Assembly (NCBI RefSeq): GCF_031755915.1
Contig: NC_083390.1
Coordinates: 26,609,001 to 26,673,000, forward strand
Reading direction: 5' to 3'
Length of the DNA stretch: 64,000 nt
Source: Ziziphus jujuba
Taxonomy: Eukaryota > Streptophyta > Magnoliopsida > Rosales > Rhamnaceae
How positions within the stretch are numbered: the stretch's first letter is position 1; every line of letters starts with the position of its first letter. Below are positions 1 to 64,000 of the stretch, piece after piece. Under the pieces are notes generated by a model. The model was not told where the DNA came from. It was given only the letters and a program-made list of their open reading frames with translations, and searched no databases. A program made the translations under genes and the position numbers.

Positions 1-1
1 G

Positions 2-1168
2 AAGGTGAAGTTGGCAGCAATGGAGTTTGGCCATTATGCACCCCAATGGTGGACAAATGAGCAAAGCACCCGAAGGAGAGTTGGTGATGACTTGATTACA
101 ACATGGCGACAAATGAAAGGAGCCATGAGAAAGCGATTTGTTCCATCCCATTACCATAGATTGCTGCATCAAAGGCTTTAATCTTTGTCTCAAGGAAGCA
201 GGTCCATGGAGGATTATTACAAAGAGATGGAGATGTTAATGATGAGGTTGAATATGAATGAGGATAGGGAGGCAACAATGGTGAGATTTCTTGGTGGTTT
301 GAACCGTGAGATTGCCAACCAACTTGAAGTACAACAATACTTGGAATTGGAGGAGATGTTGCATGTAGCAATTAAGCTTGAGAACCAATTCAAGAGGAGA
401 AGTGTCAGCACACGGTTTGGAGGAGTTTCTAGTAGTGGAAAGGCAAGTTCAAGTGGCTGGAAAAACAATTCCACTTATGAAAGCAGGCTGAAGCCGAAGC
501 TTGGTGAAGAAGCTACTAACCGGCCAAGAAGGGAACTTAAAATCGAATCTGCCCAAGCCATTAAAGGTGAGATAAAATCTGATCCTAAACCTCAAAAATC
601 CAGAGAAATAATTTGTTTAAAGTGCCAAGGAAGAGGACACATAGCCAGCCAATGCCCAAATAGAAGAATCATGGTATTAAAGGGTGACGGTGAGCTGGAA
701 TCTGCAATTGAAGAAAGTGAAGTTGAAACCGAGCAAAAGGAGGATTGCAATGAAGATGAAGCCGAACCTGTTGATACATCTAATGCCGAGTTGAGCTTGG
801 TTTCAAGGAGAGTACTTGCTGTCTACAAAGATGAAGAGCAGATACAAAGAGAAAACATCTTCCACACTCGCTGCAAAATACAAGTTAAAATTTGTAGCTT
901 GATTATAGATAGTGGGAGTTGTACCAATGTGATAAGTAACCTTGTAGTTGATAAATTAGGCTTGAAAACAATTAAACATCCAGAACCCTATAGGTTGCAA
1001 TGGTTAAATGATAGTGGTGAGATGAGGGTAAATAAACAAGCCAAAGTAAAATTTAGCATAGGTAGATATGGGGATGTAGTCTTATGTGATATTGTTCCCA
1101 TGATTGCTGGACATATACTACTAGGTAGACCATGGCAATTTGATAAAGATGCTACTCATTTTGGTTGA
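2..1168 (+). pseudogene. Gypsy gag and aspartic protease region, partial, with stops
   Basis: Reading frame 2 is open from the window edge except for a TAA at 179-181, where the relative at 31,304 has CAA, and a TGA at 1,166-1,168, where that relative has CGA. The first part is the capsid-like gag domain, with the MEFGHYAxQWW, GAMRKRFVP and FLGGLNREIANQ segments. It is followed by a CCHC zinc knuckle (CLKCQGRGHIASQC, bases about 613-654) that would bind RNA in the particle. After an acidic linker comes the retropepsin-like protease with the catalytic DSGS at about 906-918 and a downstream ILLGRPWQFD motif. Both stops fit single C-to-T changes, a common decay pattern for methylated repeats. 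The gag start codon is off-window. Confidence 0.9.
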
Positions 1169-2371
1169 GAAAATAGTATTGTTTTTAGGTTTAAAGGGAA
1201 GAAGGTCAAGCTGGAACCATTATCTCCTAAAGAGGTTTACAAAGACCAATTAAAAATGCAACAAAGGAGAGAAGCCGAAAACCTCAAGGAAAAAGCAAGT
1301 ATGGCACCAACGACTTCACCATCCTTTCAAGAAGGTAAGAATGAGGTTTCTGATCAAGGTAAGGTTTCTAGGACTCATATTGAGTGGAAAGATCAAGGAA
1401 AAACTGAAAGAGATGGGAAAGAAAGTGGCAAACCCGAGAGCTTGGAGAATGGAGAGAAATCCAAAGGTTTGCGCCAAGCCAAGGGAAAAAGAGAAAAAGA
1501 AAGAAAAGAAAGGTTAAGTAGCAATTTTTATTTGAGTTTAGGGGATATTAATAAGGTTATTGAGTGCAATAAACCTTTGCTGTTCATGGTTTATAAAGAA
1601 AATTATTTTAATGATCAAACTAACTTTGAAGAACTTGAATTGCCAAGTTCAATGATTTCTCTTTTGAAGGAATTTGGAGATGTCTTCCCAAATGAAATTC
1701 CAAGTGGACTACCACCTATTCGAGGGATAGAACATCAAATTGACTTTGTTCCAGGAGCTGCCATACCGAATAGACCAGCTTATAGGAGCAATCCCAAAGA
1801 AACAAAGGAGCTATAAAAACAGGTAAGTGATTTGCTTGATAAAGGATATATTCGTGAGAGTTTAAATCCATGTGCTGTTCCTATTTTGTTGGTACCTAAA
1901 AAAGATGGTTCTTTGATAATGTGTGTTGATTGTAGGGCTATAAATAACATTACCATCAAATATAGGCATCCCATTCCTAGATTAGATGATATGTTTGATG
2001 AATTGCATGGTGCTTGCATGTTTACAAAAATTGATCTTAGAAGTGGTTATCATCAAATTAGAATGAAAGAAGGTGATGAATGGAAAACCGCATTCAAAAC
2101 TAAATATGCGCTGTATGAATGGTTAGTTATGCCTTTTGGATTATCCAATGCACCTAGTACTTTTATGAGGCTTATGAATCATGTAATGCGTCCATTTATT
2201 GGTAAATTTGTGGTTGTATATTTTGATGACATTCTAATATATAGCCGAAACTTGGATGACCATGTGGATCAACTTAGGCAAGTTTTTCAAGTTCTTAGAA
2301 AGGAAAGATTGTTTGATAACATTAAAAAATGTGAATTTTGCAAAGAGGAGCTTGTGTTTCTGGTTTTGTAG
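1169..2371 (+). pseudogene. Gypsy linker and reverse transcriptase (fingers/palm), broken
   Basis: The same frame continues after the TGA at 1,166. A lysine/glutamate-rich linker (1,256-1,560) leads into the RT N-terminal segment with IEHQIDFVPGA. A TAA at 1,814-1,816 interrupts the frame. RT proper follows, with [42 protein letters not shown] and the catalytic YFDD (2,219-2,230), so the polymerase active-site aspartates are still encoded. The frame ends at TAG 2,369-2,371 because one base is missing near 2,361, in the conserved VFLGFVVS segment. Without that loss the frame would run into the next block. Confidence 0.92.
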
Positions 2372-3018
2372 TAAGTGCTGCAAGAATCAAAGTTGACCAA
2401 GCTAAGGTGAAAGCAATTCAAGAGTGGCCGGTTCCTACTTCTATCACCCAAGTGAGGAGCTTTCATGGCTTGGCAAGCTTTTATAGAAGATTTGTCAAGG
2501 ATTTTAGTACCATAGCAGCACCATTGAATGAAGTTGTCAAGAAGAATGTCGGCTTCAAATGAGGGGAAGTACAAGAAAAATCTTTTAATTTGTTGAAAGA
2601 AAAATTGTGTAATGCACCTTTGTTAGTTTTGCCAAATTTTTCTAAGACCTTTGAAATTGAGTGTGATGCTTCGGGTGTAGGTATTGGAGCTGTCTTAATG
2701 CAAGAAGGAAGACCCATAGCCTACTTTAGTGAAAAATTAAATGGAGCTGCCCTAAACTACCCGACTTATGACAAAGAGATGTATGCTTTGGTGAGAGCTT
2801 TGGAGACGTGGCAGCACTATCTCATGCCAAAGGAGTTTGTGATTCATACGGATCATGAGTCTTTGAAGCATATCAAGGGTCAAGGAAAGCTCAACCGAAG
2901 GCATGCCAAGTGGATTGAATTTATTGAAACCTTTCCCTATGTGATCCGCTACAAAAAGGTAAAGAAAATGTGGTTGCCGATGCATTATCCAGAAGGTATG
3001 TACTCTTTTCTACCTTAG
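2338..3018 (+). pseudogene. Gypsy RT thumb and RNase H, broken
   Basis: After the one-base loss near 2,361 the polyprotein continues in the next frame with [17 protein letters not shown] and then the RNase H domain ([39 protein letters not shown]). RNase H would degrade the RNA strand during reverse transcription. A TGA at 2,560-2,562 replaces the expected tryptophan codon before the EVQEKSF segment. A second one-base loss in an A run near 2,955 shifts the frame just before the ADALSRR connection motif. The acidic residues typical of RNase H are visible, so decay is by frame damage and not by active-site change. Confidence 0.9.
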
Positions 3019-4589
3019 ATGCTAGATTGCTTGGATTTGAACAATTGAAAGAACTTTATGAGCATGATAGTGACTTTGGAGAAATTTTTAGAACCTGTTT
3101 GAAACATGGATTTAATAAATTTTACATATTTGAGGGATATTTGTTTAAGGAAAACAAACTTTGTATGCCTAATTGTAGTATTAGGGAATTATTGGTTCAG
3201 GAAGGACATGGGGGTGGTTTAATGGGTCATTTTGGTGTTTTAAAAACTTTATCCTTGCTGCAAGAACATTTTTATTGGCCTAACATGTGGAGAGATGTTG
3301 AGAGAATTTGTGAAAGATGTTTGAAGTGCCGAAAAACAAAATCAACATTGAAGTCGCATGAATTGTATAAGCCTTTGCCGATTCCTACTTATCCTTGGGT
3401 AGATTTGTCTATGGATTTTATTCTTGGGTTGCCTAGGTCAAGAACAGGTAAGGATTCAATATTTGTTGTAGTGGATAGGTTTTCTAAGATGGCACATTTT
3501 ATTGCATGTAATAAAACTGATGATGCATCCAATATTGCTAATTTATTTTTCAAGGAAATTGTGAGATTGCATGGAATGCCAAGAACTATTGTTTCGGATA
3601 GGGATGCTAAGTTCTTAAGCTATTTTTGGAATACTTTGTGGGCTAAATTAGGTACTAAGCTTTTATTTTCAACTACTTGTCATCCACAAACTGATGGACA
3701 AACTGAAGTAGTAAATAGAACCTTGTCTGCATTGTTGAGAGCATTAATTAGTAGAAATTTAAGAACTTGGGAAGAATGTTTGCCTCATGTTGAATTTGCA
3801 TATAATAGGTCTTTACATTCAGCAACTAAATTTACTCCATTTGAAATTATTTATGGTTTTAATCCTTTGACTCCATTAGATTTAACACCTTTACCTTTAA
3901 GTGAGCGTGCTAATCTAGATGGAAAACAAAAAGCTGAATTTGTAAAGCAGATTCATGAGAAGGCACGAGCAAATATTGAGAGGAGGACCGAGCAATATGC
4001 AAAGGTGGCTAATCAAGGCCGAAAATCAATGGTGTTTGAACCTGGAGATTGGGTGTGGCTGCATTTAAGGAAGGAAAGGTTTCCTCAACAAAGGAAATCC
4101 AAACTCATGCCGAGGGGTGATGGACCTTTTCAAGTTTTGGAGAGGATAAACGATAATGCCTACAAACTTGATTTACCGGGTGAGTATAGTGTAAGTGCCA
4201 CCTTTAATGTTGCTGATTTATCTCCTTTTGCTGCAGGTTATGACTTCGATTTGAGGACAAATCCTTTTCAAGAGGAGGGGAATGATACAAACCCGCCCGA
4301 GCTCACACCACCGACAACTCACTGGGGTACTGATCCGATACGGATGAAGTCTGGACCGATCACTAGGGCTCAAGCTAAGAGGTTTAAGGACAACCTTACT
4401 GCCTTTATCCAGAGAGTAATTCATTCTCAAAAGGGCTTGTCCATACTTGAAGATAAAAGACCTGTTTTAAGTATCCAGGTGGTGGAGGCTGATACATCGG
4501 ATACTTATACATCGGACGTTTTATATCGGACACCCTTGCCTCGGACATTGGAGCCTTATCTCGGACTTCGGACATCGGAAGTAACTTAG
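2970..4589 (+). CDS. Gypsy integrase with C-terminal tail running into the LTR
   Basis: The longest surviving pol frame, about 539 codons counted from an internal GTG. It begins at the ADALSRR connection segment. The integrase zinc-binding HHCC region follows (GHFGVL to CERCLKCR, about 3,215-3,335). The DDE catalytic core has aspartates in [10 protein letters not shown] and VSDRDAKF and glutamate in [12 protein letters not shown]. The C-terminal domain has [17 protein letters not shown]. The frame crosses the polypurine tract (4,271-4,282) and the LTR start (4,283) before stopping at 4,587-4,589, so the last 100 or so codons, including [12 protein letters not shown], lie in the U3 part of the LTR. 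It is a fragment of a polyprotein and has no start of its own. Confidence 0.9.
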
Positions 4590-5298
4590 CTCGGCCAGAC
4601 ATAACTTAGCTCAGACTGTCATTAGTTAGCTCAGCCAGACATAAGTTAGTTCGGACAGACATCAGTTATCTCGGATAGGCCATAAGTTAGCTCGGACATC
4701 AGGCAGACATAAGTTAGCGCGGTTGAAGACATAATTCTGCCTAGATGTCAAAGTCAACTCGTTACCTAATTTGCTATTAACTTTATTTCTTTTTGGGTTT
4801 TTATTTATTTATTTTCTGGATAAATAACTTTAGCAAGGTTTTTATTTTATTGTAAATAAATTAATTCCTAATTTAATATAAAGGAATTAATTAATCAAAC
4901 TTAGATTAGGAAAGGAAGTATAGTTGCGGCCAACTAGGTTTCTTTATGTGTGGCCGGTTTTATCTAGGGTTTTTAGGGTTTATTTTGTTTCTTTCAAAGC
5001 CTATTTAAAGGCTTATCTTTCAATAAGAATACAACTTTGATTTGATAAAAGAAAATACTTGCAAGATTATTTATCTCTTTGTTCTTTGAGAACACCTAAA
5101 ACACCATTAGAGAATTGGTTGTTTTAGCTTGACTTATCAATAGGTTTTCCATCCCCTATTGTGGCGTCTACATTATACCAAGATTTCTAACCACAGTTTG
5201 GTTAGGGGTTGAGGTCAATTCCATTAGAACTTGAACTTAATTAAGATTCGGGCTAATATAATACAGGTTTAGGAGCAGGTTGTCCTAGGTTCGTATCA
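4283..5298 (+). repeat. 3' LTR of Gypsy element 1
   Basis: Begins TGATACAAACCCGCCC directly after the polypurine tract and ends TAGGTTCGTATCA. The ends form the short inverted repeat TGATAC / GTATCA. It matches the solo LTR at 9,133-10,106 along its length. The U3 part first encodes the Pol tail, then carries degenerate tandem copies of a unit around CATAAGTTAGCTCGGACAG (about 4,585-4,730). Further on are an AT-rich block and a conserved region with TTCAATAAGAATACAACTTTGA (split here as a landmark near 5,018) that all LTRs of the family share. Confidence 0.93.
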
Positions 5299-5829
5299 TG
5301 TCCCAAGCATTGGTGCCAAAGATCTGCCGATGCCTTTGCTGCACTTAAAGCATGATGCTTTACTTCATTCAGAACATACAGCTTTCCTTTCTTGTACTCT
5401 TTTGCAATGATTCTTTGATTACAGTCCTTTATCACAAAACCATTGGATGAGAATTCCAAAATACAATCATTATCTATTGTTAGTTGACTAACTGATAAGG
5501 GGTTCTTTTCAATTTTGGAACTACAAGAGCACTTTGAAGAGCTAAACATCCATTTTTAGTTTTAAGTTTAGCATTACTAATGTGAGATATTGCAAGGCTA
5601 TTCCCATTGCCGACATATATACTATCACTACCTTTATAAGGATAAGAATTAATTATTTTACCATTGTCATTTGTCATATGTGCAGTGGCACCCGAATCTA
5701 CATAGAAGTTTGGATCAGAGTTGTTTGCAATGTTAAGTGCTACTAGTGCTTCTGGGATGTTATCCTTGACATATGAATAATCAAACCTATGCCAGCAATC
5801 TATGGCATTATGGTTAAGTTTATCACATA
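5299..5829 (-). pseudogene. Copia protease/GAG-pre-integrase fragment (left arm)
   Basis: Read on the minus strand from 5,829 down to 5,299, this is the middle of a Ty1/Copia polyprotein. It has the protease motif FYVDSGATAH near 5,690, then VGNGNSLAISH, then the GAG-pre-integrase segment with KKGKLYVLNE, KHHALSA and DLWHQCLGH. A frame change near 5,540 separates the two open stretches (5,480-5,677 and 5,299-5,549). It is cut at 5,299 by Gypsy element 1 and at 5,829/5,830 by a CACTA end. The mirror copy is at 62,205-62,732 on the plus strand, and the left copy is better preserved around the protease. Confidence 0.9.
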
Positions 5830-8525
5830 CACTACAAAAAATTTGGGCAACTATTACACAGTAATTTGTCTTGTAACGGTCATTTTTGTTGCCTTATCAC
5901 ATTTAGGTGACAAAATTAGATCGTCTTGTGTTTGCCGTGATAGACCCATCACAACGTAGTTTAGTGATAAACTGTGTAATTTGTCATGGAAAGAGCATGT
6001 AATTGTGACAAAAAATATTTGACATAGACTGGAGTTTGACCGTAACATCCATTTTTGTCACTTAATCCTCCTCTTTTTGTCATTGTATGTACACATTTTG
6101 TTACCAATACAATTGTAGAAATTGGTCAAACTTATCTATCGATGACAATAAATACAATAGGTGACAAATAAAATATTATTTGTCACTTAAACCATAAGTG
6201 GCACATCTGATTTGTCATTTAAAATGTCGATGACACATCTGATTTGTCATTGAGCCTTTCCAATGACAAGTAAGCAAGTTTTTGTCACCGACTTGTTACG
6301 ATATAACATAAACCATGGTTAAGTTATTCAACCTGTCACTGAAACTAATTTTTTTATTTGGTGACAATAGTTTTGTAACTAAAAATAATATATCAATTAC
6401 CAATATTATTTGATAAAAATTGTTTTTGTTAGATCTTACTAATTAATTATAATATCATTAATTATCATTTAATTATCATTTAAAAATATAAAATGATACT
6501 TCTGAAATGCAATTAAAATAAAAGTATAATACTTTTATTAAATGTTTATCTTGTACTACAAAATTCATTAAACACCAATTAAATATAATGTGTACCAAAC
6601 ACAATAATATTACATTAAAAGGAAAATACAAACAAAAACAGTTTGTAATTCTAGGGGGAAAAAAAAAAAAAATATATATATATATAAGATGGTTGCCTAT
6701 ACCTACTAAATCTTTACAATCTCCATCTTCTAATGCAGGTCATCAATATATTCTCCAAGGATCCTATATTATAAACAAAAGGAAAGAAAAATGAATCATT
6801 TAGTAGAAATCTAATTTAATTAGCAAGGAGAAAAGAACAAGCTCAAGACTTCCTATGTTCCTATAAGTTGGCAATCCTTTACCAGCCAAGCATTCCCACC
6901 TCTTCTTCAATGTGGATCAATCTAAGCCCATTCCATTGGTCCTTTACCATTTCCAAAGGAATAATCATATTTAGCTATTACAGACAAACTGTGAAAGTTA
7001 TAGTTCATATTACTATATATGCACGTGAACATATATCTATGTACTATGCAAGGTGTACCAAATACAATAAGCTTACACTAAAAGGGAAAAAAAATAAAGA
7101 AAAAGTTTCTCTATTTCTGTGGTTAGGGGAGAACATGATTGTTGCCTATACCGTCTAACTAATGTCCATCTCCATCTTTCAAAGTAGCAATCATCTCCAA
7201 AGATCCTAAACAATAATAAAATAAAAATAAAAAAAGAATGAAATATATAGAGCATATATGATTGACCTTCTCCATTAATGATTTTTCTTCACCATATTCC
7301 TAAGACTCATTGAGCTAAACATACTCAAAGTATGACCTTTGTCAAAAATCATTCAAGGAAAAGAATTTACCGAAACCTAAAGGCATTTGCATTACAATTA
7401 GAAAGATTTAACACTGACTGTATTCAAGGCAGGTGCTACCATGACCTAAAATGCGAGCTAAGGACCAAAAAAGTGGACAAAAAGCTGCCAAAATCATGCA
7501 TGTTTACAGGGGTAAAGCCAACAGAGGTAACCACCCAAAATTAGTACCAACAACACCAAAATGAAGAGTTAAATTTTACATAAAATGGCACGCTAGTGTG
7601 ACACCACACCAAATTAAAGTGACACAGTGTAATATCATACTCCTATATAAAAAGCTTCTAGATACACCCAAGCAAAAAAATTAATGAAATAATCAACTTG
7701 AGGTTTAATATTCACTCATAGTAACCGCAACTACACATATAAGAGAGTTTTGCTCATGAACCATTTCTGTTGACAAGTTGCTGGCCTACTATAGCATCGT
7801 AACCTTCATATCATCTATGTTATTATCACTTAATTAAAAACTTTCAAAATTGCTTATAACATATATATATTAACTTTAAAAACTCTCAATCTTGTTTACC
7901 ACTGGCATCACTTATGCAGTGGTGTAATCTTAGAAAAAATCTCTGCTTAAAGCAAGAAGCTTCTGGACCTTAGTAATAGTTGAGCACTGCAAAGGCTTTA
8001 CTGATGGTCCATAAACCTTGGTAAGAAAACATTCATGGATTTATATGGAAAATAATAGTCCCAACTCACAACTCACAAATCCTATTACATATCCTCCAAC
8101 TACCTAGATACTGTGGATCACTTAAAACCAGAGTATGTCATCTATGCTATATCTCCACATAAAAACCGCAGTAAGAATCAAGGACCTAGTGTGTTTAGCT
8201 AAGACAAGAAAATTGCATGCTTATAACTTTTAATCGTTAATAACTCAACTCATCGGGATCAAAAAACAGATAACAAGCTAGCTAGCTCTTTTCTATCTCT
8301 CAGTTCACCATGGTCAATTACATCTAAAACTAAAAACATATATATATAGTCATGGTAAAGAAACGAATTGAGCTTGGAGAAACCAATAACAAAAGCGTAC
8401 AATATCATGCATCGAATACTATCGCATATAGTTGGTAGTAACCTAGAATGAAACATCCATTCTAATTCCAATGAGTAAATTTCAAGCCAATCTTGCTGCC
8501 TTTGAAAGATGGAGATGGACATTAG
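5830..8525 (-). mobile_element. Non-autonomous CACTA element, left-arm copy, inner end missing
   Basis: Starts with the CACTA-type terminus CACTACAAAAAATTTGGGC at 5,830, preceded by ATA, which matches the TAT target duplication of the mirror copy. The first 500 bases are packed with short direct and inverted copies of a GTGACAAA / TTTGTCAC motif, a typical subterminal region. The sequence matches the plus-strand element at 59,273-62,204 in reverse but keeps about 900 bases (7,330-8,250) that the right copy lacks. It stops at about 8,525, at GAAAGATGGAGATGGAC, where satellite sequence begins, so its second terminus is missing. No transposase is encoded. Confidence 0.85.
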
Positions 8526-8529
8526 TAAA

Positions 8530-9132
8530 AAATAAAAAATAATTAATTTAACAATGAAACATAAATAAATTAAATCAATAGATTAATTATTTTGCTTTAT
8601 ATTTTTATTTAATATGCTTAATATTTTTATACATAATATTAAAACATAAAATTAATTAAAATGCTTGAAGACAACACAATAAGCGAAGCTTTTGACACTA
8701 AAAGCTTCACCTATTGCTTTTCAAGTTTAAAATAATTAAATTTGTCAAACTTATTATTAATTTAAATTTGAAACACAAATTAATTAAATGCATAAATTAA
8801 TTATTTTGCTTCAAATTGCTAATTAATATATTTAATATTTATATACATATGAATGAAACACAAAATTAAATAAGATTCCACGAATTAAGATAATAGGCAA
8901 TGCTTTCGATGTTAAAAGCGTTGCCTGATGCTTTTCAATTTTAAAACAATTAAACTTGTCAAATCTTTTATTAACTAACAAAATAATTAATTTAAAATTG
9001 AAAGACAAATAAATTAAATGAATATGTTAATTATTTTGCTTCAATTTAATATACTTAATATTAATATATATATAATATTAAAACATAAAAGTAATTAAAA
9101 TATAAAAACTTAACATAACATGCAACCCTTTT
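8530..9132 (+). repeat. Satellite units (225-240 bp family), short array
   Basis: Two to three diverged units of the AT-rich satellite that forms the large array at 47,590-52,800. Each unit has a small hairpin of the type GCTTTT-(N6)-AAAAGC (near 8,690 and 8,905) followed by AATTAAATTTGTCAAAC and TTAATTATTTTGCTTCA. The array is interrupted at 9,133 by the solo LTR. Immediately after it, GATGTTAACA is a possible remnant of the same unit. Confidence 0.8.
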
Positions 9133-10106
9133 TGATGCGAATCCGCCCGAGCTCGCACAACCGACAACTCACTGGGGTACTGATCCGATACGGATGAGAC
9201 TGGACCGATCACTAGGGCTCAAGCTAAGAGGTTTAAGGACAACCTTGCTGCCTTTATCCAAAAAGTAATTCATTCTTAAAAGGACTTGTCCATACCTGAA
9301 GATAAAAGACCTGTTTTAAGTATCCAAGTGGTGGAGGCTGATACATCAGACACCCATACATCAGACATTTTATATCAGACACCCATGCCTCGGACATCTG
9401 ACCTCGGACTTCGGACATCAGACAGTCATAAGTTAGCTCGGACAGACATAAGTTAGCTCGGACAGTCATGAGTTAGCTCGGACAGTCATAAGTTAGCTCG
9501 GACAGACATAAGTTAGCTCGGACAGTCATGAGTTAGCTCGGTTGGAGACATAATTCAACCTAGATGTCAAAGTCAACTCGTTACCTAATTTGCCTTTGAC
9601 TTTGGGTTTTTATTTATTTATTTTCTGGAAAAATAAGTTTAGGAAAGTTTTTATTTTGTTATTTTGTTTGTAAATTAATTAATTCCTAATTGAAAATAAG
9701 GGAATTAATTAATTAGATTGCGAAAAGGAAAGATTCGGTCAAGCTAGAACTCTTCATTGTGTGTCTGGTTTTTCCTAGGGTTTTTAGGGTTTATTTTTTT
9801 TCTTTCCAAGCCTAGTTAAAGGCTTAATTTTCAATAAGAATACAACTTTGACTTGATTGAGAAAATACTTGTGAGATTAATTATCTCTTTGTTCTTTGAG
9901 AACACCTAAAACACAATTAGAGAATTGGTTGTTTTAGCTTGACTTATCAATAGGTTTTCCATCCCCTATTGTGGCATCTTCATTATATACCAAGGTTTCT
10001 AATCATAGGTTGGTTAGGGGTCAAGGTGACCATTAGAACTTGAACATAATTAGATCCGGGCTAATATAATACGGGTTTAGGAGCAGGTCGTCCTAGGTTC
10101 GTATCA
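9133..10106 (+). mobile_element. Solo LTR of Gypsy element 1 family
   Basis: A 974-bp LTR beginning TGATGCGAATCCGCCC and ending TAGGTTCGTATCA, with no internal region. It is flanked by a perfect 5-bp target duplication, CTTTT at 9,128-9,132 and 10,107-10,111, so it is the product of recombination between the two LTRs of a former complete element. It contains the U3 Pol-tail sequence, six exact-length 20-bp minisatellite units and the same 3' part as other family members. It is absent from the right palindrome arm. Confidence 0.95.
9421..9540 (+). repeat. 20-bp minisatellite in LTR U3
   Basis: Six contiguous 20-bp units, consensus GACAGTCATAAGTTAGCTCG. Units 1-3 differ at positions 6 and 10, and units 4-6 repeat the same three variants in the same order. 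The array is therefore a 60-bp higher-order unit present twice. A degenerate version is present in the LTR at 4,585-4,730. Confidence 0.95.
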
Positions 10107-11150
10107 CTTTTTGATGTTAACAATGTCCCTTATGATGGAATTTGGTGTAGGTTTATGTTGTTGTACCCTAGAGCACAATCATTCAAGGTGTTAGTCAAGA
10201 ATGATTGTTGTTGGTTCTTGGTTCTTGGTTCTTGATTTTGTTTTTTTTTTTGGGTTTGTTTAGGTTTTGTTTCTGGTTTTAATGGAGGTTTAGGGTTCTT
10301 GAGATGGTTGTTAGCTTTTGGGAAGAAGAAGAAACCAAAATGTAGTAGATGAGAGAAAGAGAGCCAAAAATGTTGTTTTTCAAAATCTGTTTTTGAATAT
10401 TTTCTTTCTCAACGTTTTTCATTACAATTTTCATACTTTTAAATACATAAAAAAGACAATAAGGCATGCTGCCATATTGAGCAATAAATACAAAAGCATT
10501 AAAAGTAACCAACCAAGCCAAACTACCTCAACTAACTCTAATCAATGTGCTGGGTATGCAAGAAACCTTCTTTAATGGACAGTTCAGCTTGTCTAAGGCA
10601 TTTGAATTTGAAAACCAGCTCCATTTGACTTTAAAATTGGAGGGAAGCCTTTTTGAATATTAAACTATGTTTTAGCCAAAAACCAGATAAAACAAAGTCC
10701 ATTTACCCATTCAAAAGTAATCAAACCCGAGGCAGTTTTGCCCAGTTTTCTGGGCAACAACACTGCACAAGGGTCAGATTGGTTTGGGCTTAACTCAGCC
10801 TTCCCAGCTCCAAATTGGGCCATTCGTTTTGCTGCTTCTTCCTCTGCATATCTAGTTTATCATATCCAAAATTCAGGTCCAAATCCCAAACCTACTTCAA
10901 ACGGCATCCAAGGAAGTGGACTTATGTTGCTGGAAATACAATTCCAGCAACTAGACAAAAAAGGCCTTAAGCTAGATAATGAGCTTAGGGCATTACAAAA
11001 AGGATATTGTTCTTAAACATTACAAGATAAAATAAAATGCATAAACATAAATAATTTTTGGTCTTTGATGTTGCAAAACAAAGAGTGCAAGTGTAACCGA
11101 ACTACCTTGCACATTGTGGCAAGATCACCACATTTCAACACCTTAATCCT
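10107..11150. other. Unassigned island between satellite blocks
   Basis: About 1 kb of less repetitive sequence. It has a short GGTTCTT minisatellite near 10,212-10,232, a pyrimidine/poly-T stretch, and a region at 10,560-11,020 with more even base composition. A 92-codon open frame at 10,738-11,016 (plus) has no motif I recognise, and other frames overlap it, so I do not call it a gene. No counterpart is visible in the right arm. It could be part of an unrecognised retroelement or a host-gene fragment. Confidence 0.4.
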
Positions 11151-11650
11151 TTTAATAACACAAGAGGCAATGCTTTTGATGCTAAAAGTGTCGCTTGGTA
11201 CTTTTCAATTTTAAAACAATTAAACTTCTCAAACTTTTTATTTATTTAAAAAATCATTAATTTAAAATTGAATTACAAATAAATTAAATGCATAGATTAA
11301 TTAATTTTGCTTCATATTGCTAATTAATTTATTGAATATTTTTATTGCTAATTAATATATTTAAAATTTATAAATATACGAATAAAACATAAAATTAGTT
11401 AAAATACCAAAAATTAACGCAACATGCAACACTTTGGAGATTAAAACACCACCTGATGCTTTTCAATTTCAAAATAATTAAATTTCTCAAACTTTTGATT
11501 AATTTAAAAATGAAATACAAATAAATTAAATCAATAGATTAATTGTTTTGCTTTATATTGCTATTTAGTATGCTTAATATTTATATACATAGTATTAAAA
11601 CATAAAATTAATTAAAATGCTAGAAGACAACACTATAGGCGATGTTTTTC
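11150..11650 (+). repeat. Satellite units, second short left-arm array
   Basis: About two units of the same family as 47,590-52,800, with hairpin-like cores near 11,168 and 11,445 and the TTAATTNNTTTGCTTCATATTG segment. Together with 8,530-9,132 it brackets the unassigned island. The array ends at about 11,640 with TAGGCGATG, followed by unrelated sequence. Confidence 0.78.
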
Positions 11651-11924
11651 GTGATTTTTGGAAGTGTCGCCGGATATTATCGAGGAACAGATGTTCTGAA
11701 TCAAGTAATGAAGTGTGTTTTCCAAAAACATCATAAAAAAATGAAATGGAGATTTTTGAAACATTGGAAAAAGTGATCTATGTTTTTTTACCATTTAGAC
11801 GAATAAACTATTATGATTATTTAGAACTCAATGGGCCTACCCTCTCTTTCTTTGTTTGATTCGAGGTGGCACCGTTGAGTTCTTATGCTTTCATGTCATG
11901 TCTACAACTTGGTTCATCCGATTA

Positions 11925-12067
11925 CTAAAGGGATGAACCTAATCCAGAATATGAACACCTAATCCAGAATATGAACCATAAAAGAAAATACCGATTAAAC
12001 CAATCACAAGAATACCAGTTACAGTACCTATTAGCCAAAGTGGAATCCTTCTGGTAGTATCGGCTAT
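11925..12067 (-). pseudogene. psbJ: Photosystem II protein J pseudogene (plastid origin)
   Basis: The translation begins [17 protein letters not shown] and continues through [15 protein letters not shown], the single-membrane-span PSII subunit J. The start codon is ATA (minus strand, 12,065-12,067) instead of ATG. A 20-bp tandem duplication near the 3' end shifts the frame, making the gene 143 bp where 123 bp is normal. The native stop TAG is at 11,925-11,927. In the chloroplast this protein helps assemble photosystem II. This nuclear copy cannot encode it. Confidence 0.93.
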
Positions 12068-12202
12068 TTTTCCTACTTTCCTCCACATTTCATCAGGGGG
12101 TCATCCTAGAGACATAAATAGCCATAGATAATTATAAGATTATATCCTTCCGAATGAGATAAGAGAATTCCTACTACATGTTTACTATTCTCTTTTCTTC
12201 TT

Positions 12203-12319
12203 TTAATTGAAGAAATAATTGGAAAATAAAATAGCAAGTACAAAAGTGAGTAATAACCCCTAGTACAGATTTGTACGATTCAATTCAACATTTTGTTTGT
12301 TTGGGTTTGATTGTGTCGT
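12203..12319 (-). pseudogene. psbL: Photosystem II protein L pseudogene (plastid origin)
   Basis: Thirty-nine codons including the stop, the usual psbL length. Translation reads TQSNPNKQNVELNRT, then NLY, then a stop in place of tryptophan (TAG for TGG), then GLLLTFVLAILFSNYFFN. The first codon is ACG, not ATG. In many angiosperm plastids psbL is encoded with ACG and the start is made by C-to-U RNA editing, so the ACG may be ancestral and not damage. The internal stop is damage. Confidence 0.93.
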
Positions 12320-12341
12320 AGCTCTATGATTCGGATTATAA

Positions 12342-12395
12342 TTATCGTTAGATGAACTGCATTGGTGATATTGACCCCAAAAAAGAAATACTGAG
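12342..12395 (-). pseudogene. psbF: Cytochrome b559 beta subunit 3' fragment (plastid origin)
   Basis: The last codons of psbF are visible on the minus strand: FLGSIS, then PMQFI, a premature TAA, Arg and the native stop at 12,342-12,344. The normal ending is AMQFIQR, so glutamine CAA has become TAA. The 5' two-thirds of the gene are missing because the insert ends here. It sits directly upstream of psbL, as in the plastid operon. Confidence 0.85.
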
Positions 12396-12800
12396 AAGTA
12401 AATTTTGTTTTATCACATTCCATTCAATGCTAGCTAGTGCACGGACTTTAGTGTATACCTTCATTTCAATATCATTACTACGTATAAATACAATTATATA
12501 TGTCTCACAATGATTTTCTTTTTTTTTGGTTAAAATGACTAATAATGAATTTGATATAGCTAATAAATTAAAAGCATATATTCATATGATCATGTGTCGG
12601 AAATCTAAATGCTGAATGCATGCATGCATGATTATATATATACACAAAAACATAAGTAAACCAATACAATATTAACTTAAATATAATATATACTAGCTAG
12701 CCAGCTTAATTATATAGTTACCCAATTTTTTTGGGACATTGGCTGTATTGTCCCATGCCACAATCCATTGAATCTGTCTTCTAGTATCATTCACGCCATC
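12396..12800 (-). pseudogene. JIP23-like gene fragment, 3' part of exon plus downstream
   Basis: On the minus strand, 12,800 down to about 12,728 encodes GVNDTRRQIQWIVAWDNTANVP and ends at a good splice donor (G|GTAACT). It is the continuation of the exon at 16,662-16,874. The 3.86-kb Gypsy element at 12,801 splits the two. The rest (12,396-12,727) is AT-rich sequence with RY-type CATGCATG motifs and a GCTAGCTAG landmark. It matches 57,610-57,910 in reverse, up to ATTCCATTCAACGCTAGC next to the plastid insert. Confidence 0.6.
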
Positions 12801-13664
12801 TGTTACAAACCTAGGTCAACTTGCTCCTAAACCCATATTATATTAGCCCGGATCGAAAAATTAAGTTCAAGTTCTTATGGTCACCTCAACCCTAATCAAC
12901 CTGTGACTAGAAACCTCGGTATATGACGAAGACACCATAATAGGTGATGGATATCCAACTAATAAGTCAAAACTAAAACACTCACTCTCTAATGGTGTCT
13001 TAGGTGTTCAAAGAGAACAAAGAGAATTCTTTCTCATAAGTATTTTCTGTAAAATAATAAAGGTGTATTCTCATTGAAAAAAGAGCCCTTAAATAGGCTA
13101 AATTCACAAAACAATAAACCCTAACTTGCTAGGTAAAATCCAGCCCAAAGGAATTAGGAAACAAATGTGGCCGAATTTTTCATGCTTTCCTAAACAAATT
13201 TGGATTAATTGATTCCCTTATTTTGAATTAGGAGTTAATTAATTTACAATTGAAATAATAAAATAATAACTTTCCTAAGTTAATTTTTCCAGTAGAAAAA
13301 TTAAATGAAACCAAATTGAAAAGCTAGTTTCCTAAAACAAAAAGTCAAACTCAAATTAGGATATTAGTTGACTAGTTTGACAACCAAGCTATCTTTGATC
13401 AATTTTCAGCTTGCAAAGGCTCCAAATCACCTCCCAAATGTTATGTAGGATGCCAAATAGGATTAATAATGATTTCCATACATTGCCCTTGATTGGAACA
13501 GAGACAAAATGCCAAATCAACAAAATACAGCAAAGCTAGCGGCAAACACAGCAAAATTGACCAACAATTCCTTCCATGCATAAATGGACTTCTTGGATGC
13601 TTTTGCTTCTGCCTTGACTTGATTCCATGACTTCTTAGTCATATCAAGTTAATTCAAGAAGTGT
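12801..13664 (-). repeat. 3' LTR of Gypsy element 3, truncated
   Basis: Aligns with the LTR at 15,544-16,656 from its TGTTAC end until GAATTCAAGAAGTGTTGAA at about 13,664, where sequence switches to the integrase C-terminal coding region. About 250 bp of LTR start and the polypurine tract are missing. The deletion therefore spans the LTR/pol boundary. Confidence 0.85.
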
Positions 13665-14340
13665 TGAAAAGGACTATCCCCGCGCAGCATAGGCTTGGAC
13701 TTTCTTTGCTTGGGAAACCTCTCCTTTCTTAAATGCAACCAAACCCAATCTCTAGGTTCAAAGACAACTTTAATCCGGCCTTGGCTAGCATTCCTTACAT
13801 ATTGCTCGGTCCTCCTCTCAATATTTGCCTTTTTCTTTTCATAAATCTGCTACACAAAATCAGTTTTTTCCTTGCCCTCTAGATTATCATGTTCACTTAG
13901 AGGTAAAGGTGTTAAATCTAATGGAATCAAAGGATCAAAACCATGAACAATCTCAAATGGCGTATATTTAGTAGCTGAATGCAAAGATCTATTATAACCA
14001 AATTCAACATGTGGCAAACATTCTTCTCATGTTCTTAAATTTTTACTAATAAAAGCCCTTAACAATGCAAACAAAGTCTTATTTGCTACTTCAGTTTGTG
14101 GACGACAAGTAGTTGAAAATAAAAATTTAGTTCCTAACTTAGCCCACAAAATTTTCCAAAAATAACTTAAGGACTTAGCATCCCTATTCGAAACAATAGT
14201 TCTAGGCATACCATGCAACCTCACAAGTTCGTTAAAGAATAAGTTAGCAGCATTATATGCATCACTAATTTTATAACATGCAATAAAATGTGCCATTTTA
14301 GAAAATCTATCCACTACAACAAAAATTGAATCCTTACGTG
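13665..14340 (-). pseudogene. Gypsy integrase fragment
   Basis: Minus-strand translation gives [20 protein letters not shown], then NAANLFFNELVRLHGMP and TIVSNRDAKSLSYFW, and the C-terminal [16 protein letters not shown] block near 13,730. The second catalytic aspartate position reads Asn (VSNRD for VSDRD), and the TDGQ segment before the catalytic Glu is deleted, so the enzyme would be dead even if expressed. The frame is open from 14,027 to about 14,340 and broken beyond. Confidence 0.85.
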
Positions 14341-15235
14341 GGATCGCTTCTCCAAACACTTGGATTGGTCCTCCCGCTGCTTGAAACACCTCCAAACCAT
14401 GAGCTTGTACCCCTCCTTTTGATTTGATTTTCAATATTGATAGCCACATGAAGCATTTCCTCCAATTCTACATATTGTTGAAACTCCACTTGGTTGGCTA
14501 TCTCGCGATTCAAACCACCCAAAAACCTTGCCATGGTTGTCTTATGATCCTTATTCATGCTCAATCTCATCATGAGCATCTCCACCTCCTTGTAATAATC
14601 CTCTATGGTCCTACTACCTTGTGATAATGATTGGAGTCTTTGATGCAGCAACCTATGATATTGGATCGGTACAAATCTCTTCCTCATGGCTCCTTTCATT
14701 TGTCGCCAAGTAGTAATCAATTTATCACCAACTCTCCTTCAGGTACTTTGCTCGTTTATCCACCATTGTAGTGCATAATGTCTAAACTCCAAAGCTGCCA
14801 ATTTAACCTTCTTAGCCTCCGAATAGTTATGACAATAGAATATCATCTCCATCCGCTCCTCCCACTGTAAGTAAGCCTCTGGATCACTCTTTCCCATGAA
14901 TGGTAGTATGCTAACCTTAATGTTTCCAAGGTTATCATCTTCTTCTCTAGCTCGTGTCTCATGGGTTGGCCTTCCTTGGAGTGCAAAAATATCATCCAAG
15001 TTTTCCTCTAGATTGTCTCCAAAATTATCTTCCTTAAATCCTACTCTAGGCCGACCATGACCTCCTCGTCCTTGACCTCAACCTCAATGTAATTCCACCT
15101 TTGGATTTGATCCACCTTGTGATGTTTCTAACCTATCCATCCTTTGAACTAGTTGATCAAAATGAGCATTCATCCTTTGAAGTTGTTCCAAGACTACCAT
15201 CATGTCGGTAGGATTTATGCAATATGCTTTCAAAC
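14341..15235 (-). pseudogene. Gypsy gag fragment
   Basis: Two open stretches (14,739-14,999 and 14,341-14,720) on the minus strand encode the capsid-like gag domain: IKVSILPFMGKSDPEAYLQW, HYALQWWINEQST, GAMRKRFVP, FLGGLNREIANQVE. The N-terminal part at 15,000-15,235 contains an EQLQRMNAHFDQL-like heptad segment and a damaged RG-rich stretch. The frame ends by fusion to integrase at 14,340, so the nucleocapsid zinc knuckle is absent. Confidence 0.85.
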
Positions 15236-15543
15236 TCCTCTTTTTTTTTCTTTTTCTTTATTTTGAATATATGAATGCAACTAATTAAGATTAAAATAGC
15301 AAATAAAAATCAACAATAAACCAAATCAATAAGAACAATGATGAAAAACAACTAACAAACTAGGAAGCAAATACGGTAAAACAAGGAAACCTAATTTGGC
15401 TCGAATATTTTTTTTTTTTAATGCAAAACATGTACAAACTAAGAAAAATCTTAACCTAATGCAAAAATCACAGATTAACATAAAAAAAAAATAAAAAAAA
15501 TAAGATAGATCAATCCTGAACAAAATTCGACTCATATACCAAA

Positions 15544-16656
15544 TGTTACGAACCTAGGTCGACATGCTCCAGATCGAAAAATTAAGTTCAAGTTCTTATG
15601 GTCGCCTCAATCCCTAATTAACCTATGACTAGAAACCTTGGTATATGATGAAGATGCCAAAATAGGTGATAGATGTTCTATTGATAAGTAAAAACTAAAA
15701 CACTCACTCTCTAATGGTGTTTTAGGTGTTGAAAGAAAACAAAGAGAATTCTTTCTCACCAGTATTTTATATTAAATATTTAAGGTGCATTCTCATTGAA
15801 AAATCATCACTTAAATAGCCTAAAGTTACAAAATAATAAACCCTAACTTGCTAGGTAAAATTCGGCCCCAAAGAAATTAGGAAACAAAGGTGGCCGAATT
15901 TTTAATGCTTTCCTAAACTAATTTGGATTAATTCATTCCCTTATTTTGAATTAGAAATTAATTAATTTACAATTGAAATAATAAAAAAATAACTTTCTTG
16001 AGTTAATTTTTCCAGCAAAATAATTAAATAAAACCAAAATAAAAGCTAGTTTCCTAAAACAAAAAGTCAAACTCAAATTAGGAAACTAGTTGACTATTTT
16101 GACAACTAAGCTATCTTTAACCAACTTTCAGCTTGTAAAGGCTCCAAATCACCTCCCATATGCCATGGATGATGCCAAATAGGATTAATAATGATTCTCA
16201 TATGTTGCCCTTGATTGGAGCAAAGAGAAAATGCCAAATCAAAAAAAAAAAAACAAAGCCAACAGCAAATACAGCAAAACATGCCAACAATTCCTTCCAT
16301 GCACAAATGGCCTTCTTGGATGCTTTTGCTTCTGCCTGGACTTGATTCCATGACCTCTTAGTTATATCAAGTGAATTCAAGAAGTGCTGAACCTATTCCG
16401 TGCTGCCCGGAGTCCATAAATGCAGTAAAACAACTACTCGGGTCCAACTCGGCCTCCACCATTGGATGCATAAAACAAGTCTTGTATCTTCGGATATGGA
16501 TAAACCCTTTTGTGAATTGATAACTCCCTATATGAATCCAGCCAGGTTGTCTTTAAATCTCTTAGCTTGTGCTCTGGTGATTGGCCCGGTCTTCATCTGT
16601 ATTGGATTGGTACCCAGCAGGTAGTCGCTTGTATGGGCACAGATGGATTCTCATCA
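15544..16656 (-). repeat. 5' LTR of Gypsy element 3
   Basis: About 1,113 bp, beginning TGATGAGAATCC at 16,656 (minus strand) and ending GGTTCGTAACA at 15,544. It shares the conserved 3' part of the family (TTCAATGAGAAT and TCTTTGTTT segments) but has a different U3. The priming site next to it, TGGTATATGAG (just below 15,544), is a poor match to initiator tRNA-Met. Confidence 0.88.
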
Positions 16657-16661
16657 CAATC

Positions 16662-16874
16662 ACAGACGAAGCCCCCTGATGAGTGAGCAAGTGATTCATC
16701 AGTGCTAAGATGAAGAAATGAATGCCGCTCTCCAATGCCAACATTTGGTGGGTATGGAACATTTCCAGTGCCACCGGACCAATCATAGTGTTGGCCCTTA
16801 TACTTGATAATCTGTCTAGTGCCATTGAAAATTTGGCCAGGCGTGGACAGACCACCAGTGACCATGCCTTGGAT
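16662..16874 (-). pseudogene. JIP23-like gene exon, 5' part, interrupted by Gypsy element
   Basis: Minus strand, starting after a plausible acceptor (GCTAGCAG at 16,875-16,882). The translation runs through GLSTPGQIFNGTRQIIKYKG, HYDWSGGTGNVPYPPNVGIG and FLHLSTDESLAHSSGGFVCD, and joins GVNDTRRQIQWIVAWDN at 12,800. The order of a Y/F-N-x-T segment, HDW-x-G, PYP, a W/F-x-FLH segment and W-x-xAWxN resembles the plant 23-kDa jasmonate-induced protein-like family. This is recognition from memory, not a search result. Of the four copies in the window this is the only one with an uninterrupted frame apart from the transposon. Confidence 0.5.
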
Positions 16875-16977
16875 CTGCTAGCTTAGTTACTATATTCTTA
16901 CGTACGTACCAATGAAAATAGCTCAATTGTTCATTGCCTGTCAAAACTACATATCTATATATACATATCTACATATA

Positions 16978-17000
16978 CATATATATATATATATGCATAT
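16978..17000. repeat. AT microsatellite
   Basis: An (AT)n run next to other TATATACATA sequence. On the minus strand it lies upstream of the gene fragment at 16,874. Confidence 0.9.
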
Positions 17001-17038
17001 ATAGGAATTTTGTGCTAGTGTCACGCATCGCACATGAG

Positions 17039-17066
17039 TTAGGCACGTGACATATAGCTATAAATA
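17039..17066 (-). promoter_or_regulatory. G-box-like site upstream of gene fragment
   Basis: CACGTG at about 17,045-17,050, roughly 170 bases upstream (minus strand) of the JIP23-like exon start, with a TATTTATAG-like AT box nearby. G-boxes are bound by bHLH and bZIP factors, including those of jasmonate responses. The right-arm copy near 57,168 reads CATGTG and has lost the core. Functional meaning is speculative, since the site is probably intronic or proximal to a pseudogene. Confidence 0.25.
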
Positions 17067-17111
17067 AGTAGAAGCACAAGTAATTGGGCATTAATTACTG
17101 TATCAATATCT

Positions 17112-17112
<1 letters not shown>

Positions 17113-17137
<25 letters not shown>
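17113..17137. repeat. AC microsatellite
   Basis: About 12 AC units in TTACACACAC...ACAAACACAC. The mirror position in the right arm (near 57,090-57,110) has only TATATATATA, so the AC run arose or expanded in this arm. Confidence 0.9.
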
Positions 17138-17144
<7 letters not shown>

Positions 17145-17159
17145 ATATATATTTTTGTA

Positions 17160-17864
17160 TATGCTTACAAATAAAAAAGTCTGGATCCGCCCTATAGCTA
17201 GGTTAGGTAATTAATTCATTTAGTCAAAATTTCCACACCTTCCATACATCATAGTTTAAATTTACAATACAAAAAATTTTCCATTATTTTGAATAGGTTA
17301 TTATGTTTATTACATGGATTTTTAATACAGTTTTGTTGAATTTATAATATATGGGTTTTTTTTTTTAAGGTTACGATCAAATGTTGTATTTTACAATTTT
17401 TTATGAAAAAAAAAATCTTGGCCTACAAGGCTCCACTCCTGGTTACATACATAAGAAGAAATGGCTCTTTAAATATTTACAGACCAAAGGATAATACAAT
17501 TTAACAATATTTCTTTTGCAAGACCATAGTATGATGCTAAGATTAATTAAATTGAAAAATTATGTTAAAATTAGTGCCAGAGAAGCAGTGCAGTGCATGC
17601 ATGTGAGGTATTGTGAGTAGTGCCCAAGAAAATATGTTAAAATTATGGTGTGCCAGAGAAGTAGTGGAGTGCATGCATGTGAGGTGTGGTGATTAGTGCC
17701 CAAGAAAATATATCAGAATTTTTCTTCCATCTCACACTGTGTCCCTTTTAATTTTCATAGTAATTTTTCCTTCATGCTCATTTTCCAAATTTATAATTTT
17801 TAAATTATAAACCTAAATAATTTATCAATTGCATCAATTTTATTTAACAATTTCTACTATTTTA
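17160..17864. other. Arm sequence flanking gene fragment, with repeated CATGCATG block
   Basis: Mirror of right-arm 56,160-57,090. It includes a block of about 65-70 bases, GTGCCAGAGAAGCAGTG then GTGCATGCATGTGAGGT then TGCCCAAGAAAATAT, repeated at 17,575 and 17,640. Related copies occur at 20,345, 20,415 and 21,150 and, reversed, at 55,290-55,350 and 56,020-56,150. No coding potential is seen. Confidence 0.6.
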
Positions 17865-20325
17865 CGATATAACATAAACCATGGTTAAGTTATTCAACCT
17901 GTCACTGAAACTAATTTTTTATTTGGTGACAATAGTTTTGTAACTAAAAATAATATATCAACTAGCAATATTATTTGATAAAAATTGTTTTTATTAGATC
18001 TTACTAATTAATTATAATATCATTAATTGTCATTTAAAAATATAAAATGACACTTCTAAAATACAATTAAAATAAAAGTATAATACTTTACTAAACATTT
18101 ATCTTGTACTACAAAATTCATTAAACACCAACTAAATATAATGTTTACCAAACACAATAAGATTACATCAAAAGGAAAATATAAACAAAAACAATTTGTA
18201 ATTCTAGGGGGGGAAAAATATATATATATATATATATATACAAGATGGTTGCCTATACTCGCTAAATCTTTACAATCTCCATCTTCTACTGCAGTTCATC
18301 AATATATTCTCCAAGGATCCTATATTATAAACAAAACAGAAAAAAAAAAAAAAGAATCATTTAGTAGAAATCTAATTTAATTAGAAAGATTTGACACTAA
18401 TTGTATTCAAGGCAGGTGCTACCATGACCTGAAATGCGAGCTAAGGACCAAAAGAGTGGACAAAAATCTGCCAAACTCATGCATGTTTACAGGGGTAAAG
18501 CCAAAAGAGGTAACCACCCAAAATTAATACCAGCAGCACCAAAATGAAGAGTTGAATTTTACACAAAATGGCATGCTAGTGTGACACCACACCAAATCAA
18601 AGTGACACAGTGTAATATCAGACTCCTATATAAAAAGCTTCTAGATACACCCAAGCAAAACAATTAATGAAATAATCAACTTGAGATTTGATATTCACTC
18701 ATATTAACTGCAGCTACACATATAATAGAGTTTTGCTCATGAACCATTTCTCTTGACAAGTTGCTACCTACTATAGCATCGTAACCTTCATATCCTGTAT
18801 GTTATTATCACTTAATTAAAAACTCTCAAAATTGCTTATAATATATATTAACTTTAAAAACTCTTAATCTTGTTTACAGTGGTATAATCTTAGAAAAAAT
18901 CTCTGCTTAAAGCAAGAAGCTTCTGGACCATACTAATAGTTGAGCACTGCAAAGGCTTTACTGATGGTCCACAAACCTTGGTAAGAAAACATTCATGGAT
19001 TTAGATGGAAAATAATAGTCCCAACTCACAACTCATAAATCCTATTACATATCCTCCAATTACCTAGAAACTGTGGATCACTTCAAACCAAAGTATGTCA
19101 TTTATGCTATATCTCCACATAAAAACTGCAGTAAGAATCAAGGACCCAGTGTGTTTAGCCAAGACAAGAAAATTGCATGCTTATAACTTTCAATCGTTAA
19201 TAATTCAACTCATTGGGGTCAAAAAATGGATAACAAGCTAGCTAGCTCTTTTCTATCTCTCAGTTCACCATGGTCAATTACATCTTAAACTAACAACATA
19301 TATATATAGTCATGGTAAAGAAACGAATTGAGCTTGCAGAAAACCAATAACAAAAGCATACAATATCATGCATCGAATACTATCATATATAATTGGTAGT
19401 ATCCTAGAATGAAACTTCCATTCTAATTCCAACGAGTAAATTTCAAGCCAATTTGAGCTTTTATTCTAGCTCAAGAAGTCCAATAGCGGTGGAAATGGTC
19501 AGCCCTAAGATCTGATAACTTTCGGCGATCTGAATGAAATAGTGATCGCTCGAGTTCAGTTCTTCCCCTGCACATCGGGTCACCATGGTTTGATCATTGG
19601 TAGATTGGGCTTGGTGGCTGAGGTGGCAATGTGGTGGATCAGTGTCAAGATTAGAGCGATTTTCCAATGGAAGCAGCTTGTGTGGGTTTTGTAAAACATT
19701 GGGGCTGCTGGCTGGAGAAGAAAAAAGCTTCATCAAGGGCATTGTCCTCTTTTCTTTTTATATGTATATATAAATTAGTTACAAAAAATATTTGTCACCA
19801 TTGTCATCAAAAAAATTAAGAAAAATTTCCCTCCAAAAAGCAATTAGTTACAAATATAGGTGACAAATTAAGAATTTATCACTAATTAAATGACCTAATC
19901 ATTAAATGTAATAACAACAATTTTGGCCACCAATTGCGTATATAAACTGACAAGTTTTCATTTGTCATAGTAGTATCTAAAGTTATCTGTTCAATATCTT
20001 TGTCAACGTTATCTATTTGGTAGGATTAGTAACAAATGTAAAATATTTGTCACCATTGATATCAAATAAATAAATAAAAAATCTGCCTTCAAAGGGAAAT
20101 TAGTTACAAATATAGGTGACAAAATAAAACTTTATCACTAATTAAATGATCCAATCATTAAATGTGACAAAGAAAATTTTTGTCACCAATCACCTATATA
20201 AACTGACAACTTTTTATTTGTCACAGTAGTGTCTAAAGTTATCTGTTACATCGAATATCTTAGAATTAGTTACAAACATAAAATTTTGTCGCTATTAGCA
20301 TCAAATAAATTCAAAAAAGAAAAAT
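17865..20325 (-). mobile_element. Second CACTA copy in the left arm, both ends missing
   Basis: Aligns directly with 6,297-8,470 and then with right-arm 60,290-59,455 reversed. Relative to the first copy it lacks about 570 bases (6,820-7,395), with the junction inside ATTAG shared by both edges. It has no CACTA terminus at either end. It sits between two gene-fragment blocks, which suggests duplication of a chromosomal segment and not transposition. Tandem units of about 240-290 bp with TTTGTCACC and TAGTTACAAAT motifs occupy 19,790-20,310. Confidence 0.8.
19461..19742 (-). other. Possible captured fragment in CACTA element
   Basis: A 93-codon open frame, beginning MPLMKLFSSPASSPNVLQ. The corresponding stretch at 60,037-60,190 (plus strand of the right copy) gives MKLSSSPTSSLDALQNP and then diverges by frame changes. 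Base composition is less AT-biased than the rest of the element. I do not recognise the product. Non-autonomous CACTA elements often carry captured host-gene pieces, which would explain it, but the region could also be non-coding element body. Confidence 0.35.
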
Positions 20326-20344
20326 TATTTTTAAATTATGTTAA

Positions 20345-21989
20345 GATTAGTGTTAGAGGAGCTGTGGCTTGCATGCATGTGAGGTGTCGTGAGTAGCATC
20401 CAAGAAAATATGTTATGGAGTTCTAGAAGAGCATTGGAGTGCATACATATGAGGTGTGGTGAGTAGTGTCCAAGAAAATATTTTATAATTTTCTCCCATC
20501 TCACACTGTGTTCCTTCTAACTATTTATAATATTTCTCTTTCATTCTCATATTTCAAATTTATGATTTTTAAATTATAAATATAAAAGATTTATCGAATC
20601 AATTTTGTTTAACATTTTATACTATTTTAAATAAAAATATATATAAATATATATATATATATATTATGAATAAAATTATATTAAAATAATATTTATTTTA
20701 TTTAATGAAATATCAATTACATACATACCGTGGTTCAAGAACTAAAAATTATGCATCTCTATTATTGAACAAAAAAAAAAATAATAATAATAATCTATAC
20801 ATCCTTGTTAACAAAGAAAAAACGTACAAAAGATATATTTTCTTTTTTGATTTTTTTTTCATATCTAAAATTAGATACATTACTTTTTCAATTGCCGATT
20901 GCATGATTAACTAATTTAATTACTCTATATAAGTTTTCGAGATAGTTGCATTGACAAATTAGCTAATAAAATATTATACTAAGATTAATTAAATTGAAAA
21001 ATTTTTGTTTGCTATAGAGGACTGCAAACTCTTTAGTACTTCTTGTATGTTTACCATGAGCAACTTAGTTTTCAATTGGTATGTGACGTCACAGTGCATG
21101 ACATCAACAACATGGAAAAAAAATTAATACACATGGCATTAAATTATAGAGTGCCAGATGAGCAGTGGAGTGCATGCATGTGAGGTGTCCAAGAAATTAT
21201 GTTGAAATTTTCTTCGGTCTTACATTGTGTTTCTTTTAACAATTTAAAATAATATTTCTTCTTAGTTCACTATTTTAAATTTAGAACTTCTAAGTTATAG
21301 ATGTAAGTAGTTTATTAACTAATTCAATCTCATATAATATTTTATATTATTTTTAAATAAAAAATATATATATTGTGAATAAAAATATACTAAAATAATA
21401 AATCTCTTACTAAAATATCAATTATGTACATATGTACTACGATTCAGCAACTATGAATTCTTTGTTATTCAACAAAAATAAAATTAAAATAAAAATAATC
21501 TATAAAAAAATAAAATGATAAGTTATTTATAAAATTGAAAAGAAATATTGGAAAATTATTTTAAATAATTTATTATATTTATTACATGTATTTTTTATAT
21601 GGTTTTGTTAAATTTAAATTATAGGGCTTTTATTTTGATTTTTCATTATGATCAAATGTTGTATATTACAATTTTTTATTGTAAATGTTTTTTTTTAAAA
21701 AAAAAAATCTTTGCCCACAAGGTTCCGCCCCTAGTAACATACGTAAGAAAAATTGGTTCTCTAAATATTCGCAAACCAAAGGATAACACAATTTAATAAT
21801 ATTTCATTTGAAAGACCATAAAACTAATAGCATATGTTCATATCATCATGTGACCATAAATCTAAATGCTAATTGCATGCATGCATGATTATATATATAT
21901 ATATATAGACAAATAGATAGAGAAGTAAATCAATACAATATTAACTTAAATATAATATATACTAGCTAGCTAGCTTAATTATATAGTTA
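20345..21989. other. Arm sequence upstream of gene fragment copy 2
   Basis: Mirror of right-arm 54,530-56,160. AT-rich, with CATGCATG-containing 65-70 bp blocks at 20,345, 20,415 and 21,150, an (AT)n run at about 20,637-20,662 and AATAAT runs near 20,780. The open frames 20,705-20,914 and 21,599-21,796 are low-complexity and not supported as genes. Confidence 0.6.
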
Positions 21990-22283
21990 TTCGATTTTTT
22001 GGGACATTGACTGTATTGTCGCATGCCACAATCCATTGAATCGGTCTTATATTATCATTCACGCCATCATAGACGAAGCTCCCTGATGAATGAGCAAATG
22101 ATTAATCAATGCTGAGATGAGGAAACGAACGCTGCTTTGCAGTGCTAACATTTGGTGGGTATGGAACATCTTCAGTGCCATCGGAGCAATCATGGTGCTG
22201 CCCATTATACATTATAAGTTTTCTAGTGCCATTGAAAATTTGGCCAGATGTGAACAGACCACGAGTGGCCATGTCTTGGATGT
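21990..22283 (-). pseudogene. JIP23-like gene fragment, left copy 2
   Basis: Minus strand. Translation gives MATRGLFTSGQIFNGTRKLI, MYNGQHHDCSDGTEDVPYPP, then NVSTAKQRSFPHLSID, a stop (TAA for GAA), SFAHSSGSFVYDGVNDN and IQWIVACDNTVNVP. Tryptophans in HDW and AWD positions have become cysteine. It preserves the uninterrupted CCATCATAGACGAAGC site into which element 3 inserted in the other copy, so it serves as an empty-site control. Confidence 0.5.
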
Positions 22284-22389
22284 GCTAGCTTAGTTACCAT
22301 ATTTTTAAGTACGTACCAAGAAAGTAGCTTAATGTGTATGCTCACAAATAAAAATTTCCGTGAAAATTTCCACACCTACCATACATCAT

Positions 22390-23600
22390 AGTTTAAAATA
22401 TTGAAATTTTTCTTGAAATTTCCGTGAAATTTCCATTTTTTAAGAACATTGAAAGAAAATTTAGCTTCCAAGTAAAAACAGATATAATTTTCACAATATC
22501 CACCGAAATTTATGATATTTCTTCATAATTTTTATAGGAACTTTTATTATAATAATCATATCAAATCTTTCATAATTTGGCAAAAATCCATAATTTCCAA
22601 GGATATTTTGAAAATTTCCTTGAAATTTTCATAAATTTCCATAGAAATTTTGAAAATATCTATGATTTTTCATTAATTTTTTTTTCAAAATTTTTTTATA
22701 AATATTATTGATAGTTAGTAAAACTTTTTGCAACATTAATATTATTGATAGTTCTTTTTTAACTTTTAATTGTCTTCTAATAATTAGGCAAATAAAAATA
22801 AAAAAAATTCAAATTTGACAAACAATATCCAAAAATTACATTAGACAATTCTACCTATCATATGCTTAAGGAAAATTAGTATAACAAGTTACAAGTTTTC
22901 CTATTTATTATTATTATTTTTACAATAATAAATTTAATATTTGTATAAATATTACATAGTAGATAAATATTACAAAGTAGATAAAATTATAACATAGACA
23001 AAAATTCAAAGATATGCAGGAAATATGTTTTCTGTAAATCAAGATTCAAAATTTTGATATTGATGGTATTTGATACATACAAACTTACCTCTCAAATATT
23101 CATATCGATGTTATATTAGTAACTACATGCAAAATTATTAAGAAGGTACATCTTTTAATTATTATTTAATACGTTTTACATTTTAAAATGAGAATAAAAA
23201 GATAGAAATAATTCTCTACCACTCAGGAGTTATTATAGTATTGAATTGACATATATAAAATATAATGTAATTGTAGTAATTGTAAATAATTTTATTAAAT
23301 ATGCACTTTTGTATTTTTTTTATTAATAATAGTATATTTTTAACTATTAACTCTTATTATTAATTAATTGATTAAAAGCAATATAATATCCACTCAATAG
23401 TTTTACAATTTTAATAGTTAATTTGATAATTAATTAATTAAATAAGCGAAATTTAAATTTCCGTCAATTTTCATAATTCTTTTATGAATTTTTCTTGATA
23501 TTTAATAATTTTTATAGATATTTCTATATTTTGAGCCCCCGATATTTTTATCATTACTAAAGTTTTAACATTGCCATACAATGGTACACACATGATCTAG
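22390..23600 (-). mobile_element. Old hAT-like non-autonomous element, left copy
   Basis: AT-rich stretch full of GAAATTTCC / GGAAATTTC motifs. It matches 52,900-54,100 in reverse and is clearly related to the element at 25,154-26,885, for example in the TTATTATAGTATTGAATTG and GAATTATTTCTATC-type segments around 23,200. It lacks the open frame present in that relative. Termini are too decayed to fix. Because both arms carry it, it was present before the inverted duplication. Confidence 0.55.
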
Positions 23601-23639
23601 ATGTAGATCAATATATATTTTGCATTTTAATGCCTTAAA

Positions 23640-24430
23640 TTATTTACATACATAAGCTAGCAAAATAATTAATTTATTCATTTAATTTATTTGTGTTTTA
23701 ATTTTAAATTAATGATTTTTTAAATTAAAATAAAGTTTGAGAAGTTTGATTACTTTAAAATTGAAAAGCATTAAGTGACGCTTTTAACATCAAATACATC
23801 ACCTATTGTCTTAATTTTTGAAATTTTATTTAATTTTATGTTTTATTTATATGCATATAAATATTAAATAAATTAATTAGCAATAAGAAGTAAAATAATT
23901 AATCTATGCATTTAATTTATTTGTGTTTAAATTTTAAATTAATGATTTTTTAAATTATTATAAAGGTTTATAAATTTAACTGTTTCAAAAGCATAGCCCA
24001 TCCTATTAAGTTTTAGTATTTTAATTAATTTCATGTTTTAGTATTATGTATATAAAGATTAAGCATATTAAATAGCAATCTGAAGCAAAGAAATTAATCA
24101 ATCCATTTAATTTATTTTTGATATAATTTTAAATTAATTCTTTTTTAAAATAAAAAATTTTGACAAAATTAATTATTTTATAATTTAAAAGGATTAGGCG
24201 ACACATTTAACGTTAAAAGCGTTTCCTACTGTCTTAATTTTTGAAATTTTAATTAATTATAACTTATTCATATGTATATAAATGTTAAATACATTATATA
24301 GCAATATGAAGTAAAACAATTAATCTATTCGTGTAATTTATTTGTTTTCTAATTTTAAATAAAATATTTTTTTAATTAATAAGAGCTTGACAAAATTAAA
24401 TATTTTATAATTTATAAGTATTTAAAATGT
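23640..24430 (-). repeat. Satellite array, left arm, about 4 units
   Basis: About four units of the 225-240 bp family, in reverse orientation to 47,590-52,800, with hairpin cores near 23,775, 23,990, 24,200 and 24,415. The first unit adjoins AAATTATTTACATACATAAG, as at 52,805-52,830, so the array edge is shared by both arms while the copy number differs about six-fold. Confidence 0.85.
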
Positions 24431-25153
24431 AAATTTGCAAATAATAAGCATTTAAAAAAATTCATTTTTTGTATCAATTTCAAATGTACAAAAAAACAAA
24501 AAATAAATAAGAAACATTTTTTAAAGAAAAAATTTAGAACGTGTATTAAACATATTGCAGAAATGAAAAAAAAAAAAAAACAAGAATTTTTGAAAAACTA
24601 AATATCTTCAATTGTAAAAAAAAAATGTGTATAAAAGAGATTTTTTATTTTAGTCTTTTATTCTTTTTAGTATTTTCTATTTTTATTTTTTTAATATATT
24701 AACTATTATTATCTAATGGTTACATTTTTATCATTTTATATTAAAAATAAATAATTTTAATGTATATTTAGTAACTGTATTTTTTAATTTATAATAAATA
24801 TTATATGTATATATCAATTTTATAAACTCCCCACTCACATATTCTTCTACTAACTTTTTCTCCATATTTTTGAATAAATTAAATGATTTATACATGTACA
24901 TACTATTTATGTTTTTTTTGTCCTTCCGTATTTTTCCAACCATGAGAAAAAGTTGAAGAAGCTTTTAGAAAAGGTAAACAAAATATAAGACAATAAGAAA
25001 TGGAAATATTTTCATTGTTACTTAACGTCTTTGATCAATGCTCATACAAACACCAGCTGGTGCTATTTGTAGAGCTTACAAAAGATAAAATATAGTAATA
25101 GGAATAATTAATGTAGAATATGCAAAAGGAATGTCAAAATTCTCACTTGCACA

Positions 25154-26885
25154 CAAGGTTCAAAAAATCGATATCGATGGAAATATCGAGAGTTCAAAAT
25201 ACGGAAATTTCCATGGAAATATCGGAAAATATCGAATATCGATAAAAAATTATAAAAAATAATGGAAATTTGTTTTAAAAAATGGAAATTTTTATTGAAA
25301 CTTTAGAATTAGCTTATTTAATTCATTGATTATCAACTTGATTATAAAACTTGTTAAAATATTGAATGGATGTTATATTCTTCTTAGTGATCTAATTTAT
25401 AATAAGCATTAATGACCATATATGAATTATTATTAATAAAAATATATCAAAAAGTACATATATGATAAAATTATTTATTAACTAAAATATATAAAACGAT
25501 TATTACAATTACATTGTAGTTCATAAATATCATCTTAATACCACATAGAACTTCTGGGTGGTTGAAAATCATCGGTTCCTTCCTCATTTTAATTTTAAGA
25601 TGCGAAATGTGAGAAGTAGTTATGAAAAGATGTAGCTCCCTGATAAGAGCATATAATTATTAATATGCAACTCTATGGATCTTGTAGTATTGATTGACTA
25701 TGTGCATAACTACTACTCTCTAATGGTTGAATTTGAGATGGTACCCATAAGTTTCTATTTGATGACATTTCATACATATCCATTGAATAAGGATTATGAA
25801 AATGACTTCCAACCCTCATAGATCCAAAATTTATAGAAATTGAATCTTCTTCTTATTGTGATATCTCCATTATAGATCTTTCTTTATGTATATAGTCTTT
25901 TACAATAGCACCGAATCCTTGACCTGCATCTCTACTCCCATGATCTTCATCTTGTGTTGCATGTGTGTAATATTGTTCACCAGTAAATGGGCTTAATCCA
26001 ACTTCTTGACTTGGTGATTCCCTTTGGCCACTGCCTCTTATAACTTCTAATTTAGATAATTTATTGAAGTTATCTTCATCACCACTGGAGCTAGAATGAC
26101 TACTAAGAGTCTTAAATTGTGAATGTGTACCACCTGATGGAGGTTAAGCACTAGTAGTTCTAGTTGGCTCTCTCATAAGCCTTTGAAACGACTCACCACT
26201 ACTAGAATTTACTTCTCTAGCAATCACTTTTTGAACATTTATTCCCTCTTTTTCAGCTTGTTGAATAATCTTTGAATCAGGATTCCCTTTATGATCATCT
26301 AAATGAACATCTCTAATCCATTGGTACATTTGATTGCCCTCTTCATCATCATCTTCCATTATAGTTTCAAATATTAAGTTTTCCAAGGTTCAAAAATATA
26401 ATCCACAATCTTTGTATTTTTGCTTTATCGATATTCAATAAATAAATAGAACTTATTAATGTTATTCAATTCAATTCATTCTATTTTACTTGTATTACTA
26501 AATCTCTAAAAAGCAATTAAAGGGTAAAAAAATTATCAATGAAGTTAATTTGATAAAAAGTTTTACTAAATATCAATAATATTTATGATTTTTTTAAAAA
26601 AAATAAAAAAAATATCGGATATTTTTGAAATTTTAGTGGAAATTTGATGAAAATTTCAGAAATTTCTATGGAAATTATAGATTTTTTTAACCAACTCGTT
26701 AAGGATTTGATGTAGATATTTTATAGAAATTTCCATGGAAATTTTGTCGAAATTTCAGAAATTTCAATGGATATTATGGAAATTCTATCCATTTCCATGT
26801 CGAACTTAAATTTTATTTCAACCCCTTAAAAAAATGGAAATATCGAAGAAATATCGAGGAAATATCGGATATTTTAAACCTTGCA
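25154..26885 (-). mobile_element. hAT-like element present only in the left arm
   Basis: About 1.73 kb with terminal inverted repeats CAAGGTTCAAAA at the left and TTTTAAACCTTG at the right (one mismatch). The flanks are CTTGCACA and CATGCATA, an 8-bp pair matching at 6 of 8 positions. The right arm near 37,757 has the empty site with a single CTTGCACA followed by TAACCACAG. An 8-bp target duplication is characteristic of hAT transposons. The subterminal regions are dense in GGAAATTTCC and ATATCGATATCG-type motifs. It carries only a fragment of coding sequence and is presumed non-autonomous. Confidence 0.8.
25560..26386 (-). pseudogene. Possible C-terminal remnant of a hAT transposase
   Basis: The minus strand opens with MENLIFETIMEDDDEEGNQM and QWIRDVHLDDHKGNPDSKII, and continues through a serine-rich, low-complexity tail to a stop at 26,144. 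In-frame traces such as TPPSGGTHSQFKTLSSHSSS and GFGAIVKDYI persist down to about 25,860 with stops. The acidic/serine-rich character and position inside a hAT-type element suggest the tail following the dimerisation domain of a plant hAT transposase. No catalytic motif is present, so the assignment rests mostly on context. Confidence 0.4.
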
Positions 26886-28114
26886 TGCATATAACCACAG
26901 TAGTTATCGCTGGATTTCTTGCCTCAGTATGACTAATATATAGATGTATATTGGATATGGGTAAAATGCATTTTGATATTCTAAAGTTTAAGAGTGGTGT
27001 AATTTTAACTCTAAACTTTTGATTTAGGTAATTTAAACTCTGAATTTTTAAAACCATTACAAAAATACATTAATTATTTTTCCATTTATATTTATGATTT
27101 TTTATTTGAAAAATTGTGTCCTTAATTAAATGAAAATACCCACAATCATAATTAAATATTTTTGAACCTAAAATTAGACCAAAATAAAAAATTAAAAAAA
27201 TTAAAATATTTGGTCCAATAAAAAAAATTTTACCCGAGCAAAAATTAAAAATATTTTTTATGCCCAAACAAAAAAAGAAAAGAAAAAGAAAATTAGACCA
27301 GAGCAAGAAAAGAAAATCTGACCAAATTTTTTAAAATAAAAATAATTAAATTTTTTTTTAAATTAGACTAAAAAAATAAAGTTTTCTCATTTTCCTCTTT
27401 TCCATCTTTTTATTCTAAAATTCTTTGTGGTACCCTTAAATAAATATTAAAAAAAGAAAAAAAGAAAAACAGAATATGAAAAAAAAGGACCAAATTTTAA
27501 AAAATAAAAAGTTTTTTTTTTTTGAAATTAGACCAAAAAATAATGTTTTTTTTTCATTTTCCTCTCTTTCATCTTCTTATTCTAAAATTCTTTATAGTAT
27601 CAAAGTGCAATTTACCTTTAAATAAATATGAAATTTAAAAGAGGGATGAAAATTCTAGATAAATATAATTTTATTAATATTTAGGGAATTTTTATCAAGG
27701 TCAAAGTTATCGGATCAAGCCTATTAGTTATCTAGAAGCTTATGTTGGTGCCTATACAAAAGGGGTCCAAGCTTTATTTTTGACACACCTAAAAATTTCC
27801 ACAAATATCATCGCTTCTTTCTCTCAATTTTAGTTCTTCAAGTTCATAGTTTTATTTTATTTATTTTTTCATTTGATCTATTTATTTCATAGACAAGTTT
27901 CTTTTCGGTGTTTCTATTTTGTCATTAAGATTTTATTTTTATTAAAGCCATTTTATTCTTTTGAAGCATTATAACCCATTTTAGAATTCTCTTTTGTTGT
28001 TTGCTTCTGATATAATTGTAACACCTTGCCTCCATAGGCGAATCTGTCACTCTCTATTGATACTGTTCAAAATTAGCCACCACACTAGGCATAAGGTTTT
28101 TTGTTCAGAGTTTC

Positions 28115-28170
28115 CAGGAGGTCATCATCCTTGGATTACTCTCGCATAAGCAAGCTTAACTTCAGAACTC
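28115..28170 (-). other. 5S rRNA-derived segment in Cassandra LTR (28,017-28,307)
   Basis: Minus strand reads CTGAAGTTAAGCTTGCTTAT, then GCGAGAGTAATCCAAGGATG, then a GACCTCCTGG block, following the 3' half of plant 5S rRNA, which contains the internal pol III promoter (boxes A, IE and C). It is not a functional 5S gene because the 5' half is absent. Confidence 0.85.
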
Positions 28171-28526
28171 TTTCGAACCCTGAAGCCAACAACTTTGAAA
28201 AGTTGATGTTTATGTTTTGAGAGTGACTATTATTATATTTGAATCATCTTCTGTTCCACACCAGATAGCCTACTAATGCCCCACACCTGCCCACACTGAT
28301 CATCACAATCCACCTCCCTTAGGGCCCAATGACCTCATTGGTACACTTCCAATTTGGATACGAGTTTTGATGCCATTCGTACTTATGTTAAACATTCGAT
28401 TTGAGTACAGGCTTTGATACCATTTGTAGCATCCTGTCTTCACTGATAGACCTGTCACTCTCTACCAATATTGTTGGCAATTTAGCCATCGCATTTGGTA
28501 TGAAATTTTTTGTTCATAGCTTCCGA

Positions 28527-28581
28527 AAAGGTCACCCATCCTTGAACTACTCTCGCCATAGCATGCTTAACTTCAGAGTTC
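28527..28581 (-). other. 5S rRNA-derived segment in Cassandra LTR (28,425-28,736)
   Basis: Minus strand reads CTGAAGTTAAGCATGCTATG, then GCGAGAGTAGTTCAAGGATG, then GGTGACC. The IE and C box regions are close to the plant 5S consensus. Confidence 0.85.
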
Positions 28582-28939
28582 TTTTGAATCTTGAAGCCAA
28601 CCGCTTTGAAAAGGTCTCAACATTGTGATAGTAATCATACTTACATTTGAACCATCACCTGTTCCATACCTAGGTGATGTGAGATTAGATACTAGCTAGC
28701 CTACCAGCCCCATACTCAATCACGTTGGTCGTTACACAATTGCCTGATTATTTTATTATTCATTTTATTTTCCTTCAGTTTAGTATTTTATTTGAAGGTG
28801 GCATGCCCTGTACATCACAAAGATTGCTTAATATTATCAATGTCAAGACCCAACCAAGAAACCTTTTAGGACTCCCAAGTTGCCATATCTAGGGAATGTT
28901 CTACTAGATATTCAATGGCACATGCTGGTAGAATCTCCG

Positions 28940-30130
28940 TGATGTGATTCCGCTCGAGCTCGCTCAACCGATAACCCGCTGGGTGCTAACCCGACACAAA
29001 TGAAGACTAGGCCAATCACAAAAGCTCAAATTAAGAGATTTAAGGACAACCTAGGAGCATTTATGTAGGCCAATCACAAGAGCTCAAATTAAGAGATTTA
29101 AGGACAACCTAGGAGCATTTGTACAGGGGGTAATCAATCTCAACAGAGCTTGTCCATACTTGAAGATACAAACCCTATTCTAAGCATCCAAGTGGTAGAA
29201 GCCGATACGGACCCGGGTAGCAGTTTTGGTGCAAATATGGACAACGGGCAGCATGAAATGGTTCCAACTCTTTATGGATTCAATACATATGTCTAAGGGG
29301 ATATGGAATCAAGTCAAGCCAGCTTCAAAGGCATTCAAAAAGGGGTTGTACGGACAGCTTCAAATTTGGCCTGTTTTTACTGTATTTTGTGCTGACTTTA
29401 TTGTATTTTGTTGAGTTGGCTTTTCCTTCCTCTTCCAAGCATGGGCAACGTTTGGGAATTCATATTCAGCTTATTTGGCATCCTACAAAGCATATTGAAG
29501 TTGAGTTGGAGCTCAAATTGGTCGAAGAATGGTCAAAGTCAACTTAGTCAAAAAGTCAGTGTTTTAGTTTCCTAATTTGATTCTACTTTTTGTTTTAGGA
29601 TATTACCATTACTTTTTGGTTTTTTATTTATTTATTTTTGGGAACAATAAGTTTACAAAAGTTATTATTTTATTATTTTCATTGCAAATTAATTAATTCC
29701 TAATTCAAAATAAAGGAATTAATTAATCCAAATTAGATTAGGAAAGGAGTGAGAATTTCGGCCACCATAGGAAACTACTTTGTATGGCCGGTTTTCCCTT
29801 TGTTTTTAGGGTTTTATTTCATGGCTTTGTAGCCTATTTAAAGGCTTATTTTTCAATAAGAATACAACTTTGATTTGATTAAGAAAATACTTGTGAGATT
29901 AATTATCTCTTTGTTCTTTGAGAACACCTAAAACACCATTAGAGAATTGGTTATTTTGGTTTGACTTATCAATAGGTTTTCCATCCCCTATTGTGGCGTC
30001 TACATTATACCAAGGTTTCTAACCACAGGTTGGTTAGGGGTTGAGGTCCATTCCATTAGAACTTGAACTTAATTGAGATCCGGACTAATATAATACGGGT
30101 TTAGGAGCAGGTCGTCCTAGGTTCATATCA
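28940..30130 (+). repeat. 5' LTR of Gypsy element 4
   Basis: Begins TGATGTGATTCCGCTCGAG and ends GGTTCATATCA. It contains a 58-bp tandem duplication (29,009-29,066 and 29,067-29,124) absent from the 3' LTR, which explains nearly all of the length difference. The duplicated part encodes Pol-tail sequence in the 3' copy. Confidence 0.95.
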
Positions 30131-31303
30131 TTTGGTATCAAAGCTAAATTTTTGTTCAGGTTTGATCTATCTTTATTTGCTTTATTTGTTTTTGTTTTAT
30201 TCTGAAATTTTAGCATTAGGTTAAGGTTGCATCCATCCCATACATGTTCAGCATCATTAAAAAAAAATAAAATTCATTCCTAGTTGAATTAGGTTTCCTA
30301 GTTTTATCGTATTTTTGTTTCTTAGTTTGTTGGTTGTTTTTCATCATTGTTCTTGTTAATTTTGGTTTTTGTTGATTTTTCTTTGATTTTTTTTAGTCTT
30401 AAATATTTGCATTCATATATTTAAAAAAAAAAAAATAGAGAGAAGGGTTTGCGGCAACATATAAAAAAAAAAAAAAAAACTGTACTTTTATTTTTGATTG
30501 GGAGGTCACGGGTTTGGTGTTTGTTTTGGAGTTGGAATTGCAATTTTGGTAATTATTCTTGCTACTGCATTTTTTTATGTTCTGTGAGTGAAAAAAAAAT
30601 AAATAAATAAATAAGAGGTAAAGCCGAATAAAAAAAAAAGAAAAAAGAAAAGAAAAATATTTCGGTTTGTTGGAGTTTGATTTGTTTGCTGGAAATTTGT
30701 TGGAGCTGCTGGTTTTTTTTTGTTATTTATTCAATATTTGAGTTGCTGGGAATTTATTTTTGCTGCTGGATATTTGGATTTTGGGTGCTTAAATTATTTG
30801 GATTAAAATTAGTTAAAGGATTTGATACAAAATCTTGAATTACAAAGAACAACAACCAACAACTTTTCTATATTTTTGTTCTCTTTGATTCTTGTTCGTA
30901 TTTGAATTTCTTTTTCTAGAATTTTATTCTTGAACTCATAATATATTACCATCTGGTCCAGTTCTTCAAAATTCCAAAGTTTTCTCATTAATTTGCTTTA
31001 TTTTGTCTAGAAAAACCAAAAATAGGTATTTTTATTCCGTTCGGTATTTATTTATTTTTGCTTACTATTTTGTTGATAAGTTTAATTAAAACATACTAGT
31101 GATCTAATTGCTGTTGTGTGGGTGTTTTAATTAGAACTCTGAGATAATTCATTGAGTGGAAAAAGGCGAGAAAGTGTGAGCTTAAAAGAGGGTAAAAGCC
31201 GAAACTAGTGTGAAAACACGAGTGTCGAGACCTTGATTGAGTCAAACACGTGAGGGAGTGAATATTGTGAGGATTTATTTTATTTTTACAGTATTTTACT
31301 AAC
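30131..31303 (+). other. Gypsy element 4 leader with primer binding site
   Basis: Untranslated leader of about 1.17 kb between LTR and gag. It starts TTTGGTATCAAAGCTAAATT, where TGGTATCAAAGC (30,133-30,144) pairs with the 3' end of initiator tRNA-Met with one mismatch. The remainder is T-rich with several poly-A runs and no open frame of note. Confidence 0.9.
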
Positions 31304-32482
31304 ATGGCAGATTCTAGAATAAGAAGAGGAGACACACCACTGAGAATTAATGAAGAGGAGTCCATAGGATTTCATGGTGATCCACGAGCTACCGGGAGTG
31401 GTGAGCAAATGGACATGAGGGCTATATTGGAGCAATTACAGCGAATAAATGCCCAATTTTACCATTTAAATCAAAATATGGACAGGTTAGAAACATCCCA
31501 AGGAGTGTCCAATATAAGGTTAGATGCTCATGGAGGTCGAGGTCGAGGTCGAGGAGGTCGAGGTCGAGGTCGAGGAGGCCGAGGGCGATTTAGAGAGGAA
31601 TTCGGGGAAAGTAACTATGGAGATGACTTGGATGAGGGGTTTGATGAAATTTTTGAACCTCAAGAAAGGCTAATCCATGGGAGACCAGCAAGGAATGAAT
31701 ATGATGATCTTGGCAAAATCAAGGTAAACATCCCACCATTCATGGGTAAAAGTGATCCGGAAGCATATTTGGAATGGGAAGAGAGAGTGGAGATGATTTT
31801 CGATTGTCATAATTATTCGGAGGCCAAGAAGGTGAAGATGGTAGCAATGGAGTTTGGTCATTACGCACTCCAATGGTGGACCAATGAGCAAAACACCCGA
31901 AGGCGAGTTGGTGATGACTTGATCACAACATGGCGACAAATGAAAGGAGCCATGAGGAAGCGGTTCGTACCATCACATTATCATAGGTTGCTGCATCAAA
32001 GGCTTCAATCCCTATCTCAAGGAAGTATGTCCATGGAGGATTATTACAAGGAGATGGAGATGCTTATGATGAGATTAAACATGAATGAGGATAGAGAAGC
32101 AACCATGGCAAGATTTCTTGGTGGTTTGAATCGTGAGATAGCCAACCAATTTGAATTGCAACAATATGTAGAATTGGAGGAGATGTTGCATGTTGCCATT
32201 AAGCTTGAGCACCAATTCAAGAGGAGGGGAGTAGGATCACGGCTTGGAGGTGTTTCCAGCAGTGGGAGATTTAATTCAAGTGGCTGGAGAAACAACTCAA
32301 CTAGTGAAATCAAACCAAAGCCGAAGGTGGGGGAAGAAAGCTCCAATCGGCCAAAGAAGGAGCATAAAACCGAATCTGTCCAGGCCCATAAAAGTGAGGT
32401 AAAATCTGATCTTAAACCTTCAAAATCCAGAGAAATAATTTGTTTTAAGTGCCAAGGAAGTCGAACCTGTAGATACATCTAA
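31304..32482 (+). CDS. Gypsy Gag protein, zinc knuckle truncated
   Basis: 392 codons from ATG at 31,304. Residues about 38-68 form a heptad-like segment (LEQLQRINAQFYHLNQNMDR). Residues about 78-97 are an RG-rich box (GRGRGRGGRGRGRGGRGRF). Residues about 140-290 are the capsid-type retrotransposon gag domain. The nucleocapsid CCHC knuckle is broken: CFKCQG is followed by unrelated residues because a deletion of about 130 bp, relative to 632-763 of element 1, joined sequences at a shared GAAG. The start is supported by the homologous gag start in element 5 and by open frame upstream of the conserved domain. The protein could still assemble but has probably lost RNA binding. Confidence 0.9.
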   Translation: MADSRIRRGDTPLRINEEESIGFHGDPRATGSGEQMDMRAILEQLQRINAQFYHLNQNMDRLETSQGVSNIRLDAHGGRGRGRGGRGRGRGGRGRFREEFGESNYGDDLDEGFDEIFEPQERLIHGRPARNEYDDLGKIKVNIPPFMGKSDPEAYLEWEERVEMIFDCHNYSEAKKVKMVAMEFGHYALQWWTNEQNTRRRVGDDLITTWRQMKGAMRKRFVPSHYHRLLHQRLQSLSQGSMSMEDYYKEMEMLMMRLNMNEDREATMARFLGGLNREIANQFELQQYVELEEMLHVAIKLEHQFKRRGVGSRLGGVSSSGRFNSSGWRNNSTSEIKPKPKVGEESSNRPKKEHKTESVQAHKSEVKSDLKPSKSREIICFKCQGSRTCRYI

Positions 32483-32489
32483 TGCCGAG

Positions 32490-33380
32490 TTGAGCTTGCT
32501 TTCAATGAGAGTTCTTTCTGTCTACAAAGATGAAGAGCAGATACAAAGAAAAAACATCTTCCACACTCGCTGCGAAATACAAGATAAAATTTGTAGCATG
32601 ATTATAGATAGTGGGAGTTGTACCAACGTGATAAGTAATCTTGTAGTTGATAAATTAGGCTTGAAAACAATTAAACATCCAGAACCCTATAGGTTACAAT
32701 GGTTAAATGATAGTGGTGACATGAGGGTAAATAAGCAAGCCAAAGTTAAATTTAATATAGGTAGGTATGAGGATGTTGTCTTGTGTGACATTGTACCAAT
32801 GCATGCCGGACATATTTTACTAGGTAGACCATGGCAATTTGACAAAGATACTACTCATTTCGGTCGAGAAAATAGTGTTGTTTTCAGGTTTAAAGGGAAG
32901 AACATCAAGCTGAAGCCATTGACTCCCAAGGAGGTCTACAAAGATCAACTACAAATGCAACAAAGGAGGGAGGCCGAAAGACTCAAGGAGAAAACAAGTA
33001 TGGCACCAACGGCTTCACCATCCTTTCAAGAAGGTGAGATTGAGGTTTCTGATCAAGGTACGCTTTCTAAAACCGAAATTGAGTGGAAAATCCAAGAAAA
33101 AGCCGAGAGAGGGGTGAGAAAAGAGAGCAAACCCAAGAGTACCAAAAATCTGGAAATTTCAACCAATGAGAGCCAAACCGAGGGAAGAAAAAGAAAAGAA
33201 AGAAAAGAGAGGAAAAACCAGAATTTTTATTTGAGTTTTGGGGATGTTAATAAGGCTATCTTGGGTAAGAAACCATTGCTGGTTATGAATTATAAAGATG
33301 CTAATTTAAAAATGCTTTTGTTGTATAGAACTTTATCTGCATTATTAAAAGCTTTACTTAGTGGAAATTTGAGAATTTAG
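32490..33380 (+). CDS. Gypsy aspartic protease and linker, with pol deletion
   Basis: 296 codons, out of frame with gag because of the deletion near 32,460. It has the retropepsin motif IIDSGSCTNV (about residues 40-50), then HILLGRPWQFDKDTTHFG, and the same Lys/Glu-rich linker as element 1 ending at KPLLVMNYKDA. It then jumps to LYRTLSALLKALLSGNLRI, which belongs to the integrase core of element 1. RT, RNase H and most of integrase are thus missing. The protease would normally be released from a Gag-Pol precursor. Confidence 0.88.
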   Translation: MSLLSMRVLSVYKDEEQIQRKNIFHTRCEIQDKICSMIIDSGSCTNVISNLVVDKLGLKTIKHPEPYRLQWLNDSGDMRVNKQAKVKFNIGRYEDVVLCDIVPMHAGHILLGRPWQFDKDTTHFGRENSVVFRFKGKNIKLKPLTPKEVYKDQLQMQQRREAERLKEKTSMAPTASPSFQEGEIEVSDQGTLSKTEIEWKIQEKAERGVRKESKPKSTKNLEISTNESQTEGRKRKERKERKNQNFYLSFGDVNKAILGKKPLLVMNYKDANLKMLLLYRTLSALLKALLSGNLRI

Positions 33381-33439
33381 GAGATATTATTTGCTAATAT
33401 TAAAAAGTGTGATGAATTTTTATTTTTAGTATTTTTTGT

Positions 33440-33881
33440 GATAGTGTTTGACCCAGGAGATTTAGTTTTGTTGCACCTAAGAAAGAAGAGGTTCCCCGAA
33501 TAAAAAAAGTCGAAGCCTATGCCGCATGTGGACGGATCTTTTCAAGTTTTGGAGCCGAATAACAAGAATGCCTACAAGCTTGACTTACCGGATGAGTATA
33601 ACATGAGTGCTGCATTTAATGTTGCTGATTTAACTCCTTCTGCTGCAGGTTATGATCTTGATTTGAGGACAAATCCTTTTCAAGAGGAGGGGAATGATGT
33701 GATTCCGCTCGAGCCCGCTCAACCGATAACCCGCTGGGGTGCTAACCCGACACGGATGAAGACTAGGCCAATCACAATAGCTCAAATTAAGAGATTTAAG
33801 GACAAACTGGGAGCATTTATACAGGGGGTAATCAATCTCAACAGAGCTTGTCCATACTTGAAGATACAAACCCTATTCTAA
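33440..33881 (+). pseudogene. Gypsy integrase C-terminus and Pol tail
   Basis: Begins with FDPGDLVLLHLRKKRFP, then a TAA, then KKSKPMPHVDGSFQVLEPN and [30 protein letters not shown] and RPITIAQIKRFKD. As in element 1, the frame crosses the polypurine tract and LTR start at 33,695. The block between 33,381 and 33,440 looks like scrambled pol sequence with a NIKKCDEF segment that resembles the RT end, so the deletion may be composite. Confidence 0.8.
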
Positions 33882-34823
33882 GCATCCAAGTGGTAGAAGC
33901 CGATACGGATCCGGGTAGCAGTTTTGGTGCAAATATGGACAACGGGCAGCATGAAATGGTTCCAACTCTTTATGGATTCAATACATATGTATAAGGGGAT
34001 ATGGAATCAATTCAAGCCAGCTTCAAAGGCATTCAAAAAGGGGTTGTACAGACAGCCTCAAATTTGGCCTGTTTTTACTGTATTTTGTGCTGGCTTTACT
34101 GTATTTTGTTGAGTTGGCTTTTTCTCTTCCAAGCATGGGCAATGTTTGAGACTTCATATTCAGCTTATTTGGCATCCTAAAAAGCATATTGAAGTTGATT
34201 TGGAGCTCAAATGGGTCAAAGAATGGTCAAAGTCAACTTAGTCAAAAAGCTAGTATTTTAGTTTCCTAATTTGATTCTACTTTTTGTTTTAGGAAATTAC
34301 CATTACTTTTTGGTTTTTTATTTATTTATTTTTGAGAACAATAAGTTTAGAAAAGTTATTATTTTATTATTTTCATTGTAAATTAATTAATTCCTAATTC
34401 AAAATAAAGGAATTAATTAATCCAAATTAGATTAGGAAAGGAGTGAGAATTTCGGCCACCATAGGAAACTACTTTGTATGGCCGATTTTCCCTTTGTTTT
34501 TAGGGTTTATTTTATGGCTTTGTAGCCTATTTAAAGGCTTATTTTTCAATACGAATACAACTTTGATTTGATTAAGAAAATACTTGTGAGATTAATTATC
34601 TCTTTGTTCTTTGAGAACACCTAAAACACCATTAGAGAATTGGTTGTTTTAGTTTGACTTATCAATAGGTTTTCCATCCCCTATTGTGGCGTCTACATTA
34701 TACCAAGGTTTCTAACCACAGGTTGGTTAGGGGTTGAGGTCCATTCTGTTAGAACTTGAACTTAATTGAGATCCGGGCTAATATAATATGGGTTTAGGAG
34801 CAGGTCGTCCTAGGTTCGTATCA
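33695..34823 (+). repeat. 3' LTR of Gypsy element 4
   Basis: Begins TGATGTGATTCCGCTCGAG and ends GGTTCGTATCA, followed by CCCCG. It has a single copy of the segment that is doubled in the 5' LTR. Confidence 0.95.
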
Positions 34824-34945
34824 CCCCGCTACAATATGGACATTCCAGAAAATACAACCTTGCTATTTAAAACACACTTTAATATAAATATACCAACTCC
34901 ACAACTTCCACAACTTCCACAAATACAATTCAACAATTTGCAACA
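34824..34945. repeat. Innermost left arm of the palindrome
   Basis: CCCCGCTACAATATGGACAT continues the arm interrupted by element 4. It matches 35,508-35,625 reversed (landmarks TATAAATATACCAACTCCAC and ACAACTTCCACAAATACAAT). It contains a small extra ACAACTTCC repeat. Confidence 0.88.
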
Positions 34946-35507
34946 GTTTAGATATCACATCACACACACACACCTTAAATCCATACTATCATCTGAATAT
35001 TTGTAAAAAGTAAAGAATTAGATTAATCCAAATAGAAATATTGAACAATAGAATTGGGAGAAAAAAGAAGACAAAAAAGGGTAGAATACTTTACAAGGCA
35101 CGGGAACGCAGGACGCGTTATGGAAGGGATAAAAAACAACCAACCATCAACAAAAACCTAGGTGGATAGGTTTTGAAACAAGAAAAATGTGAGATGATAA
35201 ACATCTTAGTGAGTGGTGAATAACATTAATAGTAATAATAATAACAATAGAAAAAGATTACTTGTAAAGAGATGTGAAGGAGACATCCCAATTAATAATA
35301 ATAATAATAATAATAGTAATAATAATCCATATATATAAATAACAAATTAAAATTCAACCTTTCAATTTATTTTTCATGGAAAAACTCACACAAACACTTG
35401 ATTTGAATTCCCCATTATAAAACTATCTTCACAAAACCCGAAATATGATTTTCCATACGAAATCGATGTGTAAAGGGATAAAATTAATTTTATAAAAATT
35501 CTTCATA
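34946..35507. other. Unique spacer at the centre of the inverted repeat
   Basis: About 560 bases without a mirror partner. It contains an ACACACACAC stretch (34,964-34,973), one GC-richer patch (about 35,098-35,120, GGCACGGGAACGCAGGACGC) and AAT trinucleotide runs at 35,296-35,325. No open frame of interest is seen. This would be the loop if the palindrome folded, and it holds the junction or ancestral sequence from which the duplication grew. Confidence 0.7.
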
Positions 35508-35978
35508 AAAACCAAATTGTGGAATTGTATTTGTGGAAGTTGTGGAGTTGGTATATTTATATTGAAGTGTTTTTTAAATAGCATGGTTTTATTTTTGGGC
35601 ATGTTCGTATTGTAGCGGGGATTCTGCTAGCATGTTCTATTGAATCTCCAGTAGAACTTTCCCTAGATATGGCCACTTAGGAGCTCTAAAAGGTTTCTTG
35701 GCTGGGTCTTGACATTGATAATATTAAGTAATCTCTATGATGTACAGGGCATGCCACCTTCAAACTAAATACTAAATTGAAGGAAAATAAAATGAATAAT
35801 AAAATAATCAGGCAATTGTGTGACGACCAATGTGATCGGGTATGGGGCACTGGTAGGCTACCTAGTATATAATCCCACATCACCTAGGTGTGGAACAGGG
35901 AATGGTTCAAATGTAAGTATGATCACTATCAAAATGTTGAGACCTTTTGAAAGCTGTTGGCTTCAAGATACAAAAAAT

Positions 35979-36033
35979 CTCTGAAGTTAAGCAAGCTCAA
36001 GCGGGAGTAGTTCAAGGATGGGTGACCTCTTGG
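35979..36033 (+). other. 5S rRNA-derived segment in Cassandra LTR 1
   Basis: CTGAAGTTAAGCAAGCTCAA, GCGGGAGTAG and GGATGGGTGACCTCTTGG follow the plant 5S internal promoter region. Box C is intact or nearly so. Confidence 0.87.
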
Positions 36034-36380
36034 AAAGCTCTGAACAAAAAATTTCATACCAAACGCGATGGCTAAATTGCTAACAATATTGGCAGAGAGT
36101 GATAGGTCCGTCAGTGAAGGCGGGGTGCTACAAATAGTATCGAAGCCTGTACCAGATCGAAAGTGTACCAATGAGTACTAATGGTATCAAAACTTGTACC
36201 CAAATCGAAAGTGTACCAATGAGGACGTTGGGCCCTAAGGGAGGTGGATTGTGATGATTAGTGTGGGTGGGTGCGGGGCATTGGTAGGCTATCTAGTATG
36301 GAATATAGGATGATTTAAATATAATAATAATCACTCTCAAAACACCGAATTTTCAAAGTTGTTGGCTTCAGAGTTCGAAA

Positions 36381-36436
36381 GAGCTCCGAAGTTAAGCTTG
36401 CTTATGCGAGAATAATCCAAGGACGGTGACCTCCTA
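36381..36436 (+). other. 5S rRNA-derived segment in Cassandra LTR 2
   Basis: GCTCCGAAGTTAAGCTTGCT, GCGAGAATAAT and ACGGTGACCTCCTAG. Two changes in the box C region compared with LTR 1. Confidence 0.85.
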
Positions 36437-38425
36437 GAAACTCTGAATAAAAAACCTTATGCCTACTGCGGTGGCTAATTGGGAACAGTATCAGTAGAGA
36501 GTGACAGATCCGCCTATGGAGACAAGGTGTTACAATTATATCAGAAGCAAACAACGAAAGAGAATTTTAAAATGGGTTATAATGACAAAATAGAAACACT
36601 AAAAAGAAGCTTGACTATGAAATAAATGGATCAAATGAAAAAATAAATAAACTAAAACTATGAACTTGAAGAACTAAAATTGAGAGAAATAAGCGATGAT
36701 ATTTGTGGAAATTTTTAGGTGTGTCAAAAATAAAGCTTGGACTCCTTTTGTATAGGCACCAACGTAAACTTCTAGATAACTAATAGGCTTGATAGATAAA
36801 TTCCATCTTGATAAAAATTCCCTAAATATTAATAAAATTGTATTTATCTAGAATTTTCATCCCTATTTTAAATTTTATATTTATTTAAAGATAAATTACA
36901 CGTTAATACTATTAAGAATTTTAGAATAAGAAGATGAAAGAAAGGAAAATGAAAAAACATTATTTTTTTGGTCTAATTTAAAGAAAAAAAAAAACTTCTT
37001 TAAAAAAATTATTTTTATTTTTTAAAATTTGGTCTTTTTTTTTCGTATTCTAATCTTTTTTTCTTTTTTTTCTTTTTCTTTTTTTGATGTTTATTTAAGG
37101 GTACCATAAAGAATTCTAGAATAAGAAGATGGAAAAGAGGAAAATGAGAAAACTTTATTTTTTTAGTCTAATTTAAAAAAAAATTTATTTTTATTTTTAA
37201 AAATTTGGTCTAATTTTTTTTTTCTTACCCTGGATTTTTTTTTTCTTACCCTGGTCTAATTTTCTTTCTTTTTTTTTCTTGTTTGGGCATACAAAATATT
37301 TTTAATTTTTGCTCTAGTAAAATTATTTTTTATTAGACCAAAAATTTAATTTAATTTTTATTTTTATTTTGGTCTAATTTTAGGATCAAAAATATTTTAA
37401 TTTAATTAAGGACACAAATTTTCAAATAGAAAAGCCATAAATATAAATGAAAAAATAACAAATGTAATTTTTTCAAAATTTTAAATTATTTTTTATTTCT
37501 GAAAAATAATTATGACATAGCATGATGTCAAACTAATATCATCACCATTAATTTTAACACCACCATTATAAAGTGAATCAATTTGTAATGGTTTTGAAAA
37601 TTCAAAGTTTAAATTACCCTAATCAAAAGTTCAAAATTGAAATTACACCACTCTTAAACTTTAGAATACGAAAATACATTCTACCCATACCCAATATACA
37701 TCTATATATTGGTCATATTGAGGCAAGAAATCAAGCGATAACTTCTGTGGTTATGTGCAAGTGAGAATCAAGCGATCAATCTCTACTCATGGGAGAGAGA
37801 ATTTTTACATTCCTTTTGCATATTCTACATTAATTAGTCCTACTACTCTATTTTATCTTTTGTAAGCTCTACAAATAGAGCCTGTTAGTGTTTGTATGAG
37901 CATTGATCAAGGACTCTTTAAGTAGAAATGAAAATATTTTCATTTCTTATTCTCTTCCATTTTGTTTTCCTTTTCTAAAAGCTTCTTCAACTTTCTCTCA
38001 TAGTTGGAAAAATACGGAATGGCAAAAAAACATAAATAGTACGTACATGTATAAATCATTTAATTTATTTTAAAATATGAAGAAAAATTTAGCAGAAGAA
38101 TATGTAAGTGGGAAGTTTATAAAATTTATATATACGTATAATATTTATTATAAATTAAAAAATACATTTACTATACATTAAAATTATTTATTTTTAATAT
38201 AAAATGATAAAAATATAACCATTAGATAATAATAGTTAATATATTAAAAAATAAAAAATACCAAATATGAAAAGGAATAAAAGACTAAAATAAAAATCTC
38301 TTTTATACACTTGTTTTTATGTTGTCGTAAAAGAGAAAAAATAATAATTGAAGCTATTTAGTTTTTAAACAATTAATGGTTTTTTTTTTTCATTTATGCA
38401 GTATGTTTTATACACATTTTAAATT

Positions 38426-39090
38426 GTAATGATTACAAACTTCAAAGATCCAAATGAAATAAATCCTAAATTTATGATGAATTAATTTGACAATCATTGG
38501 CTATATTGCATGCATACGTGACATACATAACAAGAATTAGTTCTTGCCAAAAAAAAAAAAAAAGAATTAGCTCCGAAAATATTTGAAGATAAAAGGATAA
38601 TATAATTTGATAAATATTTTGTTTGAAAAAAATAGCAAATTTATGAGAAAATTAACATAAAGTTGCAATATAATAACCTGTAACGGCATTATTCCACACC
38701 ATACATACATACATGTCAATTATGACTGCATCAGCTAGGTAGCCATCTCCAATAGGTATGTGAATTATTATCTATATGTGATATAAAGGTTGGAAAAGCT
38801 TTTATTCTATGTGGCATAAATATTTACTTAATAGTCATTCAGCCTAAAAATTATTCTTCAATTGTTTTTATCTAAATCTCAATTAATTGATGATATGTTT
38901 ATATATTTTTCTCCTTAAAAAAATAGTAATAATTAATAACAATTTATTTATCTATTTTGTCCTTTTGAAAAATATTCTGATAAAAAATGTTTTGATGAAT
39001 CACACTATCTAAAAAAAAACTCTTGCTAGTCTTTGTTATATGATGACATGGATATACGTTGACATGGCTTTAGGAGATGCACATCTAGCT
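38426..39090. other. Start of right-arm private insertion, AT-rich
   Basis: AT-rich sequence with no gene. Part of it (38,520-38,640) weakly resembles the arm segment at 21,730-21,830 (TTAGTTCTTGCC, AATATTTGAAG, AAAGGATAATATAATTTGAT). The end near 39,000-39,095 is probably the LTR belonging to the Copia fragment that follows on the minus strand. Confidence 0.45.
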
Positions 39091-39429
39091 TATCATCCCC
39101 CTCAAACTGGCAAGTGGAAGGTTATGAACTCCCAATTTGCTGTGAAAATAAACAAATTGAAAACAACTGAGGGGTTTTGTGAATAGATCTACAACTTGGT
39201 GAGTAGATGGTAAGTATTGTGTGTTTGTATCTCCAAATGTAACTTTCTCCCGAATAAAATGATAGTCTAGCTGGATGTGTTTTGTTCTATTATGAAAGAC
39301 TGGATTAATGGTGAGATAAAGAGCACTAGTGTTGTCACAGTATAGTTTGATTGGTTTAGCATAAGAGATTCCTATCTCTTGTAGCAAGTATGATATCCAA
39401 GCGAGTTCAGCTGCAGCAGAAGCCATTGC
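39085..39429 (-). pseudogene. Copia RNase H C-terminal fragment with polypurine tract
   Basis: Minus strand encodes ASAAAELAWISYLLQEIGI, LYCDNTSALYLTINPVFHNR, TKHIQLDYHFIREKV and DLFTKPLS, the C-terminal end of the Ty1/Copia RNase H. The polypurine tract TTTGAGGGGGA follows at about 39,096-39,106, and TGATAAGCTAG at 39,095 downward is the likely LTR start. The 5' part of the polyprotein is missing: sequence changes at about 39,430. A Copia element is also split across the arm ends (5,299-5,829 and 57,900-63,616), but whether this piece came from the same family is unknown. Confidence 0.85.
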
Positions 39430-41395
39430 ATCCTAGAGGTGCCTATACTAACAACCTACCATCCTACGACTAAGGAAAGGGTGACTAATGCTCACCTCAT
39501 GCTTACCTTGTAAAATAGCTATTTGCTATCTCTCACCTTAGCTCCAGTAGGATGGTTAAAATCACATAAATCTAATAATAATCATAAAACATTACTTCCA
39601 ACCAAACTGCCAAAACCCTCATAGGGTTATCTATGGAACTCTAGGATGGCATTAACTAAAAGAAACCCCATCAAAATTTTTACAGAAAATCCAGTAGCAT
39701 CTCTCTTGTAAATTAGACTCTCCTAAATGTTTCCTCCCTTCCTTGCTACAAATTTTCACAAATTTGTAGGACTTCAATAACAATAGCATAGGAATACAAA
39801 TATAAGTAATAAATAATAAACCAAAAATACCTTTACATGTGCCAGGATCCCTTATAGAACTTACTACCTAAACCCAAAGATGGCCTCATCTTTTTCCAAG
39901 TTTTCACTTACAACAATATCACATTTTTTTATAGCATTTCATGAATATACCAATCACATATATGTCAATAGAAATATAATAATAATAATAATAATAATGA
40001 GAGATAAAGAGAACTTGGATCCCAGATCCTAAAACGTATAGTCTACCGAAATATATACATATAAATTATATTGTTGGTAATTGATAAATTGTGAGACAAC
40101 TTGTAATAAACTAAATTACATTTAAGATGCATATATGGAAACAATACTTTAGATTGAACAATTGAGGTATTATGCTAACTCTGATAACATCATGACTAAC
40201 CATAATCTACGTAAATATTTATATACATTTTCTTTATATATATATAAATATGCACATAGTCCCTCGAAGAATTTGTATAAACTCATCTTATCTGGTATCT
40301 AAAATTGGAGTTTTTCTTGTATTTGGTATTCTAATGAAATTAGACCTTCAACTAATTTTCCATGACCATTAGAAGTTTATATGCATCACAAAATACAAAC
40401 TAATTTTGCATTCTAGGCCAAATTTTACTAGGTATTATCCTAAAGTTTCCCCATTTTGGTTTATACTCAATACTCAACCAAAATTTAAAAATTTTACACC
40501 AAATTGAAGCTAAAAGAATGGGTATTTCATTTGTGAATTTACCTAGCCCATAGATGGTTGGTGGTGAATGGATTCCTCGCTTAAAAGTCACCGCCAAAGT
40601 GGGTTTCACTCTACCCGTCATACATGCTTGATTCAAGCTAAAAGGAGGTTAGAATCATGTTCAAGAAGTTTGAAAATTGTGGAAGACAGTATCCCCTCGA
40701 CCTAGAAGTGATCTGAATCCAGCAATTGGATCAAGACATGGCTGTTGAAGTTGGATGTTGATTTCAGTGCATCGATGAGCCCAGCATGAGATTTGGTGGA
40801 GAGGTTAGGTTTCATGAAGGCAACAAGGTGGTGCAAGCAATGAGGTGGTAAATGTGGCCAACAGAGGGTTATTTCCTTGGTGAAAAAAATGGGTCTTATC
40901 TGACACCATTCTTTCTCCATTTCTTTTCACAAGCCAAACTGAGATTTAACTCGATCAGTAGGGAGTTGTTCAAACAACATGGGGTGTTATTTGAACAACA
41001 TTAGTTATAGCAAACCCAAATTTAACACCTGTCAGGGTGTAGTTTGGACAACCTGGCTGGTCAATTACTGAAATTTTGAAACATGGCATGGTTAGAAGAC
41101 ATTTTTAATTTATCTATTTGTCTTTTTTGAAGAAAAAGCTACCTATGGGACCAATACGGCTAAAAAAATCATGAAACTTTACAGACACATAACTTATTAT
41201 CCATGACTCCAAATAAAGCGTGTTGCTTGTCTATGAATGCTAAAACCCCTTCCATAATTCCTTACTAGAACCCTAGGGTGGTCTCGACTTGGGAAAACAC
41301 CATAAAAAATTCTACAGAAAGTTCAGCAGCATCTTCCCTGAGATATGAATTTTCCTAAAATTTTCTCTACACCTAAAATTTTCCTAAAATTTTCT
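39430..41395. other. Unassigned block with diverged direct repeats
   Basis: About 2 kb without convincing genes. The segments 39,600-39,745 and 41,215-41,360 resemble each other (TCTAGGATGG / CCTAGGGTGG, TTTTTACAGAAAATCCAGTAGCATCT / TTCTACAGAAAGTTCAGCAG in the same order). That could be remnants of an LTR pair about 1.6 kb apart. An AAT run lies at 39,977-39,997. Short open frames at 40,400-40,636 and 40,702-40,920 (minus) have no recognisable motif. At 41,345-41,392 CCTAAAATTTTCTCTACAC is tandemly doubled at the junction with Gypsy element 5. Confidence 0.45.
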
Positions 41396-41840
41396 CTACA
41401 CAAAAAAAATAGAGTCCTTACCCATCCTTAACCTAGGTAACCCCAATACAAAATCCATAGATAAATCTACCCAAGGGTAAGATGGAATAGGTAATGGCAT
41501 ATACAAACCGTATGGTTTTAGCTTAGATTTTGACTTTCTACACGTGATATACCTCTCACAAATCCTCTCTACATCTCTCCTCATGTTCGGCCAATAAAAG
41601 TATTATTGTAATATGGACAAAGTTTTTGCTACACCAAAGTGTTCCCTTAAACCCCCACCGTGACCTTCCTTAACAAGTAATTCCCTAATGCTACAACAAG
41701 GCACACAAAGTTGACTTTACTAAAACAAGTACCCATCAAATATATAGAATTTACTATAACCATGTTTAGCACAATTTCTATATATTTCACCAAAGTCAAT
41801 ATCATGCTCATAAATTTCCTTACTTGTTCAAAACCAAACA
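41396..41840 (-). pseudogene. Gypsy integrase N-terminal fragment
   Basis: Minus strand carries the end of the zinc-binding region ([18 protein letters not shown]; the last Cys of the HHCC set remains while one reads Tyr) and [20 protein letters not shown]. The first catalytic Asp is present, and the sequence stops before the second. A frame change lies at about 41,590-41,650. Confidence 0.85.
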
Positions 41841-42443
41841 ATTTAGCATCTAAGGTTGAAAATAAAACATACCTTCGAGATAAAGCATCGACCAACATGT
41901 TTTCATTAACTTTCTTGTAGCATATGACATAAGGAAAAGTCTCAATGAATTCAATCCACCTTCCATGCCATTGGTTAAGCTTCTTTTGGCCTTTAATATG
42001 CTTCAAAGATTCATGATATGTGTTAATCCCAAATTTCTTTGGCATCAAGTATTGTTGCCATGTCTCCAAAGCTCAAACTAAAGCAGACATATCTTTGTCC
42101 TAGGTTGGATAATTCAATGCTGCCCCATTCATCTTCTCACTAAAGTATGTTATAGGTGTTCCTTCCTGCATCAGCACCGCTCCAATACCTACACCTGAAG
42201 CATACATTCAATCTCAAAAGTCTTAGAAAAATTAGGTAAAACCAATAGAGGAGCATTAGTTAATTTTTCTTTCAACAAGTTAAAAGACTTTTCTTGTGCC
42301 TCTCCCCATTGGAATCCCACACTATTCTTGATTATTTCAATCAATGGTGCTACAATAATACTAAAGTACTTAACAAATCTCTTATAAAAACTAGCCAAAC
42401 CATGAAAACTTCTTATTGAGTAATAGTAATAGGTTTCGACCAA
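41841..42443 (-). pseudogene. Gypsy RNase H and RT thumb, broken
   Basis: Minus-strand stretches 42,189-42,443 ([36 protein letters not shown]) and 41,647-42,069 ([38 protein letters not shown]) flank about 120 bases with stops and a frame change. The RNase H active-site region is disrupted between them. Confidence 0.85.
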
Positions 42444-43295
42444 TCTTGGATTGCTTTGTCCTTGGATTGGCCAACCTTAATTCCTGCAGCACTCATAACA
42501 AATCTTAGAAACACAAGCTCATCTTGAGAAAAATCACACTTTTGAGAGTAGCAAACAATTCCCCTTTCCTAAGTACTTCTAGAACTAATCTAAGGTGTTC
42601 TACATGTTATCTAAATTCCTACTATATACAAGAATATCATTAAAAATAAACAACCATAAATCTTCCAATGAATTGGTGCATAACATGGTTCATTAATCTC
42701 ATGAAGGTATTAGGTGCATTAGTTAATCCAAAAGGCATTACTAACCACTTATACAAACCATGTTTTATCTTAAATGCAATCTTCCATTCATCTCCCACGT
42801 TCATTCTTATTTAATGATACCCATTCCTAAGGTCAATCTTCGAAAACATGCATGCACCATATAATTCATCAAGCATATCATCTAATCTAGGAATAGGATG
42901 CCTATACTTTATAGTTATGTTGTTAATGGCCCTACAATCTACACACATTCTTCAAGATCAATCTTTTTTAGGCATTAACAATCAAGATATAGTAGATTGA
43001 CTCATGCTTTCTCTAATGTAACCTTTGTTTAGCAATTCACTTACCTGGCATTGAAGCTTCTTTGTCTCATCAGGATTACTTTTGTATACAGGCCTATTAG
43101 GAATTGTGGCTTCAGGGATGAAATCTATTTGGTGTTCAATTCCTTGAATAGGTAGTAAACCACTAGGAATCTCCTCCAAAAAAATGTCATCAAACTCCTG
43201 CAAAAGAAAAGAAATAGAGCTCGGCAATGCAAGCTCTTCAGGGTTAGCTAGATGATTTAAAAATGCATCTTTATATATCATGACCAGCATAGGTT
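42444..43295 (-). pseudogene. Gypsy reverse transcriptase, heavily mutated
   Basis: Minus strand opens with 42,982-43,290 (ELALPSSISFLLQEFDDIF, IEHQIDFIPEATIPNRPVY, LLNKGYIRESMSQS). It then continues with RT traces such as [19 protein letters not shown] codons near 42,840 and [18 protein letters not shown] near 42,690, with many stops and frame changes. The catalytic YxDD region near 42,640 reads as a damaged version. Confidence 0.8.
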
Positions 43296-43473
43296 TCTTA
43301 TTTAAAAATTCCTTTTTAACCTCACCTTGACAAAGATAAAAGTTGATCTTTTTCTTCTCTTCCTTTTGCTTCTCACTCTCGGGTTTAGAAAGCTTACCTA
43401 AGTGATGCGGCTCGGCCTTGCCCTCTTATTTGCTTATTGAAGTTGTGGGTGGCATGATGGTTTTCTCTCTTTG

Positions 43474-44250
43474 CTATTCGGCCTCTCTTCTTTTTTGCGT
43501 TTGCACTTGATTTCTAAACACCTCCCTTGGTGTCAACAGCTTAAGCTTAAATTTCTTACTTTTAAATAGGAACACAATGGAATTTTCCAGATTATAGTAT
43601 ATGGTATTCTTGTCAAATTGCCACTGTCTTCCCAAGAAAATATGTCCTGCATGCATAGGTACAACATCACATAAAACCACATCCACATAGTTATCAATAC
43701 TAAAATTTATCTTGGCTTGTTTATTTACCATCTCTCCACTATCATTAAGCCATTGAAGTTTATATAGTTCTGGATGTTTGATTGTTGTTAACCCTAATTT
43801 CTCAACCACAACAGTGTGTAGAAAATATTTTCCCTTTGCACTTGCTCCTCATCCTTATACACGGTCAAGACTCTACATGCCAAAAAACTTAGCTCAACCC
43901 TTGAAGCCTTCTGATTCATGGGTTTGTCATGCTCTTTTTCTTTAGATTTTTCCTCATCATGCTCAATCTCAACTTCTGACTCCTCACTTTCTGATTCCAG
44001 CTTTCCATTATTCGTCAACACCACAATTCTTCTATTTGGACATTGGTTGGCAATATGTCCATAGCCCTGACATTTAAAACACACAATATCATGAGCTCTA
44101 GATGGTTTAGGATCATCCTTACCCTTTGGTTTTGGTGCTTGTACAGATTCAACCTGGTTGTGTGTCCTTGGCCAAATGGCATTTCTTTCCTCTTGCTTCG
44201 GCTTTGGTCTTGGCTCGAATGCGGGATTGCTTCTTCAACAAGTTAGACCA
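43474..44250 (-). pseudogene. Gypsy protease and gag zinc knuckle, broken
   Basis: 43,794-44,084 encodes CFKCQGYGHIANQCPNRRIV (intact CCHC pattern), an acidic linker and the LACRVLTVYKDEEQVQRENI segment. 43,474-43,809 continues with VEKLGLTTIKHPELYKLQWL, HAGHIFLGRQWQFDKNTIYY. The piece between, where the DSGS protease motif should lie, is missing or frame-shifted at about 43,800-43,815. The knuckle indicates that this copy kept the nucleocapsid that element 4 lost. Confidence 0.85.
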
Positions 44251-45201
44251 GTCCTCTAACTACTTGAAGCTCCTCCATGTCGTGTGTTACTACCCCTCCT
44301 CTTGAGTTGGTGCTTAATTTTGATCACTACATGCAGCATCTCTTCCAATGCCACATATTATTGTAGATTCACTTAGTTTGCAATCTCTCGATTAAGCATT
44401 CCAAGAAACCTGGCCATTGTTGCCTCTCGGTCTTTATTCAAACCCAACCTCATCATGAGCATTTCCATCTCCTTGTAATAATCCTCTATCGACCTGCTTC
44501 CTTGAGATAAAGATTGTAATCGCTAATGAAACATCCTATTATAATGGCTTGGTATGAATATTTTCCTCATTGCTCCTTTCATTTGTTTCTAAGTTGTTAC
44601 TAACTCGTCACCAACTCTCTTTTGGCATATTTTGCTCATTGTTCCACCACTGTAAAGCATAATGTCCCAATTCTAAGGCTGTCAACCTAACCTTTTTTGC
44701 CTCTGAATAGTTATGGCAATAAAAAATTATCTCCTTGCGTTCTTTCCATTCCAAGTAAGTCTCCGGATCACTTTTTCCCAAAAATGGTGGTATACTGACC
44801 TTGATATTACCTAAATCATCATCTTCCTCCTTGTTGTGCCTACCACACATTTGCCTTCCTTGTAGTGCAAATATGTCTTTGAAATCCTCCTTAAAATTGT
44901 CTCTAAAGTCTCCTTCTTCAATTTCCTCCCGATAACGTCCACGGTCTCCTCTTCCTCGACCACGTCCTCCTTGTGGTTCCATCCTAGGGTTTAGCCTTCC
45001 CTATTGGTTCTCAAACATGTCCATCCTTTGATTGAATTGATCAAACAGAGCATTCATCCTTTGCAATTGCTCCAACACCGCCTGTATGTCAGTAGGTTTT
45101 GCGTAACTCCCTGATGCTCTAGACTCTCCCTTGAACCCGATAGAATCCTCTCCAAGTTCTCTTAAATAATCACCTCCTCTTTGTAATCATGAATATGTCA
45201 T
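44251..45201 (-). pseudogene. Gypsy gag, broken
   Basis: Start ATG at 45,199-45,201 on the minus strand, followed within a few codons by a TGA, then SIGFKGESRASG, the EQLQRMNALFDQFNQRMD heptad-like segment, a stop, an RG box (GGRGRGRGDRGR) and the capsid-type domain (IKVSIPPFLGKSDPETYLEW, HYALQWWNNEQN) open at 44,608-44,982. The C-terminal half of gag (44,251-44,600) is recognisable (FLGMLNREIAN, EEMLHVVIKI) with stops. Confidence 0.83.
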
Positions 45202-46323
45202 GTTAGTGAAATAATGCAAGAAATCTCACCAAGTTCACTCGTTCAAGTGTATCACTCAAATAAGGTCTCATTCACTCGTGTTTCACACTAGTTTTGGCTT
45301 TTAACCCTGTTATAAGCTCACACTCTCTTGCCTTTTTTCACTCCAAAGATTATCTCAAAGTTCTAATAAAATACACGTAAAACCAGCAACTAAATCACAA
45401 GTATGTCCTAATGAAACCTATCAATAAAAAAAAAGCAAGAAGCAAGCAAATTCCGAGTAAATTAGAAAACCTAATTTTCAGCTTTACTATCCAAAAACAA
45501 GAAAAAATTTAAAGTAATTTTCATATTCAATAAGGAATCAAACCAGAATATTAAAAGACCATAATTCAAGGATAAAATTTAGAAAAGGGTTTAAAAAATT
45601 AACAAGAACACAATTCGAACAAAATATGAGATAGATGTTGGTTGTAGTTCTCATAATTTAGGTTTTTGTTTCAAATCCTTAAACCAATTTTAATCCAATC
45701 AATTAGCACCAATATTCTAATATCCAGTAACCAATATTGAATAAACAGCAACTCCAACTATCACAATTGAATTTTTCCCAAATTCGAACAAACTAAAATT
45801 TGCAACTCTCAAAATCGGCCTTTTGCGCAATTTTTTTTTTAACTTCAGGTTTTTTTTTTATCACTAACCGAATAATATCACACAACTTCCAGCAGCACAA
45901 TCACCACAAAAATATAACTCCAATGCCTAACAATTTCTCAAATTCGAATTCACCTTCCAAACAAAACAAATTGAAAAAATTTATGGTTTTGCAATATGTT
46001 TTCCGAAATTCCTTTTTTTCTTTAATATATAAGTGCAACTAATTACAATTACAAACAGCGAAGGAAAATCAACAATATATCAAATTACTAAGAACTAACA
46101 TACGAAACCAAAAAAAAAAAAAAAACTAGGAAGCAAACAAAAATTTGACTAAACAAAAAGAAACCCTAATTAGGCTATGAAGACTTTTTTTTATTTTTTA
46201 ATATGTAGCACATGTATGGGTAGAAACAATCTTAACCTAATGTTAAAATTGTAGAATAACATAAAATTAAAAAAAAGAAATATGATAAATCAAACCTAAA
46301 CAGAATTCAACTCCAATACCAAA
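45202..46323 (-). other. Gypsy element 5 leader with primer binding site
   Basis: Untranslated leader of about 1.1 kb. On the minus strand the priming site next to the LTR reads TGGTATTGGAGT, a diverged match to initiator tRNA-Met. The open frame 45,800-46,042 on the opposite strand is low-complexity and not supported. Confidence 0.8.
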
Positions 46324-47459
46324 TGATACGAACCTGGGTCGACCCACTCCTAAACCCGTATTATATTAGCTCGAATCAAAATTAAGTTCAGATTCTAACG
46401 GCCACTTTGATTCCTAATCATCATCTGATTAGAAACTTTGGTATATGTCGAAAACGTCACAATAGGTTATGGATTGTCCTATTGATAAATCAAACTAAAA
46501 CACTCGCTCTCTATTCAATATTTTAGGTGTTCTAAGAAAACAAAGAGAAATCTTTTTCATAGTAATTTTTCTGAATGAATAATTTAGTGTCATTTATTGA
46601 GAAATAAGCCTCTTTCAATAGGCTAAAGTGACAAAATCAAAACCCTAAGACAATAGGCAAAAACCGACCAATAAAACTACACAAAAGGTGTGGCCGAATG
46701 TTATATGTCTTTCCTAATCTAATTTGTATTAATTGATTCCTTAACTTTTAAAGAAGAATTAATTAATTTACAATCACAAATATTAAAATTCAACCTTCTT
46801 AAATTAATTTGTCTAGTAAATAATTAAATAAAAATTTAAAATTTAAAACTATTTCCTAAAAGAAAAGTTAAATTTCATATTTGGAAAGTAGTTGACTAAT
46901 TTTCCAAATAAGCTGTACTTGTCTAATCTCTAGCTAATTTCGGCTCCAAATCTAATTCAACATGCAATGTAGGATGCCTAGTAGGATTAGAACTGGTTCC
47001 CACACGTTGCAAATTGATTGAAATTATCAAAACTTGCTTGGAATGCAAGTAAGCTCCTTGCCAGCGCCAAACTAGCTAAATCAGGCCAATGTAGAAGCTT
47101 GGACGCTAATGACGTACTTGGGTGCCCTTGCTTCTACCCTGGCATGATTTCATGGCCTCTTGATAAGGTCAAACACATTCATAGGCCAACAAACTCACCC
47201 CTTACTGTCAGAAGTCCTCAAATGCACCAAACAGCTTCCTGGGTCCATTTTTGCCTTCATAACTTGGATGCTTAACATGGGCTTAGAATCTTCTGATATT
47301 AATATGCCCTCTTAAGATTTAATTATATTTTGTATGAAGCTAACAAGATTGTCCTTAAAGCTTTTAGCTTGAGGCCTATTAATTGGCTCAGTCTTCAATT
47401 GCATAGGATCAGTACCTCAACGAGTAGTTGATTGTACAGATACAAGCGGGTTCTCATCA
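46324..47459 (-). repeat. 5' LTR of Gypsy element 5
   Basis: 1,136 bp. The minus strand starts TGATGAGAACCCGC at 47,459 and ends GGTTCGTATCA at 46,324. It shares the 3' part with the other LTRs. Its U3 begins like that of element 3 (TGATGAGAATCC), grouping elements 3 and 5 against 1 and 4. Confidence 0.88.
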
Positions 47460-47589
47460 TTAGTGAACCCAGTACGGCTGATGATAAAAAACGGAAGAAA
47501 TATCAATGATATGTGCTCGTTGACGGTGGCAAAGGTGAAAGAAAGTAGAAACCCAGAAACGCAACTAACCTAACCATTCAACTCTTCTT
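47460..47589. other. Short unassigned stretch before the satellite array
   Basis: About 130 bases of mixed composition (GTACGGCTGATGATAAAAAA region) between the Gypsy LTR and the first satellite unit. Nothing recognised. Confidence 0.4.
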
Positions 47590-50500
47590 ATTTTATTTCA
47601 TATTGCTAATTAATATATTTAATAAATATATATATACATATATACATATAAATAAAACATAAAATTAAATAAAATTTCATAAATTAAGAGAATAGGCGAT
47701 GCTTTTGATGTTAAAAGCATCGTCTAGCTCTTTTAAATTAAAAAATAATTAATTTTGCCAAAATTTTATTAGTTCAAAAAATAACTAATTAAAAAGTGAA
47801 ACACAAAAAAATTAAATAAATATATTAATTATTTTGCTTCATATTGCTAATTAATATATTTAATATTTATATACATAAAATAAAAAATAAAATTAATTAA
47901 AACACAAAATAAATAACTTAACAGCGACATTTTGATGTCGAGAGCGATGCTTGATTGTTTTCAATTTTAAAATAACTAAATTTATCAAACATTTTGTTAA
48001 ATTAAAAAATCATTAATTTAAAATTGACACACAAATAAATAAAATGCATAGATTAATTATTTTGCATTGTATTGCTAATTAATATATTTAATATTTATAT
48101 GCATATGAATAAAAGTTAACATTAAATAAAATTTCAAGAATTAAGACAATAGGAAATACTTTTGATGTTAAAAGCGTCATCTAATGATTTTAAATTATAA
48201 AATATTTAATTTGTCAAACTCTTATTAATTTAAAAAAATTAATCTAAAATTACAGCACAAACAAATTAGATGAATAGATTAATTTTATCGCCTGATGCTT
48301 TTCAATTTTAAAATAATTAAATTTATTAAACTTTTAATTAATTTAAAAAATCATTAATTAAAAATTGAAACACGAATTAATTGAAAGTATAGATTATTTA
48401 TTTTGCTTCATATTGTTAATTAATATATTTAATATATATGCATATGAATAAAATATAAAATTAAATAATTTTTAAAAAATTAAGATAATAGGCAATGCGT
48501 TTGAAGTTACAAGCATCACCTAGCGCTATTAAATTATAGAATAATTAATTTTGCCAAAATTTTATTAGTTTAAAAAATAATTAATTAAAAAATGAAGCAC
48601 AAAAAAGTTAAAAAGATATATTAAGTATTTTACTTCAATTTGCTAATTAATATATTTAATATTTATATATATAAAATAAAAATAAAATTAATTAAAATAC
48701 AAAAAATTAACTTCACACTTACACTTTTGATGCCTGATTGTTTTCAATTTTAAAATAATTAAATTTCTCAAATATTTTATTAATTTAAAAAATCATTAAT
48801 GTAAAATTGAAACACAAATAAATTAATATATTTAATATTTAAATTCATATGAATAAAACATAAAATTAAATACAATTATAAAAATTAAGACAATAGGCAA
48901 TATTATTTTTGCTAACAGCGATCTCTAATGTTTTTAAATTATATATTTAATTTTATCAAACTCTTATTAATTTAAAAATAATTAATTTAAACTTAAAGTA
49001 CGGATAGATTACACATATAGATTAATTATTTTGCTTCATATTACTAATTAATATATTGAATATTTTTATACATATGAATAAAACAAAAAATTAAATAGAA
49101 TTCCAAAAATTAAGACAATAGGCAACATTTATGGTTGTTTTCAATTTTAAAATAGTTAAATTTATTAAACATTTTATTAGTTTAAAAATCATTAATTTAA
49201 AATTGAATACAAATAAATTAAATGCATAGATTCTTTATTTTGCATCATATTGCTGATTAATATATTTAATATTTATATGCATATGAATAAAACTTAAAAT
49301 TAAATAAAATTCCAAGAATTAAAAAAATTGGCAATGCTTTTGATGTTAGAAGTGTCGCTTAATGATTTTAAATTATAAAATATTTAATTTTGTCAAACTC
49401 TTATTAATTTAAAAAAATAATTAATTTGAACATGAAGCACAAGCAAATTAGATGAATAGATGAATTGTTTCGCTTCATATTACTAATTATTATATATTTA
49501 ATATTTATATACATGCGAATAAAACAAAAATATAAATAGAATTCTAAAAATTAAGATAGTAGGTGACGTTTTAATGTTAAAAACGTCGGCTAATCCTTTT
49601 AAATTATAAAATAATTAATTTTGTGAAAATTTTTATTAATTTAAAAAATAATTCATTTAAAATCAAAATACAAATAAATTAAATGAATAAATGAATTAGT
49701 TTGCTTCATGTTGTTATTTAATATACTTAATATTTATATACATACTATTTAAACAACAAATTAATTAAAATACCAAAACTTAACACAGCAGGTTACGATT
49801 TTGATGCTAAAAGCGTGCTTAATGCCTTTCAATTCTAGAATAATTAAATTTATTAAACATTTTATTTGTTTAAAAAATCAGTAATTAATTGAAAGCATAG
49901 ATTAATTATTTTGCTTGATATTGCTAATTAATGTATTTAATATATATATACATATGAATAAAACATAAAATTAAATAAAATTTCAAAACTTAAGAGAATC
50001 GGGAATGCTTTTGATATTAAAGCATTGCCTAGCGCTCTTATATTATAAAATAATTAGTTTGTCCAAAATTTTATTAGTTTAAAAGATAATTAATTTAAAA
50101 ATTAAACATAAAAAATAAATTAGTTATTTTGTTTCATATTACTAATTAATATGTTTAATACTTATATACATAAAATAAAATAAAAATTAATTAAAATACA
50201 AAAAATTAACTCAACAGCAGCAATTTTGATGCTAAAAGCGACGTTTGATTGTTTTCGATTTTATAATACTCAAATTTATTAAAATTTTTATTAATTTTAA
50301 AAAATGATTAATCAAAAATTGAAACACAAATAAATTAAATACATAGATTAAGTATTTTGATTTATATTGCTGATTAATATATTTAATATTTATATGCGTA
50401 TGAATAAACTTAAAATTAAATAAAATTTTAAGAATTAAGACAATAGGCAATGCTTTTGATGTTAAAAGCGTCGTCCAATGCTTTTTAATTATAAAATATC

Positions 50501-52800
50501 TAATTTTGTCAAGCTCTTATTAATGTAAAAAAATATTTTATTTAAAATTGAAAAACAAATAAATTACACGAATAAATTAATTATTTTTCTACATATCGCT
50601 AATTAATATACTTAATATTTATATGTATATGAATAAAACTTAAAATTAAATAAGATTCAAACAATTAAAACAATAGGCAATGCTTTTGATGTTAAAAGTG
50701 TTACCTAATTCTTTTAAATTATAAAATAATTAATCTTGTTAAAATTCATTAATTTTAAAAATAATTAATTTAAAATTGAAACACAAATAAATTAATTACA
50801 TAGATTAAGTATTTTGATTTATGTTGCTGATTAATATATTTAATATTTATATGCATATGAATAAACTTAAAATTAAATAAAATTTTAAGAATTAAGACAA
50901 TAGGCAATGCTTTTGATGTTAAAAGCGTCGTCCAATGCTTTTTAATTATAAAATATCTAATTTTGTCAAGCTCTTATTAATGTAAAAAAATATTTTATTT
51001 AAAATTGAAAAAAAACAATTACACGAATAAATTAATTATTTTTCTACATATCGCTAATTAATATACTTAATATTTATATGTATATGAATAAAACTTAAAA
51101 TTAAATAAAATTCAAACAATTAAAACAATAGGCAATGCTTTTGATGTTAAAAGTGTTGCCTAATTCTTTTAAATTATAAAATAATTAATCTTGTTAAAAT
51201 TCATTAATTTTAAAAATAATTAATTTAAAATTGAAACACAAATAAATTAATTTAATAGATCAATTATTTTGTTTCATATTGCTATTTAATATACTTAATA
51301 TTTATATAAATAATATTAAAGCATAAAATTAATTAAAATACTAAAAGTTAACACAACAGATTATGCTTTTGATGCTAAAAGCATTGTCTGGTGCTTTTAA
51401 ACTTTAAAATAATTAAATTTATTAAATTTTTTATTAATTTAAAATTGTAACACAAATTAACTGAAGGCATAGATTAATTTTTTTTTTCATGCTGTTAATT
51501 AATATATTTAATATATATATATATATATATGAATAAAATATAAAATTAAATAAAATTTAAAAAATCGAGAGAATAGGCGATACGTTTTATGCTAAAAGCG
51601 TCGTCTAATACTTTTAAATTTTAAAATAATTAATTTTGCCAAAATTTTCTTAATCTAAAAAAATAATTAATTTATAAATTAAACACAAATAAATTAAATG
51701 GATATATAAGTATTTTATTTCATTTTTCTAATTAATATATTTAATATTTATATACATAATAATAAAAAATAAAATTAATACAACAGGCGATACTATTGAT
51801 GCTCAAAGCATCACCTGATAGTTTTCAATTTTAAAATAATTAAATTTATCAAATTTTTTTATTAATTTAACAAATTATTGATTTAAAATTAAAACACAAT
51901 CAAATTCGATGCATAGATTAATTATATTGCGTCATATTGATAATTAATATATTTAATATATATATACATATGAATAAAATATAAAATTATATAAAATTCC
52001 AAGATTTAAGATAATAGACAATGCTTTAGATGTTAAAAAGATCGTCTAATACTTTTAACTTATTTAATTTTGTCAAGCTTTTATTAATTCAAAAAATATT
52101 TTATTCAAAATTGAAAAACAAATAAATTATATGAATACATTAATTGTTTTACTTCATATTGCTATATAATATATTTAACATTTATATAAATATGAATAAA
52201 AGATATAATTAATTAAAATTTCAAAAATTAAGACAGCAGATGGCGCTTTTGATGTTAAAAGTATTGCCTAATCCTTTTAAATTATAAAGTAATTAATCTT
52301 GTCAAAATTTTATTATTTTAAAAAAGAATTAATTTAAAATTATAAAAAAAAATTAATTAAATGGATAGATTAATTACTTTGCTTCAGATTGCTATTTAAT
52401 ATGCTTAATCTTTATATACATAATATTAAAACATGAAATTTATTAAAATACTAAAACTTAATAGAATGGGCTATGCTTTTGAAATAGTTAAACTTATGAA
52501 ACTTTATAACAATTTAAAAAATCATTAATTTAAAATTTAAACACAATTAAATTAAATGCATATATTAATTATTTTGCTCCTTATTGCTAATTAATTTATT
52601 GAATATTTATATGCATATGATTAAAACATAAAATGAAATAAAATTTCAAAAATTAAGACAATAGGCGATGTACTTGATGTTAAAAGCGTCGCTTAATGCT
52701 TTTCAATTTTAAAGCAATCAAACTTCTCAAACTTTATTTTAATTTAAAAAATCATTAATTTGAATTAAAACACAAATAAATTAAATCCATAATTTAATTA
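47590..52800 (+). repeat. Tandem satellite array, about 23 units of 225-240 bp
   Basis: Head-to-tail units with the order: AATAGGCAATGC core, hairpin GCTTTT-GATGTT-AAAAGC, TTTTAAATTATAAAATAATTAA, TCTTATTAATTTAAAAAATA, ACACAAATAAATTAAATG, TTAATTATTTTGCTTCATAT, TTAATATATTTAATATTTAT, and ATGAATAAAACATAAAATTA. Cores occur near 47,695, 47,930, 48,155, 48,290, 48,488, 48,720, 48,893, 49,130, 49,330, 49,560, 49,795, 50,000, 50,220, 50,445, 50,672, 50,905, 51,130, 51,358, 51,578, 51,785, 52,013, 52,240, 52,470 and 52,665. Units vary and some are shortened. In good units the arms extend to GGCGATGCTTTT and AAAAGCGTCGCC. No open frames are supported. Confidence 0.9.
50343..51250 (+). repeat. Recent two-unit higher-order duplication in the satellite
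   Basis: The segment 50,343-50,795 is nearly identical to 50,796-51,250, each about 455 bp and made of two dissimilar monomers. This is much higher similarity than between adjacent monomers, so a dimer was duplicated recently. Confidence 0.88.
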
Positions 52801-52899
52801 TTTTGCTACGCTTATGTATGTAAATAATTTAAGGCATTAAAATGCAAAATATATATTGATCTACATATATATCATGTGTGTACCATTGTGTGGCAATGT

Positions 52900-54100
52900 T
52901 AAAAATTTTAGTAACGATAAAAATAAGGAGGGCTCAAAATATAGAAATATCTATAAAAATGATCAAATATCAAGAAACATAAATTAAAAAAATGATGGAA
53001 ATTGACAGAAATTTATTTAAAAAATAAAATTTTTATTGAAAATTTAAATTTAGCTTATTTAATTAATTAATTAATTAATTATCAAATTGACTATTAAAAT
53101 TGTAAAAATATTTAATAGATATTATATTACTTCTAATCAATTAATTAATAATAAGCGTTAATAGTTAAAAATATACTATTATTAATTAAAAAAATGCAAA
53201 AGTGCATATTTAATAAAATTATTTATTAATTAAGGTATAAAAAAATTACATTATATTTTATAAATGTCATTTCAATACGATAAATAACTCCTGAGTGGTT
53301 GAGAATTGTTTCTATCTTCTTTATTCTCATTTTAAAATGTAAAATGTATGAAGTAATAATTAAAAGATGTAATTTCTTGATAATTTTGCATGTAGTTACT
53401 AATACACCATCGATATGAATATTTGAAAGTTAAGTTTACATATATCAAATATCATTAATACCAAAATTTTGAACCTTGATTTACAAAAAATATATTTCTT
53501 GTATATCTTTCAATTTTTGTCTATGTTATAATTTTTATCTACTTTGTAATATTTATCTACTATGTAATATTTATAAGAATATTAAATTTATTATTGTAAA
53601 AAAAATAAATAAATAGGAAAATTTGTAACTTGTAATACTAATTTTCCTTAAGAATATGATAGGTAGAATTGTCTAATGTAATTTTTGAATATTATTTGTT
53701 AAATGTGAAATTTTTTATTTTTATTTACCTAATTATTAGAAGACAATTAAAAGTTAATGTTGCAAAAAGTTTTACTAACTATCAATAATATTTATAAAAA
53801 TTTATGAAAAAAAAAGTAATGAAAATTCATAGATATTTTCAAAATTTGTATGGAAATTTATGAAAATTTCAAGGACATTTTGAAAATATCCTTGGAAATT
53901 ATGGATTTTTTACCAAATTATGAAAGATTTGATATTGATATTATGATAAAAATTCCTATGAAAATTATGAAGAAATATCATAAATTTTGGTGGATATTGT
54001 GGAAATTATATCTGTTTCTACTTGAAAGCTAAATTTTCTTCCAATGTTCTTAAAAAAAAGAAATTTCATGGAAATTTTAAGAAAAAACTATGATGTATGG
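52900..54100 (+). mobile_element. Old hAT-like non-autonomous element, right copy
   Basis: Reverse counterpart of 22,390-23,600, rich in GGAAATTTNTGAAAATTTC motifs. The 5' part aligns segment by segment with the hAT-like element at 25,154 (CTCAAAATA, GCTTATTTAATTAATT, AATAAGCGTTAATAG, CTCCTGAGTGGTTGAGAAT). The coding remnant is absent. Ends are not sharply defined. Confidence 0.55.
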
Positions 54101-54236
54101 TAGGTGTGGAAATTTTGCTGAAATGAATTAATTACCCAACCCAACCACTGAGGCCGAATCCAAAGTTTTTTATTTGTGAGCATATACATTAAGCTATTTT
54201 CTTGGTGCATACTGAAAAATATAGTAACTAAGCTAG
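54101..54236. other. Arm sequence before gene fragment, right copy 2
   Basis: Mirror of 22,285-22,390, including ATGATGTATGGTAGGTGTGG and the intron-like region before the exon. Confidence 0.6.
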
Positions 54237-54525
54237 CATATCCAAGGCATGGCCACTCGCGGTCTGTTCACATCTGACCAAATTTTCAATAGCACTAGAC
54301 AACTTATAATGTATAATGGGCAGTGCCATGATTGCTCCGATGGCACTGAAGATGTTCCATACCCACCAGATGTTAGCATTGGAAAGCGACGTTCTCAACG
54401 TTGATTAATCATTTCCTCATTCATCATGGAGCTTCATCTATGATGGCGTGAATGATAATAGAAGACCGATTCAATGGATTGTGGCATGCGACAATATAGT
54501 CAATGTCCCAAAAAATCAAATAACT
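54237..54525 (+). pseudogene. JIP23-like gene fragment, right copy 2
   Basis: Plus strand. MATRGLFTSDQIFNSTRQLI, MYNGQCHDCSDGTEDVPYPP, DVSIGKRRSQR and a stop, after which the frame is lost by small deletions. Later RPIQWIVACDNIVNVP is visible. It is the mirror of 21,990-22,283 and shares its HDW-to-HDC and AWD-to-ACD changes, so these changes predate the arm duplication. Confidence 0.5.
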
Positions 54526-56160
54526 ATATAATTAAGCTAGCTAGCTAGTATATATTATATTTAAGTTAATATTGTATTGGTTTACTTCTCTGTCTATCTA
54601 TATATATATATATATATAATTATGCATGCATGCAATTAGCATTTAGATTTATGGTCACATGATGATATGAATATATGCTATTAGTTTTATGGTCTTTCAA
54701 ATGAAATATTATGAAATTGTGCTATCCTTTGGTTTGCGAATATTTTGAGAACCAATTTTTTTTACATATGTTACCAGGGGCGGAACCTTTAGGGCAAAGA
54801 TTTAAAAAAAAAAAAAAAATTTACAATAAAAAATTGTAATATACAACATTTGATCATAATGAAAAATAAAAATAAAAGCCATATATTTTAAATTTAACAA
54901 AACTATATAAAAAGTACATGTAATAAATATAATAAATTATTTAAAATAATTTTCCAATTTTTCTTTTTAGTTTTATAAATAACTTATCATTTTATTTTTT
55001 TATAGATTATTTTTTTTTTGTTGAATAACAAAGATGCATAATTCATAGTTGTTGAACTGCGGTACGTACGTACATAATTGATATTTTAGTAAGAGTTATA
55101 TTATTTTAGTATATTTTTATTCACAATATATATTTTTTTGTTTAAAAATAATATAAAATATTATATGAGATTGAATCAGTTAATAAAGTACTTAGATCTA
55201 TAACTTAGAAGTTCTAAATTTAAAATAGTGAACTAAGAAGAAATATTATTTTAAATAGTTAAAAGAAACACAGTGTAAGACCAAAGAAAATTTCAATATA
55301 TTTCTTGGACACCTTACACGCATGCACTCCACTGCTCCTCTGGCACTCCATAATTTAATGCCATGTGTATTATTTTTTTTGTCCATGTTGTTGATGTCAT
55401 GCACAGTGACATCATATACCAATTGGAAGCTAAGTTGCTCATGGTAAACATAAAAGAAGTACTAAAGAGTTTGCAGTCCTCTATAGCACACAAAAATTTT
55501 TCGATTTAATTAATCTTAATATAATATTTTATTAGCTAATTTGTCGATGCAACTATCTCAAAAACTTATATTGAGTAATTAAATTATTTAATCATGCAAT
55601 CATCAATTGAAAAAGTAATGTATCTAATTTTAGATATGAAAATAATAATAATAAAAAAATAAATAAATAAAATATATCTTTTGTATGTTTTTTCTTTGTT
55701 AACAAAGATGTATAGATCATTATTAGTAATGTTTTGTTGAATAATAGAGATGCATAATTTTTAGTTCTTGAACTGCGGTATGTATGTATGTAATTAATAT
55801 TTCATTAAATTAAATAATATATATTATTTTTAATATATTTTTATTCATAATATATATATTTATTTATTTAAAATAGTATAAAATGTTAAACAAAATTGAT
55901 TCGATAAATCATTTATATTTATAATTTAAAGATTATAAATTTGAAATATGAGAATGAAGGAGAAAATATTATAAATAGTTAAAAGGAACACAGTGTGAGA
56001 TAGGAGAAAATTATAACATATTTTCTTGGACACTACTCACCACACCTCATATGTATGCACTCCACTGCTCTTGGCACTCCATAATTTTAACATATTTTCT
56101 TGGATGCTACTCACGACACCTCACATGCATGCATGCCACAGCTCCTTTGACACTAATTTT
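54526..56160. other. Arm sequence downstream of gene fragment, right copy 2
   Basis: Mirror of 20,345-21,989. AT-rich, with (AT)n at about 54,599-54,620, AAT and TATG microsatellites near 55,640 and 55,780, and CATGCATG-containing blocks near 55,320. No genes. Confidence 0.6.
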
Positions 56161-57313
56161 AACATAATTTTAAATTAATTTTTTAATTTAATTAATTTTA
56201 GTATCATATTTTATTAGCTAGTTTGTTGATGCAACCATCTTGAAAACTTATACAAAGTAATTAAATTGTTTTACCATGCACCCGTCACCTCAAAAAGTAT
56301 TGCATCTAATTTCAGATATGAAAACAAAAAAAATTTATCCAAAATGAAATATATCTTCTGTACATTTTTTATAGTTGGTTCTTTGTTAAGAAAGATGTAT
56401 AGATCATTTTTTTTTTTAATAATAAAGATGTATAATTTATAGTTGCCGAAACAACATATGTATGTATATAATTGATATTCTAGTAAGAAAAATATTATTT
56501 TAGTATATCTTTATTTATAGTATGTGTAATCTTTGTTTAGAAAGAATATAAAATGCCATGATATGCATATTATCATAGCCTTTTATATCAACTTTATCTT
56601 ATACTGAGGCTGCCTAGCTAATACAGTAATAATTAATATATATGTACATATGTTACTATTATAGTTTATGATATGTTAACTCTTTCATTATATGGTATAG
56701 TCTTTCAAATAAAATATTAGTAAATTATATTATAATTTGGTCTGCAAATATTTAGAGAACCAATTCTTCCTATGTATGTAGCCAGGTTTCAGAGCCTTAT
56801 AGGCCAAGATTAATTTTTTTTTAAAAAAAATTACAACAAAAAATTGTAGAATACAACATTTGATCGTAAGGAAAAATAAAAATAAAAACCATATATTTTA
56901 AATTTAACAAAACTATATAAAAAATACATGTAATAAACATAATAACCTATTTAAAATAATGGAAAACTTTTTTATTGTAAATTTAAACTATGATGTATGG
57001 TAGGTGTGGAAATTTTGCTGCAATGAATTAATTACCCCACCTAGCTACTGGGCTGGATCCAGAATTTTCTATTTGTAAGCACATACATTAGTATATATAT
57101 ATATAAGATATTGATATAGTAATTAATGCTCAAGTACTTGTGCTTCCACTTATTTAGAGCTATATGTCATGTGCCTAACTCATGCTCAATATGTGACATT
57201 AGCACAAATTTTGTATATATATCTATATATATGTAGATATGTAGTTTTGACAAACAATGAACACTTGAGATTTTCTTTTTTGGTACGTACTAAAAAATAT
57301 AGTAACTAAGTTA
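56161..57313. other. Arm sequence upstream of gene fragment, right copy 1
   Basis: Mirror of 16,880-17,864. Repeated CATGCATG block at 56,020-56,150, poly-T/AT stretches and the CTATATGTCATGTGCC segment that corresponds to the G-box region at 17,045. No genes. Confidence 0.6.
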
Positions 57314-57606
57314 GCATATCCAAGGCATAGCCACTCGCAGTCTGTTCACGTCTGATCAAATTTTCAATGACATTAAACAGCTTATAAGTATAATGGGCAG
57401 CACCATGATTGATTTGGTGGCATTGAAAATGTTCCATACCCACCAAATGTTAGCATTGGAGAGCGACATTCGTTTCTTCATCTCAGCATTGACGAATCAC
57501 TTGCACATTCATCAGGAGCTTTGTCTATCATGGCGTGAATGATAACGGAAGACCGATTCAATGGATTGTGGCATGGGACAATACAACCAATGTCCCAAAA
57601 AATCAA
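57314..57606 (+). pseudogene. JIP23-like gene fragment, right copy 1
   Basis: Plus-strand counterpart of the split exon at 16,662-16,874 plus 12,728-12,800, without the Gypsy insertion. Traces are VPYPPNVSIGERHSFLHLSI, DESLAHSSG and RPIQWIVAWDNTTNVP, ending at a retained donor (A|GTAACT). It has lost one or more bases around 57,385, shifting the first third, and the start Met reads ATA. It keeps the AWDN tryptophan. Confidence 0.5.
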
Positions 57607-58277
57607 GTAACTATATAATTGGGCTAGCTAGCGAGTATAGTTTATATTGAAGTTAATATTGTACTGGTTTACTTCTCTATCTGTCTCTATATATATAATC
57701 ATATGTGCATGCATTTAGCATTTAGATTTTAACATATGATCGTATGAATATATGCTACTAGTTTTATCAAATTCATTATTAGTCATTTTAACCCAAAATA
57801 ATAATAGTAATTGTGAGACATATATAATTGTATACGTACTTATGATATTGAAATGTAGATATACACTGAAGTTCGTGCACCAGCTAGCGTTGAATGGAAT
57901 GTGATAAAACAAAATCTACCTCTAAATCGAAACTCTAATAGCTATGATAGATACTTAGCCCATGTATCGAATACTGATGGCAATTTCCTTGAAATTTGTA
58001 ATAAAAAAGAAGAGAAGTCAAACACAGACATATTCACTGCATCCATTGCATCAACATCATTCACTGCTATGATTGCTCAATCATCAAAGAAGCAACTTTA
58101 ACTTTCTAAGTCAATAGATTTCTCATATGGCAAGACTTACAAGATTTCCATTGAAAGAAAATGCCTTTAAGACATAAGTTGATCTCTTTTAATGTTTTTG
58201 AATTTCGTTTAATATAGGAAGATGTTAATTAGCTTCCTTATTGATCATAGCTTCCTTCTTTGCTCAAAACTGCACCT

Positions 58278-58358
58278 CTATAAATTCTCTTCATTCTATA
58301 AACCTAACATACAAGAAATAATACACACGGTTGGTAACCTTCTTCATGGTATTAGAGC
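58278..58358 (+). promoter_or_regulatory. Copia LTR promoter and primer binding site
   Basis: TATAAATTCTC at about 58,279 is a plausible TATA box, followed by a short transcribed LTR part ending at 58,346 and directly by the tRNA-Met priming site TGGTATTAGAGC. Confidence 0.7.
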
Positions 58359-58381
58359 ATTATTCCGCACATATCACTATT

Positions 58382-59272
58382 ATGGAATCTCAAAATGAAT
58401 TTTCTTCGCAACCAAATACTAGCACCAGAGCTTTCATTCCACAAGAACCCATCATAACCGCTTAATCTTTTCACCAGTGTACCAATTTGATTTTAGTCAA
58501 ATTGAATGCCTCAAACTTTCTCCTTTGGCATTTACAAATCATTCCATTAGTGAGAAGTCTTGGAATATATCATCATGTCACTAACGGTGAACCACCATAT
58601 GAAGTTTTACATGATGAAAAGGAAGTCCTTACTATAAATCCAAACCACAATGCATGGATTAATAATGATGGGTTGTTGACAACCTGGCTGCTTTGTATTA
58701 TGTCCAATGAAATTCCAAGTTTGAATGTAGGTATTGATAGTGCATTTCTGCTATAGAAATCCTTAGAAGACCAGCTGTTACCATCAACAAAAGAACAAGA
58801 ACATGTTCTTAAGGACAAACTTGCTTCACTTAAGAAAAGAGGTCTTTCAATGGATGAATACTTGAAAAAATTCAAACAAGTGTGTGACAATCTTGCTACC
58901 AATAATGCTCCAGTTTCAAACGTAGATAAGGTGTTTTCATTTGCTCGAGGGCTTGTCATAATTATAAGGATTTTAGAGTTGCCATGCTGGCATAACCACC
59001 TTGCACGTTGTTCAATTAGTTCATTTTTGCGTTACAAAGTCACAGCCACAGGTTGGAAATTGAAGATGAAGAACATGACAATAATCAAACTTATTTTGGA
59101 CTATGTGGCCATGGAAGAAGTCGTAGAGCTCGTGGTGGTGGCTATTTCAATTCAAAAGGAAAAGGCTTTACACTAGTAGGGAATTTCACTGAAACCAAGA
59201 AACCAAAAATCAAAACCAATGTTGAAGGCAATTATAGACAAAATAGTGAAGGTAAAATTATTTGTCGAATAT
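58382..59272 (+). pseudogene. Copia gag with zinc-knuckle start, broken by CACTA insertion
   Basis: ATG at 58,382 (MESQNEFSSQPNTSTRAF), an early TAA near 58,463, then KLNASNFLLWHLQIIPLVRS, the gag N-terminal motif, and a TAG at 58,754-58,756 where a tryptophan is expected. KDKLASLKKRGLSMDEYLKK follows, then a frame change near 58,950 and, in the new frame, LEIEDEEHDNNQTYFGLCGH and a GRSRRARGGG basic stretch. The CCHC knuckle begins at 59,250 (GKIICRI) and continues only at 62,205 after the insertion, as FDKLNHSAIDC. Confidence 0.85.
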
Positions 59273-62204
59273 CACTACAAAAAATCTAGGCAATGACTAC
59301 AAAAATCCTAGTGACAAAAGAAAATTTATCACTTTACATAGGCAATTAGTGACAAAAATTTTCTCTATCATGTTTAGTGATTGGGTCATTTAATTAGTGA
59401 TAATCACCTTCTTTTGTAACTAATTGCCCTTTAAAGTTTGAAGGGAAATTTTTTTTGAATATATTTGATGTTAATAGTGACAAAATTTTATATTTGTAAC
59501 TAATTTAAAATATTAGGTGTCACAGATAACTTTAGATACTACTGTGACAAATAAAAACTAGTTAATTTATATAGACGATTAGTGACAAAAATTTTCTTTG
59601 TCACATTTAATGATTGGATCATTTAATTAGTGATAAATTCTTACTTTGTCATCTAAATTTGTAACTAATTGCCCTTTGAAGGCAATCTTTTTTTGAATTT
59701 ATTTGATGTCAATGGTGAATAAAATTTTACATTTGTAACTAATTTTACTAAATAGATAACGCTGACAAAGATATTGGATGTCACAGATAACTTTAGATAC
59801 TACTATGACAAATGAAAACTTGTCGGTTTATATAGGTGATTAGTGGGAACAATTTTCGTTATTACATTTAATGATTGGGTTATTTAATTAGTAATAAATT
59901 CTTACTTTGTCACCTATATTTGTAACTAATTGCTCTTTGGAGGGAAATTTTTTTTAATTTATTTGATGACAATGGTGACAAATATTTTTTGTAACTAATT
60001 TTAATATAAATATAAAATAAAGGATACCTCCCTCGATGAAGCTTTCTTCTTCCCCAACTAGCAGCCTCGATGCTTTACAAAACCCATGTAGGCCGAACTT
60101 CCATTGGAAAATCGCTCTACTCTTGATACCGATCCACCACACCACCACCTCAGCCACCAAGCCCAGTCTAGCAGTGACCGAACCACGGTGAGAATACTCT
60201 AAATGACTACCCGATGCATTGGGGAAGACTGAACACAAGCGATCACTATTTTAGTTTGATTGCTGGAAATTAGTGGTTCTAAGATCTTAGGGCCTACATT
60301 TTCCACCATTATTAGACTATTGAGCTCAAATCGAAGCTTAGATTGGCTTCAAATTAGCTCATTTGCAAAGTATGAAGGAATCTACTTTGACAACAAATTT
60401 AAAGCAAAGTCTACGGTCATCGGTAGCTATCGTTGAGCAAATAAAGGTCATAAAGTTGTTATTCCCTTCACAAGCTTCACTTTGGTATATAGTTTGTCCA
60501 TTATTGTTGGTTATTTAAGAATTTTCCTTTTTAGAACTATGATTTTTCTTGGAATTAGAATGGAAGTTTCACTCAAGGATACTGCCAACTATATATGATA
60601 GTATTCGATGCATGATATTGTATGCTTTTGTTATTGGTTTTCTCCAAGCTCAATTCATTTCTTTACCATGACTATATATATATATGTTGTTAGTTCTAGA
60701 TGTGATCGACCAAATGTAATTGAGTATGTTTAGCTCAATGATTCTGAGGAACATGGTGAAGAAACATCATTAATGAAGAAGGTCAATTATATATGCTCTA
60801 TATATTTCATTCATTTTTTTTTTTTATTTAGGATCCTTGGAGATGATTGCTACTTTGAAAGATGGAGATGGACATTAGTTAGACGGTATAGGCAGCAATC
60901 ATGTTTTTTCCCCCCCTAGAAATAGAGAATGTTTTTTGTTATTTTTTTCCTTTTAGTGTAAGCTTATTGTATTTGGTACACCTTGCATAGTATATTTATA
61001 TATATATATATATATATATTTAAGTGCGTATATAGTAATATGAGCTGTAACTTTCACATTGTGTTTGTAATAGCTAAATATGATTATTCCTTTGGAAAAA
61101 GTAAAGGACCAAAGGAATGAGGTCAGATTGACCCACATCGAAGAAGAGGTGGGAATGCTTGGCAGGTAAAGGATTGCCAACTTATACGAAGTTAAGAAGT
61201 CTTAAGCTTGTTGTTTTCTCCTTGCTAATTAAATTAGATTTCTATTAAATGACTCTTTTTCTTTTTTTTTAATAATATAGGATCCTTGGAGAATATATTG
61301 ATGAACTGCATTGGACGATGGAGATTGTAAAGATTTAGTGGGTATAGGCAACCATCTTGTATATATATATATGTATTCTTTTTCCCTAGAATTACGAACT
61401 GTTTTCGTTTATATTTTTCTTTTAATGTAATCTTATTGTATTTGGTACACATTATATTAGTATTAGTTGGTCCTTAATGAATTTTGTAGTACAAGATAAA
61501 CATTTAATAAAGTATTATTCTTTTATGTTAACTGCATTTCAAAAGTGTTATTTTATATCTGTAAATGATAATTAATGATATTATAATTAATTAGTAAGAT
61601 CTAATAAAAAACATCTTTTTCAAATAAAATTGGTAATTGATATAATATTTTTAGTTACAAAACTGTTGTCACCAAATAAAAAAGGTAGTTTCGGTGACAA
61701 ATTGAATAACTTAACCATGGTTTATGTCATATCATAACAAGTCGGTGACAAAAAGTTGTTAACTTATCATTGGAAAGGCTCAATGACAAATCAAATTTGT
61801 TATTGACGTTTTAAGTTACAAATCAGATGTGTCACTGATGGTTTACGTGATAAATAATATTTTGTCGCCTAACTATATGTATTCTTATTGATGGATAAGC
61901 TTGACCAATTCTTACAACTGTATTGGTAATAAAATGTGTACATACAATGACAAAAAGAGGAGGGTTAAATGACAAAAACCGATGTGATGGTAAAGCTCCA
62001 ATCTATGACAAAGATATTTTTTGTCATAATTACATGCTCTTTCGATGACAAATTACATAGTTTACCATTAAACTGCTTTGTGACTGGTCTATCACAGCAA
62101 ACACAAGACGATCTAATTTTGCCACCTAAATGTAATAAGGTGACAAAAATGGCCCTTACGTGACAAATTAGTTGTGTAGTTGTTGCCCAAATTTTTTTAT
62201 AGTG
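59273..62204 (+). mobile_element. Non-autonomous CACTA element, complete, 2.93 kb
   Basis: Left end CACTACAAAAAATCTAGGC, right end GCCCAAATTTTTTTATAGTG, with a perfect 3-bp target duplication TAT at 59,270-59,272 and 62,205-62,207. This is the diagnostic 3-bp duplication of CACTA elements. Removing the element and one TAT restores a continuous Copia zinc-knuckle region. The first 700 bases hold three tandem units of about 240-250 bp (landmarks near 59,395, 59,630 and 59,885), and the last 500 bases are dense in TTTGTCAC/GTGACAAA motifs. There is no transposase; one possible captured fragment lies at 60,037-60,190. Confidence 0.93.
59290..60000 (+). repeat. Tandem subterminal units in CACTA element
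   Basis: Three diverged units of about 240-250 bp, each with GTGACAAAAATTTTC, CATTTAATTAGTGATAA, TTGTAACTAATTGCC, TTTGATGTNAATNGTGA and ACAGATAACTTTAGATAC. Two such units survive in the left arm at 19,790-20,310. Confidence 0.85.
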
Positions 62205-63616
62205 TATTTGATAAACTTAATCATAGTGCCATAGATTGCTAGTATAGATTTGATCATTCATATATCAAAGATAACATCCCAAAAACACTAGCAACACTCA
62301 ACATTGCAAACAACTCCAATCCACTTCTATGTAGATTCGGGTGCCACTGCACACATGATAAATGACAATGGTAAAATAAGTAATTCTTATCCTTGTGAAG
62401 GTAGATAGTATATATGTCGGCAAAGGGAATAGCCTTGCAATATCTCACATTGGTAATGCTAAACTAAAAACTGAAAATGGATGTTTAGATCTTCAAAATG
62501 ATCTTGTAGTTACAGAATTGAAAAAGAACCTCTTATGAATTAGTTAACTAATAACAGATAATGATTGTATTTTTGAATTCTCATCTAATGGTTTTATGAT
62601 AAAGGACTACAATCAAAGAATCATAGCAATAGGGTATAAGAAGGGAAAGCTGTACATTCTGAATGAAGGAAAGCATCATGCTTTAAGTGCAACAAACCCC
62701 TCGACAAATCTTTGGCACCAACGCTTAGGACATCCTAGTTTAAGGGCTTTAAAAAGTTTACATTCCAATAACGTTATTACTGTTTTCAGCTGGATAAATA
62801 AGTTTAGTGTTTGTACTAGTTGTTAATTAGGGAAGAGCTGCAAACTTCCTTTTTCTTTATCTAATAAAATTTCATTGTTTCTTGTAGAAAAGATCCATTG
62901 TGATATTTGGGAGCCTCAACATTTTCCACATAAAAATACCGTTTCTATGTTGCTTTCATTGATGATTATTCTAGGTACACTTGGCTATTTCCTTTGCATA
63001 AAGAATTAGAATGTTTTGAATGTTTCGAATGTTTCCTTAAATTTCAAAGAATAGAAGAGAACCAATTCGACAAATGAATTAAAATTCTTCAGAGTGATGG
63101 AAGAGGTAAGTTTATATCTTCAGCTTTCAATGAACACTTAGGTAAGCATGGAATTGTTCATCAAATGTCATGTCCAGGAACCTCAGAACAAAATGGGGTT
63201 GCTGAAAGGAAACATAGGCATGTGGTGGAAATGGGTTTAACTATGATGCTCCATGCCAATGTACCCATGAAATTATGGGTGGAAGCTTTCTTAACTACAA
63301 CTTTTCTCATTAATAGATTACATTCATCTGTTTTAAAAACTAAAACCCAATATTTTCTTCTACTTAAAAGGCATCAAGATTATCAATGTTTGAGAGTCTT
63401 TGGTTGCATGTGCTACCCTTATCTTTAGAATTATGCAGTAAATAAATTTTCAAAGAAAACTCTTCCTTGCATCTTCATTGGATACAGCTCCTAACATAAA
63501 GGATTCTGCTGTTTTCATCCAACAACCGATCGGGTTTGCATCAATAGGCATGTTGGTTTTTATGAACAATGTTTTCCATAGTTATCTACCAATATTAACT
63601 CACAAAAACATCTTGA
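62205..63616 (+). pseudogene. Copia protease to integrase, broken
   Basis: Resumes with FDKLNHSAIDC, a TAG, YRFDHSY, then the protease motif FYVDSGATAHMINDNG in another frame (about 62,325-62,375). GAG-pre-integrase follows (IKDYNQRIIAIGYKKGKLYI, HHALSA, NLWHQRLGHPSLRALKSL; 62,596-62,826). The integrase first half (62,830-63,160) has many frame changes. The second half is open at 63,165-63,428 with GTSEQNGVAERKHRHVVEMG (the catalytic Glu region), WVEAFLTTTFLINRLHSS and RVFGCMCYPYL. It ends at the CACTA-like terminus at 63,617, before RT. Confidence 0.88.
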
Positions 63617-64000
63617 CACTACTAGAAATGCATTGATAAATGACACAATTAATGCGTTGCACAAAATCAAGATCGATGTATTATGTGGCGTCACCTAATG
63701 TCCTGTCGCTAAATCCATAAGATAACATGCGATGCATTAATAGTGTCGCCTTATCTTAAAAAAATACCGACGATGTAAAACAATGCATCGCTAAACGTTC
63801 AAAGAAAATGCCATGCTACCGAAATGAGTCTCCTATTTTTTGCGTTTTTAGCAATGCATTTAAAATAGTGTAAGATTTAGTAGATGACTTTTAATGATAC
63901 ATTTAACAAATGCATTAGATTTTATATTCGCCTTTTAGCGATGCTTTTAAAAAATGCGTCAAATTTGATGTTCCACTTTTAGAGACGCATTTCTGTAAAG
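63617..64000 (+). mobile_element. CACTA-like transposon end, continues off-window
   Basis: CACTACTAGAAATGC at 63,617 inside the Copia element, preceded by TGA as candidate 3-bp duplication. The following 380 bases carry repeated GCGATGCATT, AATGCGTCAAA and GGCGACAC-type motifs in both orientations, a typical CACTA subterminal array. The rest of the element, including any transposase, is beyond the window. Confidence 0.75.

What the first reader, a model, noticed from the sequence alone, without database searches (positions are those of the whole stretch)
5299..62732. A giant, old palindrome fills almost the whole window
Seven consecutive blocks are mirrored around a spacer at 34,945-35,508, with arms of about 29 and 27 kb including later insertions. 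Similarity is well below identity, and both arms have separate later insertions, so this cannot be a mirrored assembly duplicate. Palindromes this large are unstable in most genomes. This one may have been stabilised by divergence and by insertions that break the symmetry. I do not know of a described plant element with this set of contents. It could be a chromosomal inverted duplication or a composite unit.
Basis: seen in the sequence. Interest (0 to 1): 0.9.

Follow-up and report, generated by a model that had tools for sequence, protein, structure and literature searches.

The report
Old inverted duplication in plant DNA
A stretch of what looks like plant chromosome, holding broken gene copies and mobile elements, was copied once in reverse orientation and has since drifted about 10 percent apart and filled with later insertions, which makes it a real but fairly ordinary relic rather than a new kind of element.

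Summary
The mirrored layout is real: ten matched pieces run strictly antiparallel around a 572-bp spacer, 34,941-35,512. But only 10.7 of 29.6 kb (left) and 10.3 of 27.2 kb (right) is mirrored.

The pieces look like plant DNA: a Copia element with a CACTA transposon in its gag, tandem pseudogenes resembling 23-kDa jasmonate-induced protein (name recalled), a hAT-like element, a 228-bp satellite and a non-coding block. Three junctions are shared by both arms: the CACTA end in Copia with the same TAT flank, both edges of the hAT-like element, and the edge of the satellite. So the arms descend from one ancestral segment. Ungapped identity is 90.3%. Two left-arm insertions in block E, one Ty3 and one hAT-like, have empty sites opposite.

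Best reading: an old inverted segmental duplication, decaying.

Corrections: a later Ty3 insertion sets the left edge, so 5299/62732 are not shown to be the palindrome's ends; block B is older and its copies may be paralogues; the left arm has a second CACTA piece; the satellite-to-E link is not shared. A false inverted join of homoeologous contigs cannot be excluded without reads. All 11 genome searches did not complete.

The parts
34941..35512 (.). central spacer, 572 bp, not mirrored
   Evidence: arms stop at 34940 and 35513; the spacer matches the rest of the window only by short low-complexity pieces
5299..8471 (-). left arm block A: Copia protease/pre-integrase part (5299-5829) and the 3' half of a CACTA element from 5830; mate of 60549-62732. 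7329-8310 has no match on the right
   Evidence: gag_pre-integrs E 0.0023 (below cut-off) on ORF 5256-5555
60549..62732 (+). right arm block A: part of CACTA 59273-62204 and the Copia stretch after it
   Evidence: gag_pre-integrs E 7.5e-15 on ORF 62548-62823
59273..62204 (+). CACTA element in Copia gag; ends CACTACAAAAAA and (1 mismatch) TTTTTTATAGTG, flanking TAT on both sides
   Evidence: left copy ends at 5830 with ATA outside it. The end motif alone is not rarer than chance (28 found, 25 expected)
58347..63425 (+). right-arm Copia: PBS-like TGGTATTAGAGC at 58347, gag ORF 58757-59173, pre-integrase 62548-62823, integrase ORF 63078-63425
   Evidence: Retrotrans_gag E 0.003 and rve E 0.0052 are both below Pfam cut-offs; the PBS reading is recalled
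12394..17528 (-). B_left, pseudogene resembling 23-kDa jasmonate-induced protein, split by Ty3 element T3 (12801-16656)
   Evidence: Pfam Nakanori PF21230: 4.2e-06, 27.2 bits against a cut-off of 27 for a hand-spliced read; mates 57530-57923 and 56696-57526
56696..57970 (+). B_right, related pseudogene; frame is broken
20303..24410 (-). left block C: spacer repeats, gene remnant B2_left (about 21797-22333), hAT-like insertion (22387-23573), edge of the satellite at 23658
52053..56198 (+). right block C: end of the satellite (edge near 52808), hAT-like insertion (52894-54092), B2_right (about 54188-54711), spacer repeats
17862..20318 (.). second, truncated CACTA piece, left arm only; 0.060 from the outer left copy, 0.103 from the right copy
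47588..52807 (.). 228-bp satellite array, right arm; left counterpart 23659-24422
24531..34940 (+). left block E (24531-25147, 26886-28939, 34824-34940), carrying hAT-like insertion F (25154-26883) and Ty3 element T2 (28940-34823)
35513..38425 (-). right block E, with single empty sites for F and T2
28940..34823 (+). Ty3 element T2; 5-bp target duplication CTCCG/CCCCG; empty site at 35616-35620
   Evidence: LTR divergence 0.033
1..5298 (+). Ty3 element T1, begins outside the window; interrupts the left arm

Best explanation
An old inverted segmental duplication of what looks like a plant nuclear locus. Before the event the locus held a tandem array of genes resembling 23-kDa jasmonate-induced protein, a hAT-like element beside one of them, a 228-bp satellite at its edge, and nearby a Copia element carrying a CACTA element. 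The segment was then present twice in opposite orientation around a 572-bp spacer (shown as the present state; the route, such as fold-back repair, chromatid fusion, template switching, or direct duplication followed by inversion, is inferred and undecided). Since then the arms have drifted apart by point changes, and each arm received its own Ty3, hAT-like, satellite and plastid-DNA changes. No function is shown; most likely it is a decaying relic.
For: Antiparallel order of 10 of 10 pieces. Same CACTA end at the same base of Copia with the same TAT/ATA flank in both arms. hAT-like insertion with both edges at the same bases in both arms, with an imperfect 8-bp duplication (6 of 8 right, 7 of 8 left). 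Gene/satellite edge shared. B2_left/B2_right pair together, 23 informative sites against 4 and 1. Transversions in A, C and E are compatible with one date (3.63, 3.06, 3.77%; p=0.29). Empty sites in right E opposite T2 and F. T2 LTRs differ by only 0.033.
Against: Total divergence is not uniform: K2P 0.076 in C, about 0.10 in E, about 0.12 in A, 0.14-0.165 in B; non-CG/CHG differences reject homogeneity of A, C and E (p=0.001), with C low, so partial conversion or more than one event is possible. B mates look paralogous. The satellite|E junction is not shared, so E is tied to the rest only by order and divergence. T3 LTRs differ by 0.121, no less than the arms, although T3 is absent opposite; if B_left is a paralogue, T3 says nothing on order. 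No other copy or species was examined.
Confidence: 0.74

Rival explanations
1. A false inverted join: contigs from two homoeologous or strongly diverged haplotype copies of one locus were joined head to head in the assembly.
For: It would also give about 10% divergence, shared nested insertions and copy-specific insertions; no reads or ploidy data are at hand.
Against: The window has no N and the centre is not itself an obvious repeat. The left arm's extra CACTA piece and the possibly paralogous B mates need further events in either case.
Confidence: 0.13
2. Two copies of one large composite mobile element inserted near each other in opposite orientation.
For: Much of each arm is transposon or satellite sequence.
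Against: No terminal repeat, LTR end or target duplication was recognised at the inner ends 34940/35513. The arms include gene remnants and nested insertions of unrelated families at identical bases.
Confidence: 0.06
3. Chance or independent accumulation: gene copies in both orientations that later caught the same transposon families.
For: B_left and B_right are about as old as the B/B2 split, so part of the mirror may come from an older gene array.
Against: The same CACTA end base and flank, both hAT-like edges and the satellite edge are shared; order is 10 of 10.
Confidence: 0.04

Closest known systems
Palindromes W.P1 and W.P2 of the willow (Salix purpurea) W chromosome (PMC7023750; passages seen)
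   Same: Plant inverted repeats of similar size (W.P1 about 42.7 kb with a kb-scale spacer), gene copies in the arms, LTR elements in the wider palindromic region, arm-specific insertions and deletions.
   Different: Those arms are over 99% identical on average (96-99% for arms 3b/4b) and discussed with gene conversion; here 90.3% ungapped, with no conserved reading frames seen. Sex linkage could not be tested here.
Inverted segmental duplications in general
   Same: Two inverted copies of one chromosomal segment with shared nested elements.
   Different: Nothing beyond age and decay; identity is at the usual 90% limit (limit recalled).
Transposon-made rearrangements in maize by alternative transposition (PMC9910405, PMC3744419, PMC8225341; search listing only)
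   Same: One known route to duplications and inversions in plants.
   Different: No pair of transposon ends was found at the duplication's inner boundary here, so this route is neither shown nor excluded.
Mu killer of maize (PMC3440606; search listing and abstract start)
   Same: A natural inverted duplication of transposon sequence.
   Different: Mu killer is transcribed into hairpin RNA; no transcription data here, and T2 now separates the inner stems.

Membership tests
Inverted segmental duplication | two copies in opposite orientation, collinear | tested here: met
Inverted segmental duplication | copies share older nested insertions at the same base | tested here: met
   CACTA end, both hAT-like edges, satellite edge
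Inverted segmental duplication | at least 1 kb at about 90% identity or more | tested here: inconclusive
   90.3% ungapped over 9,620 sites; blastn with gaps 79-93% per piece
Inverted segmental duplication | both copies on one molecule in reads | not testable with these tools
   no reads
Gene-conversion-maintained palindrome (willow W, human Y type) | arm identity above about 99% | tested here: not met
   200-site windows of A, C and E3 range 83.0-95.5%
Gene-conversion-maintained palindrome (willow W, human Y type) | intact genes in arms | tested here: not met
   gene remnants are frameshifted, stopped, truncated or split; only the B and B2 remnants were examined
CACTA element (59273-62204) | CACTA terminal inverted repeats and 3-bp target duplication | tested here: met
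CACTA element (59273-62204) | CACTA transposase | tested here: not met
   no transposase family among hits for the chosen ORFs of A1; so non-autonomous at most
hAT superfamily (F and F') | 8-bp target duplication and short terminal inverted repeats | tested here: inconclusive
   6 of 8 (F), 6 or 7 of 8 (F'); CAAGGTT/AACCTTG ends of F, weak ends of F'
hAT superfamily (F and F') | hAT transposase domain | tested here: not met
   no Pfam hit for the joined ORFs of F
23-kDa jasmonate-induced protein-like gene (B, B2) | Nakanori-like domain (link to that protein recalled) | tested here: inconclusive
   B_left spliced read 27.2 bits against 27.0; another spliced read no hit; 1 of 5 single ORFs weak hit; no homologue in the protein search

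The most novel reading that the evidence does not exclude
The palindrome is, or was, a hairpin-RNA locus: read-through over the spacer would make long double-stranded RNA from blocks E to A, giving small RNAs against the jasmonate-induced-protein-like genes and the Copia, CACTA and hAT-like families elsewhere, with the 5.9-kb T2 insertion 117 bp from the inner end of the left arm later disabling the loop.
Probability: 0.06. Interest if true: 0.6.

Novelty: new member of a known kind. Interest (0 to 1): 0.3.

Why it matters
It is a dated example of what becomes of a large plant inverted duplication without recent homogenisation between its arms: order and nested insertion sites persist at about 10% divergence while only about a third of each span still pairs. 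With reads and a relative's genome it could show how long such structures last and by which insertions and deletions they decay. It does not reveal a new kind of element.

Tried and rejected
So copy number, chromosome and species are unknown.

Giant LTR or terminal-repeat transposon: looked for ends at 34940/35513 by reading the sequence; none recognised.

B as a clean mirror pair: weakened. A simple later tandem duplication of the left arm to explain the second CACTA piece: CACTA copies differ by 0.060, but the flanking C0_left differs from C_left by 0.187, so one event does not explain both.

Link of the 228-bp satellite to the CACTA-like end at 63617: no convincing match. Coding content of block E: no convincing Pfam hit among the E ORFs placed in A1 (A1 held 64 of the 158 ORFs of 50 codons or more listed outside the masked repeats). 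Solved-structure search of one spliced gene read: only a chance-level hit, E 0.57. Family scan of the F ORFs: nothing.

Papers: seven searches. Passages of one paper seen (PMC7023750); all others listing only. In these searches I saw no report of this locus, but the species is unknown, so that says little.

Full report
Observation. Self-comparison gives an antiparallel series of ten pieces around 34,941-35,512. It is not chance: 20 simulated windows gave one inverted hit of 80 bp or more in total, and none of 200,000 random orders of the pieces was collinear (the pieces of one block are not independent). The spans are 29,642 and 27,220 bases, but mirrored sequence is 10,693 and 10,336 bases, 36% and 38%. 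The many other inverted matches are between Ty3 copies or between satellite units.

What the pieces are. Outer block A is Copia coding sequence plus a CACTA element. On the right the element runs 59273-62204 inside a gag region, flanked by TAT on both sides. The end motif alone is not rarer than chance (28 found, 25 expected); the case rests on two proper ends, the flanking duplication and the interrupted Copia frames. Block B and part of C (B2) are gene remnants: a hand-spliced B_left read reaches the Pfam Nakanori cut-off narrowly (27.2 against 27.0 bits), another spliced read does not match, and one of five single ORFs gives a weak match. The name 23-kDa jasmonate-induced protein is recalled from the motif pattern and comes from no call. 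C also holds a hAT-like insertion, F', and ends at a 228-bp satellite. E is non-coding as far as tested. The plant origin rests on psbJ-related plastid DNA and on the element types.

One origin for both arms. The CACTA end sits at the same base of Copia in both arms with the same three-base flank (TAT, read as ATA at 5827-5829 on the left). Both edges of F' are shared (right 52894-54092, left 22387-23573), with an imperfect 8-bp duplication. The satellite edge is shared (23658 and about 52808). Such shared nested junctions are what duplication of one segment predicts, and independent insertion does not. E is tied in only by order and by similar divergence, because the satellite|E junction differs.

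Divergence. Summed over pieces, 9,620 ungapped sites are 90.3% identical, K2P 0.105. By piece, K2P is 0.119 for Copia and for the main CACTA stretch, 0.086 for the short CACTA piece, 0.138 and 0.165 for B, 0.155 for C0, 0.076 for C and 0.102-0.111 for E. Transversions alone do not separate A, C and E (p=0.29) but do separate B (p=0.0035 for the four). Differences outside CG and CHG sites still leave C lower (p=0.001), so an earlier conversion in C or a higher mutation rate in the outer elements remains possible. In 200-site windows identity ranges from 83.0 to 95.5% in A, C and E3, with no near-identical tract. With recalled rates of 0.7-1.3e-8 per site per year, K 0.105 would mean roughly 4-7.5 million years; this is only a rough guide.

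After the duplication. In left E, Ty3 element T2 (28940-34823; target duplication CTCCG/CCCCG; LTR divergence 0.033) and hAT-like F (25154-26883; CTTGCACA/CATGCATA) face single empty sites on the right. T3 in B_left (CCATC/CAATC) also faces an empty site, but its LTRs differ by 0.121, no less than the arms, and B_left may be a paralogue, so T3 does not date anything firmly. T4 with a Copia-like remnant lies between right E and the satellite, and T1 cuts the left arm at 5298.

Complications. B_left is 0.175 from B_right and 0.182-0.201 from B2, while B2_left and B2_right are 0.071 apart; the quartet count 23:4:1 joins the two B2 copies but does not by itself make B_left and B_right mirror mates. 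A second CACTA piece, 17862-20318, is 0.060 from the outer left copy and 0.103 from the right one, so it arose, or was converted, within the left arm. Left 8472-12393 (satellite pieces, solo LTR, plastid DNA) stands where the right arm has the rest of the CACTA element, Copia gag and LTR; its history is unresolved.

Mechanism. Shown: inverted arms, shared older insertions, private younger insertions, divergence. Inferred: a single inverted segmental duplication; the route (fold-back repair, chromatid fusion, template switch, or direct duplication and inversion) cannot be told from the window. No element ends were recognised at the centre. The main rival is a false inverted join of diverged contigs; reads over the centre would settle it.

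Compared with the known. The nearest published case seen is the willow W palindromes, with arms mostly above 99% identity (passages of PMC7023750). This one resembles them in layout but fails the high-identity and intact-gene features, so I file it as an old inverted segmental duplication, a new member of a known kind.

Noticed in passing
11823-12100: Plastid-derived DNA: psbJ 3' UTR (Rfam RF04338, 83.7 bits) and a PsbJ reading frame (Pfam PsbJ, E 1.3e-18 best), in the left arm only.
   Followed up: partly
9133-10106: Solo Ty3 LTR in satellite sequence with a CTTTT target duplication.
   Followed up: partly
63617-64000: CACTACTAGAAA at the point where the right-arm Copia frames stop: possible start of another CACTA-like element running out of the window; the motif is weak evidence and also occurs at 426-437.
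   Followed up: partly
39088-39432: Reading frame on the minus strand that looks like Copia RNase H (recalled; no Pfam hit), between right block E and the truncated Ty3 element at 41400-47459.
   Followed up: no
17862-20318: Internal CACTA piece lacking both ends, joined directly to block C; closest to the outer left copy.
   Followed up: partly
10120-11155: About 1 kb of sequence within satellite with no match elsewhere in the window; nature unknown.
   Followed up: no
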